Source of the DNA: Streptomyces sp. NBC_01244
GTDB taxonomy: Bacteria; Actinomycetota; Actinomycetes; Streptomycetales; Streptomycetaceae
Length of the DNA stretch: 64,000 nucleotides
Assembly: GCF_035987325.1 (NCBI RefSeq)
Contig: NZ_CP108488.1
Coordinates: 8,432,001 to 8,496,000, forward strand
Direction of reading: 5' to 3'
The notes below the pieces were generated by a model. That model saw nothing but the letters and a program-made list of their open reading frames with translations, did not search any database and was not told where the DNA came from. Below, piece after piece: positions 1 through 64,000 of this stretch. Positions within the stretch are counted from its first letter, which is position 1; every line of letters starts with the position of its first letter. The position numbers were made by a program, and so were the translations under genes.

Positions 1-2019
1 CCCGAGCCAGGGGGGCTACTGGATGTCCTGAAGGTCGCGGCCGTGGTGCTCGATGCGGACGGGCGGATCACCTTGTGGAGCCCGCAGGCCGAGGAACTCT
101 TCGGATACACCTCCGCTGAGGCTCTCGGCCGGTTCGCAGGCCGGCTGCTGGTCCACGAGCAGCACCTGGAGCTGGTGGTCGACCTGTTCCGGCGGGTCAT
201 GGCGGGCGGAGGGAGCTGGGCGGGCGTGTTTCCCGTACGGCACAAGGACGGCGGCACGCGGCTGGTGGAGTTCCGGAACATGCGGTTGGAGGACGGCCGG
301 AAAGGCGTCTATGCGCTGGGCCTGGCCACCGACCAGGCGACGTTGCGGCGGGTGGAGCGGGATCTGGCGCTGTCCACCCGGCTGATTTCGCAGTCCCCGA
401 TCGGGCTGGCGGTGATAGACACCGATCTGCGGTACGTGACCGTCAATCCCGCGCTGGAACGCATCAACGGCCTGCCGGCCGCTGATCATGTCGGCCGGAA
501 CGTCCGAGAGGCATTGCCTTTCTTGGACGTCGAGGCCATCGAGTCCGCGATGCGTGAGGTTCTGGCCGACGGGATCCCGATCCTCGACCGTGAGTCCACG
601 GGGCGCACCCCGGCCGACCCGGACCGTGAGCACGTGTGGTCGGTGTCCTTCTACCGGCTGGAGGCTTCCAACGGGAAGGTGCTCGGCGTCGCGACGTCCG
701 TAGTCGACGTCACTGAGCGGCATCGCGCCACGGCCGAGGCCGCTCGGGCCCGGCAGCGCCTCGGGCTCGTGGCCGACGCCTCCCTGCGCATCGGGACCAC
801 GCTCGACCTCGACCAGACCGCCCGCGAACTCGCCGAGGTCTCCGTGCCGGAACTGGCCGACGTGGCCGCGGTGGACGTGCTCGACAGCATCCTGCACAGC
901 CGTGCGGCCGTTGCCGCAAACGAAGGGTCAGCGGTATTCAGGGCCTTGGCCGTGGCTGCCGCGTACCCCACGGACGCGGTGCGTGCGGCCGATCAGCCGG
1001 GTGAGGTGGCACGCTACGACGCCGACCGGCTGGTCACCCGGTGCGTGAACACGGGCCGCCCGGTCCGCGTGTCCCACGTGGACGCCGATGACCTGATCCG
1101 CATCGCCCGGAGTCCCGAGGCCGTCGGCATGCTGGCCGCCGCAGGACTCCACTCCTACCTGGCCGTGCCGCTCATCGCCCGCGGCGAAGTCCTCGGGGCC
1201 CTCGACCTCAAGCGCCTGCGCAATCCGGAACCGTTCACCGCCGACGACGAGGTCCTGGCCGGCGAGCTGGCCGCGCGCGCCGCCGTGTGCATCGACAACG
1301 CACGCTGGTACCAGCAGGCACGCAACACCGCCCTCACCCTCCAGCGCAGCCTCCTCCCTCAGGAGCCACCGGACCCGCCCGGCCTGGAGATCGCCTACCG
1401 CTATCAGCCCGCCCAAGCGGCGGACGAGGTCGGCGGCGACTGGTTCGACGTCATCCCTCTGGCGGGGGACAAGACCGCCCTCGTAGTCGGCGACGTCATG
1501 GGCAGCGGGATCAGCGCCGCCGCAACGATGGGCCAACTCCGCACAGCCACCCGCACACTGGCCGACCTCGACCTCGACCCCGCCCAGGTACTGCGTCACC
1601 TCGACCGCCTGACCGACCCCATGGGGCAGACCATCACGACCTGCGTCTACGCCGTCTACGACGCCCCCAACACCCGCTGCCTCATCTCCAACGCGGGGCA
1701 CATGCCACCCGTGTTGATGCGTCGCGGACGGCCGCCCGAACTACTGGAACTGCCCACCGCAGTCCCCCTCGGCGTCGGCGACGTCCCCTTCCACACCACC
1801 ACGTTCGATCTGCACCCGGGCGACCAACTGGTCCTCTACACCGATGGCCTGGTCGAAACCCGCGACCAGGCCATCGACGCACGCCTGAACGCTCTCCTCG
1901 CCCTCCTCGCAAAGCCGCCGCGATCCCTGGAAGAGACCTGCGACATGCTCCTCCACGCACTGCGCCAACCCGGCGACCACGACGACGTCGCCCTGCTCAT
2001 CGCCCGGGTCCAGCCCTGA
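1..2019 (+). CDS. PAS-PAS-GAF-SpoIIE protein phosphatase, 5' end cut by window edge
   Basis: PPM-type Ser/Thr phosphatase of the RsbU/SpoIIE kind, which dephosphorylates anti-anti-sigma factors in stress signalling. The frame is open to base 1 with no stop, so the N-terminus lies outside the window; the GTG at 43 falls inside a PAS domain and is not a credible start. Counted from base 43, PAS 1 spans roughly residues 1-100, PAS 2 roughly 110-230, GAF roughly 245-410 and SpoIIE roughly 425-655. Metal-site segments visible are GGDWFDV, GDVMGSG, LYTDGLVE and the terminal DDVALLIA. No anti-sigma kinase (HATPase) domain is seen before the stop, although many streptomycete homologues carry one. The signal sensed by the PAS/GAF modules cannot be told from sequence. 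Confidence 0.9.
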   Translation, partial: PEPGGLLDVLKVAAVVLDADGRITLWSPQAEELFGYTSAEALGRFAGRLLVHEQHLELVVDLFRRVMAGGGSWAGVFPVRHKDGGTRLVEFRNMRLEDGRKGVYALGLATDQATLRRVERDLALSTRLISQSPIGLAVIDTDLRYVTVNPALERINGLPAADHVGRNVREALPFLDVEAIESAMREVLADGIPILDRESTGRTPADPDREHVWSVSFYRLEASNGKVLGVATSVVDVTERHRATAEAARARQRLGLVADASLRIGTTLDLDQTARELAEVSVPELADVAAVDVLDSILHSRAAVAANEGSAVFRALAVAAAYPTDAVRAADQPGEVARYDADRLVTRCVNTGRPVRVSHVDADDLIRIARSPEAVGMLAAAGLHSYLAVPLIARGEVLGALDLKRLRNPEPFTADDEVLAGELAARAAVCIDNARWYQQARNTALTLQRSLLPQEPPDPPGLEIAYRYQPAQAADEVGGDWFDVIPLAGDKTALVVGDVMGSGISAAATMGQLRTATRTLADLDLDPAQVLRHLDRLTDPMGQTITTCVYAVYDAPNTRCLISNAGHMPPVLMRRGRPPELLELPTAVPLGVGDVPFHTTTFDLHPGDQLVLYTDGLVETRDQAIDARLNALLALLAKPPRSLEETCDMLLHALRQPGDHDDVALLIARVQP

Positions 2020-2065
2020 CACTGCCGCGGCCGGGCTCTGGGCGTGTGGGCGAGTGGTGCTCCGG

Positions 2066-2278
2066 TCAGAGCGTCTCGTCGTGCAGGTCCTCCTCGCGCA
2101 GCAGGTCGTCCTCACGGCGGCGCGAGGTCTCCTTCGGGCCCTCCTCCCGGCCTTGCTTCTGTCCCTGCTTGCGGGAAGCCTTGCCCGGCTGGGGACGTGC
2201 GGGGTCCCCGGAGCGATGATGCTCCTGCGCCTCGCGGCCCTTGCCCGGCTCCTTGTGCGTGTCCTGTGCATCGCCCAT
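2066..2278 (-). CDS. small very hydrophilic charged protein
   Basis: A 70-residue protein made almost entirely of K, R, E, D, Q, G and P, with no hydrophobic segment, so it is probably disordered. The ATG at 2278 (MGDAQDTHKEPGKG) is chosen because AAGAGGAG sits about 9 nt upstream; an in-frame ATG at 2356 has no such site. It is convergent with the phosphatase gene and separated from it by 46 bp. Small charged proteins like this are common near stress genes in Streptomyces, but no function can be assigned. Confidence 0.55.
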   Translation of the reverse strand: MGDAQDTHKEPGKGREAQEHHRSGDPARPQPGKASRKQGQKQGREEGPKETSRRREDDLLREEDLHDETL

Positions 2279-2375
2279 GACGGCGACTCCTCTTGATCCG
2301 TGGGATGGGGATTCCTCGCGAATCACGCTGACACGTGTGGTGACGATCTGCATCATCTCGACTACAGGGTGTGGC

Positions 2376-2745
2376 TTACGGGTGACGCCCGTCCTCGATG
2401 TGCGACGTGGGGAGGGGCCGTCCCCTGAGTGCCGAGGCCGCTCGCGCAGGCTGGTCGGCGACGCCTATGGCTTCTCGGCGGCACTTCGATGACGGCCTCC
2501 TTCGGGAAGTCGTCACCGGGGTCGAGGCGGCTTCCCGCGGGGGTGACCTGTCCTGCGCGAGCAGGCGGGCCGGGGCGTTGAAGCCCTCGTGGCGGTTGGT
2601 GTCCCAGCCGTCTCCCAGTTCGTCCCGCCACCTCGTCAGCCCGGCGCCCTTCTCCTGGAAGGTGCTCGGCCAGATCGTGGCCGACCTCACGCAGCCCCCG
2701 GCTGTCGGGTGCGTGCACGATGACCTGCGGTCCGCTGGACGTCAT
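2376..2745 (-). pseudogene. possible decayed small gene in the 2279-2858 intergenic stretch
   Basis: The 580-bp stretch between the small hydrophilic gene and the protease terminator holds no intact convincing gene. Starting at 2745, a short minus-strand reading (MTSSGPQVIVHAPDSRGLREV) resembles the N-terminus of small streptomycete proteins of unknown function. The frame then becomes low-complexity, while a second minus frame gives GAGLTRWRDELGDGWD. This looks like a small gene broken by indels, but chance coding character in GC-rich DNA is also possible. Confidence 0.25.
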
Positions 2746-2858
2746 GCCCTCAGGATCGACGTGGCCCGAGAGGGCCGCAGCCGGCACGGGCATCCGGGTG
2801 AGGCGTTCGGACGGAGTGGCCTGCCTCGTCCTCCGTGCACCGGCACCCCTCGTGCTCG

Positions 2859-2901
2859 CAGCGCGCCCGGATGCACCTTGACGGTGCGTCCGGGCGCGCT
2901 G
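2859..2901 (-). terminator. strong hairpin after the metalloprotease gene
   Basis: A 13-bp arm (CAGCGCGCCCGGA) pairs with TCCGGGCGCGCTG, and the inner GCACC pairs with GGTGC around a TTGAC loop. It lies 7 bp beyond the stop of the minus-strand protease gene. There is no U tract, which is usual for streptomycete terminators. Confidence 0.7.
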
Positions 2902-2907
2902 CAGGTG

Positions 2908-4464
2908 TCAGGGGTTGATGGGGAGGAAGATGCCGCGCAGCTTGTGAGCACCGTCCATGGTGACGTTGAACTGAGGGCCGGCGTCGTACTGCACGCCGTC
3001 GTAGAGCCAGGCCGCGAGCCGGAATCCGGCCTCGGGGCGTGCCGCGACGCCGACGACGGTGCCCGGCTTGTAGGGCCCGTAGACGGCGGGGCGGATGGTG
3101 CCGCCCGCGGTGGAGGACACGAGGAGGGCGTGGCGGGTCTTGCTGTCGGTCAGGGTCCGGTAGCCCGCCACGATCGGAGTGGACAGGCGGGCGAGGGCGG
3201 CGTTGTTGTTGTTCGCGTCGCCCAGGGGCTGGCCGTTGAAAGTGTTCTCGGTGTTGGAGTACTGATTCACCAGGGTGCACAGCTGGGGGCGGCAGAAGTC
3301 GGGGTATGCCATGAGGGTGCGGTGCCGCTTGTTCGGCGTGACCCACCCGGTCCCGTAGGGCGCGTTGAGGTCGTTCAGCGCGGCGGCATCCAGGATGTAG
3401 CGGTCGTGGAACAGGCCGAGGTTGTGGCCGAGTTCGTGACCGAGGTTGTAGAAGCTGATCAGAGAGTTGAAGTCGATGGCGGAGAAGGCCAGTTTGGAAT
3501 TGAAGATCCCCCGCACGGGCAGGCTGGCGTTGCCGGTGGACTCCGTCGCCCCGACCTGGTTGACGACGGTCACCAGGTCAGCCCCGAAGCGGCGGCGCAG
3601 TTCGTGCGCCCTGGATCCGAGATCCGGGTCCAGGGGGTTCTCCAGCTTCCCGCGCATCAACTCCGCGTTGTTGTCGCCCTGGTAGTTCGTGTTGTACGTG
3701 CCCAGGACGTCGACGCTGGCGGGGACGTTGCTGTCGGCGAGGGCCTCGTTCATCTTCCGCTCGGCCCAGTAGATCCTGTTGATGACCTGCTGCTGGCCGC
3801 CTGCCGCGGTGACGGCCTTCGGGGTGTAGCCGGCGATGACGTCGATGACCACCGGCTTGTCCGCCGTGGCCTCGATCCCTCCCTGGAGGGACCTTCGCAT
3901 GGCCGACGCGGCGGCCGGGTCGATGCCCGGCTTGTCGGGCACCCTCAGCGGGCTGAGGAAGGGGTCCTCCTCGGTGACGTGCAGCTGGGTGGGCTGGCCC
4001 GTGACGGTTCGCGCGTGGTAGACGCGCTCGCCGAGGTCCGCGTGGACCTCCACGACGACGGTGGCCTCGGGCGTACGGTCGGTCTTGGTCTTGCACAGGC
4101 CGCGCAGGGCGACGACGACGCTGGTGTCGGGCCGGTCCTTGACGTGGCCGCTCCAGACGACCGTTCCGTGGTCGTCGTCGATCCCGTCCTCGACCGCGGT
4201 GACGCGCACGTCCTCGAAGAACTCGAAGGTGTGCTCGCGCGGCACGCCGATCGGAGCCGGGGTGCACAGCGTGCGGAACAGTTCCGCGTCGAGGGGGAAG
4301 GTGCGCTCGCGCACCACCACCCTGTCCTCGCCGGACGGGGAGGGGGCACGGGCGGCCAGGGGGGCGGCGGAGACACCGGCGGCCGCGGCCAACGGCAGGG
4401 CGGTGAGAGCGGCGACACACACCGCCAGCAGACGGGCACGCCGAGGACGGCGAAGTGAGGTCAT
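2908..4464 (-). CDS. secreted zinc metalloprotease (metzincin, M12-like)
   Basis: Predicted exported endopeptidase of about 518 residues. The first 35 residues form a Sec-type signal peptide: RRPRRAR followed by a hydrophobic stretch ending near AAGVSAA. The catalytic zinc motif HELGHNLGLFHD (HExxHxxGxxHD) begins near residue 343, and LMAYPD some 40 residues later fits the Met-turn. The roughly 170 residues before the protease domain probably act as a propeptide, and the C-terminal 80 residues (TLTDSKTRHALLVSSTAGG onward) resemble a beta-rich repeat domain. The ATG at 4464 is chosen because it begins the signal peptide; no clear Shine-Dalgarno site precedes it, and an ATG at 4488 is possible. 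The gene stands alone. Confidence 0.85.
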   Translation of the reverse strand: MTSLRRPRRARLLAVCVAALTALPLAAAAGVSAAPLAARAPSPSGEDRVVVRERTFPLDAELFRTLCTPAPIGVPREHTFEFFEDVRVTAVEDGIDDDHGTVVWSGHVKDRPDTSVVVALRGLCKTKTDRTPEATVVVEVHADLGERVYHARTVTGQPTQLHVTEEDPFLSPLRVPDKPGIDPAAASAMRRSLQGGIEATADKPVVIDVIAGYTPKAVTAAGGQQQVINRIYWAERKMNEALADSNVPASVDVLGTYNTNYQGDNNAELMRGKLENPLDPDLGSRAHELRRRFGADLVTVVNQVGATESTGNASLPVRGIFNSKLAFSAIDFNSLISFYNLGHELGHNLGLFHDRYILDAAALNDLNAPYGTGWVTPNKRHRTLMAYPDFCRPQLCTLVNQYSNTENTFNGQPLGDANNNNAALARLSTPIVAGYRTLTDSKTRHALLVSSTAGGTIRPAVYGPYKPGTVVGVAARPEAGFRLAAWLYDGVQYDAGPQFNVTMDGAHKLRGIFLPINP

Positions 4465-4686
4465 ACGGCACAGAAAACTAGAGCCCATGTCGTACAGGCG
4501 CGCGACATGCCTTGCTCTCCGATGGATCACCCGCCCGCCACAACACGGCCACCCCTATGTCTGACAAGCGAGATGGCCCCCAACCCCAGTCGTCGCAGCC
4601 AGGTGATCGTTTCCGTTCACGGCTCCAGGTCGGCGCGGACGGACCGGAATCATCGAGCTGCGTGCCCTGCGTGGGCTCACGTCGCG

Positions 4687-5417
4687 TCACGCGTCCAGTT
4701 GTGCGCGGATGAGTGTGTCGAGTCGTTGCCATGCCTGGGATGAGGCGTTGACCGTGCCCTGGATGAGGGCGGGGATCTCGGAGGTCGCGTCCTGCCCGGG
4801 CAGTTCGTGGGGGCCGTAGCGTTCTCGGGTCGCTTCGGCGATCCGGTGGGCGAGGTCGTCGATGAGAGGATCGTCGGCGGCGAGGTCGTACGCGTGGTCG
4901 TAGTCGAGGAAGAGCTGCCGTGTCGCCGGGTCGGCCAGGGTCTCGGCCTGGTCGTGGAACAGGGTGACCGCGAGGTCCGGGTGGGTGGCGAACACGAGGA
5001 TCCACAGGTCGCGTTGCAGGTCCTCCATCGAGGGGTGAATCCCCAGTGGGCCAGGTGCTCCAGATGGGTGCCGACCTCGGCGGGCAGCGGTGACAGCTGC
5101 CCGGCCGCGAGCCGGCGCAGGCGTCCCCGTGTTGCCCGCAGTCCGCGGATGCGGGCGGTGAGCTCGTCCTCGATCTCGTGCAGCGCCTGCTGGAACTCCT
5201 CGACGGTCGCGGACCTCAGGTCGCGGATGCGGGCCAGGGGGACTCCGGCTTCGGCGAGCGTCCGGATCTTGATCAGGTCGATGGCGTCCTTCGCGCCGTA
5301 TCGGCGGTAGCCGGACGCGTCGCGGTCGGGCTCGGGGAGCAGTCCCTTGTCGTGGTAGACGCGGATGGTCTTGATCGACACTCCGGCGTACCTGGCCAGC
5401 TGCCCGATGGTGATCAC
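4687..5417 (-). CDS. MerR-family regulator, interrupted by a one-base frameshift
   Basis: The N-terminus ITIGQLARYAGVSIKTIRVY is a MerR winged-helix domain, followed by a long dimerisation helix (residues about 75-120). The reading then jumps frame at 5041-5044: one frame ends LEHLAHWG and another continues IHPSMEDLQRDLWILVFATHP to the stop at 4687. Restoring one G in the TGGGGATT run joins them, giving about 243 residues. The C-terminal domain is not a known metal site and has no conserved cysteines, so it probably binds a small molecule or senses stress. The GTG at 5417 is preceded by GGGAGGA at proper spacing. It is divergent from the gene at 5472 with a MerR-type dyad between them. Confidence 0.75.
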
Positions 5418-5433
5418 CCGGTGATCCTCCCAT

Positions 5434-5456
5434 TTGACCTTTCCCCTGGGGCAGGG
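5434..5456 (+). promoter_or_regulatory. MerR-type operator between divergent genes
   Basis: TTGACC at 5434 could act as a -35. Overlapping its last two bases is an imperfect 19-bp dyad, CCTTTCCCC-T-GGGGCAGGG (5438-5456; 7 of 9 half-site positions match). MerR proteins classically bind a dyad in an over-long spacer. Transcription would begin close to the ATG at 5472, so that mRNA is probably leaderless. The regulator at 5417 lies on the other side, which fits autoregulation. Confidence 0.55.
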
Positions 5457-5471
5457 TTGCAGCATGGGGGC

Positions 5472-5759
5472 ATGGCGAACATGAGTACTGATCGGGAGAC
5501 GCTGCGCGCGCTGGCCGACGAGGGCAACGAGACCGCTTTGGAGCGGCTGGCCGACCTTGCCGACACGGCCGGCGACCTGGAGGAGCTGAGCGAGCTCCTG
5601 GACGAGGGATCCATGCATGCCGGGTTTCTGCTCACTCGGCGCGCGGCCGCGGCCGGCGACCTGCGTGAGTTGCAGCGGATCTCCGACGCCGGGTACGAGG
5701 AGGCCGGCACCGAACTGGACCGGCTCCTGAAGGCACCGACCGACGGGCATCGGCCCTGA
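5472..5759 (+). CDS. small helical-repeat protein paired with MerR regulator
   Basis: A 95-residue acidic, all-helical protein with repeating units of the kind ALERLADLADTAGDLEELSELLDEG and LTRRAAAAGDLRELQRISDAG. These resemble short ankyrin/TPR-like helix pairs. It is divergently transcribed from the MerR gene and shares its operator, so it is probably the main target of that regulator. The ATG at 5472 (MANMSTDRETL) fits a leaderless start; an alternative ATG lies 9 nt downstream. The function is unknown. Confidence 0.65.
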   Translation: MANMSTDRETLRALADEGNETALERLADLADTAGDLEELSELLDEGSMHAGFLLTRRAAAAGDLRELQRISDAGYEEAGTELDRLLKAPTDGHRP

Positions 5760-5796
5760 GGACCGAACCGGCCGCGTCGAAGGGGGTCGGCCCGGC

Positions 5797-5824
5797 GCGG
5801 TAGGCGGTAGGCGGTAGGCGGTAG
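5797..5824 (+). repeat. four tandem copies of GCGGTAG
   Basis: Four perfect head-to-tail 7-bp units lie in the gap before the kdpD pseudogene. Simple tandem repeats like this can vary in copy number; no function is apparent. Confidence 0.8.
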
Positions 5825-5897
5825 AGGGCGGAGGCGGTCGCGGCGGAGCACCATGGAGGGAGGGGCGTAGGCGTGACGACCGGGCAGGAGCCCGACC

Positions 5898-7373
5898 ATG
5901 GCGCGTGGGCGACTGCGGATCTACCTTGGGGCGGCCCCCGGGGTCGGCAAGACGTACGCGATGCTCGAAGAAGGGCAGCGCCTGGCCCAGGCCGGCGCCG
6001 ACGTGGCGGTCGGGTTCGTCGATGGCAGGACGTCGAGGAACTCCTCGACGCGGGCATCGACGTCGTCACCACCCTCAACGTCCAGCACCTGGAGTCCCTG
6101 GGCGACGTGGTCCGGCAGATCACCGGTGTCCCGCAGCGCGAGACCCTGCCGGACGAGGTGTCCCGCAGCGCGGACCAGATCGAGCTGGTGGACCTGCCGC
6201 CCGAGCTGCTGCGCGACCTCGGCCCTACGGCTGCCGCACCCGAGCCGTGCCACCGGCCCTCGCCGGTTCTGGATCGCGATGCTGCTCGCCGCGATCACGC
6301 TCCCGGGCCTGACCGCTCTCCTGGTCCTCCTGGGCGAGCACGTGGACCTCGCCCTCGCCCTGGTGCTCTACCTGCTGGCCGTCGTCGTGATCGCCCTGGT
6401 CGGAGGCCTCGTTCCCGCGCTGCTGGCCGCGCTCGCCGCGGGACTGCTCGCCGACCACTACTTCACCCCGCCGGTGCACTCGCTGCGCGTCGAGCGCCTC
6501 GCCGACATCCTCGCGTTGGTGGTGTACGTCGTCACGGCGGTCATCGTCGGCATGGCCGCGGGCACGGCCGCGCGCCGCACGTACCAGGCCGTACGAGCGA
6601 GCTCCGAGGCCCGGGCGCTGAGCCGGCTGGCCACCGCCATGATGCACGGGCAGGACCTTCCGACCCTGCTCGAACAGGTACGGGAGGACTTCGGCCTGGA
6701 GGCGGTGAGCCTGCTGGCACGCGATACGGGGCATGCCGCCGAGCCCCGCTGGTACGTCGTCGCCAGCACCGGCGAGCATCCGCCGGAGCGCCCGTACGAC
6801 GTCGATGTGGAAAGCCCCGTCGGCGATGACCTCACGCTGGCGGCGACAGGGCGCCCGCCGAGCGGCGACGACCAGCGCGTACTGGGGGCGTGCGCGGCCC
6901 AGTTGGGCATGGCCTACTCCCATGGCCGGCTCGCCGCCCATGACGCCGAAGCGGGTCTGCGTGCCACGGCCGAGCACACCCGGGCCTCGCTCCTCCTCAC
7001 GGCGAGCCGCGACCTGCGGGGGCCGCTGAGTACGGCCGACGAAGCGCTGAGCGGCCTCGGCAGCGGCACCGATCCGAAGGAGGCCCAGCGGCACAGCCCG
7101 CCGGACCGGCCCCCGCGGCTGACGGCCGAGATCCGGGCCGGTCAGGTGGAGATCCACGTGGAAGACGGCGCCAACGAGATGGTTCAGGTCGCGGAACGCG
7201 GGACGCATCCGAGCCGCAAGCCGGACAGTCTGACCCTGCGGATGTGTCGTGACCTCATGGAGACCATGGGGGGCACCCTGGGAACCACGGGCGCCGGCCC
7301 CGGCTTCGCCGTGACGCTCACGCTTCCGGCGGCTGCTCCCCGGCAGCCGATCATCGCAGGCCGGAGGTCCTGA
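5898..7373 (+). pseudogene. degenerate KdpD-like sensor kinase
   Basis: It begins like KdpD (GRLRIYLGAAPGVGKTYAML, Walker A intact). At about 6025 the frame shifts and roughly 65 residues are missing compared with the full kdpD at 18376; the next part, WQDVEELLDAGIDVVTTLN, is in another frame. Around 6240 the universal-stress domain is deleted and the first frame resumes in the four-helix DUF4118 region (about 6275-6580). A GAF-like part follows. The phosphoacceptor box reads LLTASRDLRGPL where the intact protein has AVSHDLRTPL, so the histidine is lost, and the ATPase domain is cut down. One continuous 491-codon frame still spans the locus, but about 80 residues of it are out of register. 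Real decay, not a sequencing slip. It overlaps the next gene by 23 bp. Confidence 0.8.
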
Positions 7374-7908
7374 AGACGGTGAGGGCCGTCTCGCGGTTGA
7401 TGCGCTCCGTCAACTCGCACAGGGCGATCACCCCGTACCGCAGGGTGCCGTGCCGGACCGACGCGCGGGCGTCCGTGTCGAAGCGGTGCCACATCGCCGG
7501 GTTGCGGACCAGGACGGTCGGATCGATCTCGGCCCGGTTTCCCTCCGTGTCGCGGAGGATCATCCGCTGAGCCACCCCGTCGGTCCACCTGACCGAGACG
7601 AGGGAGTCCGTACGGACGGTGTGGTCCACCAGCAGTCCTCGGGCGCTCAGCAGACCGGGACCTACGGAGACTCTGGGAGGCAGCAGGATCACGAAGACGA
7701 GGGCGGCCAGCCCGGTCCAGAGGGCGCCGCGGGTCGCGTCGAGCCTGCCGCCACTCGCGTCCATGGCCAGGAGGGCCGCGTACAGGAGCGACGCGACAAC
7801 GAGGGCCGCGCGCCTCTCGACGGCCCAGTGGATGTCGCGTGCGAGAGGTCCCGGAGGCTCCGCGGCGGAGTGCGCGCCGGTCGCGGACTGCGTGAAACGT
7901 CGTTCCAT
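7351..7908 (-). CDS. PH-like-domain membrane protein
   Basis: A 185-residue protein with two membrane helices (about residues 34-55 and 63-82) and a beta-rich C-terminal domain resembling bacterial PH domains, in the order found in other two-helix bPH2 proteins. No Shine-Dalgarno site precedes the ATG. A TAACGT -10-like hexamer (7920-7915 on the minus strand) sits six bases before it, so the message may be leaderless. Four hexamer boxes lie directly upstream (7950-7988) where an activator would sit next to the -35, which ties the gene to the potassium regulon. Its biochemical role is unknown. Confidence 0.7.
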   Translation of the reverse strand: MERRFTQSATGAHSAAEPPGPLARDIHWAVERRAALVVASLLYAALLAMDASGGRLDATRGALWTGLAALVFVILLPPRVSVGPGLLSARGLLVDHTVRTDSLVSVRWTDGVAQRMILRDTEGNRAEIDPTVLVRNPAMWHRFDTDARASVRHGTLRYGVIALCELTERINRETALTVFRTSGLR

Positions 7909-7949
7909 GAAGGTGACGTTAGGGCCGGTACGAGCCTGGGCGGCGGGCC

Positions 7950-7988
7950 CTGACGGACCGCTGATGTGCCGGCTACGGCATTTTGACG
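7950..7988 (+). promoter_or_regulatory. four-box hexamer array (candidate KdpE site)
   Basis: CTGACG (7950), CTGATG (7961), GCTACG (7972) and TTGACG (7983) lie in perfect 11-bp register on the plus strand, 42 bp upstream of the minus-strand PH-like gene. Register and sequence match arrays before the kdp genes. Confidence 0.65.
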
Positions 7989-8004
7989 GGGGGGGGGGGG
8001 GGGG
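7988..8004 (+). repeat. 17-base poly-G run
   Basis: An uninterrupted run of 17 G starts at the last base of the fourth box. The true length is uncertain, since homopolymers are where this assembly seems to fail. It lies between two minus-strand genes and upstream of the PH-like gene. Confidence 0.9.
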
Positions 8005-8074
8005 ATCGCGGCGTCCCCTGCCGGTTCACTGGCCGGTGGGCCGGGGATGGCCGGGGGAGTTCCCGGGTGCGGGA

Positions 8075-9969
8075 TCAAGGGGCAGGACGAGGCCGGCGCC
8101 TTTCGGGGCGGGGCTGGACACCGGTCATCAGGACGTCGAGGCCGCGTCGTGTGGTCACCAGTACGACGCGGTCGTCATGGCGCAGGATCCGTCCGTGGGG
8201 CGGGCGCCAGTTGAAGGAGGGCCGGTCCGTGCGGAATCCACCGAGGGTGTCGGTCGAGGAGGCCGAGTGCCGGCCGGTCGTGGGGCCGACGGCGAGTACG
8301 CGCCACTCGTGCTCCTTGAAGGCCGCGTGTATCGAGCGGCCTTCGAGTTCGGGATGGCCCGCCACGTCCACGACGGTGAACAGGAGGGAGCCGCGTTCCA
8401 CCGGCATGACGCCCAGCACGTGGCGGCCCATCATCGCGGCGGCGAAGGAGGGCGCGGCCAGCGCCGAGACACTGCGGCTGCGAGTGAGTGCCTCCGGGTA
8501 TCCGGCGCGCAGGGTGCGGGAGACGGTGGCGGCGAAGTCGTCGTCGTACAGGCGCATCACCGCACGCACGCGGGGGTTGCTCTCGCGGGCGGCCATCACG
8601 ATGTCGAGGTTCCCGCCGTCGTCGTGGGTGAGACGAGCAATGATCTGCTGGTGCTTATGCGGGCGAGGTCGAGGACCCCGGGTACGGCGGCGTCTTCGAG
8701 CAGCAAGGCACGCCGAGTTCGCGTGCCAGCGCGACCCCTCGGGCCTGTGGGTCCCGCTCGATGACCACGACCGTGTGGTCGGTCGTGCACAGCTGTCCAA
8801 GGGCGCGCGTGCCGATCTTGCCGGGGCCGACCAGGGCGATGTGGTCGCGCAAGGCCGTGTCCGGTACGTGGTTGGCCGACGCGGTGCGGAAGGCCAGCGT
8901 GGCGTTCATCGCGGCGGCCACGACGAGGGGGAGCACGGCCAGGCCGACGAACCCCGCGACGAGCTGGAGGACCTGGCGGGCCGTGGACTCCTCGGTCGCC
9001 GGGTCGCCCATGGTGAGGATGTCGAGGAGGGGCAGGTACACCGACTTCCACAGAGGGCCGTCCTCCACGAGGGCCGTCACCGCGGCCAGGAGGACCACGG
9101 CCGCGCCGAGGACCCCGAAGACGGCGGTCACTTCGCGGGAGACGAAGACCCTCCAGGGCAGGTGCCCGAGCCGGTCCCGCAGCCAGCTGCGGTAGGCCCG
9201 CTGCCGCCGGGAGGAGGTCGGGTCTGGTCCGTGATGCTGGGTGACCTCTTCGAGCATGAGACGGCCGTGCGTGAACTGGCGGTGGTAGGCGGTCGCGGTA
9301 TCCGGGAGCAGCTGGGTGCCGCTCGCACCGGGGGTCTCCGCGCTGTCCCCGCCCAGCGGGTCGTCCATGTGGGTGCCGGAGAGTACGGCCGGCGTGGCCA
9401 GGTCCGTCGCGTGGGGCGGGGTCCCGGCAGGACGTACGACACCGCGGAACACCTTGCCCTCGACCTGGAGGGTGGGCCCGTGTCCGACCGCCGCCGCGGC
9501 GACCAGCTCGGGGACGGCCGTGTCGGCGTCGGAAAGGATCGTCGTGGACGCCTCGATGAAGCCGTCGTCGTATTCGAGGTGGCGGCCGCGCTCCCGGTTG
9601 AACATGCGGATGACTGAGGCGTACGTGCGGGTTGATGCTGCGGGCGAGCAGGGCCGCGGTCGTGTTCACCTGGTCGTCGCCGTACGTCAGCGCGAGCGCG
9701 GCGGCACGTTCCACACCGGCCTGCCGGAGGGCCTGCTCATCGGGCCGGGCGGAAACGAGCAGCTCTACGGGGGAGCGCGGATCGCGGTGCAGAGCGGCGA
9801 TCTCGCCGCCGTGTCCGTCGCGCCGCGAAGGCAGTACGACCGTGACGGCCTCGCCGCAGACGGCGTCGAGCTCCCGCGCGAGGCGGTGCGCGAGTCCGTC
9901 GTCACCGCAAATGATCATGTGCTCGGAGCGCTGCCCGGGTTCGGCGCGCAGATGGAGGGTCGAGGTCAT
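8075..9969 (-). CDS. CASTOR/POLLUX/TrkA-type ion channel or NAD-binding potassium protein, three frameshifts
   Basis: Three frames join into one protein of about 630 residues. It starts with EHMIICGDDGLAHRLARELD, an RCK/TrkA-N nucleotide-binding fold. In the next frame come two hydrophobic helices flanking LLDILTMGDPATEE, which fits a pore region, and then DHIALVGPGKIGTRALGQL, a second RCK fold. The last frame carries KHQQIIARLTHDDGGNLDIVMA and a C-terminal domain. The breaks are near 9615, 8703 and 8655. The last two are repaired by one added base in short C or A runs, and the first by removing one C, so assembly error is as likely as decay. Related proteins gate K+ or other cations. It lies 4 bp downstream of the kdpD copy at 9974. 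Confidence 0.7.
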
Positions 9970-9973
9970 GCGG

Positions 9974-11863
9974 TCAGGGCCGCCCCGCTGTCACCTGCGG
10001 GGCGACGGGCAGGGACAGGACCATGGTCAGTCCCCCTCCGGGGGTGTCCTCGGGCGTGAGCGTGCCGTCCATGGCCTCGGTGAGTCCCCGGGCCAGGCCG
10101 AGGCCGAGGCCGAGCCCGGCCGTGTTGTCGCGGTCGCCGAGGCGCTGGAACGGCTCGAAGGCGCGCTCGCGGTCGTCTGCGGCGATCCCGGGGCCGTGGT
10201 CGGCGATCCTGACTTCGACCCGCCCTGCCAGGGCGCTGGCCGTCACCAGCACCGGTCGGTCCGCGGGTGCGTGGCGGACGGCGTTGTCGACGAGGTTGGC
10301 CAGTACCCGTTCGAGCAGGGGCGGATCGGCCAGCAGCGCCGGTACCGCCTCCAGGTTCTGTACGTCGATGGCGGGCCCCTGCCCGGGGCTCAGGTCCAGC
10401 GAGTCCAGCGCGACGGGAAGGACCTCCTCCAGGGTGGTGGCCCGCAGATCGAGGGTGAGGGCTCCGGCTTGCAGACGGCTGAGATCGAGCAGGTTCTCCA
10501 CCAGGCGGTTCAGCCGGTTCAGGGACACCTCGGCGGAGTCCAGCAGCTCGGACCGGTCCTCTGCGGAGAATTCCACGTCAGGGTTGCGCAGGGAGCTGAC
10601 CGAGGCCAGTGCCCCTGCCAGGGGGGTCCGCAGATCGTGGCTGACGGCCCGGAGCAGGGCCGTGCGCAGGCGGTCGGCGGCCTTGATGGGCTCGACCTCG
10701 GCCGCGGCCTCGGTCAGGCGGGCCCGCTCGACGGCGGCGCCGACGTGCGCGGCGAAGGCGGCCAGGACGCGGCGCTCCGATGACGGCAGCGTACGGCCGC
10801 GCAGGACGAGGAAGGCCTCGGGGCCGGCTGCCACCACGAGGGCGGGGTCCGCTTCGCCGTGGGTGGGGCGTCCGCCTTCCGTTCCCGGTCCCGTGTCAGG
10901 GGCTTCGGCGGTCAGCTCGACGGTGTCCATGCCGAAGGTCTCCCGCGTACGTTCCAGCAGGGCCGGAATCGTCTGGCCGCCGCGGACGATGCTGCCGGCG
11001 AGGGAGGACATCGTCTCCGCCTCGGCCGTCGCGAGGGCGGAGCGGCGGGAGAGCCGCAGGGACCGGTCCGCCGCAGCGGCCACGGTGGCGGCGACGACGG
11101 CGAAGACCGCCAGCGCCAGCACGCTGTCCGGGTCGCTCATGGAGAACTCGCCGATCGGCGGCATGAACCAGTAGTTCAGCAGCAGCGCGGCGGTGAGCGC
11201 CGCGATCAGGGCCGAGACCACCCCGCCGATGCAGGCCACGCCGACGACGGCCACGAGGAACAGCAGCGCCTCGCTGGTGAGGTTCAGGGTGCCGCGCATG
11301 CGGTCGAGGACGAGAGTGAGCAGTACGGGGAGCAGCAGAGCGGCCACCGGTCCGGCGACGAGCCGTGACGTGGGGAGCGTACGGCGGCGGGAGGGCAGCG
11401 GCCGGCCGTGGCCCGCCCGCTCGTGCGTGACCATGTGGACGTCGATGTCCTCCGACAGCGCCACCACGGTCTCGCCGATGCCCCGGCCGGTGAGGAAACG
11501 TTCCAGCCGACGGCGACGGCTCGTACCGAGGACCAGTTGGGTGGCGTTCTCCAGGCCGCCGCGGTACTCGTGTCCGGCGCGGGGGATGCTCTCCAGTCCG
11601 TCGAGCTTCGCCTCGGTGTGCCGGCGCCGGTGGCACTCGACGAAGCCGGCCACCACGTCCGAACCGCGGGCCGCCCGGCGGTGGGCCTCGTCGAGCATCC
11701 GGTAGGTCTTGCCGACGCCGGGGGCGGCCCCGAGGAAGACCTTGAGTCTTCCGGGGCGGGCGACGGGCGGCCGTCCCGCCTCCGTGTCCGTACCCGTCTC
11801 CGTACCCGTCTCCGTACCCGTACCCGTCGCCGCTTCCGGGCCGGGGGCGTGCGTGGTCGCCAT
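9974..11863 (-). CDS. kdpD: KdpD-like sensor kinase with internal in-frame deletion
   Basis: 629 residues against 847 for the full kdpD at 18376. Walker A (LGAAPGVGKTYRML) is intact. After AGHEYRG the sequence jumps to ATQLVLGTSRRRRLERFL, in the second half of the universal-stress domain, so about 220 residues are lost without breaking the frame, including the Walker B stretch. Four membrane helices (about residues 165-270), a GAF domain, the phosphoacceptor box AVSHDLRTPLAG, the N box NLVDNAVRHAP and glycine boxes all remain, so kinase activity is plausible. Residues 13-29 are a GTETG repeat encoded by tandem repeats at 11783-11830. It follows the kdpF remnant by 2 nt; kdpABC are absent. Confidence 0.85.
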   Translation of the reverse strand: MATTHAPGPEAATGTGTETGTETGTDTEAGRPPVARPGRLKVFLGAAPGVGKTYRMLDEAHRRAARGSDVVAGFVECHRRRHTEAKLDGLESIPRAGHEYRGGLENATQLVLGTSRRRRLERFLTGRGIGETVVALSEDIDVHMVTHERAGHGRPLPSRRRTLPTSRLVAGPVAALLLPVLLTLVLDRMRGTLNLTSEALLFLVAVVGVACIGGVVSALIAALTAALLLNYWFMPPIGEFSMSDPDSVLALAVFAVVAATVAAAADRSLRLSRRSALATAEAETMSSLAGSIVRGGQTIPALLERTRETFGMDTVELTAEAPDTGPGTEGGRPTHGEADPALVVAAGPEAFLVLRGRTLPSSERRVLAAFAAHVGAAVERARLTEAAAEVEPIKAADRLRTALLRAVSHDLRTPLAGALASVSSLRNPDVEFSAEDRSELLDSAEVSLNRLNRLVENLLDLSRLQAGALTLDLRATTLEEVLPVALDSLDLSPGQGPAIDVQNLEAVPALLADPPLLERVLANLVDNAVRHAPADRPVLVTASALAGRVEVRIADHGPGIAADDRERAFEPFQRLGDRDNTAGLGLGLGLARGLTEAMDGTLTPEDTPGGGLTMVLSLPVAPQVTAGRP

Positions 11864-11865
11864 CG

Positions 11866-11955
11866 TCAGAACTTCTCCGGGAAGAACACGGCCAGGATCA
11901 GATAGCCGGACAGACTGACCGCGACGACGATGCCTACGATGGTTTCCGTGCTCAC
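11866..11955 (-). CDS. kdpF: KdpF-like membrane peptide, orphaned from kdpABC
   Basis: A 29-residue single-helix peptide (STETIVGIVVAVSLSGYLI, ending AVFFPEKF) closely like the KdpF encoded at 26289. KdpF stabilises the KdpFABC complex in the membrane. The GTG at 11955 has AGAGGAG about 10 nt upstream. Its stop is 2 nt before the start of the deleted kdpD, so the locus looks like a kdp operon from which kdpA, kdpB and kdpC were excised. With no partner subunits here it may be vestigial or serve the other Kdp complex. Confidence 0.8.
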   Translation of the reverse strand: MSTETIVGIVVAVSLSGYLILAVFFPEKF

Positions 11956-12025
11956 GCGTACCCGACTCCTCTGTGTGCCCTCAACCTGACCAGCGAACAC
12001 CAGGGACAGCACGAACAGAACCTCC

Positions 12026-12075
12026 CTGACGCGCTCCTGACGGCCCTCGGCCGGGACTTTTACGGGGCGTTGACG
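12026..12075 (+). promoter_or_regulatory. hexamer-box array between kdpF remnant and antiporter
   Basis: CTGACG at 12026 and 12037, TTTACG at 12059 and TTGACG at 12070 all lie on one 11-bp register (0, 11, 33, 44). The array is 71 bp from the divergent kdpF start and 91 bp from the antiporter start, so it could serve either or both. Confidence 0.6.
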
Positions 12076-12165
12076 GCCGATGCGCCGATAGGGTGAAGGC
12101 GGTGTGCCGGGAAGCCTGGTCGGCATCGCGGGCCGCGTGGCCCGCGTCCACTGGGTGGGGGCATC

Positions 12166-13728
12166 ATGCGCAGCGTCGGTACGGTCTTGTCCCTCGTGGT
12201 ACTGGCCACGGTCGTGGCCACAGGGGCGCGGCGCTGGCGAATTCCCGCGCCCTCACTGCTCGTTGTCGCCGGCCTCGTCGTCGCCCTGATACCGGGTACT
12301 CCGGAGATCCAGGTCAGTCCCGAACTGATCGGTCTCGTCGTTCTCCCGCCCCTGCTGTACGCGAGCGCCGAGGAACTGTCCTGGCGCGAACTGCGCCTGG
12401 TGTGGAAGCCGGTCAGCGTGCTCGCGGTCGGTCTGGTCCTGGCCTCGGCCGCCGCGGTCGGGGCGGTGGCATCACTGCTCACTCCGCTGACCTGGCAGAT
12501 GGCGCTGGTCCTGGGGGCCATCCTCGCGAGTACGGACCCGGTGGCCGTCACCGCACTCGGCCGTCGGCTCGCCCTGCCGCCCCGCGTCCAGGTCCTCGTA
12601 CAGGCCGAGAGCCTCTTCAACGACGCCACGTCGCTCGTGCTCTTCCGGGTCGCGGTCGTCGTCGCGGCGGCCTCCGCCGGGGTGTCCTGGCAGGCGGCGG
12701 GGACCGAGTTCGCACTGCTCGCCGGCGGCGGCGTCCTGATCGGGGGAGCGGTCGCGGGGGTGGTGGCGCTGATCCGGCGCAGGACCGAGGACCCCGTACT
12801 GGAGACCGTCATCGCCCTGGTGACGCCGTACGCCGCCTACGTGCTGGCCGAGGCGGTGCACGCGTCCGGTGTGACCTCCGTCGTGGTGGCGGGCGTGGTG
12901 CTCGGCGGCCGGGCCGACCGGTTCACCAATGCCCCCATCCGGATCCAGCTGCACGCGGTCAACGGCACCGTGGTCTTCCTGCTGGAGAGCGTCGTCTTCA
13001 GCCTGATCGGCCTCACCCTGCCCGGGCAGGTCGCCGCGCTCGGCGACGGCGACCGGCTCTGGCCCCTGTACGCCCTGGTGGTCGCCGTGACACTGATCGC
13101 CGTAGGCCTGCTGTGGGTCCTGCCGCTCTCGGCCGTCGTCCAGCGGAGCGCGGGCGCACGGCCCTCCTGGCGGATCCCGGCCGTACTGACCTGGGCGGGC
13201 ACGCGGGGGGTCGTCCCCCTGGCCGCGGCCCTCTCCATTCCCGTCGTGGCGGACGACGGCAGTCTGCTCGGTCAGCGCCCGCTCGTGCTCGTACTGACCA
13301 CGTCCGTGGTGGTGGTCACCCTGATCGCCCAGGGCTTCACCCTGGCCGACGTGGTCCGCCGCTCCGGAATCGCCCTCGAACCCGACCACACGGAGCGCGA
13401 GGAGGCCTCCGCCCGGTGCAGCCTCGCCGCCGCCGGCATCCGGCGGCTCGACGAGATGTCCGACCTCGAAGCCGTACCGGACGTCGTGGCCGACCGGCTC
13501 CGGCGCAGCCTGCAAGCCCGGCTGGAGCACGCCCGCGACCGCCTGGAGGAAGCCGACCTGGCCGAGTCCGCGGACCACGTCTACCGGCTGCTGCGCCGCG
13601 ACCTGATCCGGGTGGAGGCCGTCGAACTGCAACGCCTCTACGACGAACACCGCATCAGCGACACCACCCGCCGCCGGCTCCAGCGCACCCTGGACCTGGA
13701 GGAGGCGCGACTGGACCTGGCGACCTGA
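12166..13728 (+). CDS. CPA1-family Na+(K+)/H+ antiporter
   Basis: A 520-residue transporter. About 12 hydrophobic segments fill residues 1-400, and the last 120 residues are charged and helical, probably a cytoplasmic regulatory tail. The family ion-site motifs are present: ASTDPVAVTAL near residue 125 and ESLFNDATSLVLF near residue 150. Proteins of this kind exchange Na+ or K+ for protons and handle pH and salt stress. The ATG at 12166 has a G-rich stretch (GGGTGGGGG) just upstream. Divergent from the kdpF remnant across the box array, which suggests shared control with potassium uptake. Confidence 0.85.
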   Translation: MRSVGTVLSLVVLATVVATGARRWRIPAPSLLVVAGLVVALIPGTPEIQVSPELIGLVVLPPLLYASAEELSWRELRLVWKPVSVLAVGLVLASAAAVGAVASLLTPLTWQMALVLGAILASTDPVAVTALGRRLALPPRVQVLVQAESLFNDATSLVLFRVAVVVAAASAGVSWQAAGTEFALLAGGGVLIGGAVAGVVALIRRRTEDPVLETVIALVTPYAAYVLAEAVHASGVTSVVVAGVVLGGRADRFTNAPIRIQLHAVNGTVVFLLESVVFSLIGLTLPGQVAALGDGDRLWPLYALVVAVTLIAVGLLWVLPLSAVVQRSAGARPSWRIPAVLTWAGTRGVVPLAAALSIPVVADDGSLLGQRPLVLVLTTSVVVVTLIAQGFTLADVVRRSGIALEPDHTEREEASARCSLAAAGIRRLDEMSDLEAVPDVVADRLRRSLQARLEHARDRLEEADLAESADHVYRLLRRDLIRVEAVELQRLYDEHRISDTTRRRLQRTLDLEEARLDLAT

Positions 13729-13749
13729 GATGCGCGGGTGAGTACGGCG

Positions 13750-14535
13750 CTACGCCGGCACCGCAGCGGCGCGGGCCGCACGTACCCTGGCGCGTCCCGT
13801 GACGTGGTGCACGTACTCGCGGCTCAGCCGGAAACCGGCCGACCAGGCCAGGAGCCGGCTGGGCCGGTTGTCGCGCGAGCAGCACCAGCTCGCGGTGTGT
13901 CCACGGGTCTGGATGTCGGCGGTCAGGCCGGCGATACAGGCGAGTGCGAGGTGCTCGCGGCGGCGGTCGGGCACGGTGACGACCGCGATGTCCTCGTGGG
14001 TGCTGCCGAGGAAGTAGGTGCAGGCGACGGAGAGGACCCGGTCCTCTCTGAACGCGGCCCAGCCGTGGCCGGAGGCGGCGAGACCGGCGGGACCGCCCCA
14101 ACTGGCGTGGATCCAGGCGTTCTCGGAGTGCAGCTCGGAGAGCGCCGGGGCGTCCTCGGGCGTCAGCCGCCGCACGGTGACGCCACGCATGGGCCGGGGG
14201 AGGAGCGACTTCGCCTGGTGGACGTACACCATCCGTTCCCAGGGGTCGGCACGCTCGAAGGCGGCGCCGAGGGCGGGCCAGAACCGCGCGGGCGTCTCGA
14301 CGTACTGGTTGGCGAACCGGTTCAGGGCACCCGGGGCGAGCACGCTCGGGTCGCCGCGCAGCAGCACGTGGTCCGCACAGGTGACGGCGAGGACGCGGGG
14401 CCTGTCAGGGCGGTCGGCCCACCAGACGCCGGAACCCGTGGTCAGTACGTGCTCGGCGAGGGCCCCGGGGCCGGGCGATCCGGTCGGGAACCAGCGGCTC
14501 AGGGCGGGCAGTTGCTCCTGCGAGATTTCGATCAT
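13750..14535 (-). CDS. GNAT-family N-acetyltransferase-like protein (copy 1)
   Basis: A 261-residue protein. The C-terminal half (from VTVRRLTPEDAPALSEL) has the order of a GNAT fold, with the acceptor-site strand SVACTYFLGSTHEDIAVVTV and the cofactor-loop region DRRREHLALACIAGL. The first 110 residues form a family-specific N-terminal domain. The ATG at 14535 is preceded by GGAGA. A paralogue lies at 15724-16568 on the far side of the response regulator. It is convergent with the antiporter (21 bp gap). The substrate is unknown. Confidence 0.75.
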   Translation of the reverse strand: MIEISQEQLPALSRWFPTGSPGPGALAEHVLTTGSGVWWADRPDRPRVLAVTCADHVLLRGDPSVLAPGALNRFANQYVETPARFWPALGAAFERADPWERMVYVHQAKSLLPRPMRGVTVRRLTPEDAPALSELHSENAWIHASWGGPAGLAASGHGWAAFREDRVLSVACTYFLGSTHEDIAVVTVPDRRREHLALACIAGLTADIQTRGHTASWCCSRDNRPSRLLAWSAGFRLSREYVHHVTGRARVRAARAAAVPA

Positions 14536-14627
14536 GAACTGTCTCCAGTGCTACGGGGGAACGCGGGCGCGGGGCGGCGTCCGACCACCGACGGGCCGGC
14601 CGGAACCGGAGCGCGTGAAAGGGGGCA

Positions 14628-14664
14628 GCCCCGTGCCCGCCAGGTATGGGAGCGGGCACGGGGC
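14628..14664 (-). terminator. perfect 13-bp hairpin between leader ORF and GNAT gene
   Basis: GCCCCGTGCCCGC (14628-14640) pairs perfectly with GCGGGCACGGGGC (14652-14664). It lies on the minus-strand path between the short leader ORF at 14723 and the GNAT start at 14535, so it could act as an attenuator or as the leader's own terminator. Confidence 0.6.
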
Positions 14665-14722
14665 GCAAGCGGCCACCCGCCTTACGGGCGGAGGGAAGGG
14701 CGGCCGCGGACGGCGCGGTGCG

Positions 14723-14806
14723 TCAGCGCACCGGCGGGTGAGCGGCGTGCGAGGCCGGGCGCACCGTATGCGGTGGCCGGTCGTCGTGGCGCAGACCGCT
14801 GTTCAC
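14723..14806 (-). CDS. short leader ORF, copy A of a four-copy family
   Basis: A 27-codon frame starting at GTG 14806 with the N-terminus MNSGLRHDDRPPHTV. Related frames occur at 17791 (MNSGPRYDDRPPNPV) and 39489 (MNIGQRHDDRPPHPV), with a diverged one at 40414. A GGATGG stretch precedes each start. The nearest 11-bp-register box lies about 53 nt upstream, as in copies B and D. Substitutions between copies are not concentrated at third codon positions, so the conserved unit might be a DNA or RNA element rather than a peptide. Confidence 0.4.
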   Translation of the reverse strand: MNSGLRHDDRPPHTVRPASHAAHPPVR

Positions 14807-14858
14807 GTCGCCCATCCAACTGCCTTGCGAGGCCGTACTCAAGGAGGTCGGCCCGTCC

Positions 14859-14959
14859 TTGACACGACTCTGATGCGGGCGGGCCGGCAGGGTTCGGGAC
14901 TGGCGGGCCACACATGCTTCGCTGGGCATCAGCGGTGCGTCGCGTCAGAAGGGTGTCAA
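14859..14959. promoter_or_regulatory. inverted hexamer-box element A
   Basis: Plus-strand TTGACA (14859) and CTGATG (14870) are 11 bp apart. Facing them on the other strand are boxes read on plus as CATCAG (14927), CGTCAG (14943) and TGTCAA (14954), the last two again 11 bp apart. The element lies between the minus-strand leader ORF/GNAT gene and the plus-strand response regulator at 15075, so it could control both. Confidence 0.6.
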
Positions 14960-15074
14960 GGTCACGGCCGCCGGCGTATGGACGTCGTCAACGCCTGCCG
15001 TGGCGCACGGAATCCGCTGTTTTCTGGTGGTCGCATGTCCATGGGGGACGTAACGACAGGAAGGTGGCACGCCG

Positions 15075-15761
15075 ATGGCCCGGGTGCTGGTGGTGGACGA
15101 CGAACCGCGGCTCGCGCGGATGCTGGTCATCAATCTGAAGGCCCGCACCTACGAGGTGGACTGCGCGCACGACGGGCGCGCGGCCCTGGACTCCGTGGCG
15201 GCCCGCCGTCCGGACGCGGTCCTGCTCGACCTCGGGCTGCCCGACATGGACGGGATCGAGGTGCTCAAGCATCTGCGCGGATGGTCCCAGGTGCCCGTCC
15301 TGGTGGTGTCCGCCCGCCACGACTCCGAGGAGAAGATCCAGGCCCTCGACGCGGGCGCCGACGACTACATCACCAAGCCCTTCAGTATGGACGAGCTGAT
15401 GGCCAGGGTGGCAGCCGTCGTACGCCGCACGCCGGCACACGTCGCCGCCACCGCGAATGAAGCGGTCGTGGAGACCGAGGAGTTCACCGTCGATCTGCTC
15501 GCTAAGAAGGCCAGACGCGGCGGGGTGAACATCAGGCTCACGCCGACGGAATGGCACCTGCTGGAGGTCCTGATCCGAAATCGGGGCAAGCTCGTCAGCC
15601 AGCGACGGCTGCTCCAGGAGGTGTGGGGATCCTCGTACGGAACGCAGACCAACTACCTGCGGGTGTACATGGCCCACCTCCGGCGGAAGCTGGAAGCGGA
15701 CCCGTCGCACCCGCGCCATCTGATCACCGCCCCCGGTATGGGGTACCGCTTCGAGGCATGA
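15075..15761 (+). CDS. kdpE: KdpE-like response regulator (second copy)
   Basis: A 228-residue OmpR/PhoB-family regulator: receiver domain (residues 1-120) with the phosphoacceptor in VLLDLGLPDMDGIEV and the conserved lysine in ITKPFSMDELMA, then a winged helix ending in NYLRVYMAHLRRKLEADP. It is very close in sequence and length to the KdpE at 20963. No kinase gene is adjacent; the nearest are the deleted kdpD at 9974 and the full kdpD at 18376, either of which could phosphorylate it. The ATG at 15075 is preceded by GGAAGG. Its 3' end overlaps the convergent GNAT copy by 38 bp. Confidence 0.85.
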   Translation: MARVLVVDDEPRLARMLVINLKARTYEVDCAHDGRAALDSVAARRPDAVLLDLGLPDMDGIEVLKHLRGWSQVPVLVVSARHDSEEKIQALDAGADDYITKPFSMDELMARVAAVVRRTPAHVAATANEAVVETEEFTVDLLAKKARRGGVNIRLTPTEWHLLEVLIRNRGKLVSQRRLLQEVWGSSYGTQTNYLRVYMAHLRRKLEADPSHPRHLITAPGMGYRFEA

Positions 15762-16568
15762 GGGCGGCATCGGCCGGCCGGGTTTCGGTGAGACGCGTGC
15801 GAGCCGGGTCGGAGGCCGCCACCGGTGCGCCGACGGCGTAGTGGGCGTACTCCTCCTCCGGGCGGAAATCGGCGGTCCAGGCGAGCAGGCGGCCGGGGCG
15901 GTTGCTCGCCGAGCAGGTCCAGCTGGGGGTGTGCCGCCGGGCCGCTATGTCCGAGCACAGGGCGTTGACGCAGTCCGGGCCAAGTACTGGAGGCGCGGGT
16001 CGGGCACGGTCACGCAGGCCACGTCCTCGTAGGCGGCGCCGAGGAAATAGGTGCAGGCCAGGGCCACGATGCGGTCATTCTGGAAGGCGGCCCACGCGTA
16101 GCCCGAGCGGGCGAGTGCTTCCGGCCCGCCGCAGGTGCGGTGGATCCAGCTCATCGCGTGCGGCAGGGTGGCGAGCACGCGTGCGTCCCGGGCGGTCAGC
16201 CTGCGGACGATCACGCCCCTGGGTGCCCGGGTGGCCGGTACGGGGGAGCGCCTGACGTACACCATGCGCTGCCACGGCACGACCCGGTCGAACGCGGCCC
16301 CGATGAGGGGAAGGAAGCGGCCCGGAGCCTCGATGGAGCGCTCCGCGAAGACCGCGAGATCCTTCACCGTCAGAGCCTGCGGGTCTCCGCGCAGGAGTAC
16401 GTGGTTCCCGCACTCGGCGGCGATGACACGGGGCTGGATGACACGGTCCACCCACCAGCGGCCGGCCTCCGTGGTCAGGACGTGCTCGATCAGGGCGGCT
16501 GAGCCTGGGGCACCCATGGAGTACCAGCGTTCGAGGTCCGGGAGTCGGTGGGACGGCAGGTTGATCAC
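15724..16568 (-). CDS. GNAT-family acetyltransferase-like protein (copy 2), one-base frameshift
   Basis: Paralogue of the gene at 13750. The N-terminal frame runs from ATG 16568 (AAGGAA upstream) through LACTYFLGAAYEDVACVTV to QYLAR, then stops early at 15945. Adding one G in the CCCGGAC run near 15980 gives QYLARDCVNALCSDIAARR and continues as RHTPSWTCSASNRPGRLLAW, matching copy 1 to a stop at 15724, about 281 codons. The single-base homopolymer repair suggests an assembly error. The two copies flank the second kdpE. Confidence 0.7.
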
Positions 16569-16639
16569 GAGGTTCCTTGTCGGGACATGGCAGCGGGGCG
16601 GCTCTGTTCGCAGGGCCGCCCCGCGGAACGGGCTGGTGG

Positions 16640-16714
16640 CTAGCAGCAGGGCTTGCTGCCGTGGTTGGAGCCCTTCTTGCGGCGGGCCCTCTTCTTGCGT
16701 GCGCGCTTGGACAT
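16640..16714 (-). CDS. bL37-like basic micro-protein with Cys-Cys tail
   Basis: A 24-residue protein starting MSKRARKKRARRKKGSNHG. It has the size and pattern of the actinobacterial large-subunit protein bL37 (AURKAIP1/COX24-like), which normally ends in a sequence like GKRPNA. This copy ends SKPCC, replacing the usual tail with two cysteines. The ATG at 16714 has AAGGGAT upstream, 14 nt after the SDR stop, so the two genes form an operon. It is probably a conditional paralogue of the ribosomal protein, the cysteines perhaps binding metal or replacing a zinc-dependent form; the function is inferred only. Confidence 0.6.
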   Translation of the reverse strand: MSKRARKKRARRKKGSNHGSKPCC

Positions 16715-16728
16715 GGCTGTGGATCCCT

Positions 16729-17553
16729 TCAGGCGGTGTGGCCGACGAGGAGGTCGGCGAGCTTGTTGAGGCGCTTGATGGTGCGGTCCTCGGTGGCGGC
16801 GGCGGCCGGGGCGACGCGCTCGGAGCGGTCGTAGTAGGCGCCGTTGACGATCTCGGTGGCCGGGTCGCAGAGCCGCACGACGTGCTCGGCGCCCTCGGCG
16901 GCCGGTGCGCCCTCGTGTCCGTAGAGGGGCAGCAGGCCGGTGTCGCACACGCCGGGGTTCACGGAGACGGCGGTGACGCGCGGGTCGGCGGCGAAGACGG
17001 TCAGGGCCAGCTGAGACTGGGCGTACGCGGCGAGGCGGGAGTAACGCCGCACCCGCTGCGGGTCGTTCCACTGGATGGCGCCCGAACGGTGCAGCGCGGA
17101 CGAGACGTTGACGACGCGCCCGCCGGGGTTGCTGGTGAGGGCGGGCTCCAGGAGGTTGGTGAGGAGGTAGTGGGCAAGGAAGTTGACCTGGAAGGAGATC
17201 TCGTTGCCGTCGGCCGTGAGCGTGTGGCGCTCCGGCGCCGCGATGGCCGCGTTGTTGACGAGTACGTCCAGGCGCGGGTACTCCCGTACGACGGCGTGCG
17301 CGAGGTTCTCGACCTCCTCCAGGCGGGCGAAGTCGGCCGCGAGCGGCCGCAGTAGAGCGTCGGAGATGCCCGCGGAGGCGATCAGCCGGTCGGTGGCGGC
17401 CCGGGCCTCCTCGGGGGTGCGGCCGTGGATGAGGACGGTGGCGCCGAGCTCGGCGAGCCGGTGGGCGGTCTCGTATCCGATGCCGGAGGTGGCTCCCGTG
17501 ACGAGGACGGTACGTCCGGTCAGCGACGGGGAAGGGGGCAGGGATGAGTGCAT
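16729..17553 (-). CDS. short-chain dehydrogenase/reductase-like protein (copy 1)
   Basis: A 274-residue SDR with the cofactor motif TGATSGIG near residue 20 and the NNAA motif (LVNNAAIAAPE). The catalytic region reads AAYAQSQLAL, so the usual Tyr-x-x-x-Lys has Gln in place of Lys, which could cripple or alter catalysis. The serine region is NVSSALH. It resembles retinol-dehydrogenase/WWOX-like SDRs. The ATG at 17553 follows AGGAA. It is followed by the bL37-like gene and preceded by leader ORF B with its box element. A truncated second copy lies at 39618-40229. Confidence 0.8.
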   Translation of the reverse strand: MHSSLPPSPSLTGRTVLVTGATSGIGYETAHRLAELGATVLIHGRTPEEARAATDRLIASAGISDALLRPLAADFARLEEVENLAHAVVREYPRLDVLVNNAAIAAPERHTLTADGNEISFQVNFLAHYLLTNLLEPALTSNPGGRVVNVSSALHRSGAIQWNDPQRVRRYSRLAAYAQSQLALTVFAADPRVTAVSVNPGVCDTGLLPLYGHEGAPAAEGAEHVVRLCDPATEIVNGAYYDRSERVAPAAAATEDRTIKRLNKLADLLVGHTA

Positions 17554-17710
17554 GTCGATTCCTGGAAGCCGGCATGGCTGACACCCCGGCGCCCCGGCTT
17601 GAAGCAGGGGCGTGGGCTCAGGTCATGCGGTGAAGGTGAGGATGCGTACGTGGCCAAGACCGGCACCCCTTGGGGCGGTCGGCAGATACGCGGAGGACGC
17701 GCGGCCGATG

Positions 17711-17791
17711 TCAGACGGCCGAGCGGACAGCGGGCGCCGTCGGCCGCACCGGATTCGGTGGCCGATCGTCGTAGCGCGGACCGCTGTTCAT
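17711..17791 (-). CDS. short leader ORF, copy B
   Basis: A 26-codon frame from ATG 17791 beginning MNSGPRYDDRPPNPV, related to copies at 14806 and 39489. The nearest register box (17843) starts 52 nt upstream, the same spacing as in copy D. A -10-like TTCAGGATC lies between box and start. A short hairpin (GCCCC...GGGGC, about 17590-17612) stands between this frame and the SDR gene it precedes. Confidence 0.4.
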   Translation of the reverse strand: MNSGPRYDDRPPNPVRPTAPAVRSAV

Positions 17792-17842
17792 GACTCCATC
17801 CCAGCGCACGGAGGATGCGGCGGCAAGATCCTGAACGTGACT

Positions 17843-17946
17843 TTGACGGCCTTCTGATGGCCGTCGGGCGAGGGGGTGAGTCCGGCCTTCGCGCAGGTCA
17901 TCAGGGCCGCGTCAAAGACGCCGGGCGTGCGGAAAGAACCCGTCAA
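17843..17946. promoter_or_regulatory. inverted hexamer-box element B
   Basis: Plus-strand TTGACG (17843) and CTGATG (17854) face CATCAG (17899) and CGTCAA (17910) in inverted orientation, with each pair 11 bp apart. A further CGTCAA lies at 17941. The same order with the same 31-bp step to the last box recurs in element D at 40466. The element is upstream of leader ORF B and the SDR gene. Confidence 0.65.
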
Positions 17947-18124
17947 GGGGTGTTGTCGCGGCCCTCGGCCGGAAGCAGACTGGCGGAGCGACGGAGCCGG
18001 GTGACGGCCCGGCGGCGCGCGGCTGGAGGGTCGGTGACCTGAACACCGCCACAGACGCACATGATCCGAACCACGGGGGGCGGGGTCAATGCGACCGCGC
18101 GCAGGTCAACCGTCGCGAACACAA

Positions 18125-18168
18125 GAGCCGTCCGGCTTCCGGTGGGGGATACCGGAACCGGACGGCTC
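18125..18168. terminator. long perfect hairpin downstream of kdpD
   Basis: GAGCCGTCCGG pairs perfectly with CCGGACGGCTC, enclosing CCGGT/ACCGG. It is about 210 bp beyond the kdpD stop. A similar hairpin at 40707-40755 occupies the equivalent place in the duplicated segment. The rest of 18169-18375 shows no gene. Confidence 0.6.
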
Positions 18169-18375
18169 ACGTGTTCCGGCCGTCGGCGCGTGCACCCATT
18201 CGTCGCGGCGCTCGCTGCCGTGGAGATCACCGGGAGGGACTGGCCACCTACCGGCGCCACCTCGCCGCGCTCACGGCGATCGCGGGCCCGCTGCACTGAT
18301 GCGAGGGGCGATCGCCGGCCACACGAGGTGACCGGCGATCGTCGGGACCGACCCGGGCCGGCGGCTGCCGCGCTG

Positions 18376-20919
18376 TCAGGTGACCGCCGAGGTGGGGAGT
18401 TCCGCGGTGACCGGCGGGGCGCTGCCCGCTATGGGCAGAGTAATGACCATGGTGAGGCCGCCGCCGGGGGTGTCCTCGGCGGTGAGGGTGCCGCCGATGG
18501 CCTCGGTGAAGCCGCGGGCGACGGCGAGGCCCAGGCCGACTCCGGCGCCGCGCGGGGCGTCGCCGTGGCGCTGGAAGGGTTCGAAGATGCGGTCCTTGGC
18601 CTCGTCGGGGACTCCGGGACCCCGGTCGACGACGCGCAGTTCGACGCGGCTGGCGAGGGCGCTGGCGGAGACGTTGACCGGTTGGCCGGCGGGGCTGTAC
18701 TTGACGGCGTTCTCGACGATGTTCGCGACGGCCCGTTCCAGCAGGCCGCGGTCGACGGCGATCATCGGCAGGGTTTCGGGGATGTCCAGGACGACGCTGT
18801 CCTCGGGTACGCCGCCCAGCGCCATGGGGACGACCTCGTCGAGGTCGGTCTCGCGGATCAGCGGGACGACGGTGCCCGTGTTGAGGCGGGACATGTCGAG
18901 GAGGTTCCCGATCAGTGCTGCGAGGCGGTCGGCGCCGTCCTCGATGCCCTCCAGGAGCTCGGCCTTGTCCTCCTCGGACCATTCCACGTCGTCGGAGCGC
19001 AGCGAGCTGACGGAGGCCTTGATGCCGGCGAGCGGGGTCCTCAGGTCGTGGCTGACGGCGGCGAGCAGGGCGGTGCGGATGCGGTTGGCTTCGCCCAGTG
19101 CGCGGGACCTCTCGGCCTCGTCGACGAGGCGCTGGCGGTCGAGTACGACGGCTGCCTGGGCGGCGAAGGCCCCGAGTACGCGGCGGTCCTCGGCCGGCAG
19201 GACCCGGCCGGTCAGGGCGAGGGCCATGTTGTCGCTTATGGGTAGGTCGACGTCCGCGTCCTCGGGCCGGCTGACGGCGCCGGTGCCGACGGACGCGGCG
19301 GTGGTCCAGGGGTCGACTTCGCTGGTGCGTTCCAGGAGGACGACCGACTGCATGGCGAAGGTTTCGCGCAGCCGTTCCAGGAGGGCGTCGAGGGAGTTCT
19401 CGCCGCGCAGGACGCTGCCCGCGAGGAAGGAGAGGATCTCGGACTCGGCCCGCAGCCGGGCGGCTTGGTGGGTACGGCGGGCGGCCAGGTCGACCACGGA
19501 GGCCACCGACACGGCCACACCGACGAAGATCGCGATGGCGACGATGTTCTTGGGGTCGGAGATGGTGAACTCGTGCAGCGGCGGGGTGAAGAAGTAGTTC
19601 AGCAGCAGGGAGCCGAAGGCCGCCGAGGCCAGTGCGGGGAGCAGGCCGCCGAGCAGGGCTGCCGCCACGGTGAAGGTGAGGAAGAGCAGCATGTCGTTGG
19701 CGAGCCCGAGGTCGGGGACGACCTGGTTCAGCAGCAGCGCGAGCAGCGCCGGGCCGGCCACGCCGGCGATCCAGCCCCAGATGATGCGCGAGCGCCCCAG
19801 ACGACCTCCACGGGCGACCGGCAGGCTCCGGCCCTTGGCGGCTTCGTCGTGGGTGACGATGTGGACGTCGAGGTCGGGTCCGGATTCGCGGGCGACGGTG
19901 GCGCTGACCCCGGGGCGGAAGACGGACTGCCAGGAGCGGCGGCGGCTGACGCCGAGCACGATCTGGGTGGCGTTGCAGCCGCGGGCGAACTCCAGGAGCG
20001 CGTCGGGGACGTTGTCGCCGATGACGTGGTGGAAGGTGCCGCCGAGGTCCTCGACCAGGGTGCGCTGGACGGCTAGTTCCTTGGGGGATGCGGAGGTCAG
20101 GCCGTCGCTGGCGGCGACGTAGACGGCGAGGACCTCGCCGCCGGAGCCCTTCTCGGCGAGGCGGGCGGCGCGGCGGATGAGCGTACGGCCTTCCGGGCCG
20201 CCGGTGAGGCCGACGACGATGCGTTCGCGGGCCTGCCAGGTGGAGCGGATGTTGTGCTCGCCCCGGTACTCCCGGAGGTACTCGTCGACCCGGTCGGCCA
20301 CCCACAGCAGCGCGAGCTCGCGCAGGGCGGTGAGGTTCCCGGGGCGGAAGTAGTTGGACAGGGCAGCGTCGACCTTGTCGGACTTGTAGACGTTGCCGTG
20401 GGCCATGCGCCGGCGCAGCGCCTGCGGGGACATGTCGACCAGCTCGATCTGGTCGGCCCGCCGGGCGACTTCATCGGGGACGGTCTCCCGCTGGCGGACC
20501 CCGGTGATGGTCTCGACCACGTCGCCCAGCGATTCGAGGTGCTGGATGTTGACGGTGGAGACCACGTCGATGCCGGCCTGGAGGAGTTCCTCCACGTCCT
20601 GCCACCGCTTGGCGTTGCGCGAGCCCGGCACATTGGTGTGCGCGAGCTCGTCCACCAGAGCGACGGCGGGGCGCCGCGCGAGGATCGCGTCCACGTCCAT
20701 CTCGGTGAAGGTGGAGCCGCGGTACTCGAGCTCGCGGCGCTCGATGAGTTCGAGGCCGTGCAGCATGACCTCCGTGCGCGGGCGGTGGTGGTGCTCGACG
20801 AAGCCGACGACGCAGTCGGTGCCCCGCTCGATCCGGCGGTGCGCCTCGGAGAGCATCGCGTACGTCTTGCCGACGCCCGGCGCCGCGCCGAGGTAGATGC
20901 GGAGCTTGCCGCGTCCCAT
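18376..20919 (-). CDS. kdpD: KdpD potassium/turgor sensor histidine kinase
   Basis: 847 residues, full family length. N-terminal KdpD domain with Walker A (LGAAPGVGKTYAML) and Walker B-like VALVDELAHTNVPG; universal-stress domain (VVGLTGGPEGRTLIRR, about residues 250-370); four membrane helices of DUF4118 (about 395-500); GAF (about 520-640); phosphoacceptor box AVSHDLRTPLAG (about residue 660); ATPase boxes NIVENAVKYSP, DRGPGV and GVGLGLAV. It senses low K+ or turgor and phosphorylates KdpE. It lies 43 bp after kdpE, and both follow kdpFABC across a strong hairpin, so they may be transcribed partly with the operon and partly alone. Confidence 0.95.
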   Translation of the reverse strand: MGRGKLRIYLGAAPGVGKTYAMLSEAHRRIERGTDCVVGFVEHHHRPRTEVMLHGLELIERRELEYRGSTFTEMDVDAILARRPAVALVDELAHTNVPGSRNAKRWQDVEELLQAGIDVVSTVNIQHLESLGDVVETITGVRQRETVPDEVARRADQIELVDMSPQALRRRMAHGNVYKSDKVDAALSNYFRPGNLTALRELALLWVADRVDEYLREYRGEHNIRSTWQARERIVVGLTGGPEGRTLIRRAARLAEKGSGGEVLAVYVAASDGLTSASPKELAVQRTLVEDLGGTFHHVIGDNVPDALLEFARGCNATQIVLGVSRRRSWQSVFRPGVSATVARESGPDLDVHIVTHDEAAKGRSLPVARGGRLGRSRIIWGWIAGVAGPALLALLLNQVVPDLGLANDMLLFLTFTVAAALLGGLLPALASAAFGSLLLNYFFTPPLHEFTISDPKNIVAIAIFVGVAVSVASVVDLAARRTHQAARLRAESEILSFLAGSVLRGENSLDALLERLRETFAMQSVVLLERTSEVDPWTTAASVGTGAVSRPEDADVDLPISDNMALALTGRVLPAEDRRVLGAFAAQAAVVLDRQRLVDEAERSRALGEANRIRTALLAAVSHDLRTPLAGIKASVSSLRSDDVEWSEEDKAELLEGIEDGADRLAALIGNLLDMSRLNTGTVVPLIRETDLDEVVPMALGGVPEDSVVLDIPETLPMIAVDRGLLERAVANIVENAVKYSPAGQPVNVSASALASRVELRVVDRGPGVPDEAKDRIFEPFQRHGDAPRGAGVGLGLAVARGFTEAIGGTLTAEDTPGGGLTMVITLPIAGSAPPVTAELPTSAVT

Positions 20920-20962
20920 GTTCCGTCTCTTCTTCTGTGTGCTGAGGATGGAGGGCTGGTGA

Positions 20963-21652
20963 TCAGGGTTCGAAGCGGTAACCCATCCCCGGTTCGGTGA
21001 TCAGGTACCGCGGGTGCGAGGGGTCCGCTTCCAGTTTGCGCCGTAGCTGGGCCATGTATACCCGCAGGTAGTTGGTGTTCTCCCCGTACGTCGGGCCCCA
21101 GACCTCCAGCAGCAGCCGACTCTGGGTGATCAACCGGCCGGGGTGGGTGATGAGGATCTCCAGCAGGTGCCATTCGGTCGGGGTCAGCCGTACGGTGCGC
21201 TCGCCCCGGTGCACCTTCTTCGCGATCAGATCGATGCTGAACTCGTCGGTCGTGACGACGGAGACCTCGGCCGACTGGGAGACCCCGGGAGCCTCCTGTC
21301 TGCGAGTGGCTGCCCGCAGGCGTGCCAGAAGCTCGTCCATGCTGAACGGTTTCGTGACGTAGTCGTCCGCGCCGGCGTCCAGGGCGCGGATCTTGTCTTC
21401 GGAGGTGTGCCGTGCGGAGAGGACCAGGATGGGGACCTTGCTCCAGCCGCGGACGCTCTTGATGACTTCGATGCCGTCCATGTCGGGGAGTCCGAGGTCG
21501 AGCACTATGACGTCTGGTTTGTGGGCGGCGGCGAGCCGCAGGGCCGAGCCGCCGTCGGCGGCTTCCTCGACCTCGAACTTGCGCGCCTGGAAGTTGATCT
21601 TCAGTGCGCGGACGAGCTGCGGGTCGTCCTCCACCACCAGCACCCGGGTCAT
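20963..21652 (-). CDS. kdpE: KdpE response regulator
   Basis: A 229-residue OmpR/PhoB-type regulator. The receiver has acidic residues in VVEDDPQ, the phosphoacceptor in IVLDLGLPDMDGIEV and lysine in VTKPFSMDELLA. The C-terminal winged helix ends NYLRVYMAQLRRKLEADP. It activates kdpFABC when phosphorylated by KdpD. The window's 11-bp-spaced hexamer arrays are the obvious candidate binding sites. The gene order kdpE-kdpD is the reverse of the E. coli order. A second KdpE at 15075 may bind the same sites. Confidence 0.95.
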   Translation of the reverse strand: MTRVLVVEDDPQLVRALKINFQARKFEVEEAADGGSALRLAAAHKPDVIVLDLGLPDMDGIEVIKSVRGWSKVPILVLSARHTSEDKIRALDAGADDYVTKPFSMDELLARLRAATRRQEAPGVSQSAEVSVVTTDEFSIDLIAKKVHRGERTVRLTPTEWHLLEILITHPGRLITQSRLLLEVWGPTYGENTNYLRVYMAQLRRKLEADPSHPRYLITEPGMGYRFEP

Positions 21653-21688
21653 CGGTGTGCAGCCTTTCCTTCGTTGCGGGCACGGCAG

Positions 21689-21752
21689 AAGCCGGCGGGG
21701 CGCTGGGGCCCTCCCAGCGGTAGCTGGGGGAGCTTCCGCGCCCCGCCGGCTT
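21689..21752. terminator. 15-bp-stem hairpin between kdpC and kdpE
   Basis: AAGCCGGCGGGGCGC (21689-21703) pairs perfectly with GCGCCCCGCCGGCTT (21738-21752), with an inner CTCCCAGC/GCTGGGGG stem. The T-rich tail is on the plus strand. In the kdp direction it should at least partly separate kdpFABC from kdpED. Confidence 0.8.
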
Positions 21753-21776
21753 TCCTTTACCGTGCGATGTGGAACA

Positions 21777-22493
21777 TCAGCTCTTGGACAGCGCCTTCAG
21801 GGCGATGTTGAGTTCGAGGACGTTGACGCGGGGTTCGCCCATGAAGCCGAGGGTGCGGCCGGTGGTGTGGTCCGCGACGAGCTTCTCGACCTGCTGGACG
21901 TCGAGCTTGTTCTGCTCGGCGACGCGGTGGATCTGGAGCTTGGCGTACTCGGGGGAGATCTCCGGGTCCAGGCCGGAGCCGGACGAGGTCACGGCGTCGG
22001 CCGGCACGTCCTGCGGCTTGACCGTGTGGCCGGTGGTGGAGTTGTCGGCGATGACGGCGTCCTTGGCGGCGATGACCTGGGCGCAGAGGGTGCCCTCCTC
22101 CGCCTGGTCGGTGCACTTGCCGTTGACCGCGCCGTTGTCGGCGGAGCGGTTGGTGGCGCCGGAAAGGATCAGCGAGTACCGGGTGTTGACGCTGTTGGAG
22201 CCGAGGCCGTTGGAGGGGCGCGGCTGGAACCACTTGAGGTCCGGCTTCACGGCCTCCTCAGCGTCGTTCGGGTCCTTCTTCGGGAGGTTGTAGGTCTGCC
22301 CGATGAGGGAGGAGCCGACGACCTGTCCGTCCTTGTCTTTGATCTCGGAGCCGTTGGCCTTGTCGTTGAAGACGGCCTGGGCGATCCCCGTGACCGCGAG
22401 CGGGTAGATGACCCCGCAGATCACGGTGAGGACGAGCAGGGCACGCAGGCCGGCGCCGATCAGGCGGAAGGTGCTGGATACGGAACTGTTCAT
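21777..22493 (-). CDS. kdpC: K+-transporting ATPase subunit C
   Basis: A 238-residue single-span protein: an N-terminal membrane helix (about residues 12-34, LRALLVLTVICGVIYPL) and a long extracellular domain with family segments GSSLIGQ, FQPRPS and DPEISPEYAKLQ. KdpC caps KdpA and is needed for complex stability. The ATG at 22493 lies 22 bp after the kdpB stop. It is slightly longer than typical KdpC because of insertions around residues 120-150. Confidence 0.95.
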   Translation of the reverse strand: MNSSVSSTFRLIGAGLRALLVLTVICGVIYPLAVTGIAQAVFNDKANGSEIKDKDGQVVGSSLIGQTYNLPKKDPNDAEEAVKPDLKWFQPRPSNGLGSNSVNTRYSLILSGATNRSADNGAVNGKCTDQAEEGTLCAQVIAAKDAVIADNSTTGHTVKPQDVPADAVTSSGSGLDPEISPEYAKLQIHRVAEQNKLDVQQVEKLVADHTTGRTLGFMGEPRVNVLELNIALKALSKS

Positions 22494-22515
22494 GGCGGGA
22501 TCAGCACGTTCCTAA

Positions 22516-24617
<2,102 letters not shown>

Positions 24618-24621
<4 letters not shown>

Positions 24622-26282
24622 GATGCGAGCCCTTCGGCGAGCGGACCCAGCGCCAGGGCCGGGAAGTAGGTCAGACCGGTGACGATGAGGATGGTTCCGA
24701 CGAGCAGCCCGGTGTAGAGCGGCTTGTCGGTGCGCAGGGTGCCCGCGGTCTCGGGGACGGGCTTCTGCTCGGCCAGCGAACCGGCCAGCGCGAGGACGAA
24801 CACCATGGGCAGGAAGCGGCCGAGCAGCATGGCGATGCCGATGGTGCTGTTGAACCACTGGGTGTCGGCGTTCAGGCCGGCGAAGGCGGAGCCGTTGTTG
24901 TTGGCTCCCGAGGTGTAGGCGTACAGGATCTCGGAGAAGCCGTGCGCCCCGGAGTTCGTCATCGAGTTGCCCGGGGTGGGCAGGGCCATGGCCGCCGCGG
25001 TGAAGCAGAGGACCAGGGCCGGGGTGATGAGGATGTAGAGCGCCGCGAACTTGATCTCGCGGGTGCCGATCTTCTTGCCGAGGTATTCCGGCGTGCGGCC
25101 GACCATCAGGCCGGCGATGAACACCGCGATGATCGCCATGACCAGCATGCCGTAGAGGCCGGAGCCGACGCCGCCCGGCGCGATCTCGCCGAGCTGCATA
25201 CCCAGCAGCTGGATACCGCCGCCCAGTCCCGTGTAGGAGGAGTGGAAGGAGTTGACCGCGCCGGTCGAGGTCAGCGTGGTGGCGACCGAGAAGATCGCGG
25301 AGGCGGCGATGCCGTACCGGGTCTCCTTGCCCTCCATCGCGCCGCCGGCGACATCGAACGCCGGACCGTGGTGCGCGAACTCGGTCCACATCATCAGGCC
25401 GGTGAACCCGATCCAGATGGTCGCCATCGTCGCGAGGATCGCGTAGCCCTGGCGCAGGTTCCCGACCATGCGGCCGAAGGCGCGGGTCAGGGAGAAGGGG
25501 ATGACCAGGATGAGGAAGACCTCGAAGAGGTTCGAGAACGGGTTGGGGTTCTCGAAGGGGTGGGCGGAGTTGGCGTTGAAGTAACCGCCACCGTTCGTCC
25601 CGAGCTCCTTGATGACTTCCTGAGAGGCTACGGCGCCGCCGTTCCACTGCTGGGTGCCGCCCGTGAACTGGCCGACTTCGTGGATGCCGGAGAAGTTCTG
25701 GATGGCGCCGCAGGCGACGAGGATGATCGCGCCGATGACGGAGATGGGGAGCAGGATGCGGACGGTGCCGCGGACCAGGTCGGACCAGAAGTTGCCGAGT
25801 TCACCGGTGCGGGAGCGGGCGAAGCCCCGTACGAGGGCGACCGCGACGGCCATGCCGACCGCCGCCGAGACGAAGTTCTGCACCGCGAGGCCGCCGGTCT
25901 GCACGACGTGGCCCATGGCCTGCTCACCGTAGTACGACTGCCAGTTGGTGTTCGCGACGAAGGACGCGGCCGTGTTGAAGGCCTGGTCCGGGTCGATCGC
26001 GGAGAAGCCGAGCGAGCCGGGCAGGATGCCCTGGGCCCGCTGGAGGCCGTAGAGGAAGAGGACGGAGACCGCCGAGAAGGCCAGGACACCGCGGAGGTAG
26101 GCGGGCCAGCGCATTTCCGCGGTGGGGTTGGCGCCGATGGCCTTGTAGATCCACTTCTCCGGCTTGTAGTGCTTTTCGGAGGAGTAGACCTTGGCCATGT
26201 AGTCGCCGAGGGGGCGGTGGGCCAGTGCGAGCGCGGCGATCAGTGCGAGGAGCTGGAGCACACCAGCGAGAACGGGACTCAT
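24618..26282 (-). CDS. kdpA: K+-transporting ATPase subunit A (K+-selective channel-like)
   Basis: 554 residues, about ten membrane helices. The selectivity-filter-type segment [19 protein letters not shown] is clear. KdpA binds and conducts K+ in the Kdp complex. The ATG at 26282 follows the kdpF stop by 6 nt, and GAGAGG inside kdpF supplies the ribosome site. All four fourfold pore-loop repeats appear present and no oddity is seen. Confidence 0.97.
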
Positions 26283-26288
26283 CGGTGG

Positions 26289-26378
26289 CTAGAACCTCTC
26301 CGGGTACACGAGGGCGAGGATGAGGTATCCGAGCAGGGAGACGGCCACGAGGAGGCCGACGATGTTTTCGGCGTTCAC
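26289..26378 (-). CDS. kdpF: K+-transporting ATPase subunit F
   Basis: A 29-residue single-helix peptide (NAENIVGLLVAVSLLGYLI, ending ALVYPERF). It stabilises the Kdp complex. The GTG start at 26378 overlaps the stop of the upstream micro-ORF by GTGA, so translation is probably coupled. Nearly identical in layout to the orphan KdpF at 11866. Confidence 0.9.
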   Translation of the reverse strand: MNAENIVGLLVAVSLLGYLILALVYPERF

Positions 26379-26458
26379 AGCTTGGTCACCCCCCGGGCGA
26401 TAAGGGCCACCAGCGCGAAGATCGCGACCGTGGTGACGACGAAGGCCAGATCGGCCAC
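26375..26458 (-). CDS. 27-residue single-helix micro-protein ahead of kdpF
   Basis: GTG at 26458 with AGGAG six bases upstream encodes MADLAFVVTTVAIFALVAL followed by a short basic tail (ARGVTKL). It is a clear membrane helix in the first position of the kdp operon, overlapping kdpF by four bases. I do not recognise it as a named Kdp subunit. It may be an extra small subunit or a translational leader. The second kdp locus has no equivalent. Confidence 0.65.
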   Translation of the reverse strand: MADLAFVVTTVAIFALVALIARGVTKL

Positions 26459-26480
26459 CGTGAGCTCCTGGATGAAGAGG

Positions 26481-26508
26481 GAAGAAAAGAATCGGCCAGA
26501 CGGCCGAT
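26481..26508 (-). promoter_or_regulatory. hairpin with T-rich tail in the kdp leader
   Basis: On the minus strand ATCGGCC-GTCT-GGCCGAT is followed by TCTTTTCTTCC. The -10-like TTATCT (26518-26513) would place the 5' end near 26506, so the hairpin may cap the mRNA. If transcription starts further upstream, it would be an intrinsic-terminator-like attenuator. Confidence 0.45.
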
Positions 26509-26547
26509 GACGAGATAACCGTGTCTTCATCCCGGCGTTAAGACGCC

Positions 26548-26596
26548 TTGACGGTGTCCATACGCCCGTCAGGGAACTCTTAACGCCGCACTTACG
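26548..26596 (+). promoter_or_regulatory. four-box hexamer array upstream of kdp operon
   Basis: TTGACG (26548), CATACG (26559), TTAACG (26580) and CTTACG (26591): two pairs, each 11 bp apart, with 32 bp between pair starts. The same 0/11/32/43 layout occurs before the lysA operon (36165) and, with the second pair inverted, before kimA (27499). This is the expected place for KdpE activation of kdpFABC. Confidence 0.7.
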
Positions 26597-26617
26597 CCAA
26601 GGGCCGTGATCCGCGCG

Positions 26618-27370
26618 TCAGCCCTGGTGGGAGAGGCCGGCCGTATCCAGGGCGGCGCCCGCCTGCGCTGCCAGGGCGACCGCCACCAACCGTGTCTCCT
26701 CGGAGGGCAGAGGACGGTCCCGCAGCGGGTCGAGGAGGAAACGGCCGTAGTAGTGGCCGCCGCCGGTCACCCGAAGTTCCGTCTCTCCGTCCGGCCAGTC
26801 CGCGTACTGCGTGATCCGGCTCCCGCCGCGCAGCCAGAGGCCGCCGCCGTGCTCGAGCCGGGGCAGGTTCCCCATCAGGGTCCCGTACTCGAAGCGGCAG
26901 CCGCGCAAGCCCAGCAGGCCGACGAGCTCGCGGCGCACGTACTCGACCACCGCTTCCGGCGAGCCGCCGTCCTCGGCCAGACGGGCGGTCCCCTGGAGGC
27001 TCGACAGGTGCGCGGTGTCGGTGACCACGACAGCTTGGAGCCGGCGTGCGCGCACGGCCAGCTGCGAGACGATCAGCCCGACGACGAGCAGCAGGACAGC
27101 CGTCTGGATCTCGCCGCCGTCGGCGATGGTGAACCGCTGGTAGGGCCGGGTGAGGAAGAAGTCGAACCAGGCGGCCGCCGAGAGTGCGGCCAGGGCGCCG
27201 GCGGCCCGGGTACCGAGTGCGGCGACCGCGACCACGGCGACGACCATGATCAGGGCCTCGTTGGTCGCGGAGAGCTCCGTGCGGAAGGGCACGAGCGCGA
27301 GCGCCACGAGGAAGGGGGCCACGAGCGCCGCGAGCAGCACGGCGCGGTCGTGGAGTCGGTACCCGGACAT
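26618..27370 (-). CDS. DUF4118/GAF-like membrane sensor fragment of KdpD type, no kinase domain
   Basis: 250 residues. Four membrane helices (about residues 10-110) carry the DUF4118 signature region AAAWFDFFLTRPYQRFTIAD, as in the KdpD membrane domain (LLNYFFTPPLHEFTISD in the copy at 18376). A GAF-like domain follows and the protein ends without HisKA or ATPase parts. It could be a regulatory subunit sensing turgor or K+, or a decoy of KdpD. It is divergent from the KimA-type transporter across a shared box element and lies just upstream of the kdp operon on the same strand. Confidence 0.75.
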   Translation of the reverse strand: MSGYRLHDRAVLLAALVAPFLVALALVPFRTELSATNEALIMVVAVVAVAALGTRAAGALAALSAAAWFDFFLTRPYQRFTIADGGEIQTAVLLLVVGLIVSQLAVRARRLQAVVVTDTAHLSSLQGTARLAEDGGSPEAVVEYVRRELVGLLGLRGCRFEYGTLMGNLPRLEHGGGLWLRGGSRITQYADWPDGETELRVTGGGHYYGRFLLDPLRDRPLPSEETRLVAVALAAQAGAALDTAGLSHQG

Positions 27371-27498
27371 GTGATGCCTCCTGACCGGAGACGCAGGTCC
27401 TGACCAGAACCGCTCGGGTCCGGTCAGGGCGGCCTGACACGGCTGCCCACATCAAGCGTGCCCCCGCCGAAGCGGGAGTCACTCTCGCCGGCGAGGTC

Positions 27499-27570
27499 TT
27501 GACGCACCTCATACGAATCTCCGGCCCCGGCGTAAGGAGTGCGTGAAGAGTGGGGCGGCGGCCGTATGGA
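27499..27570. promoter_or_regulatory. inverted hexamer-box element and promoter of kimA-like gene
   Basis: TTGACG (27499) and CATACG (27510) are followed by inverted CGTAAG (27531) and CGTGAA (27542): starts at 0, 11, 32, 43. A -10-like TATGGA lies at 27565, 17 bp past the last box. The element separates the divergent DUF4118 gene and kimA-like gene. Confidence 0.65.
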
Positions 27571-27647
27571 TCGCGCCAAGAGCACTGGTCATCCGGCCGC
27601 GCGGTCCGGACGCTGTCCTCACTTTGTCCAACGGAGGAACAAGCGAG

Positions 27648-29531
27648 ATGTCCATACACATGGAAAAGTCGACGACGGCAGGAAAGACGCCGGGCACGGA
27701 GGAGCCTCCTGATCCCGGCGCGCGGACGCGAGGGGCCAAGGACCCGCACCGGCTGACCGCCCTCCAGGGCCTGGCCGCACTGTCGCTCGACGCGATGGCC
27801 TCCGTCGCCTACGGGCCCGAATCGATCGTGCTGGTCCTCGCCGCGGCCGGCGCGTACGGGATGGGCTTCACGCTCCCCGTCACGCTGGCCATCGCCGCGC
27901 TGCTGGCCGTGCTGGTGGCCTCGTACCGGCAGGTGATCGCCGCGTTCCCCGACGGCGGCGGCTCGTACGCCGTCGCCAAGCGGCACCTGGGACGGCGTAC
28001 GAGCCTGGTGGCCGCGGCCTCGCTGATCCTCGACTACGTGCTGAACGTGGCCGTCTCCGTCACCGCCGGCGTGGCCGCGCTGACCTCGGCCTTCCCGGAG
28101 CTGTACCCGGAGCGGGTATGGATCTGCCTCGGGATCCTCGTCCTGGTCACGGCCGTGAACCTGCGGGGGGTCGTGGACTCGGCCAAGGCCTTCCTCGTCC
28201 CCACCGCCGTGTTCGTCGGATCGATCCTGGCGATGGTCGTGGTCGGCCTGTTCCGTGACGGTCCGGTCAGCACCGCCTCGGCCGCCGGGCACACCTCCGC
28301 GCTGGGCGAAGGAGCCACCACGGTCGGCGCGCTCCTGCTGCTGAAGGCCTTCGCGGCCGGCTGCTCGGCCCTGACCGGCGTCGAAGCCGTCGCCAACGCG
28401 GTGCCGTCCTTCCGCGCCCCGGCCGCCCGCCGTGCACAGCGCACCGAGGTGGCCCTCGGCGCCCTGCTCGGCGTGATGCTGATCGGGCTGTCGGTCCTGA
28501 TCGGCCGCTTCCACCTCCAGCCGGTCGAGGGGGTCACGGTCCTCGCCCAGCTCGCGGACGCGTCCTTCGGTCACAACGCGGCCTTCTACGTCGCCCAGTT
28601 CGCCACCATGGTGCTCCTCGCGCTCGCCGCGAACACCTCCTTCGGCGGCCTGCCGGTGCTGATGAGCCTGCTGGCCCGCGACAACTTCCTTCCGCACTTC
28701 TTCGCCCTCAAGGCCGACCGCCAAGTGCACCGCCACGGTGTGATCTGGCTGGCGCTCGTGTCCGCCGTACTGCTCGTCTTCTCGGGCGGCGACACCAACA
28801 CCCTCGTCCCGCTCTTCGCCATCGGCGTCTTCGTCGGTTTCACGATCTGTCAGGTCGGCATGGTCCGGCACTGGAACGGCGAACGCCCCCGGGGCTGGCG
28901 GGCCAAGGCGGCCCTCAACGGCTTCGGGGCGCTGCTCACCGGGGTCTCGGCGATCGTCGTGACCGCGACCAAGTTCACCGAGGGTGCCTGGCTGATCGTT
29001 CTCGCCCTGCCGCTCATCGTCCTCGCGTTCGAGGAGATCCACCGTGCCTACGCCCGGATCGGGGAACGCCTGGAGCTCGGCCGTATCCCGCAGGCTCCCC
29101 GGCGCTCCCGCTCCCTGGTCGTCGTGCCCGTTTCCGGGCTGTCCCAACTGACCTGCAGGGCCCTGACCGCCGCACGCTCGCTCGGCGACGAGGTCCTCGC
29201 CGTGACGGTGACCCACCCGGCTCCCGAGGACCGGCAGGCAGCCGAAGCTCTGCGCCGGGACTGGGAGTTGTGGAAGCCCGGTGTCGAGCTGATCGAGCTC
29301 TCCTCGGACACCCGCTCGCTCGGCCGGCCGGTATCGGCGTACATCCGAGAGCTGGCGCAGACACATCCGGGAACCCAGGTGACCGTGGTCATCCCGGAGA
29401 CCGAACCCGCCCACCTGTGGCAGCGGATGCTGCAGAACCAGCGCGGTTCCGTCGTCGCCCACGCTGTCCGCCGCGACACCGACGCCGTCATCTGCCGACT
29501 GCGCTTCCGCATCACCGACGACGTGCGCTGA
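27648..29531 (+). CDS. kimA: KimA-type potassium transporter (APC superfamily)
   Basis: 627 residues: about 12 membrane helices (residues 45-470) and a C-terminal cytoplasmic universal-stress-like domain (VVVPVSGLSQLTCRALTAAR). It aligns by eye along its whole length with Bacillus subtilis KimA: LDAMASVAYGPESI, FPDGGGSYAVAKRHLG, LKAFAAGCSALTGVEAVANAV and LALAANTSFGGLPVL have direct counterparts there. KimA is a high-affinity K+ importer whose cytoplasmic domain binds c-di-AMP in Bacillus. The ATG at 27648 has GGAGGA upstream. The KdpE-like box element in front suggests induction under K+ limitation. Confidence 0.85.
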   Translation: MSIHMEKSTTAGKTPGTEEPPDPGARTRGAKDPHRLTALQGLAALSLDAMASVAYGPESIVLVLAAAGAYGMGFTLPVTLAIAALLAVLVASYRQVIAAFPDGGGSYAVAKRHLGRRTSLVAAASLILDYVLNVAVSVTAGVAALTSAFPELYPERVWICLGILVLVTAVNLRGVVDSAKAFLVPTAVFVGSILAMVVVGLFRDGPVSTASAAGHTSALGEGATTVGALLLLKAFAAGCSALTGVEAVANAVPSFRAPAARRAQRTEVALGALLGVMLIGLSVLIGRFHLQPVEGVTVLAQLADASFGHNAAFYVAQFATMVLLALAANTSFGGLPVLMSLLARDNFLPHFFALKADRQVHRHGVIWLALVSAVLLVFSGGDTNTLVPLFAIGVFVGFTICQVGMVRHWNGERPRGWRAKAALNGFGALLTGVSAIVVTATKFTEGAWLIVLALPLIVLAFEEIHRAYARIGERLELGRIPQAPRRSRSLVVVPVSGLSQLTCRALTAARSLGDEVLAVTVTHPAPEDRQAAEALRRDWELWKPGVELIELSSDTRSLGRPVSAYIRELAQTHPGTQVTVVIPETEPAHLWQRMLQNQRGSVVAHAVRRDTDAVICRLRFRITDDVR

Positions 29532-29537
29532 CCTGCG

Positions 29538-29576
29538 TTGACGCATCCCTGACGGATGCTTGACGCAGCTCGTGCG
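29538..29576 (+). promoter_or_regulatory. hexamer-box array upstream of kdpB2
   Basis: TTGACG (29538), CTGACG (29549), TTGACG (29560) and the weaker CGTGCG (29571) are in exact 11-bp register, starting 7 bp after the kimA stop. A separate promoter for the second kdpB is therefore likely. Confidence 0.65.
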
Positions 29577-29653
29577 CCGCCGTCAAGACGGCGCCAATTC
29601 CTCTGCGTACACGGGGGATAGCTCGACATCGGGCGGTAGTTTCCTGCTTGTTG

Positions 29654-29764
29654 CGCCGCCGGGGGCCTCGATCACTCACATGACGGCCGAGGGGGTCCAT
29701 GGAGTGGTCCCCGGCGGCGACACCCTCTCTCACGCACCCCTGCCCGGCTTGTCGGGCAGGGGTG
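29654..29764 (+). promoter_or_regulatory. structured 5' leader of kdpB2 (candidate riboswitch or attenuator)
   Basis: An 11-bp perfect long-range stem (CGCCGCCGGGG 29654-29664 with CCCCGGCGGCG 29709-29719) closes a domain containing a CCTCG/CGAGG hairpin and a GGGG..CCCC element. Just downstream a 12-bp perfect hairpin (CACCCCTGCCCG with CGGGCAGGGGTG, 29735-29764) sits 35 nt before the start codon and could be the expression platform. No match to the conserved parts of the ydaO c-di-AMP riboswitch or M-box was found by eye. Confidence 0.5.
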
Positions 29765-29799
29765 TCTTGCCGAAGCCGAACTCACCAGAAGGTCCTTTC

Positions 29800-31953
29800 A
29801 TGGCTCCCGCCGCCTCCGCGCAGCACGTTCCTCCGGGTCTCGGAACCCCTCCCAGGGCTCCGCTCAACCGGCCGTCCCGGAAACGGGCCGGGCAGGCGAA
29901 CATGCTGGAGCCCGAACTCCTCGCCGCCTCGGCCCGGGAGGCCTTCGCCAAGCTCCACCCGCGCGAACTGGTGAAGAAGCCGGTGCTGTTCGTCGTCGCG
30001 GTCGGATCGGTCCTGACCACGCTCTCGGCGCTCGTCCACCCGTCCGTGTTCACCTGGGTGATCAGCGTCTGGCTGTGGCTGACAGTCCTGTTCGCCAACC
30101 TCGCCGAGGCCGTCGCCGAAGGCCGCGGACGGGCTCAGGCCGAGTCGCTGCGCAAGGCGCGTACGGACACGGTCGCGCTGCGGCTGGACCACTGGACGTA
30201 CGGGGCGAACCTGCGGCACGCCGAGACCGAGGCGGTCGCGCCGGCCGAGCTCCAGCCCTTCGACTTCGTCCTCGTCGAAGCGGGGGAGCTGGTGCCTGCC
30301 GACGGGGACGTCGTCGACGGGGCGGCGATGGTGGACGAGTCGGCCGTCACCGGCGAATCGGCTCCCGTACTAAGGGAGTCGGGCGGCGACCGGACCGGTG
30401 TCACGGGCGGTACGACCGTCCTGTCGGACGCGATCGTCGTACGGGTCACCTCGCGCCCCGGGAACAGCTTCATCGACCGCATGATCGCCCTGGTCGAGGG
30501 CGCCACCCGGCAGAAGACCCCGAACGAGATCGCCCTGAACATCCTGCTGGCCGCCCTGACCGTCATCTTCATCCTGATCGTGGTCACCATCCAGCCGATG
30601 GCCGCGTACGCGGGCGCCGCCCAGTCCACGACCGTCCTGGTCGCCCTCCTCGTCACCCTCATCCCCACCACCATCGGCGCCCTGCTCTCCGCGATCGGCA
30701 TCGCGGGCATGGACCGGCTCGTCCAGCGCAACGTCATCGCGATGAGCGGCCGCGCGGTTGAGGCGGCCGGCGACATCAACACGCTCCTCCTCGACAAGAC
30801 CGGCACCATCACCCTCGGCAACCGCGAGGCCGCGGCCTTCATACCGCTCCCCGGCGTGGACCACATCAAGGTCGCGGACGCCGCCCAGCTGTCCTCCCTC
30901 GCCGACGAGACCCCCGAGGGCAGGTCGGTCGTCATCCTCGCCCGGCAGTACGGGCTGGAGCCGGCGGCCGTGGAGGACCTGAGCAACCCCCGGTTCACCG
31001 AGTTCAGCGCCCGCACCCGGATGAGCGGCCTGAACCTGAGCTGGGCCAACGGCGCCGGCTGCGCCATCCGCAAGGGCGCCGTGACGCAGGTCTGCGAGTG
31101 GGTGGTGGCACGCGGCGGGACCGTACCCGCGGAAGCCGCCACGTGGTCGGCCGCCGTGTCCGAATCCGGCGGCACGCCCCTGCTGGTGGCGGTCCACGAC
31201 TGGGACGGCCCCCGGGTGCTCGGGATCATCCACCTCAAGGACGTGGTCAAGGAGGGCATCCGGGAGCGGTTCGCGGAGCTGCGCGCCATGGGGATCCGTA
31301 CGGTCATGGTGACGGGGGACAACGAGCTGACGGCCCGGGCCATCGCGGCCGAGGCAGGTGTCGACGAGTACCTCGCGGAGGCCACCCCCGAGGACAAGTT
31401 GGCGCTCATCAAGCGGGAGCAGGAGGGCGGCAAGCTCGTCGCGATGACGGGCGACGGCACCAACGACGCGCCGGCCCTCGCGCAGGCGGACGTGGGCGTG
31501 GCGATGAACACGGGCACCTCGGCCGCCAAGGAGGCCGGGAACATGGTGGACCTGGACTCCAACCCCACCAAGCTCGTCGAAATCGTGGAGATCGGCAAGC
31601 AACTCCTGATCACCCGAGGCGCTCTGACCACTTTCTCGATCACGAACGACGTCGCGAAGTACTTCGCGATCATCCCGGCCATGTTCGCCGCGGCCTACCC
31701 GGGTCTCGGCGCGCTCAACATCATGGGCTTGACCAGCCCCACCTCCGCGATCACCTCGGCGATCATCTTCAACGCCCTGATCATCGTCGCCCTCATCCCG
31801 CTCGCCTTGCGCGGAGTCCGCTACCGCCCCGCCTCCGCGCACGACCTGCTGCGCCGCAACCTCGGTGTGTACGGCCTCGGCGGTCTGATCCTGCCCTTCG
31901 TCGGCATCAAGCTCATCGACCTGCTGGTGTCCACGATTCCCGGCCTCGGCTGA
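29800..31953 (+). CDS. kdpB: second KdpB-like P-type ATPase subunit without KdpA/KdpC
   Basis: 717 residues, closely like the operon KdpB. It retains [29 protein letters not shown] and [21 protein letters not shown], so it should hydrolyse ATP. It differs in the N-terminal 45 residues, in an insertion [19 protein letters not shown] before the actuator domain, and in the nucleotide-binding domain. No kdpA, kdpC or kdpF flanks it. It may replace KdpB in the main complex under some condition or act with an unknown partner. The ATG at 29800 has AAGG upstream. A box array and a structured leader precede it. Confidence 0.85.
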
Positions 31954-31970
31954 AGCCCGCCAAGGGCTTC
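31952..31970 (+). terminator. hairpin at the kdpB2 stop
   Basis: GAAGCCC (31952-31958) pairs with GGGCTTC (31964-31970), flanked by CTG/CAG. It overlaps the stop codon. Confidence 0.5.
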
Positions 31971-32024
31971 CTTCAGCACAGACCACAGACCACAGACCCG
32001 CTACGCCGCCGGTGGGTCTGTCCG

Positions 32025-32041
32025 TGTTAAGGACACGTCAG
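32025..32041 (-). promoter_or_regulatory. two-box hexamer site upstream of second permease
   Basis: Read on the minus strand, CTGACG (32041-32036) and TTAACA (32030-32025) have starts 11 bp apart. Further degenerate boxes may continue toward 32063. It is the weakest of the series but lies in the correct place, about 100 bp before the permease start. Confidence 0.4.
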
Positions 32042-32141
32042 GATTGTCTCAGCTGCGTGCATAAGTGATCAGTCTGCGTACGCTGGCTCCGCTGTCGATG
32101 TCGATGGCTGATTCTTTGCCGTACGACAGGAGCCCACCACG

Positions 32142-34079
32142 ATGGCCACCCCTGCCCGCACGTCGCGCCTGCGGGCGTGGATGCTGGAAGGCTTGACCGC
32201 CGAGAACAGTTCGCCCGCCGCCAAGGAGGCGGCGGCCCAGCCGCACGGCCGTCCCTGGTGGCGGGTCATGTGCCTGACGGGTCTCGACTACTTCTCCACC
32301 CTCGGCTACCAGCCCGGCATCGCGGCGCTGGCGGCCGGACTGCTGTCGCCGCTGGCGACCATCGTGCTCGTGCTCCTCACCCTCTTCGGCGCGCTGCCGG
32401 TCTACCGGCGGGTCGCGGAGGAGAGCCCGCACGGCGAGGGCTCGATCGCCATGCTGGAGCGGCTCCTGACGTTCTGGAAGGGGAAGCTGTTCGTCCTGAC
32501 CCTGCTCGGGTTCGCGGCGACCGACTTCCTCATCACCATCACCCTCTCCGCCGCCGACGCCACCGCGCACCTGGTGGAGAATCCGCACCTCACCAGCACC
32601 CTCCACGGGCACGAGGTCCTGATCACCCTGATCATGATCGCGCTGCTCGGGGCCGTCTTCCTCAAGGGGTTCAGCGAGGCCATCGGCGTCGCCGTGGTCC
32701 TGGTGGCCGTCTACCTCGGTCTGAACGTCGTGGTCGTGGCCGTCGGGCTGTGGAACGTGATGACCGAACCGCACGTCATCACCGACTGGACGACCGCGCT
32801 GACCACCGAGCACGGCAACCCGTTCATGATGATCGCCATCGCCCTCATCGTGTTCCCGAAGCTCGCGCTCGGCCTCTCCGGCTTCGAGACCGGCGTTGCG
32901 GTCATGCCGCACGTCAAGGGCGACCCCGAGGACACCCAGGCCAACCCGGCCGGCCGGATCCGTGGTGCCAAGAAGCTGCTCACGACCGCGGCCATCATCA
33001 TGAGCGTCTTCCTGATCTGCTCCAGCTTCATCACCACGCTCCTGATCCCCGCAGACCAGTTCAAGCCAGGCGGCGAGGCGAACGGCCGCGCCCTCGCCTA
33101 CCTCGCCCACGAGTATCTGGGCTCCGCCTTCGGCACGGTCTACGACATCTCCACGATCATGATCCTGTGGTTCGCGGGCTCTTCGGCCATGGCGGGCCTG
33201 CTCAATCTGATGCCGCGCTACCTGCCCCGCTACGGCATGGCCCCGCACTGGGCCCGCGCCCTGCGCCCGATGGTCATCGTGTTCACGCTGATCGCGTTCC
33301 TGGTCACCTGGATCTTCAACGCCGACGTCGACGCGCAGGGCGGCGCGTACGCCACCGGCGTCCTCGTCCTGATCACCTCGGCCGCCGTCGCCGTGACCAT
33401 TGCCGCCCGCCGGGCCGGCGAGCGCGGCTGGACCATCGGCTTCGGGATCATCTCGGCCGTCTTCATCTACACCACGGCCGTGAACGTCGTAGAGCGCCCG
33501 GACGGCGTGAAGATCGGCGCCTGCTTCATCGCCGGCATCATGGCCCTCTCCCTCCTCTCCCGGCTCGCGCGCGTCTTCGAACTGCGCGTTACGGACGTGG
33601 AGCTCGACGACATGGCGCAGCGCTTCATCCGCGACACGTCCAACCGCACGATCCGCTTCATCGCGAACGAGCCCGACAACCGTGACCTCGACGAGTACCG
33701 GCAGAAGAAGGAACAGATCCGCGCGGACAACGACATCCCGCCCGGCGACGACGTCATGTTCGTCGAAGTCACGGTCCTGGACGCGTCCGAGTTCGAATCC
33801 GGGATGAGGGTGCGGGGCGAGGTGCTCCACGGCCGCTACCGGGTTCTGACCCTGGAGAGCTCCAGCATCCCCAACGCCCTGGCGGCTTTCCTGCTCCACG
33901 TACGAGACGAGACCGGCCAGCGCCCCCACATCTACTTCGAGTGGACCGAGGGCAACCCGATGGCCAACTTCCTGCGGTTCTTCCTCTTCGGCCAGGGCGA
34001 AGTCGCCCCCGTCACCCGCGAGGTCATCCGCGAGGCCGAACCCGACCGCGCTCGCCGCCCCCACGTCCACGCCGGCTGA
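32142..34079 (+). CDS. APC-superfamily permease, candidate second K+ transporter
   Basis: 645 residues: about 12 membrane helices (residues 40-470) and a 170-residue soluble C-terminus. The first-helix motif [14 protein letters not shown] resembles the break motif in KimA and KUP proteins (compare LDAMASVAYGPESI in the neighbour). [19 protein letters not shown] is typical of amino-acid/K+ APC carriers. The family in Streptomyces is usually annotated only as APC permease. Its place behind kdpB2 and a KdpE-like site supports a role in K+ or osmolyte uptake; amino-acid transport is the alternative. The ATG at 32142 follows CAGGAG. Confidence 0.7.
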
Positions 34080-34111
34080 CGTCAGGCGACGGGGCGTCAA
34101 GAAGCCGACAG

Positions 34112-34155
34112 GAATCCCGCCGGCTCCTCGACGAGAGGAGGATCCGGCGGGATTC
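34112..34155 (+). terminator. 12-bp-stem hairpin after the permease
   Basis: GAATCCCGCCGG (34112-34123) pairs perfectly with CCGGCGGGATTC (34144-34155), with CTCCTC/GAGGAG inside. Confidence 0.7.
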
Positions 34156-34163
34156 TCACTGCT

Positions 34164-34337
34164 GTGACCATCGACTGGCGTCCCGACCGCGGCATCCACA
34201 GGACCGTACTCGCCCTCGGGGCCGGAGGCCTGGTGGTCGTCACCACCGGCGCTGCCCTCGACGTCATGTGGCTCCTGGGCATCGGCGTCTGGGGGCTCAT
34301 CGCGGCGATGGTGATCGAGCTCGTCTACCGGCCCTAG
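34164..34337 (+). CDS. small two-helix membrane protein
   Basis: A 57-residue frame from GTG 34164 (MTIDWRPDRGIHRTVLALG) with two hydrophobic helices, the second (VMWLLGIGVWGLIAAMVIEL) especially clear. It starts 9 bp after the hairpin and ends 6 bp before the convergent lysA-like stop. No strong Shine-Dalgarno site. The codon-position G/C pattern looks coding. Function unknown. Confidence 0.45.
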   Translation: MTIDWRPDRGIHRTVLALGAGGLVVVTTGAALDVMWLLGIGVWGLIAAMVIELVYRP

Positions 34338-34343
34338 AGGGCG

Positions 34344-35678
34344 TCAGCCGCCGATGTCCCGGCTGCGGAAGTCCTCCAGCGTCTCGCGGCGGACGAGGAG
34401 GCGGGCCGTCCCCTCGTGGACCGAGACGACCGCCGGGCGGCCGACGAGGTTGTAGCCGGAGGCCATGGACAGCTGGTAGGCGCCGGCCACCGGTACGGCG
34501 AGCAGATCGCCGGGGTGGATGTCGCCGGGCAGTTCCACGGCCTCCGCGAGGATGTCCCCGGCCTCGCAGTGCCGGCCGACGACCGTCGTCGTACGCGGGT
34601 GGGCCGTCGAGTGGCGGCCGATGAGGCGGGGCGCGTAGCGCACCCCGTACAGGGCGGGCCTCGGGTTGTCGCTCATGCCTCCGTCGACGGCGACGAAGAC
34701 CTTCTCGCCGGTGTGCTTCACGGCGAGCACCCGGTACAGGGCGACCCCGGCCGGCCCGACGACGGCCCGCCCGGGCTCGATGAGCAGCCGGGGCACGGTC
34801 AGCCCGGCGGCGGCGCAGCCCGCGACGAGCTCCGCACGCAGCCGTCGGGCCAGCGCGGTGAGGTCGAGGGTGGCTTCGCCGGGCCGGTAGGCGATGCCGT
34901 GACCGCCGCCCATGTCCAGTTCCGGCAGTTCAGTGCCGTGCATGTCGCGGACGCGGGCCATCAGCCCCACCATCCGGCGCAGGGCCACCAGGTAGGGCTT
35001 CACCTCGGTGATCTGCGAGCCGATGTGGCAGTGCAGGCCGGTCAGTTCGAGTTGTGGCTGGCCCAAGATCCGCGTGATCGCGTGCTGCGCGCCCCCATCG
35101 GTGAGGGAGAGACCGAACTTCTGGCCGTCCGTGCCGGTGCGGATCTTGTCGTGGCCGCCGGCCGAGACGCCCGGTACCACTCGGACCATGACCTTCTGGC
35201 GGCCCTCGAGCCCCACGGCGGCCGCGATCCGGGCGATCTCGGAGGGGCTGTCGATGACGATCCGCCCCACCCCGAGCCGCATCGCGGCCTCGATGTCCCG
35301 GGGCGACTTGGCGTTGCCGTGCAGCACGATGCGCTCGGGAGGGAACCCGGCGGTGACGGCGAGCTCCAACTCGCCCGCCGAGCAGACGTCGAGCCCGAGC
35401 CCCTCCTCGTCGACCCAGCGCACCATGGCACGGGACAGGAACGCCTTGGCGGCGTACAGCACATGGGCGTCGGGGAAGGCGTCCCGGTAGGTCCGGCAGC
35501 GTCCACGGACCTCGGCCTCGTCCAGTACGTAGGCCGGGGTCTCGAAGCGCTCGGCGATCTCGGCGAGGGACACTCCGCCGACGGCCAGGCCGCCGTGCGG
35601 GAGCGGGGCCGTGGACGCGGGCCAGATGGACAGTTCGCCGGTGCCGGCCGGTATGCCGGGGAGAACGGTGATGGTCAT
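34344..35678 (-). CDS. diaminopimelate decarboxylase-like PLP enzyme
   Basis: 444-residue fold-III PLP decarboxylase. The PLP lysine is in VLYAAKAFLS, the phosphate/glycine loop in LDMGGGHGIAYRPGE, and HCHIGSQI and GRHCEAGD match the meso-DAP decarboxylase pattern (family CESGD). It would convert meso-diaminopimelate to lysine, or act on a related amino acid such as ornithine or a siderophore precursor. It is probably not the housekeeping lysA, since it is coupled (13 bp) to a small gene of unknown function and lies under a potassium-type box array. The ATG at 35678 is used. Confidence 0.75.
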   Translation of the reverse strand: MTITVLPGIPAGTGELSIWPASTAPLPHGGLAVGGVSLAEIAERFETPAYVLDEAEVRGRCRTYRDAFPDAHVLYAAKAFLSRAMVRWVDEEGLGLDVCSAGELELAVTAGFPPERIVLHGNAKSPRDIEAAMRLGVGRIVIDSPSEIARIAAAVGLEGRQKVMVRVVPGVSAGGHDKIRTGTDGQKFGLSLTDGGAQHAITRILGQPQLELTGLHCHIGSQITEVKPYLVALRRMVGLMARVRDMHGTELPELDMGGGHGIAYRPGEATLDLTALARRLRAELVAGCAAAGLTVPRLLIEPGRAVVGPAGVALYRVLAVKHTGEKVFVAVDGGMSDNPRPALYGVRYAPRLIGRHSTAHPRTTTVVGRHCEAGDILAEAVELPGDIHPGDLLAVPVAGAYQLSMASGYNLVGRPAVVSVHEGTARLLVRRETLEDFRSRDIGG

Positions 35679-35691
35679 GGAGCGCTCTCCT

Positions 35692-36054
35692 TCACGCGGT
35701 CCGGGCGGTGGTCTCGGGTGCCTGCGGAAGCGGTGCCCCGACCGGGCCGGCGGTGGCTTCCTCAGCCACCGGGGGTGCGGTGAGGGTCGGGTCGACGGTC
35801 AGCAGACGGACTCCGAGGGGCTCGGCCATCGCGCGGAGCGCGGTTTCGGAGAGGCGGATCCAGGAATGGGCCGTACCGAGCGTGGCGGCCAGCCGTTCAG
35901 GGCTGGTGAAGCCGACAGCCGTGCGCGTTCCCAGCGGGGTGCGGAACAGCCGCACCACCTGGTGTGCTCCTCCCGACCGGGCGGGCACGTACAGGGGCCC
36001 GGCCGGGATCCGTTCTTCAGGCTCGGCGTCGTCGGCGTACTGGAACAAACACAT
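35692..36054 (-). CDS. SAV_915-like small protein upstream of lysA-like gene
   Basis: 120 residues starting MCLFQYADDAEPEERIPAGP; the ATG at 36054 has GGGAGGG at good spacing. The central part (VRLFRTPLGTRTAVGFTSPERLAATLG, split here as VRLFRTPLGTRTAVGF and TSPERLAATLG) matches the small SAV_915/SseB-like domain of unknown function in actinomycetes. A proline/alanine-rich tail follows. It forms an operon with the decarboxylase and carries the box array 111 bp upstream. Confidence 0.6.
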   Translation of the reverse strand: MCLFQYADDAEPEERIPAGPLYVPARSGGAHQVVRLFRTPLGTRTAVGFTSPERLAATLGTAHSWIRLSETALRAMAEPLGVRLLTVDPTLTAPPVAEEATAGPVGAPLPQAPETTARTA

Positions 36055-36164
36055 GGGGCCCTCCCTGAGGAACCACGAGTGGCAGGTGGCGCCCCGGCTG
36101 CGGGGAGGCGGTCCGGGACGCGTCATCGAACGTATCCCCGCACCTATCCGCCTGTGATCACCCC

Positions 36165-36213
36165 GTAACGGGTCCCATACGGCGCCCGGCCGACTCCTTA
36201 CGGATCATTGACG
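36165..36213 (+). promoter_or_regulatory. four-box hexamer array upstream of the lysA-like operon
   Basis: GTAACG (36165), CATACG (36176), CTTACG (36197) and TTGACG (36208): starts 0, 11, 32, 43, identical to the kdp operon array. A GATAGG -10-like hexamer lies 16 bp from the nearest box on the gene side. Confidence 0.65.
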
Positions 36214-36269
36214 GCGGAACCGGGCTCCGGGCATGCGACCGACGCGCTCGGCCGCGGCCGGACGCGCTG

Positions 36270-36982
36270 TCAGCAGCAGTCACAGCCGGGCGGGCACGCG
36301 CAGTGGTCCTCGGCCTTGCCGGACTCGATCGCGCCGCTGCTGACGGGCACGGGGGCGCAGCAGGACTCCCCGCGCCAGGCGTCACGGCCCTCCTTGACGG
36401 CCACGGCGGCGATCACCAGGGCGGCGATCGGGTCGGCCCAGCTCCACCCGAGGAGCATGTTGGCCAGCAGCCCGGCCAGCAGGACCGCCGACAGGTAGGT
36501 GCACAGGAGGGTCTGCTTGGAGTCCGCGACGGCGGAGGCGGAGCCCAGTTCGCGGCCGGCGCGGCGTTGGGCGGCCGACAGGAACGGCATGACGGCGAGG
36601 GACACGGCGGCCAGGACGATGCCGGTGGGGGAGTGCCCGGCCTCGCCCGTTCCGGTCAGAGCACGGACGGAGTCGACTCCGACGTAGACGGCGAGCGCGA
36701 AGAAGGAGAGGGCGATGCTCCGCAGTGCCGTCCTCTCCCTGGCCTCGCGTACCTCGTGCTCCCGGGCGGAGAACTGCCAGGCGACGGCGGCCGCGGAGGA
36801 GACCTCGATGACCGAGTCGAGGCCGAAACCGACCAGCGCGGTGGAGGAGACGATCGTGCCGGCAGTGATCGCGATGACGGCCTCGATCACGTTGTAGGTG
36901 ATGGTGGCGGCAACCAGCAGCCTTATGCGTCGGGCCAGTTGATCGCGGCGGGCCGGGGCCGGCCCGAGGATGGGGAAGCCAT
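36270..36982 (-). CDS. cation diffusion facilitator-type transporter, one-base frameshift at the start
   Basis: Membrane protein with five or six helices, containing LVGFGLDSVIEVSSAAAVAW (GxDSxxE-type metal site region) and ADSKQTLLCTYLSAVLLAG, typical of cation efflux carriers. It ends in a cysteine-rich tail (HCACPPGCDCC) likely to bind metal. The best start is the ATG at 36982, with GAGGAGGGC upstream and overlapping the arsR-like stop; it reads MASP and then goes out of frame. One extra C in the TTCCCC run near 36973 restores MASPILGPAPARRDQLARR and the full gene. Co-transcribed with the regulator, so metal- or metalloid-inducible. Confidence 0.75.
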
Positions 36983-37317
36983 CAGCAGCAGCCCTCCTCG
37001 GCGGCGTTGGTGCAGGTGCGGTCGGTGTGGACGGCGATGACTGCCGTCCGCAGATCATCCAGGGCGTGGCCGAGCCGTGCGTCGGCGAGCTCGTAGCGGG
37101 TGCGGCGCCCGTCGGGCAGGGCGACGACGAGACCGCAGTCCCGAAGGCAGGCGAGGTGGTTGGACAGCCGCGTCCGCGAGACGCCGATGCGGTCGGCCAG
37201 ATCGGAGGGATACGCGGGTGCTTCGCGCAGGGCGAGCAGCAGCCGGCAGCGGATGGGATCGGCGAGCGCTCGGCCGAACCGGGCCAGCACCTCGATGTCG
37301 GGGGTGATCGTCAGCAC
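36982..37317 (-). CDS. ArsR/SmtB-family metal-responsive repressor
   Basis: 111 residues, winged helix: ALADPIRCRLLLALREAP, then the recognition helix region VSRTRLSNHLACLRDCGLV. Cysteines at RCRLL, ACLRDC and the C-terminal CTNAAEEGCC resemble CmtR/NmtR-type sensors, so Cd(II), Pb(II) or As(III) are possible inducers. The GTG at 37317 is chosen; the message may be leaderless. Divergent from the ACR3-like carrier with a perfect palindrome between. Confidence 0.85.
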   Translation of the reverse strand: MLTITPDIEVLARFGRALADPIRCRLLLALREAPAYPSDLADRIGVSRTRLSNHLACLRDCGLVVALPDGRRTRYELADARLGHALDDLRTAVIAVHTDRTCTNAAEEGCC

Positions 37318-37337
37318 CGCACCCACAGTACATAGAA

Positions 37338-37351
37338 TCCTGAATTCAGGA
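37338..37351. promoter_or_regulatory. perfect 14-bp palindrome, probable ArsR-family operator
   Basis: TCCTGAATTCAGGA is fully self-complementary and lies 21 bp upstream of the repressor start, in the divergent promoter region with the carrier at 37471. Confidence 0.75.
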
Positions 37352-37470
37352 AACCATGTACTGATGCCGTGTTCCGTGCGCCGTGGCTTCCCGCGGCTTG
37401 CCACAATGACCATGGCCCGCCAGGGCCGAGAAGAACGCCGATCAGCACAACGGGCAGGGAGTCGGACACG

Positions 37471-38475
37471 GTGTCGCAGGAACCTCGAAGTCCGGTCGAG
37501 CGGATGGAAGCCCACCAGATCGCGATCTACCTCGGCGCCATGGCTCTCGGCGGCCTTCTGGGCTGGGCGGCGCCCGCCGCCGGCCCCGGGCTGGAACACG
37601 CCATCAACCCGGTCCTCGGCGCCCTGCTGTTCGTCACCTTCCTCCAGGTTCCGGCGGCCGAGCTGCTCCGCTCCCTGCGCGATGGCCGCTTCCTGTCCGC
37701 CGCGATGGCCGTGAACTTCATCGTCGTCCCGCTCGTCGTGGCAGCCCTGTACGGGTTCCTGCCCGCCGATCAGGCGGTCCGGGTCGGCGTGCTGCTGGTG
37801 CTGCTGTGCCCGTGCGTGGACTACGTCATCGTCTTCAGCGGCCTGGCGGGCGGCGACAGCCGGCGCCTGCTGGCCGCCACCCCGCTCCTGCTCGTCGCGC
37901 AGATGGCGCTCCTGCCCGGTTTCCTCTACCTGTTCATGGGCTCGGGCCTCGGAGACATCGTCGACGCGGGGCCCTTCCTCGAAGCCTTCCTGCTGTTGAT
38001 CGTCGTACCGCTCGTACTGGCCTGGACGCTCCAGACCTGGGCGGCCCGTGCGCACGCCGGCCAGAGGGTGTCCGACGCCGCGACCACCACGATGGTGCCG
38101 CTGATGGCGGCCACCCTGATCACGGTCGTCGCCTCCCAGGTCCCCAAGCTGGGCGGCAGCCTCGGCGACGTGGCAGCCGTCATCCCGTTCTACGCCGCCT
38201 TCCTGATCGTCATGGCCTTCGCCGGGCGCCTGGTGGCGCGCCTCTTCCGGCTCGACGTGCCCGCCTCCCGGGCCGTCGTCTTCACCGGCGCCACCCGCAA
38301 TTCCCTCGTCGTCCTGCCCCTCGCTCTGGCCCTGCCCGACGAGCTCGCCGTCGCCGCGGTCGTCGTGGTCACCCAGACCCTCGTCGAGGTCATCGGGATG
38401 GTCGTCTTCGTACGCCTCGTCCCCCGCCTCGTCCCCCGCCTGGTCCCCGACCGGGAACCGTTCGCGGGTGGCTGA
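37471..38475 (+). CDS. ACR3/bile-acid-symporter-family metalloid or organic anion carrier
   Basis: 334 residues with about ten membrane helices. VLLVLLCPCVDYVIVFSGLAGGD carries the conserved cysteine pair region where ACR3 arsenite carriers have their essential Cys (LLCPCVDYV), and TGATRNSLVVLPLALALP matches the second repeat. Close to the arsenic resistance and bile-acid symporter branches. Its location opposite an ArsR repressor supports arsenite or related metalloid export. The GTG at 37471 has GGGAG upstream; an in-frame ATG lies at 37504. Confidence 0.8.
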   Translation: MSQEPRSPVERMEAHQIAIYLGAMALGGLLGWAAPAAGPGLEHAINPVLGALLFVTFLQVPAAELLRSLRDGRFLSAAMAVNFIVVPLVVAALYGFLPADQAVRVGVLLVLLCPCVDYVIVFSGLAGGDSRRLLAATPLLLVAQMALLPGFLYLFMGSGLGDIVDAGPFLEAFLLLIVVPLVLAWTLQTWAARAHAGQRVSDAATTTMVPLMAATLITVVASQVPKLGGSLGDVAAVIPFYAAFLIVMAFAGRLVARLFRLDVPASRAVVFTGATRNSLVVLPLALALPDELAVAAVVVVTQTLVEVIGMVVFVRLVPRLVPRLVPDREPFAGG

Positions 38476-38650
38476 GTACGGCGACCGCGCTGCTCCCGTC
38501 CCTGCTCACCTCCACCCTCGGCGCCGCAGGGGCAGCCCTGGGGGGTGATCGAAGGCCTCTCCGACGCCCTGGCCGGCGCGGCGCGCTTCGGCGACCGGCT
38601 CGGCGCCCGGGGCCCGGGGCCCGGTCATCGTCCTGGCCGGCGGCGTCGCC
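38476..38650 (+). pseudogene. remnant of an MFS transporter
   Basis: Directly after the carrier, two frames give STLGAAGAAL and GVIEGLSDALAGAARFGD, a segment found in streptomycete MFS carriers. The two parts join if one G is removed from the GGGGGG run at about 38540. Nothing before or after belongs to such a transporter, so only a short internal piece survives. Confidence 0.45.
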
Positions 38651-38660
38651 GCGGTCGCCG

Positions 38661-39415
38661 CTCCTCCACGTACCTGGCTGGGTGGATGCTCCTGGACCTG
38701 ACCGGGAGGAAGCCGAGGCCGCCCGCTGGGGCATGACGGGATCGCCGACGGTCCTGCTCGACGGCCTCGACCCGTTCGCGGTGGCCGGCGCCCCGGCGAG
38801 CGTGTCCTGCCGCCTCTACCGGGACGAGGACGGCCGCGCGGACGGGGCCCCGAGCGTGCAGGCCCTTCGCCAGGCGCTGGCCGGTGCGATTCCCGCCTCG
38901 GCGGCAGGGGGACGGAGTGCTGCGAGGGGGATCTGCTGGACCCGATCGGCCGGGCCGGCCGTGGCCGACGTGCCCCGACTGGGCGCGGTCTGCGCGCCGT
39001 TCACCAGGCGGTACTGCGGTCCTTCGCCACCGATGGCACGGCTCCCGAGGTCGCCGCACTGGAACCCGTAGCCGCTCTCGCGGGCAGGGCCGCGGCTGAG
39101 GTGCTCGCCGAACTGGACCGCGAGGACTTCCTGACCCTCGACGAAGCGGGGCGGATCCGGGCGGCGTACCCCTTCTCGGCGTTCGAGACCCCGCACCGGA
39201 TCCGGCTGGCGAACGGGGTACGGGTGTGGTCGATGTGTGCCATCGACGCCCTGGGCGTCTCCGCCATGCTCGATGGCCAGGACGCACGGATCTCCTCCTG
39301 CGACCCGGTCAACGGCGAGCCGGTGACCGTCACTTTCGCCGACGGGGCCACGCTGTGGGAGCCGGAGGACGCGGTCGTGTTCATCGGCCGCCGCCAAGGC
39401 GGCCGCCCAGGGTGA
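38661..39415 (+). pseudogene. MerB-like organomercurial lyase-related gene, broken
   Basis: The first frame has GMTGSPTVLLDGLDPFAVAG and CRLYRDEDGRADGAPSVQAL, a thioredoxin-like N-part. A second frame from about 38920 gives ECCEGDLLDPIG when one G is restored, then LDREDFLTLDEAGRIRAAYP and WSMCAIDALGVSAML, typical of MerB/alkylmercury lyase relatives. The true N-terminus is missing and the C-terminus stops at 39415, where box element C begins, so the gene is truncated on both sides. It may have belonged to the neighbouring metal cassette. Confidence 0.65.
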
Positions 39416-39419
39416 AGTC

Positions 39420-39447
39420 CGTCAAAGGCCCGTCAGAAGGACATCAG
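39420..39447 (-). promoter_or_regulatory. three-box hexamer array, element C
   Basis: CGTCAA (39420), CGTCAG (39431) and CATCAG (39442) on plus are TTGACG, CTGACG and CTGATG on minus, in exact 11-bp steps. The element starts 5 bp after the stop of the broken MerB-like gene and precedes leader ORF C, which starts 42 bp past the last box. Confidence 0.6.
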
Positions 39448-39488
39448 GGCTCTTGAGCCGACGAACGAGGCCCAGTTGGATGGACGAC

Positions 39489-39581
39489 GTGAACATCGGT
39501 CAGCGCCACGACGACCGGCCACCGCATCCGGTGCCGCCGGTGCAGCGTCCTGTTCACCTTCCGGTGCGCCACACCCGTTGA
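39489..39581 (+). CDS. short leader ORF, copy C
   Basis: 30 codons from GTG 39489, N-terminus MNIGQRHDDRPPHPV; an in-frame ATG lies 9 nt upstream. It belongs to the same family as copies at 14806 and 17791 but is on the opposite strand and lies at the junction with the truncated SDR copy rather than ahead of an intact gene. Confidence 0.35.
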   Translation: MNIGQRHDDRPPHPVPPVQRPVHLPVRHTR

Positions 39582-39617
39582 TTCCCGGCTCACCCCCTTG
39601 GGCGGCGCCCGTCGCGA

Positions 39618-40229
39618 TCACCCCGCACCGCGGGACGTGCCGACGCCCCCACGCGATACCCAACGACCCTTCACCGCAGGGCGGCTTCCCGCACAGGGCC
39701 GCCGCCGTGCCCTTCCACTGGCGGCGAGGCGGGCGTAACGGCGCAGCCGCTGCGGGTCGTTCCACATGATCGTGACGGTGCGGTGGAGCGAGGAGGAGAC
39801 GTTGACGACGCGGCCGCCCTGGTCGGTGGTGAGCGCGGGCTCGAGCAGGTTCGTCAGCAGGTAGTGGGCGAGGAAGTTGACCTGGAAGGCGATCTCGTTG
39901 CCGTCGGCCGTAAGGGTGTGGCGCGCGGGCGCCGAGATGGCCGCGTTGTTGACGAGTACGTCGAGGCGCGGGTGCTCGCGTACGACCGCGTAGGCCAGGC
40001 TCTCGACCTCGTCGAGGTGGGCGAAATCGGCGGCGAACGGCCGCAGGGACGAGTCGTTGATGCCGGCAGTGGTGATCAGCCGGTCGGCCGCGGCCTGCGC
40101 CTCATCGGGGGTGCGGCCGTGCAGGAGGACGGTGGCGCCACGCTCGGCGAGCTTGCGGGCGGTCTCGTAGCCGATGCCGGAGGTGGCTCCGGTGACGAGA
40201 ACGGTACGTCCGGACAGGGAAGAAGGCAT
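39618..40229 (-). pseudogene. truncated second copy of the SDR gene
   Basis: From ATG 40229 (AGGAA upstream) it matches the SDR at 16729 closely: LSGRTVLVTGATSGIGYETA, LVNNAAISAPARHTLTADGN and WNDPQRLRRYARLAA. Homology stops at about 39720, just before the catalytic tyrosine, and the frame runs on into unrelated sequence. It therefore lacks the active site and last 90 residues. It is the product of a segmental duplication that also carried the upstream box element and hairpin. Confidence 0.8.
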
Positions 40230-40411
40230 GTCGGATTCCTGGAAACGGGGCATGGCCGACCTGCCTGTCGCCCCGACGGGACGCGGGGGTACGGGTTCAG
40301 CTCATGCGGAGATGGTGAGGATGCGTACGGTGCCCCGAACACGCCCTTCAGGCGGGCGGTGGCGGGAACGCGGACGACCCGCGGCCGGTCGGCGTAGCGC
40401 GGAACGCTGTT

Positions 40412-40535
40412 CATGAACCCATCCCAGCGCATCCGACCTGCGGGGACAGGATTCTGAACGCGCCCTTGACGCCTCTTTGGCCCGCGCCATCAGGGGTGCG
40501 TCAAGATCGATCGCTGCGCGGAAGGAAGGCGTCAA
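40412..40535. promoter_or_regulatory. box element D with degenerate leader ORF
   Basis: TTGACG (40466), TTGGCC (40477), CATCAG (40488) and CGTCAA (40499) share an 11-bp register; another CGTCAA lies at 40530. A minus-strand frame from ATG 40414 begins MNSVPRYADRPR, a diverged relative of the leader ORFs, 52 nt from the nearest box. It faces the truncated SDR copy and mirrors element B in layout. Confidence 0.55.
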
Positions 40536-40706
40536 GGAGTGCTGCCCGGGCTGCGTCCACGGGTGAGACTGATGCGGCGACGGACCGGGATGACGGTTCG
40601 TGGCGCGCGGCTGGAGGCGCGACCTGAACTCCGTCGAAGGACGGCAAGGTCCGGGCCGTGGGGGGCCGGGCCGACGCACCGCGTGCTGCTCACCCGCCGC
40701 ACAACA

Positions 40707-40755
40707 CATGAGCCGTCCGGCCCCGGAGTGGGGATTCCGGGGCCGGCGGCTCATG
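40707..40755. terminator. long hairpin, partner of the one at 18125
   Basis: CATGAGCCGTCCGGCCCCGG pairs with the complementary arm ending at 40755 with one mismatch. Similar sequence and position relative to element D as the hairpin near element B, marking the extent of the duplicated segment. Confidence 0.6.
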
Positions 40756-40877
40756 TGGTCTGCGTGATCATCCAGGGACGCCACCGGCCGACAAACGTGC
40801 CCGTGGCGGAGCCCATGGACGCGGGGCGCGGTGAGTCCTCCGGGGTGGCGGCGGTCACCCGTGGCTGGGTGCTCCCC

Positions 40878-41099
40878 ATGAACCGGCGCCACGTCCGAAG
40901 CCCCCGCCTCTACGGCCTGGGCCAGTTGGTGGCGGGCCTGGCGCTGTGCTGGCAGGTGTTCTTCGGGTTGGTGATCAGCGATGCCGGGACCCGACACTGG
41001 GGCCCCCTGACCGGCGGCGCGATGCTGGTCCTCGGCCTCATGGTGATGATGGTGGGCCAGCTGACGGGTGGTGGCAGGGAAGGCAGCGGCACACCGTAG
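40878..41099 (+). CDS. small two-helix membrane protein
   Basis: 73 residues starting MNRRHVRSPRLYGLGQLVAG, with helices LVAGLALCWQVFFGLVI and GGAMLVLGLMVMMVGQL. An upstream in-frame ATG at 40815 is possible. It resembles short hypothetical membrane proteins common in Streptomyces. No functional clue from its neighbours, which are broken genes. Confidence 0.5.
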   Translation: MNRRHVRSPRLYGLGQLVAGLALCWQVFFGLVISDAGTRHWGPLTGGAMLVLGLMVMMVGQLTGGGREGSGTP

Positions 41100-41159
41100 G
41101 AACCGGCGCAACGGGGGCTGCCATTCCGTCGGCACCAGCCGCGCTCAAGGGTGCGGGTA

Positions 41160-41505
41160 TGCCGTCGGCGGTGGTGGACTGCGCGCTCTACGAGGACGGG
41201 CGCCGGAGGTCCGGTTCGCGTGGATCGGTCTGTACGAGCCCACCGAGGAGCAGCTCCAGGAGGTCGCCGGGGCCTTCGGTCTGCACCCCCTCGCCGTGGA
41301 GGACCGAGGTCTTCTCCCCGGACCGCCCGGTGGACGCCGGGCGGATCTACCAGCTCAAGCGCGAGCTCCTCGAATTCAAGCGAGCCGTGATGCCCCTCGC
41401 CGGCCCCTGCACCGACTCGGCGAAGGCGCGGTTCCCGGGATTCCGGCGAAGGTCGCCACGTACTTCCGGGACGTGGCCGCGCGCTGCGCCGCAACAAATG
41501 GCTCT
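41160..41505 (+). pseudogene. CorA-type Mg2+ channel remnant
   Basis: Pieces in three frames match the soluble part of CorA: VDCALYEDGRR, then VRFAWIGLYEPTEEQLQEVA and FGLHPLAVED, then GRIYQLKRELLEFKRAVMPL, then VATYFRDVAARC. The first break is mended by one C, but about 80 residues between LAVED and RIYQ are missing and there is no membrane domain. A true relic. Confidence 0.65.
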
Positions 41506-41552
41506 AGCGATCCGGCCGGCGCGGGGGTGGGCAGCCGCCACCATGACTTGTC

Positions 41553-42241
41553 CATGATCGAAGGGCCGGGAGCTCCCGAAAGTTGTGCCGACGCGCCGCC
41601 CGCCCCGTACACGATGGCCGGTCTGGCGGGCGATCTGGCAGGACTGATGGACCACTTGGGCATCCGCCGCGCGGCGGTGGTCGGCTATTCGCTCGGCAGC
41701 TTCACCGCGGAGCTTCGCGCGCGTACCCGTCCCGACCTGGTCGGTGCACTGGTGCTGATGGCGGGGGCCGGCCCCCTGACGGGCGTGGTCGACGCGGTCA
41801 TCGACGCGGAGGCGGAGCTGGTCGGCCTGTTGGGGCACTTGCCACCCGCGTTCGCTGCGTTGCAGACGCTGCAGACGTTGCCGAGCACGCTGCCGCCGCT
41901 GGTGCTGCGCGACGACGCCGGGGAGGTCGCCGCGTGGCGGGAGCTGCTGGGTGGGCAGGAAGCGGTATGGGCGTCGCGGCCGGAGAAGCAGGGCAGGCCG
42001 CGGCTTCCCACGTCTGGCTCCGCGATGCGGACCGCATGGCTGTCCTCGCGGGGATCCGAGCCCGCACGCTGGCGGTGGCGTTCGAGCACGACCTGTACTT
42101 CCGCCCTGGACGGGCGCCGAAGCCGTCCGGCTGCTGCCGCGCGGGGAACCGGCGGTCGTCGAGGGCGCGGCGCAGGGCGGCGTGCTGACTCACGCGGGGG
42201 CGACCGCCGAGGTCCTCCTGCAGTTCCTGGAGAGGGCCTGA
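41553..42241 (+). pseudogene. alpha/beta-hydrolase, N-terminus missing and two frameshifts
   Basis: ADAPPAPYTMAGLAGDLAGL is followed by the nucleophile elbow VVGYSLGSF; other frames give ASHVWLRDADRMAVLAGI and TGAEAVRLLPRGEP, with the catalytic His probably in VLTHAG. The two internal breaks are mended by one G each, so these may be sequencing errors. The absence of the first 70 or so residues is real, as the preceding DNA is CorA-like. Confidence 0.65.
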
Positions 42242-42379
42242 TGTCGAGTGAGGCGCCGGCGGTTGCCTCCAGGAGGGAGCAGTTCCCCGACTGCTCCACA
42301 GTGCCGCCTCCGGTGACCTGTTCGCTGTACGTTCGGCGTCTCGTGAGGGAGACCCTTCGGGTGGAGGGGATGATCCTGG

Positions 42380-43855
42380 TCAGCGGGTGAAGGAGTCCGC
42401 CTCGCCCGGCTCGGTCTCCAGGGCCTGGCGGTCGAACCTCAGCATGCCGAGGAAGAACAGGCCGCCGAGCAGGAGGAGGCCCACCACGATCACCACGGAG
42501 ACGAAGGCCTCCTTCGGGCTGACCAGAACGAACAACGCGATGAGCGTCCACAGCAGTGCGCAGATGGCGACCGGCAGTTCGAAGCGTCCCAGGTCGAAGG
42601 CGCCCTTCTTGCGGCTCAGGCGTCCGCGCACCGTCAGGTAGAGCACGATGGTCGAGCCGTAGGTGAGCGCGGGGAGGATGGTCGAGGCCGTGATCAGCTT
42701 CAGCAGCGCGGCTCCCGGCAGTGCGACCATCAGGACGACGCCCAGGGCGAAGACCAGCACGGTCGCCGGGATCGGCGTCCTCGTGCGGGGGTTCACCCGC
42801 CGCATGAGCCGGTGGGCGGGGAAGCGCGCGTCGCGCGACATCGCGAAGACGAGCCGCGAGCACGAGACCATCACCACGATCCCGGCGCCGAAGAACGCGA
42901 TGGTGATCGCGACCAGCAGCGTCCTCTCCATCGTCGGACCGAACTGGTCGCGCATGATCGCCGCGACCGGTGAGCCCTCGGCGCTGACGCGGGGGATGTC
43001 GTCGATCGCGACGGTGAGCGTGATCAGGAACAGCATGCCCAGAACCCCGGCCGCCACGACCGACCCCACGATCGCGCGCGGAACGGTGCGGAACGGGTCC
43101 TTGGCCTCCTCGGCCAGGTTCGCCGCCGAGTCGAAGCCGACGAGGGTCGCGAGCCCCATGATCATCGCGAGCATCAGCCCGCCGCCGACCGCGAAATAGT
43201 CCGGGGTGTTTTCGACGACCCCGCGCGAGGTGAGGTTGCCGACCGCGCCGTCGCCCGTGATGGCCACGGCGATGACGAGCGCGATCGCCACCACCACGAC
43301 GAGGGCCAGTTCGAGCCCCACCGCGACCGTGTTGATCAGACTGACGAGGCGCGTGGAGGCCACGGCCAGCACGGTCTGGACGAGCAGCACCACCAGCGTG
43401 ATCAGGCGCGCGGCGCCCTCGTCCGGCGCGATGCCGGCGAGCGGCATGAATGCCTGGCTGGCGAGCGCGTTGTCGACCGCCACCACGCCGATGGCCAGGT
43501 AGCAGAAGGTCAGCCACCCGAACCACCAGCCGATCTTCGGGCTGGCCAGCCGCGAGGCCCATTGGTACGAGGAACCGCTGAGCGGGATACGGGCCGCGAA
43601 CTGGGCGACCACCAACGCCACCAGGGTCTGTCCCACCGCGGCGACGATCCACAACCAGATCCCGACCGGCCCGGCGGTCAGCAGGACTTCGTCGAATGTC
43701 GCGAAGATGCCGACCGCCACCGAGATGAACGCGAACGAGATCGCGAACACCTGGAAGGAGCCGAGCGTCCGCTTCAGCTCCTGCCGGTAACCACCGGCCT
43801 CGACGGAGCCCGCATCACCCTGGGCATCGGACGAGGACTCCACCACCGCGGCCAC
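42380..43855 (-). CDS. amino-acid/polyamine permease (APC family)
   Basis: 491 residues, 12 membrane helices. Helix-1 region FQVFAISFAFISVAVGIFATF and helix-6 region GLATLVGFDSAANLAEEAKDP (the classic FDSxxxxxEE motif) mark an amino-acid permease of the ACT/GABA type. The hydrophilic N-terminus of about 25 residues is usual. The gene stands alone: a remnant lies downstream and a 291-bp gap upstream in which I see no gene. No box array precedes it. Confidence 0.85.
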   Translation of the reverse strand: MAAVVESSSDAQGDAGSVEAGGYRQELKRTLGSFQVFAISFAFISVAVGIFATFDEVLLTAGPVGIWLWIVAAVGQTLVALVVAQFAARIPLSGSSYQWASRLASPKIGWWFGWLTFCYLAIGVVAVDNALASQAFMPLAGIAPDEGAARLITLVVLLVQTVLAVASTRLVSLINTVAVGLELALVVVVAIALVIAVAITGDGAVGNLTSRGVVENTPDYFAVGGGLMLAMIMGLATLVGFDSAANLAEEAKDPFRTVPRAIVGSVVAAGVLGMLFLITLTVAIDDIPRVSAEGSPVAAIMRDQFGPTMERTLLVAITIAFFGAGIVVMVSCSRLVFAMSRDARFPAHRLMRRVNPRTRTPIPATVLVFALGVVLMVALPGAALLKLITASTILPALTYGSTIVLYLTVRGRLSRKKGAFDLGRFELPVAICALLWTLIALFVLVSPKEAFVSVVIVVGLLLLGGLFFLGMLRFDRQALETEPGEADSFTR

Positions 43856-44146
43856 CTCACCTTCCGGGGCTCCTCCAGGGCCCGAGGCACACCGCAGGCA
43901 GGGGCTGATCAGTGCACCATTTCACTACCTCCGACGTCTATGTCCCGTTCGACTCGCGAGTGCGGCGGTGCGGATGCCAAGCTCCGGGGGAAGCGGCCGG
44001 CGGTTTCCGACGTGCGAAGGGGGCTGCCGGCGGTCAGCCCGCTCGTGCGTTTCCGCAGGTCAGAAGCAGCTTCAAGTGTTCCGATTGCCACCCCTGTGGA
44101 TCAGTGCCGTACTGGAAGTGACCAGGACACTCGCAGGAGAGGCGTC

Positions 44147-44965
44147 ATGGGAATCCTCGACTGGCTTTTCGGCAAGCAGAACGTGGTGGGCAAGTCCAAC
44201 TCCGACGCAACAGCCGGGGTCTACGGCGGGAACGATGCTGATGGCAATGGCGTAGTGGGTGAAACCAACGGCAAAGGCGCCGGAGTCTTCGGCCAGAGCG
44301 CGACAGGCAATGGCGTGACCGGAGGGGCGTGGACCTTTGGCCAGGTCGGGGTCTGGGGCTTCTACTCCGAAGCAGCGGACCCTCCGCAAAGGGGGGCGGC
44401 CTTCGCGCGGCCGGTCACCGCAGGTGTCTGGGGAACAACGGCCAATGAGGGAGAAGTTCCCAGGGACTCCGGCCGGGACCATCGGCTGAGAAGGGCATCG
44501 GGCGTCGTAGGAGAGGCTTCGCTGCCGGGAGCCGGTTTCGGCTACGGAGTCCTCGGGTTGGGGTACAAGGACGAGGGCGTCGTCGGCTGGAGCCAGCATG
44601 CGGCCGGCGGCAAGTTCGAAGGGCTCACTGGCGCAGAGTGCACGGGAAAGAAGGGGCCGGGCATCACCGCGAAGTCCAAGGAGAGCCCTGGCGGCCGGTT
44701 CGAATCCACTGAGCACGGCCAGATCTGCCTGGTACCGCGAGCAGTCGAATTCGGTACAGGAGATCAGGGTGTCTCCTACCCGAAGCTGCCGGCAACCGGG
44801 CAGTCCGGGGAGATGATCACGGTCGTCCACCAGAACGGAGAGTGCAGCCTCTGGCTGTGCGTCCAGTCCTTCCGCCTCACGCAGACCGGCGGTGGCATCC
44901 ACATCCCGATCCCGGCGGCTTGGGCACAGGTGCGGCTGGGCTCTGCGATCAGTGGTGAGGGATAG
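44147..44965 (+). CDS. GVxG-repeat protein, possible beta-solenoid or tail-fibre-like
   Basis: 272 residues. After MGILDWLFGKQNVVG comes a series of short repeats around GV(Y/V/F/T/W)G: AGVYGGNDADGNGVVGETNG, AGVFGQSATGNGVTGG, VGVWGF, AGVWGTT, SGVVGEA, GYGVLGLG, GVVGWSQ. Such repeats form beta-helical stacks in phage tail and surface proteins. The C-terminal 90 residues (ICLVPRAVEFGTGDQ onward) lack repeats. No signal peptide. AGGAGAGG precedes the ATG. Codon use is less GC-biased than in the neighbours, suggesting transfer. Function unknown. Confidence 0.65.
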   Translation: MGILDWLFGKQNVVGKSNSDATAGVYGGNDADGNGVVGETNGKGAGVFGQSATGNGVTGGAWTFGQVGVWGFYSEAADPPQRGAAFARPVTAGVWGTTANEGEVPRDSGRDHRLRRASGVVGEASLPGAGFGYGVLGLGYKDEGVVGWSQHAAGGKFEGLTGAECTGKKGPGITAKSKESPGGRFESTEHGQICLVPRAVEFGTGDQGVSYPKLPATGQSGEMITVVHQNGECSLWLCVQSFRLTQTGGGIHIPIPAAWAQVRLGSAISGEG

Positions 44966-45173
44966 CCGCCCCCTCGCAGAGGGCGCGAGTCATCGGTGCA
45001 CCGGACAACGACGATTGACACCTCTCGCAAGTGCCGCCTGCACGGCTTTGGCCCCGGTGTGTCGAATCCGCGAGTTGGCCGTCCGCCGTCGCGCGTGCCG
45101 GCGGGGCTGGTGTGGCGGGCTGCCAGGGAGGCGCGCGGCGGTTCGACGTCCACCGTGCGCGGGTCGTCGGAGC

Positions 45174-46847
45174 CTAGCGATCCGGGCGCGGAGGCGCCGC
45201 GGACGGCGGGGTGGTGTCCGCTTCCGGTTCGCCTGACGGGCCGATGCGGATCTCGAAGTCGCCGCCGTACTCCTCGTGGCCGGCGGCCACGGCGACGGCC
45301 ACGGCTTCCTCGCCCTGCTCGCCCTGGATGATGAGCGGGTCCTGGCGCAGGTCCCGTACGAGTGCCACGCACATCCCGATCATGACCAGGGTGAACGGCG
45401 CCGCCACGAGGATCGTCAGGTTCTGCAGTCCGGCGAGCGCGTCGCCCTTGCCGTTGCCGATGAGCAGCATGACGGCCGCGACGGCGCCGGTGACCACGCC
45501 CCAGAAGACGACCACCAGCCGGGCCGGTTCCAGGACGCCCTTTTGTGAGAGCGTGCCCATCACGATGGAGGCGGCGTCGGCGCCGGAGACGAAGAAGATG
45601 GCCACGAGGATCATGACCAGCAGGCTCATGGCGGTGGCGATGGGGAACTGCTGGAGCAGCCCGAAGAGCTGTCCCTCGGGGGTGCTCTCCTTGTCGAGGG
45701 CGCCGCTCTCCCGGAGCTTCATGGCCGTGCCGCCGAAGACGGAGAACCACAGCAGGCTGACCGTGCTCGGGACGAGGATGACGCCGCCGATGAACTGCCG
45801 GATGGTGCGTCCGCGGCTGATCCGGGCGATGAACATGCCGACGAACGGGGTCCAGGAGATCCACCAGGCCCAGTAGAAGACCGTCCAGCTCCCCAGCCAT
45901 TCGGCCACCTCGCCGGCGCCGGTGGCCTCGGTGCGACCGATGAGCTGGGGGAGGTCGCCGAGGTAGGCGCCGAGGGAGGTGGGCAGGAGGTCGAGCACGA
46001 TGATGGTGGGCCCGGCGATGAACACGAACACGACGAGCAGGAGGGCGAGCACCATGTTGATGTTCGACAGCCACTGAATGCCGCGTTCCACGCCCGAGAC
46101 CGCCGAGGCGACGAAGGCGACGGTCAGGACGGCGATGACGGCGACGAGGAGCGCGGTGCTGACCGAATCCATCCAGCCCAGCTCACGGAAGCCGCTGCCG
46201 ATCTGGAGGGCTCCGAGGCCCAGCGAGGCCGCGGAGCCGAAGAGGGTGGCGAAGATCGCCACGATGTCGATGACACGGCCGATGCCGCCGTGCGCGTGCC
46301 GGGCGCCGATCAGCGGCTCGAACACCGCACTGATCGTCTGGCGGCGTTCGCGACGGAACGTGCTGTAGGCGATGGCGAGACCGACGACCGCGTAGATCGC
46401 CCACGGGTGGAGCGTCCAGTGGAACAGAGTGGTGGCCATCGAGGTCTGCATCCGCTCGGCGGAGTCGACGGGGTGAGTGCCGGGCGGCGGGTTCTCGTAG
46501 TGCGCCAGGGGTTCGCTCACGCCGTAGAACATGAGCCCGATGCCCATGCCGGCGCTGAACATCATGGCGACCCAGGAGACCGTACGGAACTCCGGCGGCT
46601 CGTCCTCGCGGCCGAGGGGGATGCGCCCGTAGCGGCTGATCGCCAACCAGAGGGCAAAGACGACGAAGGCGCTGGCGGCGAGCATGAAGGCCCAGCCGCC
46701 GTTGTGGATGAGCCCTTCGAGCAGGCTGCTCGACACGCTCTCCAGCGAGTCCGTCGCCACTGCGCCCCACAGAACGAAGGCGAGCGTCAGGCCCGCGGTG
46801 ACCCCGAAGACCACCCTGTCCGTGCGGGAACGTTGATCGGCCGGCAA
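45174..46847 (-). CDS. BCCT-family glycine betaine/choline transporter
   Basis: 557 residues, 12 membrane helices. The BCCT signatures are clear: MMFSAGMGIGLMFYGVSEPL (glycine-rich substrate/sodium helix) and VFYWAWWISWTPFVGMFIAR (tryptophan motif with WAWWISW). These carriers import betaine, carnitine or choline with Na+ or H+ for osmoprotection. The C-terminal 75 residues are hydrophilic and acidic, like the osmosensing tail of BetP. The start codon is TTG at 46847, with AAGGGA 8 nt upstream. It fits the osmotic theme of the window but has no box array upstream. Confidence 0.9.
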   Translation of the reverse strand: MPADQRSRTDRVVFGVTAGLTLAFVLWGAVATDSLESVSSSLLEGLIHNGGWAFMLAASAFVVFALWLAISRYGRIPLGREDEPPEFRTVSWVAMMFSAGMGIGLMFYGVSEPLAHYENPPPGTHPVDSAERMQTSMATTLFHWTLHPWAIYAVVGLAIAYSTFRRERRQTISAVFEPLIGARHAHGGIGRVIDIVAIFATLFGSAASLGLGALQIGSGFRELGWMDSVSTALLVAVIAVLTVAFVASAVSGVERGIQWLSNINMVLALLLVVFVFIAGPTIIVLDLLPTSLGAYLGDLPQLIGRTEATGAGEVAEWLGSWTVFYWAWWISWTPFVGMFIARISRGRTIRQFIGGVILVPSTVSLLWFSVFGGTAMKLRESGALDKESTPEGQLFGLLQQFPIATAMSLLVMILVAIFFVSGADAASIVMGTLSQKGVLEPARLVVVFWGVVTGAVAAVMLLIGNGKGDALAGLQNLTILVAAPFTLVMIGMCVALVRDLRQDPLIIQGEQGEEAVAVAVAAGHEEYGGDFEIRIGPSGEPEADTTPPSAAPPRPDR

Positions 46848-46989
46848 CGAAGCATCCCTTCACCAAAGGAACAGAACCGCATGTCGTGATGGAGCGTCAT
46901 ATAGATCCTATTTAAGCCCATATCGGACCGCGATGTCCGTAGGACGCCCACGGTGCCGCCGGCTGGAGCCCCTGACCGCTGCACCTCCC

Positions 46990-47267
46990 CCCGCGGGACG
47001 CATCCGGTTCATCGCCGCCGACCGCGCCGACACCACCGTCGAGGTCCTGCCCGCGGACGCCGCGAAGGGCCGCGACGTGCAGGCGGCGAAGGAGACCACG
47101 GTCGAGTCCGGCGACGCCACTCCGGCGGCGGGTTCGCCGCGGCCCACGCGATGCTGGACTTCCCCGAGACGTACAAGGCCCGTGTCGTCTCGGCCCTCGG
47201 CCGCTCACGGCGCCCCTGGCTACTTCGCGGCGCGCGACGACCTGGTCACCACCCTGATCGGCAATGT
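46990..47267 (+). pseudogene. fragments of a DUF4097-like protein and others
   Basis: IRFIAADRADTTVEVLPADA and KGRDVQAAKETTVE match the N-terminal part of DUF4097 adhesin-like proteins. In other frames follow AMLDFPETYKARVVSALG and YFAARDDLVTTLIGNVY. None continues far, and the last runs into the end of the CdaR-type regulator gene. A small junkyard between two intact genes. Confidence 0.4.
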
Positions 47268-49211
47268 CTACACCTCACTCGCCGACACCGTGGACGCCGC
47301 CTGGGTAGACCTGACGGAGGAGACCTGGGCTATGCGCAGGGCCAGTTGGAGTTCGAGGGCCCGGTCGGGGCGTTGCCAGTCGCGGCCGAGGAGTTGTCCG
47401 ATGCGGTCGAGGCGCTGCACCACGGTGTTGACGTGGACGTGGAGGGCCTCGCGGGTCCTGGTCTGGTTCATGCCGGCGGCGAAGTAGGTCTGGAGGGTGT
47501 GTCTGAGGTTGGTTCCGCGCTTTGCGTCGTACTCGAGGATGGGGCCCAGGGTGTGGCGTACGTATCCGTGCAGGTCCGTCTGGTCTCCGAGGAGCACGCC
47601 GACGAACCCCAGGTCGGCCAGTGCTGCCCCCGTCCCGTCGTGGCCGAGTGCGCGGAGGGCGGCCAGGCAGCGGCGGGCTTCCAGGTAGGCGTCCGCGAAG
47701 TGCTCCGGGCCGGTCGCGGGCCCTGCGGCCCCGACGGTGACGGGTGAGGCGACGGCGTGGCTCAGCTCGTCGGCGATTTCCGAGGCGCAGGAAGAGGGGG
47801 TGCCGGAGGGGCAGACCAGGACGACTTCCTCGTGGTGCAGTCCGGCCAGCCCCTGGCGTGTTTGTGCGCCGCGGGTGGCGGCGGCCAGCAGTCGTTGTCG
47901 GGTGGCGCTGCGGGCGTGGAGGACGAATACGGTGTGGGGGTCGTTCAGGTTCACCTTGAGGCGGCGGGCCCTGGCGGTGAGGGTGCCCAGGTCGGCGGCC
48001 CGGCTGAGGAGATCGCCCAGGAGTTCGCCGCGGATGCGGTCTTCGGTTTCCGCGACGGAGCGGCGAAGGAGGAGCAGGAGGGCTGTGACGACGCTGGCGC
48101 GTTCGAAGAGACGGCGGTCTGCTTCGCCGAGGTCGGGGCGGCCGGTGAGGGCGATGCTGCCGAGGAGTTCGTGTCCGGCGAGGACGGCGCAGACCCAGGT
48201 TCCGTCGACGGGTACGGCGCGGCCGCCTGTCCGGGAGGCTGTTACGGCCTGTGCGGGCGGGGGTTGGGCGTCGGCCCCCACGCGCGCGAGTTCGCCTCCG
48301 TCCGCGTCGTGGATGAGCGTGCGGCCGTTGAGAATGGTGCCTATGGCGGTGGCGACGTCGGTGATGTCACCACCGCGGAGCACGAGGTCGGTGAGTCTGT
48401 CGTGTGCTTCCTCGGCCCGGCGCATGGCGTCGCTGTGTGCCTCGATGGTCTGTGAGGCTTGGTTGAGGTCGACGAGTGCCGTGCGGGTCTCGTCCATGAG
48501 GCGGGCGCTGTCGATGGCGATCGCGGCGTGGTCGGCGAGGGACGACAGCAGTGCGACTTCGTCGGGGCTGAAGGTGCGGGCCGAGCGGTCGGCGGCGTAG
48601 AGGACGCCGATCACCCGGGTGCCCAGGCGCAGTGGGACACCGAGGATGGCGCACAGGCCCTCTTCGGTGACGGCGCTGTCGATCGTGTTGGTGTGCTTGA
48701 AGCGCGGGTCGTCGCGGTAGTCGCCGGTGGTGTAAGGGCGTGCGGATTCGGCGACCAGGCCGCCCAGGCCCTCTCCCATGCCCAGTCGTACCTGTTGGAA
48801 GGCGGCGGAGACACAGCCGTCGGTGACCCGCATGTAGGTGTCGCCGGCTTCTTCGTCGTTGAGGGAGAGGTAGGTGACGTCGGTGCCGAGGAGAAGCTTG
48901 GCCCGGCGGGTGATCGCTCGCAGGACGGCGTCGAGGTCTCTGAGCGCGGCGAGGTCTCCGGCGGTGTCGAAGAGGGCGGCGAGTTCGGCCTCACGGCGGC
49001 GGTGCTGGCTGAGTGTGTCCCGGATGCGCAGTGCCACCCGGGTGGCTTCCGTGATCGCCGCGAGTTCGGATTCGGGGGCGTTCGCCTTCTTCGCCGCCTC
49101 CGCGGGTTGCGTGAAGTGTTCGAGCGGTGCGCCCTCGGCCAGGAGATCCAGCAGCTGCCTTTGGGCGGCCCCGGGCTGCCCGATGCCGGGGTTCTTCACT
49201 GGGTCGGGCAT
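47268..49211 (-). CDS. GAF-domain CdaR/PucR-type transcriptional activator
   Basis: 647 residues: an N-terminal linker, GAF (about residues 95-240, LFDTAGDLAALRDLDAVLRA to HAAIAIDSARLMDE), a second sensory part (about 250-370), and the C-terminal PucR helix-turn-helix (TLQTYFAAGMNQTRTREALH, then HVNTVVQRLDRIGQLLG). Proteins of this design regulate catabolic operons in Streptomyces. Immediately downstream of MFS-bdh-esterase genes on the same strand, it is the likely activator of the 3-hydroxybutyrate island. ATG 49211 has GGAG upstream. Confidence 0.85.
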   Translation of the reverse strand: MPDPVKNPGIGQPGAAQRQLLDLLAEGAPLEHFTQPAEAAKKANAPESELAAITEATRVALRIRDTLSQHRRREAELAALFDTAGDLAALRDLDAVLRAITRRAKLLLGTDVTYLSLNDEEAGDTYMRVTDGCVSAAFQQVRLGMGEGLGGLVAESARPYTTGDYRDDPRFKHTNTIDSAVTEEGLCAILGVPLRLGTRVIGVLYAADRSARTFSPDEVALLSSLADHAAIAIDSARLMDETRTALVDLNQASQTIEAHSDAMRRAEEAHDRLTDLVLRGGDITDVATAIGTILNGRTLIHDADGGELARVGADAQPPPAQAVTASRTGGRAVPVDGTWVCAVLAGHELLGSIALTGRPDLGEADRRLFERASVVTALLLLLRRSVAETEDRIRGELLGDLLSRAADLGTLTARARRLKVNLNDPHTVFVLHARSATRQRLLAAATRGAQTRQGLAGLHHEEVVLVCPSGTPSSCASEIADELSHAVASPVTVGAAGPATGPEHFADAYLEARRCLAALRALGHDGTGAALADLGFVGVLLGDQTDLHGYVRHTLGPILEYDAKRGTNLRHTLQTYFAAGMNQTRTREALHVHVNTVVQRLDRIGQLLGRDWQRPDRALELQLALRIAQVSSVRSTQAASTVSASEV

Positions 49212-49285
49212 GACGGTCTCCGTGGTTCTGCGCGCGGCTGTGGAAGTGCGCCGGAAGCCCCGCGGGTGGGGCCGGGGTCACTTGG

Positions 49286-49327
49286 CGTCCGCCGCGTCCC
49301 GCTGTGGTGTGCGGGCCGCGGCGGACG
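49286..49327 (-). terminator. 11-bp-stem hairpin after the MFS gene
   Basis: CGTCCGCCGCG (49286-49296) pairs perfectly with CGCGGCGGACG (49317-49327), 7 bp beyond the MFS stop and before the regulator start. Confidence 0.7.
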
Positions 49328-49333
49328 GTGGGG

Positions 49334-50710
49334 TCAGCTGTCGGCCTTGACCGCGTGCTCGGGCTTGCGGGGGGCGGGAACCGTGCCGGTGGCGGGGGTG
49401 TGGTTGTGGGTCAGGCTGCGCCCGCGGGTTTCCTTGGCCACCAGGACGGTCAGGGTCGTGATCAGCATGGCGGTGGCGAGGTACAGGGAAATCGGCAGGG
49501 ACGAATCGTAGTCCTTGAGCAGTTCGACGGCGATGATCGGGGCGAGGGCGCCGCCGATGATGGAGGCCAGCTGGGAGCCCATGGAGGCGCCGGAGTAGCG
49601 GACCTTGGTGTCGAACATCTCGGAGATGAAGGCGGCCTGAGGTCCGTACATCGCTCCGTGGAAGAGGAGTCCGATGGTGACGGCCCCTGCGATCGCGGGG
49701 AAGGACTTGGTGTCGAGCATCGCGAAGAAGGCGAACGCCCAGCCGATCATGCCGAGCGAGCCGATCAGGGTGACCGGACGGCGGCCGATCCGGTCGGACA
49801 GAGCGCCCCAGGCCGGGATCGTCACGAAGTGGACCGCGGAGCCGATCAGGACGGCGTTGAGGCCGTTGCTCTTGGACAGGCCCAGGTGGGTGGTGACGTA
49901 GACGAGGAGGAACGCGGTGAGGATGTAGTAGGAGATGTTCTCGCCGAGGCGGGTGCCGATGGCGGTGAGGACTCCGCGCCAGTTGGTACGGAACACTTCG
50001 GCGACGGGGAGCTCTTCCTTGATGCCTGCGGCGGCCTGCTCGGCGGCCTTGGCCTGGGCTTCGAGGAAGACGGGGGACTCCGAGACGGACACCCGGATCC
50101 ACAGGCCGATGACGACCAGCAGGCCGGAGAGCAGGAACGGGATCCGCCAGCCCCAGGCGAGGAAGGCTTCATCGGACTGGACGGCGGCCAGGAGGGCGAG
50201 CACGCCGGTGGCGAGGAGGTTGCCGCCGGGTGCGCCGGCTTGGGGCCAGGAGGCCCAGAAGCCGCGGTTCTTGTCGTCGCCGTGTTCGGAGACGAGCAGG
50301 ACCGCGCCGCCCCATTCGCCGCCGAGGGCGAAGCCCTGGATCAGGCGGAGCACGGTGAGCAGGACGGGCGCTCCTACGCCGATGCTGGCGTGGGTGGGCA
50401 GCAGGCCCATGGCGAAGGTGGCGCCGCCCATCATCAGGAGGCTGAGGACCAGGAGCTTCTTGCGGCCGATCCTGTCGCCGTAGTGGCCGAAGACCATGCC
50501 GCCCAGCGGCCGGGCGGCGAATCCGATGGCGTAGGTGAGGAAGGCGAGGAGGGTGCCGACCAGCGGTTCGCTGCTGGGGAAGAACAGCTTGTTGAAGACG
50601 AGGGCGGCGGCGGAGCCGTAGAGGAAGAAGTCGTACCACTCGATGGTGGTGCCGACGAGGCTGGCGCTGATGATGCGGCCGATGCCGGCTCTGGACTGCT
50701 GGGTTGCCAT
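49334..50710 (-). CDS. MFS metabolite:H+ symporter (MHS family)
   Basis: 458 residues, 12 helices. VGTTIEWYDFFLYGSAAALVF and the loop GHYGDRIGRKKLL are signatures of the MHS branch (KgtP, ShiA, ProP-like), which import carboxylates. GFALGGEWGGAVLLVSEH is the helix-4/5 region. By position, 54 bp past the 3-hydroxybutyrate dehydrogenase gene, the substrate is probably 3-hydroxybutyrate or acetoacetate. Confidence 0.85.
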   Translation of the reverse strand: MATQQSRAGIGRIISASLVGTTIEWYDFFLYGSAAALVFNKLFFPSSEPLVGTLLAFLTYAIGFAARPLGGMVFGHYGDRIGRKKLLVLSLLMMGGATFAMGLLPTHASIGVGAPVLLTVLRLIQGFALGGEWGGAVLLVSEHGDDKNRGFWASWPQAGAPGGNLLATGVLALLAAVQSDEAFLAWGWRIPFLLSGLLVVIGLWIRVSVSESPVFLEAQAKAAEQAAAGIKEELPVAEVFRTNWRGVLTAIGTRLGENISYYILTAFLLVYVTTHLGLSKSNGLNAVLIGSAVHFVTIPAWGALSDRIGRRPVTLIGSLGMIGWAFAFFAMLDTKSFPAIAGAVTIGLLFHGAMYGPQAAFISEMFDTKVRYSGASMGSQLASIIGGALAPIIAVELLKDYDSSLPISLYLATAMLITTLTVLVAKETRGRSLTHNHTPATGTVPAPRKPEHAVKADS

Positions 50711-50774
50711 GGGCGGGTACCACTTTTCGGCTGGGGACGGTCTGCGAGGGGCAGTGCGAAGGGTGGAACGCCGG

Positions 50775-51560
50775 TCAGGCGGCGCTCCAGCCCCCGTCGA
50801 CGGGAAGGGAGGCGCCGGTGATGTATCCGGTGTGCGGGCCGCAGAGCCATACGGCGATGGCGGCGACCTCCTGAGGTTCGATCAGTCGCTTGATGGCGGA
50901 GCGATTGAGCATCACCTCGCCTATCACCTGGTCGGGGCCGATGCCGTGGGCGGCGGCCTGCGCGGCGATCTGCTGCTCGACCAACGGGGTGCGCACGTAG
51001 CCGGGGTTGACGCAGTTGCTGGTGATGCCGTGCGGGGCGCCTTCGAGAGCAGCGACCTTGCTCAGGCCCTCGAGGGCGTGTTTGGCGGTGACGTATCCGG
51101 CCTTGAAGGCGCTGGCGCGCAGGCCGTGCACGCTGGATATGTTGACGATGCGGCCCCAGCTCCGTGCGGACATGTGCGGCAGGACCCGGCGCAGGAGGAG
51201 GAACGGGGCGTGGACCATGACCTTCTGGAGGAGTTCGAACCGCTCCGGGGGAAACGCGGTCAAGGGGGCCACGTGCTGGAGGCCGGCGTTGTTGACGAGG
51301 ATGTCGATGTCGGCCGGAAGGCCTTCGATGAGGTCGCTGCGGGACAGGTCCACGACGTGCGGGTGACCACCGATCTCCTCGGCCACGGACTTGGCCGCTT
51401 CGGCGTCGAGGTCGACCACGTGGACCTGTGCGCCCGCGGAGGCGAGTGCCTGAGCGCAGGCCCGTCCGATGCCGCTGCCCGCGCCGGTCACCATGGCGGT
51501 TCGGCCCGCCAGATCGATGCCCGCGGTTCCGTCGGACGGGGGTGTGATTCCGCTTGTCAT
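50775..51560 (-). CDS. bdhA: 3-hydroxybutyrate dehydrogenase (SDR)
   Basis: 261 residues from ATG 51560 (MTSGITPPSDG). Cofactor motif TGAGSGIGRA, NNAG in LVNNAGLQHVAPL, catalytic Ser in NISSVHGLRAS and Tyr-Lys in GYVTAKHAL, all intact. LQHVAPL and the tail TGASLPVDGGW are characteristic of D-3-hydroxybutyrate dehydrogenases, which oxidise 3-hydroxybutyrate to acetoacetate with NAD+. Neighbouring depolymerase and CoA-transferase genes support this. Confidence 0.85.
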   Translation of the reverse strand: MTSGITPPSDGTAGIDLAGRTAMVTGAGSGIGRACAQALASAGAQVHVVDLDAEAAKSVAEEIGGHPHVVDLSRSDLIEGLPADIDILVNNAGLQHVAPLTAFPPERFELLQKVMVHAPFLLLRRVLPHMSARSWGRIVNISSVHGLRASAFKAGYVTAKHALEGLSKVAALEGAPHGITSNCVNPGYVRTPLVEQQIAAQAAAHGIGPDQVIGEVMLNRSAIKRLIEPQEVAAIAVWLCGPHTGYITGASLPVDGGWSAA

Positions 51561-51656
51561 GGCGGGAATCATGCGGGACATCGGGGTGCCACTCCCATGG
51601 GGCTGACCGCCATAGTCGTGACTGGCGATGTGGTGGGTACCACCATCACCAGGTCC

Positions 51657-53111
51657 TCAGCTGGTCAGGGGGCACTTCGTCAGCAGGTCTTCCGGCGTGG
51701 CGGCGGCCGGGCGGGGCACGGTGTGGCCGGGCGGCGGCTGTACTCCGCGGCCGATCCAGTTCTCCAGCGCCGTGAAGGCCGCACGGTGGCACGGGAGGAG
51801 CGGGCGGAGCTCGTTGGGGAACACGTCGAACAGTGAGTCGACGTGGGTGCCTCCTTCGACCCGGTAGTAGCGAAAGAGGCGGCCTCGGCCGGCGTCGGAC
51901 ACCATGCGGGCGTAGACGTCGGAGTCCCGGCTGATGGGAAGGAGCACGTCGAGGGTTCCGTGCACCGTGATCAGAGGTTTGCCGATCCGGCCGGTCAGGG
52001 CGATCTTCGACACCGCGTCGCGGACGCCCTGGGGCCGGCCGCCGTACTCGTAGTCGCTGTCGCACGAGGGCGTCCCCGGAGTACAGAACGGGGTTCCCGC
52101 TTCCTGCGGGCCGTCGTAGTCCGGGTCGAGCTCCTCGCGGTAGATGCGCTGGGTGAGGTCCCAGTAGTACTGGTGGTGGAACGGCCACAGGAATTCGGAT
52201 CCGGCCGGGAAGCCGGCGGCCGTCATCTGCTGGTGGGCCTGCTCGGAGCCCTCGCCGCCCTTCGCGTAGATCGGGTACGCGGCGAGTGCCGGAGGCAGGA
52301 ACGTGAGCAGGTTCGGACCCTCCTCACGCCAAAGGGTGCCTTCCCAGTCGACGCCGCCGTCGTAGAGCTCCGGATGGTTCTCCAGTTGCCAGCGCACGAG
52401 GTAGCCGCCGTTGGACATGCCGGTGGCCAGTGTGCGGGCCGGGGGGCGCAGGTAGCGTTGCACGATGACGGCGCGGGCGGCGCGGGTGAGTTGGGTGACG
52501 CGCGTGTTCCATTCGGCGATCGCGTCGCCCGGGGCGTGTCCGTCACGGTGGAAGCCCGCCCCGGTGTTGCCCTTGTCGGTCGCGGCGAAGGCGTAACCGC
52601 GGGCCAGCACCCAGTCTCCGATGGCCCGGTCGTTGGCGTACTGCTCGCGCACTCCCGGCGAGCCCGCGACGACCAGCCCGCCGTTCCAGCGGTCAGGCAG
52701 GCGGATGACGAACTGGGCGTCGTGATTCCAGCCGTGGTTGGTGTTGGTGGACGAGGTGTCGGGGAAGTATCCGTCGATCTGGATGCCCGGGACGCCGCTC
52801 GGCACGGCGAGGGCGGCCGGGGTCAGGCCTGCCCAGTCGGCCTTGTCGGTGTGGCCGGAGGCGACTGTCCCGGCGGTGGTGAGCTCGCCCAGGCAGACGT
52901 TTCGCTGGCGTTCGGCACCCGGCACCTTCAGCCTGGACATCGCCGCGCAGTGGCCGGTGATGCCTTCGCCGCTCTTTTCCCGGTCGTCGGCGGCTGCGGG
53001 GACCGCGGCCAGGGTCACGAGCGCCGCTGCCGCCGCGACCGCCCGTCGCAGGCTGACGACGCGTGAACGCGGACCGCGCGGCGGTGATGCTGATCTGAGC
53101 AGGGGAAACAC
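51657..53111 (-). CDS. secreted alpha/beta-hydrolase (tannase/oligomer-hydrolase-like)
   Basis: 484 residues from GTG 53111, chosen for the excellent CCGGAGG upstream; an ATG at 53165 lacks one. A signal peptide follows (SLRRAVAAAAALVTLAAVPA). Nucleophile elbow TLATGMSNGGYLVRWQ, acid in HGTLDVLLPI and histidine in GGTHVDS. Cysteines (NVCLGEL, FCTPGTPSCDSD) suggest disulphides. It resembles tannase/feruloyl-esterase-type hydrolases. Between bdhA and a PHB depolymerase, the likely job is cleaving 3-hydroxybutyrate oligomers, but this is inferred from context. Confidence 0.7.
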   Translation of the reverse strand: MFPLLRSASPPRGPRSRVVSLRRAVAAAAALVTLAAVPAAADDREKSGEGITGHCAAMSRLKVPGAERQRNVCLGELTTAGTVASGHTDKADWAGLTPAALAVPSGVPGIQIDGYFPDTSSTNTNHGWNHDAQFVIRLPDRWNGGLVVAGSPGVREQYANDRAIGDWVLARGYAFAATDKGNTGAGFHRDGHAPGDAIAEWNTRVTQLTRAARAVIVQRYLRPPARTLATGMSNGGYLVRWQLENHPELYDGGVDWEGTLWREEGPNLLTFLPPALAAYPIYAKGGEGSEQAHQQMTAAGFPAGSEFLWPFHHQYYWDLTQRIYREELDPDYDGPQEAGTPFCTPGTPSCDSDYEYGGRPQGVRDAVSKIALTGRIGKPLITVHGTLDVLLPISRDSDVYARMVSDAGRGRLFRYYRVEGGTHVDSLFDVFPNELRPLLPCHRAAFTALENWIGRGVQPPPGHTVPRPAAATPEDLLTKCPLTS

Positions 53112-53231
53112 GGGTACCTCCGGTGAGTGGCCTCTGCGGGCAAGCGGGACGCTATGGCGCATCACGGCGCCCGGGGCAGGGGCAGGGCCCCCACAGATCG
53201 GGCGGGAAGAGTGGGGATGTCCGCCACGCCT

Positions 53232-53256
53232 GCGGGAGGAGAGCCTCCGCTCCCGC
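53232..53256 (-). terminator. hairpin after the PHB depolymerase gene
   Basis: GCGGGAG pairs with CTCCCGC, with GAGG/CCTC inside, 28 bp beyond the depolymerase stop. Confidence 0.45.
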
Positions 53257-53283
53257 CCCGCGGCCGGATCCTCGTCGAAGGGG

Positions 53284-54807
53284 TCAGGGGCAGTTTCCGT
53301 CGGCGATCACGTAGTAGCCGGCCGGGGCCTCCTTGAGGGTGTGGGTGGCGAAGGTGTTGTAGAGGCCCATGTTCTGGTTCGAGCCCTTGGCGTAGGCGTA
53401 GCTGCCGTCGGTGGTGGCGCGTCCGGCCTGAACCTGCTGGTAGTTGTTCGCGGTCCAGCACTTCGGTGCCGCGCCGGTGGTGGTGGCGCCGATGCCCGCC
53501 GAGCGCAGGCCCTCGACGCCTGCGCCGTCCAGGGCGGCCACGGCGTAGGTGTGGGTGCTGCCCGGGCTCAGGCCCGTGTCCGTGAAGGGGGATCCGGTCG
53601 GGGTGGCGATCCGGCTGCCGTCCCGGTACACGGCGTAGGAGGCGGCCCCGCTCACGCCGTTCCAGTTCAGGGTGATCGCGGTGTCGGTCGCGTTGCCCGC
53701 GGCCAGGCCTGCCGGGGCGGGCAGCCCGCCGGGCTGCGGGACGGAGCCGTCCAGGCCGAAGAAGCCGGTGATCCAGTAGCTGGAGCAGATCGAGCGGATG
53801 AAGTTGCCCGTCCCGGTGGCGCCGCACTGCTGGGCTCCGGTGCCCGGGTCCACGGGGGTCCCGTGGGCGAGGGAAGGCACCCGGTCCACCTCGACCGCGA
53901 CACTTCCGTCACCGGCCAGGTACTGCTCCCTGCGCGTGTTGTCGGGCCCGATCGTGGAGGTGCGGTCCGCGCTCTGGTCCAGGCCGTGGACGGCCGTCCA
54001 CTGGTCCCGCAGCTCATCCGCGTTCTTGGGCACGACCTTGGTGTCGCTGTCCCCGTGCCAGATGGCCACCCTCGGCCACGGGCCGCTGTAGCCGGGGTTG
54101 GCGTCACGGACGCTCTGTGCCCAGGCCGACGGAGTGCGGTCCACTCCGGGACTCATGCAGGAGTAGGCGGTGACCACCGAGTTCGCGCAGGCGTAGGGGA
54201 TCCCGGCGATGACCGCACCCGCCCGGAACACCTCCGGGTAGGTGGACAGCATCACGGACGTCATCGCACCGCCCGCCGACAGTCCCGTGACGTGAACGCG
54301 CCCGGAGTCGGTGTGGTACGTGGAGGCGGCGTAGGCGACCATCTGGCGGATGGAGGCTGCTTCGCCCTGACCGCGCCGGTTGTCGCCCGGCTCGAAGAAG
54401 TTGAAGCACTGGTTGCCGTTGTTCGCGGAGGTCGTTTCCGCGAAGACCAGCAGGAAACCGTACTGGTCGGCGAATTTCGTCAGGCCGGAGTTGTCGGCGT
54501 AGATCTGGGCGCTCTGCGTGCAGCCGTGCAGAGCGACGACCACGGCCGGGGCGGCGGGTAGACCGGCAGGCCGGTAGACGTACATGTTCAGAGCGCCCGG
54601 GTTCGCGCCGAAGCCGCTGATCTTCTGCAGCGAGACCGCCGCCTCGGCGGCCGGTGCGGGGACGGGCTGGAGCAGCGCCGCCCCCACCACCAGGGCCACC
54701 ACCGCGGTCATCCGCCCGAGGGCACGGCGCCATCGTCCCTTCCGCTCCCAAGGGCGGCGCGGACCAGCGGACGACAGCGGTGTGGGACGTGTTTCACGCG
54801 AGGGCAT
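53284..54807 (-). CDS. extracellular poly(3-hydroxybutyrate) depolymerase
   Basis: 507 residues from ATG 54807 (GGGAG upstream). A basic N-region and hydrophobic stretch ending QPVPAPAAEA form the signal peptide. The catalytic domain has the oxyanion region VVALHGCTQSAQ, lipase box HVTGLSAGGAMTS, Asp in IWHGDSDTKV and His in SLAHGTPVD, the pattern of type-1/2 PHB depolymerases. A fibronectin type III linker (about residues 345-425) and a C-terminal 65-residue domain (CWTANNYQQVQAGRATTDGS) for polymer binding follow. It frees 3-hydroxybutyrate oligomers outside the cell. Confidence 0.9.
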   Translation of the reverse strand: MPSRETRPTPLSSAGPRRPWERKGRWRRALGRMTAVVALVVGAALLQPVPAPAAEAAVSLQKISGFGANPGALNMYVYRPAGLPAAPAVVVALHGCTQSAQIYADNSGLTKFADQYGFLLVFAETTSANNGNQCFNFFEPGDNRRGQGEAASIRQMVAYAASTYHTDSGRVHVTGLSAGGAMTSVMLSTYPEVFRAGAVIAGIPYACANSVVTAYSCMSPGVDRTPSAWAQSVRDANPGYSGPWPRVAIWHGDSDTKVVPKNADELRDQWTAVHGLDQSADRTSTIGPDNTRREQYLAGDGSVAVEVDRVPSLAHGTPVDPGTGAQQCGATGTGNFIRSICSSYWITGFFGLDGSVPQPGGLPAPAGLAAGNATDTAITLNWNGVSGAASYAVYRDGSRIATPTGSPFTDTGLSPGSTHTYAVAALDGAGVEGLRSAGIGATTTGAAPKCWTANNYQQVQAGRATTDGSYAYAKGSNQNMGLYNTFATHTLKEAPAGYYVIADGNCP

Positions 54808-55020
54808 GGCGGCTCCCTGTCCGGGTGGCACGCGATCGACTCGATCACGCGACCCAGTCCGGCCGTCTCGTCCAGATGGCCGAATACTGAGGTGCCGGTA
54901 ACCGTAAGGTTCGGGACGGCCGGGTCAGAACGGTTCCGCACCCCACAACCGGCTGAAAACCGTGTGGACTGCACCCCGTTGTCCGATCGGCGTCGCCCTG
55001 CTATCCCGTGCGGATCCAGG

Positions 55021-55674
55021 TCACCGGCCGACCACGAGGTCACCCGCGATGGCCAGTTCCGCTCCGGTGGCAGCGCGTACATCGTCCACGCTCACACCGG
55101 AGGCGACCTCGCGCAGCAGGAGACCCGCAGGGGAGACGTCCATCACCGCCAAGTCGGTGATGACCCTGTTCACCACACCCCAACCGGTCAGCGGCAGCGT
55201 GCACTCCTCGACCAGCTTGTGCGAGCCGTCCCGGGCCGTGTGCTCCATGAGCACGATCACCCTCCGGGCCCCGTGGACCAGATCCATGGCTCCCCCCATG
55301 CCTTTGACCACCTTCCCCGGGATCATCCAGTTCGCCAGGTCCCCGAAGGCGGAGACCTGCATGGCCCCCAGCACGGCGACATCGATGTGGCCGCCGCGGA
55401 TCATCCCGAAGGAGAGCGCGGAATCGAAGCAGGAGGCGCCCACAGCGGCGCTCACCGTCTCCTTTCCCGCGTTGATCAGATCAGGGTGGACGTCCTCCTC
55501 GTACGGGTAGGGGCCGACACCGAGGATGCCGTTCTCCGAGTGGAGGACCACCTCGATGCCGTCGGGCAGGTGGTTGGGTATCAGCGTGGGCAGCCCGATG
55601 CCCAGGTTGACGTACGAGCCGTCCGTCAGTTCCCGGGCGGCTCTGGCCGCCATCTGCTCGCGTGTCAGGGCCAT
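55021..55674 (-). CDS. scoB: 3-oxoacid CoA-transferase subunit B
   Basis: 217 residues. [10 protein letters not shown] holds the catalytic glutamate of SCOT-type enzymes; [19 protein letters not shown] and [19 protein letters not shown] are family signatures. It transfers CoA from succinyl-CoA to acetoacetate. The ATG at 55674 is one base after the subunit A stop. It is the step after 3-hydroxybutyrate dehydrogenase in PHB breakdown. Confidence 0.92.
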
Positions 55675-55675
55675 A

Positions 55676-56482
55676 TCACGCACTCTCCTCGTGGCGCGGA
55701 CGCGTCGTGCGCCGCTCGATGCGCTTGGCCGCCGCAGGATCGTCCGCCGCGACGCCGACCACCCGCTGGACGAAGATGCCGGGCAGATGGACCTGGTCCG
55801 GGGAGATCTCGCCCGGCTCGACCAGCTCCTCCACCTCGGCCACGGTGATACGGCCGGCCATGGCCACGAGCGGGTTGAAGTTGCGGGCGGAAGCGTGGAA
55901 GACGAGATTGCCGTGTCGGTCACCGACGGCTGCCCGGACCAGGGCGAAGTCGGTGGTGATGCCCTCTTCGAGCAGGTACTCGCGGTCCTTGAAGGTCTTC
56001 GTCTCCTTCGGCGGCGACGCCACGGCGACGGTCCCGTCCTGGCGGTAGCGCCACGGCAGACCGCCATCGGCGATCTGCGTGCCCACGCCGGCAGGGGTGT
56101 AGAAACCGGGTATGCCCGCCCCGCCGGCCCGCAGCCGTTCGGCCAGGGTCCCCTGCGGCACCAGTTCCACCTCCAGTTCACCGCTGAGGTACTGGCGGGC
56201 GAACTCCTTGTTCTCACCGACGTACGAGCTCGTCATGCGGGCAATCAGGCCTTCGCGCAACAGCAGCCCGAGCCCCCAGTCATCGACACCGCAGTTGTTC
56301 GACACCACCCGCAGGCCGCCCACACCACGTTCTCGCAACGCCTCGATGAGCACTCCGGGGATCCCGCACAGTCCGAAGCCGCCGACCGCGACGGACGCTC
56401 CCCGGCCCACATCGGCCACCGCTTCCAAGGAGTCTGCGACCACCTTGTCCAAACCCGTCCGCACACCCGTCCGCACACCCAT
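55676..56482 (-). CDS. scoA: 3-oxoacid CoA-transferase subunit A
   Basis: 268 residues from ATG 56482 (GAAGGGA upstream). [19 protein letters not shown] is the GGFGxxGxP signature; [15 protein letters not shown] and the CoA-site region [19 protein letters not shown] follow. The start region has a tandem GVRT repeat, and an ATG 30 nt upstream is possible. Forms the heteromeric enzyme with subunit B. Confidence 0.92.
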
Positions 56483-57046
56483 CCGCAATCCCTTCGCCGG
56501 TGTACGCCTCACCTGCTCGGTCGGCAGTCGAGGCTCATCACCCGCCTGAGCCTAGGAACGCGTCGTGTGCCGCACGATGGTGACAGCACCCACAACCAGG
56601 CACGGCGCCATGGGGGAAAGTCCCGGCGTGCCCGCACTGAGCGTCACGTGCGGGCCCGTCGACTCCCATGGCGGATTGCCCCGTTGCCCGGCCGCCGGCG
56701 GCGTAAGGAGATGACCTGGTCGGCCCGTCGGGCCGTGACCAGGAGGTACTCCCAGTCCAGGGGCGGCGGCCGGACACCCGGCGGCGGCGGTGGGGCATCG
56801 GGGTGCATTCTCGTCGTTCATGTCCCCATGACTAGCGTCCGCACAGGTTCCGGCGAGGACGACGCCGCGGACGAGTACCCCGCACGGGCGCTCCGTCGGC
56901 GCACGACTGGACGGGCACACAATCAAAAAATATGCTTCGGGCAGATCCTTCAGAGCAGATGTCTGAGCGGCCCGGGGGAGGGACGTCGGGTCGCTCGACG
57001 ACAGCAGCGCGGAGCGGCGGCGCCGTTCCGGCGGGAGGGGTCCCTG
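56483..57046. other. 564-bp divergent intergenic region
   Basis: Lies between the CoA-transferase operon (minus) and the IrrE-like gene (plus), so it must hold both promoters. A small relatively A/T-rich patch, CACAATCAAAAAATATGCTT (around 56918-56937), is the best candidate for the plus-strand promoter. I see no convincing gene and no 11-bp box array. Confidence 0.5.
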
Positions 57047-57577
57047 ATGCTCACCGGTCGGTCGCGCAGACGCCTGTGGCGGAGGGTTCGCGCCCTCTCT
57101 GAAGGGCTGGAACTGCCGGACCCCTTCGACGCCGAGACCTTCCTGGCACTCCTGGCCGAACGGCGCGGCCGCCCGATCGAGGTCCTGCCGGTCGCGGTGG
57201 ACGCGGCGATCCCGTGCGGTCTGCTGGTGACGACCGACCACGCCGACTACATCCTGTGCACCCCGGGGACCAGCGCACTGCACCGGCAGCACATCCTCGT
57301 ACACGAGGCGGCCCACCTGCTCTGCGGGCACGATCGGTTACCCACCCCCGAGACGCCGGGCTTACGCGCGCTGCTGCCCGGGCTCTCTCCCGACCTGGTG
57401 CGCCGGGTCCTGGGCCGCACCGTGTACGCCGAGCCCGCCGAGCAGGAAGCAGAACTGCTCGCCTCTCTCATCCTGCACCGCGTACTGAGGGAAGGTCCCG
57501 TGCCGGGACGGGACCACGGACGGGCCGGAACCCTCGTCGGGTCCCCCTCCCGCCGCCCCGAGCGGCCACGTGTCTGA
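57047..57577 (+). CDS. ImmA/IrrE-family metallopeptidase
   Basis: 176 residues. HILVHEAAHLLCGH holds the HExxH zinc motif of the ImmA/IrrE (DUF955) peptidases, which cleave XRE-type repressors in phage, ICE and stress systems. ATG 57047 has GGGAGGGG upstream. The stop overlaps the next gene by 8 bp. An XRE regulator at 61429 is its probable partner. This IrrE/MAB_1171c pair recurs in actinomycetes. Confidence 0.85.
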   Translation: MLTGRSRRRLWRRVRALSEGLELPDPFDAETFLALLAERRGRPIEVLPVAVDAAIPCGLLVTTDHADYILCTPGTSALHRQHILVHEAAHLLCGHDRLPTPETPGLRALLPGLSPDLVRRVLGRTVYAEPAEQEAELLASLILHRVLREGPVPGRDHGRAGTLVGSPSRRPERPRV

Positions 57578-58811
57578 CCTGCTCGCGTACCTCCCGGCCG
57601 TCGCCGCGCTGTGGCTGGGCTGCTACGAACTGCGTCTGCTGCGGGGCGGAAGCGACTCGCCCTTCGCCGTGCGCTACCTGTGCCGCTTCGGATTCTGCAT
57701 GGCCGCGGCGATGGCCCTGCTGGCCGCACCGACGATGTACCTGGAGCGGCTGTGGCCGTGGCTCCCGCAGTTGACCCACCTCCTGGGCCGCGAGATGGAG
57801 ATGGCCGGCCTCGCCTTCCTCCCGCTGACCGTCATCGAAATCGGCCTGCCCCGGCCCCGACTGCCGACCGTACGGCTGCACATCGGCGTCACCCTCTCGG
57901 CCGTCGTGCTGTGCGCGGTGATGTTCCTCTGCTCCGGCGTACGCACCCGGCACGGCTCGCTTCTCGTGGAGGGGACCGGAGCGGTGCTCCTCGCCTCCAG
58001 CGACACGGTCTTCACCGGCTACAGCCTGTGGTGCCTGGCCGTGTTCCTGGTCCCGGTGCACCGGTTCGCCCGTGGGCTGGGTCCGGGCGCGCTGCGCACG
58101 GGCCTGCGACTGATCACGGCCAGCGTCACGGTGGGCCTCGTCTGGGCCCTGTGGGGGGTGTCGTCGATCGTCACCGTGGCCGTGGACAACCGGCAGAGCG
58201 CCGGGCTCGACCCGGTGGGCCGTACGCTCGGTCTGTGCTGTCTGGTGCTGGGCGTCCTGGGGGGCACCGCCGGGGCCTGGATCTCCGTCACCACCGAGGT
58301 CCGGCGGTGGGTACGGACCTACCGGACCTACCGTGCCCTGGAGCCGCTGTGGTCGGCGTTACGGGCCGTCTCGCCCGGGACGGCCCTGGACCTGGGGTGG
58401 CCACCGGCGCGTCTGTTCTCCCTGCGCAGGTCCGAGTTCGCCCTCTATCGCCGGGTGATCGAAATCCGGGACGGCTACCTGGAACTGCGTGCTTTCGTTC
58501 CCCCCGACGCCCGCGCACTGTCGGAGGCGGCGCTGGCCCGGTTCCCCGTGCCCCCCGCGGGCCGCGCGGCGATGGCCGAGGCCGCGGTCATCGCCGCCGC
58601 ACTGGAGCTCGCCGGGATCGACCCCGGCGCCTCCGGGGACCACGGTGTCGCGCTCGCCTACCCGGTCGATTGTTCGGTGGAGGAGGAGGCGGCGTGGCTG
58701 GTCCAGGTGGCCGAGGCGTTCACCGTGACCGGGCTCGTGGAGCACATGCGCCACCGGGTGGGGCGCTCGGCAGTCGACCGCACCGCTCCACGATCACCGA
58801 CGGAGTACTAG
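57570..58811 (+). CDS. MAB_1171c-type membrane protein
   Basis: 413 residues. Seven hydrophobic helices fill residues 5-240, then a soluble domain (EPLWSALRAVSPGTALDLGW, RRVIEIRDGYLELRAFVP). This matches MAB_1171c/DUF6545 proteins, annotated as putative transporters without proof, regularly placed after IrrE-like peptidases. Overlap with the upstream gene implies coupled translation. Convergent with the LuxR-type gene, overlapping by 4 bp. Confidence 0.75.
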   Translation: MSDLLAYLPAVAALWLGCYELRLLRGGSDSPFAVRYLCRFGFCMAAAMALLAAPTMYLERLWPWLPQLTHLLGREMEMAGLAFLPLTVIEIGLPRPRLPTVRLHIGVTLSAVVLCAVMFLCSGVRTRHGSLLVEGTGAVLLASSDTVFTGYSLWCLAVFLVPVHRFARGLGPGALRTGLRLITASVTVGLVWALWGVSSIVTVAVDNRQSAGLDPVGRTLGLCCLVLGVLGGTAGAWISVTTEVRRWVRTYRTYRALEPLWSALRAVSPGTALDLGWPPARLFSLRRSEFALYRRVIEIRDGYLELRAFVPPDARALSEAALARFPVPPAGRAAMAEAAVIAAALELAGIDPGASGDHGVALAYPVDCSVEEEAAWLVQVAEAFTVTGLVEHMRHRVGRSAVDRTAPRSPTEY

Positions 58812-61306
58812 GACGGGATGAGCGTCGGTCCGGACAGGGCGGGGGCGGACGGAGGAAAGGCCGTGCGGAGGAACAGGGGTGGTTGCGGTGACGGGCGCAG
58901 GCCGGAGTGGTGCATCCAGCTCGCTATCTCCACTCGGGAGGAACAGCCCAGCTTCTTCATCGTGTCCCGGATGTGGTTGACCACGGTCCACTCCGAGATC
59001 GCCAGCCGGTGGGCGATCTGCCGGTTGCTCAGACCGGCCGCCACCAGGCGCGAAACCTCGGTCTGGCGCGGCGTCAGTGGCTCGATCCGGGTTCGGGTGT
59101 CCGGGGGTAAGGGGCCCGTGGGCGCGGTGGCGGGAGGGGCGGGGGCCGGGACCAGGGAGGCCAGAAGGTCCGGGAGCGACACTTTGGAACCCTCGACCAG
59201 GGCACGGGAGAAGGCGGCCTCGCCCAGCAGCTCGCGCACCGGCTCCTCCAGCCGGGCCATGGCGAAGTCGGGCGTGCCCGCCTCCTCCGAGAAGGCGCCG
59301 CGCCAGGTGTGGAAGGCGCCCAAGCCGCGGGCGGTGCCGATGGCGCGTTCGACGACGTCGGGCAGGGCGGGACTGCCCAGCGTGGTGGCGATGGCGCCCA
59401 GGACGGCCGGCGGCCCCAGGGCGCGCAGGGCCGACAGGGCCCGCTCGCAGTAGTGCGCCGTGGCCTGCGCGCGTCCCTCCGCGGCCGCGAAGACGGCCAG
59501 GTGGAGCAGGGCGGTACCGGCGGCGAGCGTGTCGCGCCCCTGCTGGGCCGCGGCCAGCACCTCCAGCGCGGTGGCCGCCGCGGCCGCCGTGTCGCCGAGA
59601 CGGAAACCCGCGAGTGCGGCCTCCAGCGACACGTAGCGGGCCTCGTGGCGGTCGCCGTCGGACCGGTGCCGGTCGGCCGCCTCGAGGAGCAGGGCGGCGC
59701 CGCGGTACGGGTCGGCGTCCAGGACGCACAGGGCCCGCAGCCGCGTCACCCGCGCGGACAGCCCTGCGGCTTGGGCGGCGTCCGCCGTGATCCGGTCCAA
59801 CAGGTCCGTGGCGGCCTCGGGCTGGCCCGCCAGGATGCCCGCCTCGCCGAGCAGCAGGTCGACGCGGATCCGGTCGCGGTGGCCGATCGCGGTCCACGAC
59901 GGGTCGGGGCGGGGGCGCCCTTCGGCCCAGGTGCTCCAGCCGCCCGTTGCCCGCCAGTGGACGCGGATGCCGTCGACGAGGTCGAGCGCCTCGCCGGTCA
60001 GGCCGTGCCGGAGCAGCGTCTCCAGTGCCGTGCGGAGGTTGCGTTCCTCGCTCCAGAAGGCGATCAGGCCCGAGCGCTGCTGCCCCGAGATGATCCGGTC
60101 GGCGGCGGCGCGGGCCAGGGCCGCGTAGTAGCGGGCGTGCGCCAGCCGGGCCGCGGAGTCCTCGGGCGGCGGGAGCCGGCGCGCGGGTCCGTCCGGGGGC
60201 AGCCGCAGCCGGAACCGGGCCGTGCCGTCCAGGCGGCCGGACGGCAGGGTGGAGGCGGTGAGCAGATGGCCGCGCAGCAGGGTCTCCAGCGCCGAGGAGA
60301 ACTCCTCCGGCGCGACGCCCGTGATCTGGCGCAGCGCCTCGGGGCCGAAGCCGCCGCTGAACACCTGGCAGTGGGCCAGCAGGCGGATCGGCGTCCCGTC
60401 GGCGGCCCGGGGAGGGGCGCCGCGCGGATCGCCACCCGGCGCCGCGGCGGGGTCGCGGTCCTCGGCGTGGAACGGGGACGGGACGGTCCGGTCGCCGAGC
60501 GAGGCCCACGCCACCTCGGGGCTCTCCAGTGCGGCGACCCGCGCGGTGCGGCAGAGCGCGCCGGGGTTGCCGCCCACTTCGACGCAGGTCCGGGCGATGA
60601 CCTGCTGATTGTGCAGTTGGAGGGAGAACGCGGGGTTGATCGTGCGCAGGCAGGCGAGGTACACCTGCACGGAGGGAACGCGCGCCAGTGCGCCGAGATC
60701 GAGCGCCGAGCAGTCGAGCGGCACGGGCAGCGGGTCCACCGGGAAGGGGACGAGGCCGTGGGCCGCGGGGGGCTGGCGGGCCGTGCCGAGAACCACGACG
60801 GACCCGACCGCGCAGGCCCGCAGCAGCCGGTGGTGGTCCGAGCGGTCGAGGTCGTCGACGAGCAGGAGCGGCCGGGGCCCTCCCGGGTCCCGGCCGGCGA
60901 TGAGGCCGGCGAGAAGGTCGAGCGTGCTGTCCGTGCCGTCTGCGGAGGGCTCGGCCGTGGATGGCTCGGCCGCGGTCTCCACGCGCACGGTGGTGGCGCC
61001 GGTCGACGTGCGGTACGCGGCCGCCGCCTCGGCCGCGAGCCGCGTCTTGCCCGCGCCCGGGACACCGGTCAGCAGCACTCCGGGGGTCGACGGATCCGCC
61101 AGCAGCGCCGCCAGCGCGGCGATCTCGGCGTCGCGTCCGACCATGTCGGCGGGGAACGCGGCGGGTGGGCATGCGGCGGCCGGGCGGGCGTTCTTCACAG
61201 ATGAGGGCGCGGGGATCGTCAAGGACGGCTCCGGGAGGTGGACCCAGGCGGACGGGGACAGCCAGGCGGTTTCATCTGAGATGAACAACCATTTCGCAGT
61301 TTTCAT
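58808..61306 (-). CDS. LuxR-family regulator with N-terminal STAND/AAA ATPase
   Basis: About 832 residues. P-loop VLLTGVPGAGKTRLAAEAAA near residue 80 and Walker B RPLLLVDDLDRSD. A long helical (TPR-like) middle follows, then a C-terminal LuxR HTH: LTPRQTEVSRLVAAGLSNRQ and IAHRLAISEWTVVNHI. Architecture is that of AfsR/MalT-like or LAL regulators. The start is uncertain: the ATG at 61306 is chosen, 61327 and 61351 are in frame, and the first 40 codons look poorly coding. It is divergent from the XRE gene across an inverted repeat. Confidence 0.8.
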   Translation of the reverse strand: MKTAKWLFISDETAWLSPSAWVHLPEPSLTIPAPSSVKNARPAAACPPAAFPADMVGRDAEIAALAALLADPSTPGVLLTGVPGAGKTRLAAEAAAAYRTSTGATTVRVETAAEPSTAEPSADGTDSTLDLLAGLIAGRDPGGPRPLLLVDDLDRSDHHRLLRACAVGSVVVLGTARQPPAAHGLVPFPVDPLPVPLDCSALDLGALARVPSVQVYLACLRTINPAFSLQLHNQQVIARTCVEVGGNPGALCRTARVAALESPEVAWASLGDRTVPSPFHAEDRDPAAAPGGDPRGAPPRAADGTPIRLLAHCQVFSGGFGPEALRQITGVAPEEFSSALETLLRGHLLTASTLPSGRLDGTARFRLRLPPDGPARRLPPPEDSAARLAHARYYAALARAAADRIISGQQRSGLIAFWSEERNLRTALETLLRHGLTGEALDLVDGIRVHWRATGGWSTWAEGRPRPDPSWTAIGHRDRIRVDLLLGEAGILAGQPEAATDLLDRITADAAQAAGLSARVTRLRALCVLDADPYRGAALLLEAADRHRSDGDRHEARYVSLEAALAGFRLGDTAAAAATALEVLAAAQQGRDTLAAGTALLHLAVFAAAEGRAQATAHYCERALSALRALGPPAVLGAIATTLGSPALPDVVERAIGTARGLGAFHTWRGAFSEEAGTPDFAMARLEEPVRELLGEAAFSRALVEGSKVSLPDLLASLVPAPAPPATAPTGPLPPDTRTRIEPLTPRQTEVSRLVAAGLSNRQIAHRLAISEWTVVNHIRDTMKKLGCSSRVEIASWMHHSGLRPSPQPPLFLRTAFPPSAPALSGPTLIPS

Positions 61307-61348
61307 ATCCGTATACCACTTCAGCATGGCTGCCGACTTCGGGGGTGT

Positions 61349-61375
61349 CAACTACAGTGAAAATCAACGTAGTTG
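61349..61375. promoter_or_regulatory. inverted repeat in divergent promoter
   Basis: CAACTAC (61349-61355) and GTAGTTG (61369-61375) are perfect 7-bp half-sites 13 bp apart, in an A/T-rich patch between the LuxR-type and XRE genes. A plausible operator for either. Confidence 0.5.
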
Positions 61376-61428
61376 CATTCGCCTGTGCGGGTAGGCGTAC
61401 TGGAGGCCGCGGCAGAAGGGGGCAGGCA

Positions 61429-61905
61429 GTGGCCGAAACGGAGCCCACGCCTTCGTCACTGAGTCGGAAGATCGACGGACTTTTCCGGCTCGCCCGCAGG
61501 CCCGACGGCCTGCCGTTCAGCAATGAGGAGGTCGCCACCGCGTGCCGGGAGGCCACCGGGGTGTCCTTCTCGACCACGTACCTGTGGCAGTTGCGCACCG
61601 GGCGCAGGAACAACCCGACCAAGCGCCATCTGGAGGCCCTGGCCGACCACTTCGAGGTCCCGGTCGCCTACTTCTTCGACGACGAGCACGGTGCGAAGAT
61701 CGCCGCGGAGATCGAACTCCTCGGCGCCCTGCGGGACGCCGGGGTGCGCAGTGTGGCACTGCGTGCGGTGGGGCTCTCCTCCGAGGCGCTCGGCACCGTC
61801 AGCGACCTCATCGACGTGATCGCCGTCCGTGAGGCGGCCCGCCGGCGGGCCCGGGGCGCGGGGGAGGCCCCGTCCGCGGGGGAACCCGGCGACGACCGGG
61901 CCTGA
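61429..61905 (+). CDS. XRE-family transcriptional regulator
   Basis: 158 residues from GTG 61429 (GAAGGGGGCAGG upstream). The helix-turn-helix region (FSNEEVATACREATGVSFST, TYLWQLRTGRRNNPTKRHL) is followed by HFEVPVAYFFDDE, as in the XRE regulators that sit beside IrrE peptidases and secretion-type loci in Streptomyces. The second half is helical. Probable target of the IrrE-like peptidase at 57047. Confidence 0.8.
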   Translation: MAETEPTPSSLSRKIDGLFRLARRPDGLPFSNEEVATACREATGVSFSTTYLWQLRTGRRNNPTKRHLEALADHFEVPVAYFFDDEHGAKIAAEIELLGALRDAGVRSVALRAVGLSSEALGTVSDLIDVIAVREAARRRARGAGEAPSAGEPGDDRA

Positions 61906-61968
61906 GGGCCAACCGCACTGTGGCGGAAGGCCCGTTCATGCGGTGGGCGGGTGCCGGGGCGGCCCCGG

Positions 61969-62655
61969 TCACTGCGGCCGATCGGCGGGTCGGCGCAGGA
62001 AGAAGCCCGCCACGGAGCCCCGTACCCGGTCCCCGGCGTGCGGCTCCACCTTCTTGATCATGTGCGGTACGCCCGACCGCAGGACGACCAGCCGGTTGGG
62101 GTGCGGGGCGAGGTAGTGACCGACCCGCGAGGTGAGGTGGGCGTTCTGGTCGGCGGACCGCGACCCGGGTGTTCCGCTGGAGACGAGCAGTTCGGCGCCC
62201 CAGGAGGCCTGCCACTCGGGGTGCACGTAGAGCACGAACGAGGCGGCCCGGTCGCCGGAGTCGTCGTGCCAGGCCAGTCCGGAGCCCTGCGGGTAGAGGA
62301 AGGGGCGGCAGGTGAAGGCGTGCCAGTCCGTTCCGAACCGCCCGGTCCACGGCTCGATGCGGGGTGCCTCCTCGGCCAGTTGCTTCACCACGGCGTCGGT
62401 CGCCCCGCCGGACGGGTGCGGAGCGTGGTCGGCGAAGAGTCCCGTGAAGTGGCCTTCCGGGTCGTTCAACGTGCCGGGCCCGCTGAGGGGACTGCCGTCC
62501 AGCAGCCCGTAGACCTTGTTCCACGCCCCGTCCCGGCGTCCGTGGACGAAGTGGTAGTCCTCGGTGCGCAGTTGCTCCCACAGCGCGGCTGCGACCTCTG
62601 GGGCGAGGAAGTCGTCGAAGACGGCGAAGTCATCCGTGCTCCAGGTCAGTTCCAT
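61969..62655 (-). CDS. 2-oxoglutarate/Fe(II) oxygenase (prolyl-hydroxylase-like)
   Basis: 228 residues. SGLAWHDDSGDRAASFVLYV supplies the HxD iron ligands; VLRSGVPHMIKKVEPHAGDR gives the distal His and a basic 2-oxoglutarate contact. This is the 2OG-FeII P4H-like fold. It is 82 bp downstream of a radical SAM gene on the same strand, so the pair probably modifies one peptide or small-molecule substrate. Confidence 0.8.
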   Translation of the reverse strand: MELTWSTDDFAVFDDFLAPEVAAALWEQLRTEDYHFVHGRRDGAWNKVYGLLDGSPLSGPGTLNDPEGHFTGLFADHAPHPSGGATDAVVKQLAEEAPRIEPWTGRFGTDWHAFTCRPFLYPQGSGLAWHDDSGDRAASFVLYVHPEWQASWGAELLVSSGTPGSRSADQNAHLTSRVGHYLAPHPNRLVVLRSGVPHMIKKVEPHAGDRVRGSVAGFFLRRPADRPQ

Positions 62656-62737
62656 GGGTGTGTCCTCCGTGGACGGGGAAGGGGCGGTACGGGAGGGGAG
62701 GGAAGGGGTGGGGAGGGGGCGGGCGGGGCGGGCGCGG

Positions 62738-64000
62738 TCAGGCTCCGGCGGTCTGGAGTCCCCCGGTGCCCACCGGGACGGGTGGCCGTGCGGCCGCCTC
62801 CCGGAGCAGTCGCTGCGTCATGCCCGCCGCCCGCGCGTCGGCCGAGCCCAGCACCAGCCGCAGCATCTCGGCCGCGGGCCCCGAACGGCCGTGCGCGAGG
62901 TGCACGGTGGCCACGTTGAGGGGGCGCAGCCAGTCAGGCTGCCGGGCCTCCTTCACCGGCCCCTCGTCGATGAAGGTCACTCCGGGGCAGTCGGACAGCC
63001 GGTCGGATAGGTGGGCCGCCAGCTCCCGGGGCGGCATCGGCTCGCAGTACACCAGCGGTGTCAGCAAGTCGGCCGCGGAGACGGTACGGGGACCGGCGCC
63101 ACCGGTCGGGGAGAGCGGCCCGTTCGCCCGGTACAGGTGCCGTGGGTCGAGAGGGGTGCGGGCCAGCGGGGTGTGCGGGTAGACCCGGAGCCCGCAGGAA
63201 TAGCCCACCGACACGCCCCGGTCGGCCAGTCGGCGGATGTGGCGGATCGCGTTGTCCAGGGTGGCGGCCGTCTCGCCGGGCTGGCCCAACAGCACCCCGA
63301 TCTGAACGTCCATCCACTCCGGCCGACGCCGCAGCAACAGACCGAAGGTGTCCTCGACGTCGGACATCCGGTAGTTCTTGTGGTGCCCGCGCAGCATCCG
63401 GTCGTCGAAGGCGTCCACCGAGAAACTCGGACGCACGCAGCGGGACCGGATCAAGGCGTCCATCAGCCGCTCGGAGAACGGCCTCACGTTGAAGTAGCCG
63501 TGCCAGCTGATCACTTCGCCGTGGCGGCTTCCGGCCAGGGCCTCGCACACCTCGGTCAGCGCCCCCTCGTAGGGGAGGTTGACCTCGGGGGCGGCCAGAT
63601 GGAAGTGGGTCAATCCGTACTGCTCGACGTAGTGTTCCGCCTCGGCGGCGACGGCGTGGGCGGGGCGTGCGTCCACCCTGCCGACGTTCAGCGGATCGAC
63701 GCAGTACGAGCAGCGCAGCGGGCAGCCCGCGTGGCTGCGCAGCGCGGTGGGGATGCCCCGGGCCTTGGCGAAGAGCACGTACTCCGGTGCGATCCGCGGC
63801 AGCGCGGTGGTGGGCCGGGACACCACGTCGGGCCGCGGCCGCAGGCCGGGCCCCAGGGCTCCGTCGGCGGCGCGCACCAGCCCGCCGGGGAGCGTGGACA
63901 GCGTCTCGGCGACCACCTGCCGCACGCCCCGTGTACCGCCGTCGGCGACCACGCGCGCCAGCAGGGCGGTGAACGCGGTCTCACCGGGACCGGTGAGGCC
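62738..64000 (-). CDS. cobalamin-type radical SAM enzyme, N-terminus beyond window
   Basis: The cluster motif is in HAGCPLRCSYCVDPL (CxxxCxxC). IGVLLGQPGETAATLDNAIR is typical of B12-dependent radical SAM methyltransferases and cyclases. The frame is open to base 64000, reading TGPGETAFTALLARVVADGG at the edge, which suits the end of a cobalamin-binding domain, so the GTG/ATG-like codons near 63952 are not the start. The C-terminal 100 residues (DLLTPLVYCEPMPPRELAAH) form a family tail. Followed by the 2OG oxygenase; possibly part of a RiPP or other natural-product cluster continuing past the window. Confidence 0.8.
   Translation of the reverse strand, partial: GLTGPGETAFTALLARVVADGGTRGVRQVVAETLSTLPGGLVRAADGALGPGLRPRPDVVSRPTTALPRIAPEYVLFAKARGIPTALRSHAGCPLRCSYCVDPLNVGRVDARPAHAVAAEAEHYVEQYGLTHFHLAAPEVNLPYEGALTEVCEALAGSRHGEVISWHGYFNVRPFSERLMDALIRSRCVRPSFSVDAFDDRMLRGHHKNYRMSDVEDTFGLLLRRRPEWMDVQIGVLLGQPGETAATLDNAIRHIRRLADRGVSVGYSCGLRVYPHTPLARTPLDPRHLYRANGPLSPTGGAGPRTVSAADLLTPLVYCEPMPPRELAAHLSDRLSDCPGVTFIDEGPVKEARQPDWLRPLNVATVHLAHGRSGPAAEMLRLVLGSADARAAGMTQRLLREAAARPPVPVGTGGLQTAGA

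Follow-up and report, generated by a model that had tools for sequence, protein, structure and literature searches.

Boxes upstream of a Streptomyces potassium gene island are candidate binding sites of KdpE-type response regulators

KdpE is the textbook one-operon switch, and the Escherichia coli protein is listed as a single-target regulator. At kdpFABC of E. coli, its site consists of the direct repeats TTTATA-N5-TTTACA, in which the first two Ts are invariant (PMC3264566). In Mycobacterium smegmatis, a minimal 22-bp site was footprinted at PkdpF, one site for one operon, and the authors considered their own KdpE motif not noticeably similar to others (PMC5401905). In several pathogens, KdpDE is described as an adaptive regulator of broader scope (PMC3610689). 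Streptomyces coelicolor MtrA recognizes (G/T)T(G/A)ACC-N5-GT(G/T)AC (PMC5650626). According to a 2023 review, KdpDE had not yet been analyzed in any Streptomyces model, and Streptomyces venezuelae has nine putative potassium transporters, none of them studied experimentally (PMC10117811). In the portions of the literature that our search brought up, we recognized no KdpE site or regulon from Streptomyces.

In the 64-kb stretch of DNA analyzed here (the window), hexamers of the form YTKAYG recur at a fixed distance. Pairs 11 bp apart number 11, against a simulated mean of 0.16 and a maximum of 2 (200 simulations; same-strand spacings up to 70 bp), and 11 bp is an outlier among these spacings; smaller groups lie at 21-22 bp (6), 31-33 bp (6), and 42-44 bp (6). 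Allowing at most one mismatch, YTKAYG-N5-YTKAYG occurs 26 times in the window, while 100 dinucleotide shuffles averaged 4.2 and never exceeded 11. The 11-bp-spaced hexamer arrays are real. Their repeat unit, or box, is a 17-bp direct repeat of two half-sites 11 bp apart, often doubled at a distance of 31-33 bp, and some half-sites fall outside YTKAYG (CATACG, TTAACG, TTCACG, GTAACG, TTGACA, TTTCCG). A preliminary description of this DNA had placed such arrays in eleven intergenic regions; seven of these carry an exact pair, three (14859/14943, 26548, and 27499) carry pairs with one mismatch, and the array at 32025 is weak. Its reported layout of hexamer starts at 0, 11, 32, and 43 is exact at 26548, 36165, and, with the second pair inverted, 27499. 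A two-pair layout with a 31-33-bp step is found as well at 12026/12059, 14943/14975, 17899/17930, 40488/40519, and 29549/29581.

The kdp operon of the window lies on the minus strand in the order kdpF, kdpA (24618..26282), kdpB (22516..24600, start approximate), kdpC (21777..22493), kdpE1, encoding the response regulator (20963..21652), and kdpD, encoding the sensor kinase (18376..20919). Upstream of it sits a plus-strand double box (26548..26596; 17-mers at 26548 and 26580, 32 bp apart), with 6-bp direct repeats and a 5-bp spacer, the arrangement upstream of kdpF by which KdpE binding sites are recognized. All 80 Streptomyces kdpF promoters that we fetched have a counterpart: the two copies are exactly 32 bp apart in 80/80, with 31, 32, and 33 bp allowed, and T-T begins the first half-site in every one. 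At a score of 13, each of the 80 promoters contains at least one site and the coding control contains none. In the alignment, columns inside the boxes reach up to 2.7 bits, whereas the 40 that precede the distal box carry 0-0.2 bits and those separating the two boxes 0.1-0.5 bits. Some columns past the proximal box are conserved too, and about 28 bp downstream of that box is a separate conserved element, GtTT-N-CTC.

A matrix built from these 80 promoters alone (the kdp-trained matrix) picks out 15 sites across the 33.5-kb island, or 13 when the kdp array is left out, and a single one across 400 kb of background. In the remaining 30.5 kb of the window, to either side of 7.5-41 kb, it gives no match scoring at least 15 and one scoring at least 13 (1714). 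No array had been noticed beyond 41 kb in the preliminary description, and there is indeed no strong box there, although one single-mismatch pattern match occurs at 42621. A window-trained matrix run over 80 loci yields 259 matches in 228 kb of non-coding DNA vs 52 in 1,127 kb of coding DNA. The proposal of a regulon had been staked on the spaced hexamers not being equally frequent in shuffled or coding sequence; their density in coding and background DNA is far below that in island and non-coding DNA.

Many boxes precede genes linked to ion transport. Between a stand-alone DUF4118 (KdpD sensor-like) gene (26618..27370, minus strand) and kimA2, which encodes a KimA-like APC permease (27543..29531, plus strand), lies an array at 27499 (+), 27531 (-), and 27563 (-) (27499..27579). 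Among relatives of kimA2, 26/30 have a box. The array at 29538 and 29549 (+) and 29581 (-) (29538..29597) overlaps the listed start of kdpB2, an orphan KdpB paralogue (29560..31953, plus strand); both genes, kimA2 and kdpB2, probably begin downstream of the boxes. By tblastn, a box accompanies 21 of 22 orphan kdpB2 genes, vs 0/82 for canonical kdpB and 0/78 for kdpC. A double box with a 33-bp step (12026 and 12059; 12026..12075, plus strand) separates a kdpF remnant/kdpD-like gene (minus strand) from a CPA1-type Na+/H+ antiporter gene (12166..13728, plus strand), with boxes at 5/8 antiporter orthologues vs 0/22 paralogues. Upstream of a second permease, which has weak similarity to a KimA-like permease (32142..34079, plus strand), there is a weak or decayed minus-strand box (32025..32052), where the overlapping 17-mers 32025 and 32036 score 8.9 and 13.9, both below 14. 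Compared with the equivalent place in two relatives (L156 and L157), the 17-mer at 32025 has two base differences, one in the spacer and one in the second half-site. An upstream box is present at 25/30 permease loci, and the window's own permease is among the five without.

Further boxes stand upstream of other genes. A minus-strand double box (14943 and 14975; 14943..14991) is upstream of kdpE2, a paralogue matching kdpE1 at 67% (15075..15761, plus strand). The plus-strand double box at 36165 and 36197 (36165..36213) is upstream of the gene at 35692-36126 and of lysA2, a second diaminopimelate-decarboxylase gene by NCBIfam (34344..35678), both on the minus strand. The lysA2 search was widened to 900 bp at a score of at least 13 because a small gene intervenes; with two short-flank loci dropped, 28/28 copies have a box and every locus has a site of at least 16, a count that stands without a coding control of 900-bp length, and the narrower search (500 bp, score 14) gave 11/30. 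Boxes at 17843 (+), 17899 (-), and 17930 (-) (17843..17946) are upstream of a leader ORF and a short-chain dehydrogenase (SDR) gene behind it (16729..17553, minus strand), and SDR relatives have a box in 10/11 cases. Boxes at 40455 and 40466 (+, weak) and 40488 and 40519 (-) (40455..40535) are upstream of a degenerate leader ORF and SDR2 (minus strand). The single plus-strand box at 7950..7966, upstream of a gene in a family of unknown function (7351-7908, minus strand), was not recovered by the kdp-trained matrix at a score of at least 11; 7/7 relatives in the 80 loci have one.

The attachment of boxes to these families can be set against several controls. Genes in the 80 loci without a homologue in the window have a box within 400 bp in 36/452 cases, and the coding control gave one match each for kdpB2, kimA2, and kdpC and three for kdpE. 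A box was found at 20/51 kdpD and 3/53 kdpE genes, two of the latter being divergent kdpE2-like copies; such low counts are expected inside operons, yet they are not proof. Sites within 530 bp downstream of the gene occur, out of 30 loci each, for the permease (10), lysA2 (5), the antiporter (3), and kimA2 (12), and presumably belong to neighboring genes. Outside kdpF, box orientation relative to the gene is variable. KdpE is present in 99/101 Streptomyces genomes (E <= 1e-75) and KdpA in 88/101 (E <= 1e-100). In both genomes without KdpE, KdpA and the second permease are missing too, and the three genomes that lack KdpA and keep the permease (L161, L174, L184) have KdpE and a box before the permease. 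As for other modes of control, an Rfam search of the whole window at the gathering score returned no match to any family, and riboswitch control, such as that of potassium genes by c-di-AMP (ydaO), was rejected on this ground. We found no tRNA link to the arrays.

Several boxes face a family of leader ORFs of about 30 codons, and in 13/13 copies the box is 58-61 bp upstream of the aligned start. The window has RHDDRPP-family members of 30 aa (14723..14815, minus strand), downstream of a single plus-strand box (14859..14875), and of 33 aa (39480..39581, plus strand), downstream of a minus-strand triple-unit array (39420..39447) from which the kdp-trained matrix recovers 39431 only (13.8). The leader before the SDR gene is a 26-aa RYDDRPP-family member (17711..17791, minus strand). 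A regular-expression scan for the leader motif over the fetched loci gave 28 matches, of which 17, representing 11 distinct peptides, lie close to a box; the others look unrelated. A search for a conserved RNA structure following the leader ORFs, given 12 of the 13 leaders, returned only a stem inside the ORF, with 16 pairs, 3 of which show a double change. It is conceivable, if doubtful, that the RHDDRPP leaders add a second, translational layer, in which a KdpE-driven transcript would be made at low potassium and translation of the Asp- and Pro-rich peptide, a step that may itself vary with ion levels, would decide expression of the SDR or acetyltransferase gene that follows. Such control would resemble the MgtL magnesium leader. 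Our search for literature on leader peptides found nothing on the RHDDRPP family.

Beyond the window, the evidence narrows to a few loci. A genome-wide model gave seven matches (E 0.22-8, none significant alone), five in the island and two at a second kdp locus at 5.11 Mb, 3.3 Mb from the island, where a double box is found too. Boxes are probably also present at a kdpDE locus at 7.02 Mb. The exact pattern matches 30 times genome-wide vs 12 times for a reversed control; 11 of these are in the window, and the 19 outside are a modest excess over the 12 that the control gives for the whole genome. Most of those 19 we attribute to chance; several fall within coding sequence or have neighbors for which no potassium role is known. 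A group of sites near 7.22 Mb (L041) was not counted as a target because it lies next to an integrase and the stretch resembles, by eye, that behind the L040 methyltransferase gene. The preliminary description had proposed a regulon much wider than Kdp: boxes do precede many non-kdp genes, but the part that can be confirmed is concentrated in the island, the 5.11-Mb kdp locus, and probably the 7.02-Mb kdpDE locus. The box is also seen at loci of other genera. In other genomes of a phylum sample, 5/16 kdpA loci had no site at a score of 14, two of these five matching only part of KdpA, and at a laxer score of 9-10 the coding control itself matched in 6/16.

We next consider the regulator. Two KdpE proteins had been assumed; the genome has three kdpE genes. 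The kdpA-B-C-E-D gene order of the window holds for kdpE1, kdpE3 is beside a kdpD, and kdpE2 is not beside a full kdpD. Pfam found a receiver domain and an OmpR-type winged helix in KdpE1 and KdpE2, the two scanned. Alignments show counterparts of the E. coli KdpE DNA-contact residues R193, R200, and T215 in all three paralogues, while the five next-closest regulators have R200 and T215 and none has R193. The NCBIfam KdpE equivalog NF007820 is the best model for all three, with 249, 253, and 242 bits vs a cut-off of 325 bits, and they are therefore not filed in that equivalog. Despite this shortfall, the domain, context, and contact-residue tests support proteins that work like KdpE.

Taken together, the arrays are very likely binding sites of KdpE-type response regulators. 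Recognition by KdpE and/or its paralogue, as first proposed, has more than nearness behind it and gains support from the footprinted mycobacterial site, the kept contact residues, and the attachment to gene families, and we infer that KdpE occupies the boxes here and that all three paralogues may share them. One KdpE dimer would bind each 17-bp direct repeat, and paired sites 31-33 bp apart, about three helical turns, would therefore place two dimers on one face of the helix. When potassium is limiting, KdpD would phosphorylate KdpE, which would then activate kdpFABC-kdpED, the second kdp locus, kimA2, orphan kdpB2, the second permease, the antiporter, kdpE2, the lysA-like operon, and the operons with short leader ORFs. 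That a DNA signal recurring before potassium-transport genes here and in relatives has the form of known sites of KdpE, the potassium-starvation regulator, points to one switch for a set of genes and not for a single operon as in E. coli. According to unpublished data cited in a review, S. venezuelae can do without KdpDE both in development and in growth at 0.5 M NaCl or KCl, a statement in which low potassium is not mentioned (PMC10117811). This dispensability counts against the KdpE explanation.

The boxes could instead belong to another OmpR/PhoB-family regulator with 11-bp spacing, for example MtrA, and lie near kdp since that regulator also senses osmotic stress. The genome has many KdpE-related regulators (78 matches to KdpE), and the S. 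coelicolor MtrA box, itself that of an OmpR-family regulator, likewise has direct repeats of about 6 bp with a 5-bp spacer, identical in spacing and similar in its first half-site, yet its second half-site starts with G and its named target genes are others (PMC5650626). In the boxes described here, the second half-site opens with C or T; G is found there in 1/80 distal and 0/80 proximal kdpF sites and in 0/18 pairs of the window, and we rejected membership among MtrA sites on this ground. With the mycobacterial KdpE site fitting the box and the R193-equivalent arginine absent from the five next-closest regulators, another regulator is unlikely. Still less probable is that TTGACG marks the -35 elements of one sigma regulon. 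It does resemble the housekeeping -35 consensus. Also in favor of this reading, kdp of M. smegmatis has been reported with a SigF-like promoter (PMC5401905). The units nonetheless recur two to four times in each promoter, in steps of 11 and 32 bp, which does not suit a -35 element; nor does the kdpF double box, which is on the strand opposite the gene in 80/80 relatives (the pair search was run on that strand), and a different element, GtTT-N-CTC, is present downstream. That one repeat was copied by recent duplications within the island, without regulatory meaning, is hardly credible: the SDR/leader regions at 17.8 and 40.4 kb are alike by eye, but conservation across the 80 kdpF promoters is concentrated in the boxes, and the double box recurs at the second kdp locus and the box in other genera.

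Read as KdpE sites, the boxes would provide a target list for Streptomyces KdpDE, comprising two kdp loci, KimA2, orphan KdpB, the permease, the antiporter, and genes outside transport, lysA2 among them. The boxes share the geometry of the E. coli half-sites, 6-bp repeats with a 5-bp spacer, but are GC-rich (TTGACG, CWTACG), often come as two sites 32 bp apart, and stand before several target operons (PMC3264566). On the kdp-trained matrix, the M. smegmatis site scores 22.1 bits, which none of 200,000 shuffles reaches. Read on its other strand, that site is TTGATG-N5-TTTACG and shows its likeness to other KdpE motifs: half-sites, 11-bp step, and place upstream of kdpF are as in the Streptomyces box, although the Streptomyces boxes are often doubled and precede many genes, compared with the single mapped mycobacterial site (PMC5401905). 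If this reading is right, the E. coli and mycobacterial KdpE sites unite into one box, even though the mycobacterial site was thought to be unlike the others (PMC5401905).

The preliminary description had reported YTKAYG hexamers with starts 11 bp apart in eleven intergenic regions of the window, and these arrays are present where it placed them, far above chance. The window (C1:8432001-8496000, 70.6% GC) belongs to the 10.0-Mb genome G000. With one mismatch or none allowed, the pattern matches it 26 times, where shuffled sequence averages 4.2 matches; exact pairs at spacing 11 number 11, where simulation averages 0.16, and smaller spacing groups appear two, three and four helical turns on. 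A pair with no more than one mismatch is present in ten of the eleven regions; the one at 32025 is weak. Eighteen aligned pairs drawn from these regions give the consensus YY-YTKACG-NNNYY-CTKAYG; in the first half-site the second base is T and the fourth A in 18/18, and the second half-site has T in 15/18 and A in 18/18. We refer to this 17-bp direct repeat, a candidate KdpE site, as a box. Pairs frequently come in twos, separated by 31-33 bp or roughly three turns of the helix, and we call this a double box.

The window's kdpA is 95% identical to kdpA of named Streptomyces records, and 80 Streptomyces loci, the best 80 of 575 confirmed stretches, served as our kdp sample. A matrix derived from the window arrays, leaving out the window's own kdp array (26548/26580, upstream of kdpF), detected sites in the 600 bp ahead of kdpA in 80/80 loci; 1,200 bp of coding sequence taken from kdpA in each locus gave none. 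When pairs scoring at least 8 each were sought on the strand opposite kdpF, with spacings of 31, 32 or 33 bp allowed, the spacing was 32 bp in all 80 kdpF promoters; among the matches listed, some loci have additional sites on either strand. Information content in the kdpF alignment is 0-0.2 bits in 40 upstream columns, compared with up to 2.7 in box columns. Another conserved element, GtTT-N-CTC, follows the proximal box at a distance of about 28 bp and may belong to the core promoter. Between the window's double box and the KdpF-like ORF, a 27-codon hydrophobic ORF (VADLAFVVTT...) runs leftwards from 26458 on the minus strand, and it is found again among the kdpF promoters listed.

A second matrix, built only from the 80 kdpF promoters, was applied to the window and to a background of twenty 20-kb stretches across the chromosome. 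At a score of at least 15, the 33.5-kb island (window 7.5-41 kb) has 15 sites, 13 without the kdp array; the window's remaining 30.5 kb has none and the background one. At score 13 the respective counts are 18, 1 and 2. A sequence-only model from 40 sites gave seven genome-wide matches (E 0.22-8); five fall in the island and the other two at 5.1167 Mb, in a second kdp locus. None is significant singly, and their weight comes from the location of all seven; the first look in this search scored 150 of 5,070 candidates, so others can have been overlooked. At the second kdp locus, with kdpA and its upstream region covered, a double box lies at -318/-286 from kdpA, and a weaker site (16.0 bits) lies ahead of kdpD at a kdpDE locus near 7.02 Mb. 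Downstream of the boxes near the latter are the split remains of a second-permease homologue (own-genome locus L040, 8103-9741). At another own-genome locus (L041, 7477-9150), an integrase-like gene has a neighboring stretch that, compared by eye, looks like what follows the methyltransferase gene of L040, including the boxes.

The distribution of boxes points to a regulon rather than a neighborhood effect. In the 80 loci, a box lies within 450 bp upstream of kdpB2, an orphan KdpB paralogue, in 21/22 cases (coding control 1), of the SDR gene in 10/11 (control 0), of the second permease in 10/13 (0), of the KimA-like permease kimA2 in 21/27 (1), of the DUF4118 gene in 6/11 (0) and of kdpD in 20/51 (0). 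The corresponding counts are 3/53 for kdpE (control 3), 0/78 for kdpC (1) and 0/82 for canonical kdpB (0), and among 452 genes with no homologue in the window, 36 have a box within 400 bp. We also surveyed 101 genomes of the genus, own genome included, taking the 30 best loci per query, which as best hits lean towards close orthologues: a box precedes the second permease in 25/30, kimA2 in 26/30 and the CPA1-type antiporter in 5/8 orthologues (two of the eight partial) versus 0/22 paralogues, with 0/120 in the coding control. Boxes also occur downstream of the permease (10/30), kimA2 (12/30) and the antiporter (3/30), and are presumably those of neighbor genes. For lysA2, a second diaminopimelate-decarboxylase gene, a box was found within 900 bp in 28/28 loci after two with short flanks were dropped. 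Because boxes overlap the listed starts of kimA2 and kdpB2, both genes probably begin farther downstream. KdpE is present in 99 and KdpA in 88 of the 101 genomes. Both genomes without KdpE (G134, G160) likewise lack KdpA and the second permease; three others (G023, G143, G194) lack KdpA but keep the permease, with KdpE present and a box ahead of the permease.

Several window genes resemble parts of the Kdp system. kdpB2 (29560-31953) matches kdpB at 67% over 714 columns by BLASTP (69% in alignment) and retains the DKTGT and TGES motifs; no KdpA or KdpC was found among the neighbors scanned, and a KdpA search of the own genome gave two matches. Three KdpD-like pieces lie at 5898-7373, 9974-11863 and 26618-27370: the N-part of KdpD joined to DUF4118 with no kinase match, a short kinase resembling KdpD, and a DUF4118 on its own. 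A short MerB-like (alkylmercury lyase) gene at 39101-39415, with NCBIfam matches below cut-offs, adjoins an array.

Boxes also accompany a family of leader ORFs. Four short window ORFs encode R(H/Y)DDRPP-type sequence: three of about 30 aa at 14723-14815, 17711-17791 and 39480-39581, and a degenerate copy at 40414. With one window leader as query, the 101 genomes gave 18 matches, 14 genomes having one at E ≤ 0.05. After inspection of the matches, 13 were classed as family, three of them from the own genome. Measured from the position that aligns with the first codon of the query, a box begins 58-61 bp upstream in 13/13; the Met differs in some copies. No box accompanies the five remaining matches, which are all weak; L284 is one of these and holds a broken-off RHDDRP string. 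The gene behind the 13 leaders is an SDR in 10 and acetyltransferase-like in 2. A conserved RNA fold was looked for at the leader ORFs and not demonstrated.

Three KdpE-like regulators are encoded in the genome, at 100, 73 and 67% to kdpE1, the one encoded in the kdp operon, with the next at ≤44%. Their recognition regions have NYLRVYMA(Q/H)LRRKLEADPSHPR in common, and each of the three matches E. coli KdpE at R193, R200 and T215; of these residues, only the R193 match separates them from the five next-closest regulators. NCBIfam KdpE is the best-scoring model for all three, yet scores below its cut-off. The nearest rival reading, given the same spacing, is that the boxes are MtrA sites. Such sites need a G opening the second half-site (PMC5650626), which only 1 of 160 kdpF sites has. 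As KdpE sites, the same boxes may be bound by all three regulators, and by analogy with KdpE of M. smegmatis and E. coli, KdpE would activate the boxed genes.

Sites of this form extend to other genera. In a phylum sample of 119 genomes, 16 with KdpA at E ≤ 1e-50 (own genome counted), a site scoring at least 14 lies within 450 bp in 11/16 kdpA loci outside the own genome; two of the five loci without one match only part of KdpA. Two sites exactly 32 bp apart, each scoring at least 10, occur in 5/16; at L146, one of these five, they are on the other strand, and its 46% GC makes chance matches likelier. The coding control at score 9-10 has a match in 6/16 loci. The E. coli KdpE site is TTTATA-N5-TTTACA (PMC3264566). 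In M. smegmatis, the minimal KdpE site was mapped by footprinting and EMSA (PMC5401905); its other strand reads TTGATG-N5-TTTACG. The Streptomyces kdp matrix gives it 22.1 bits, a score that none of 200,000 random reorderings of the site's letters reached. That paper noted no evident resemblance to the KdpE motifs known elsewhere; the likeness is visible on the reverse strand.
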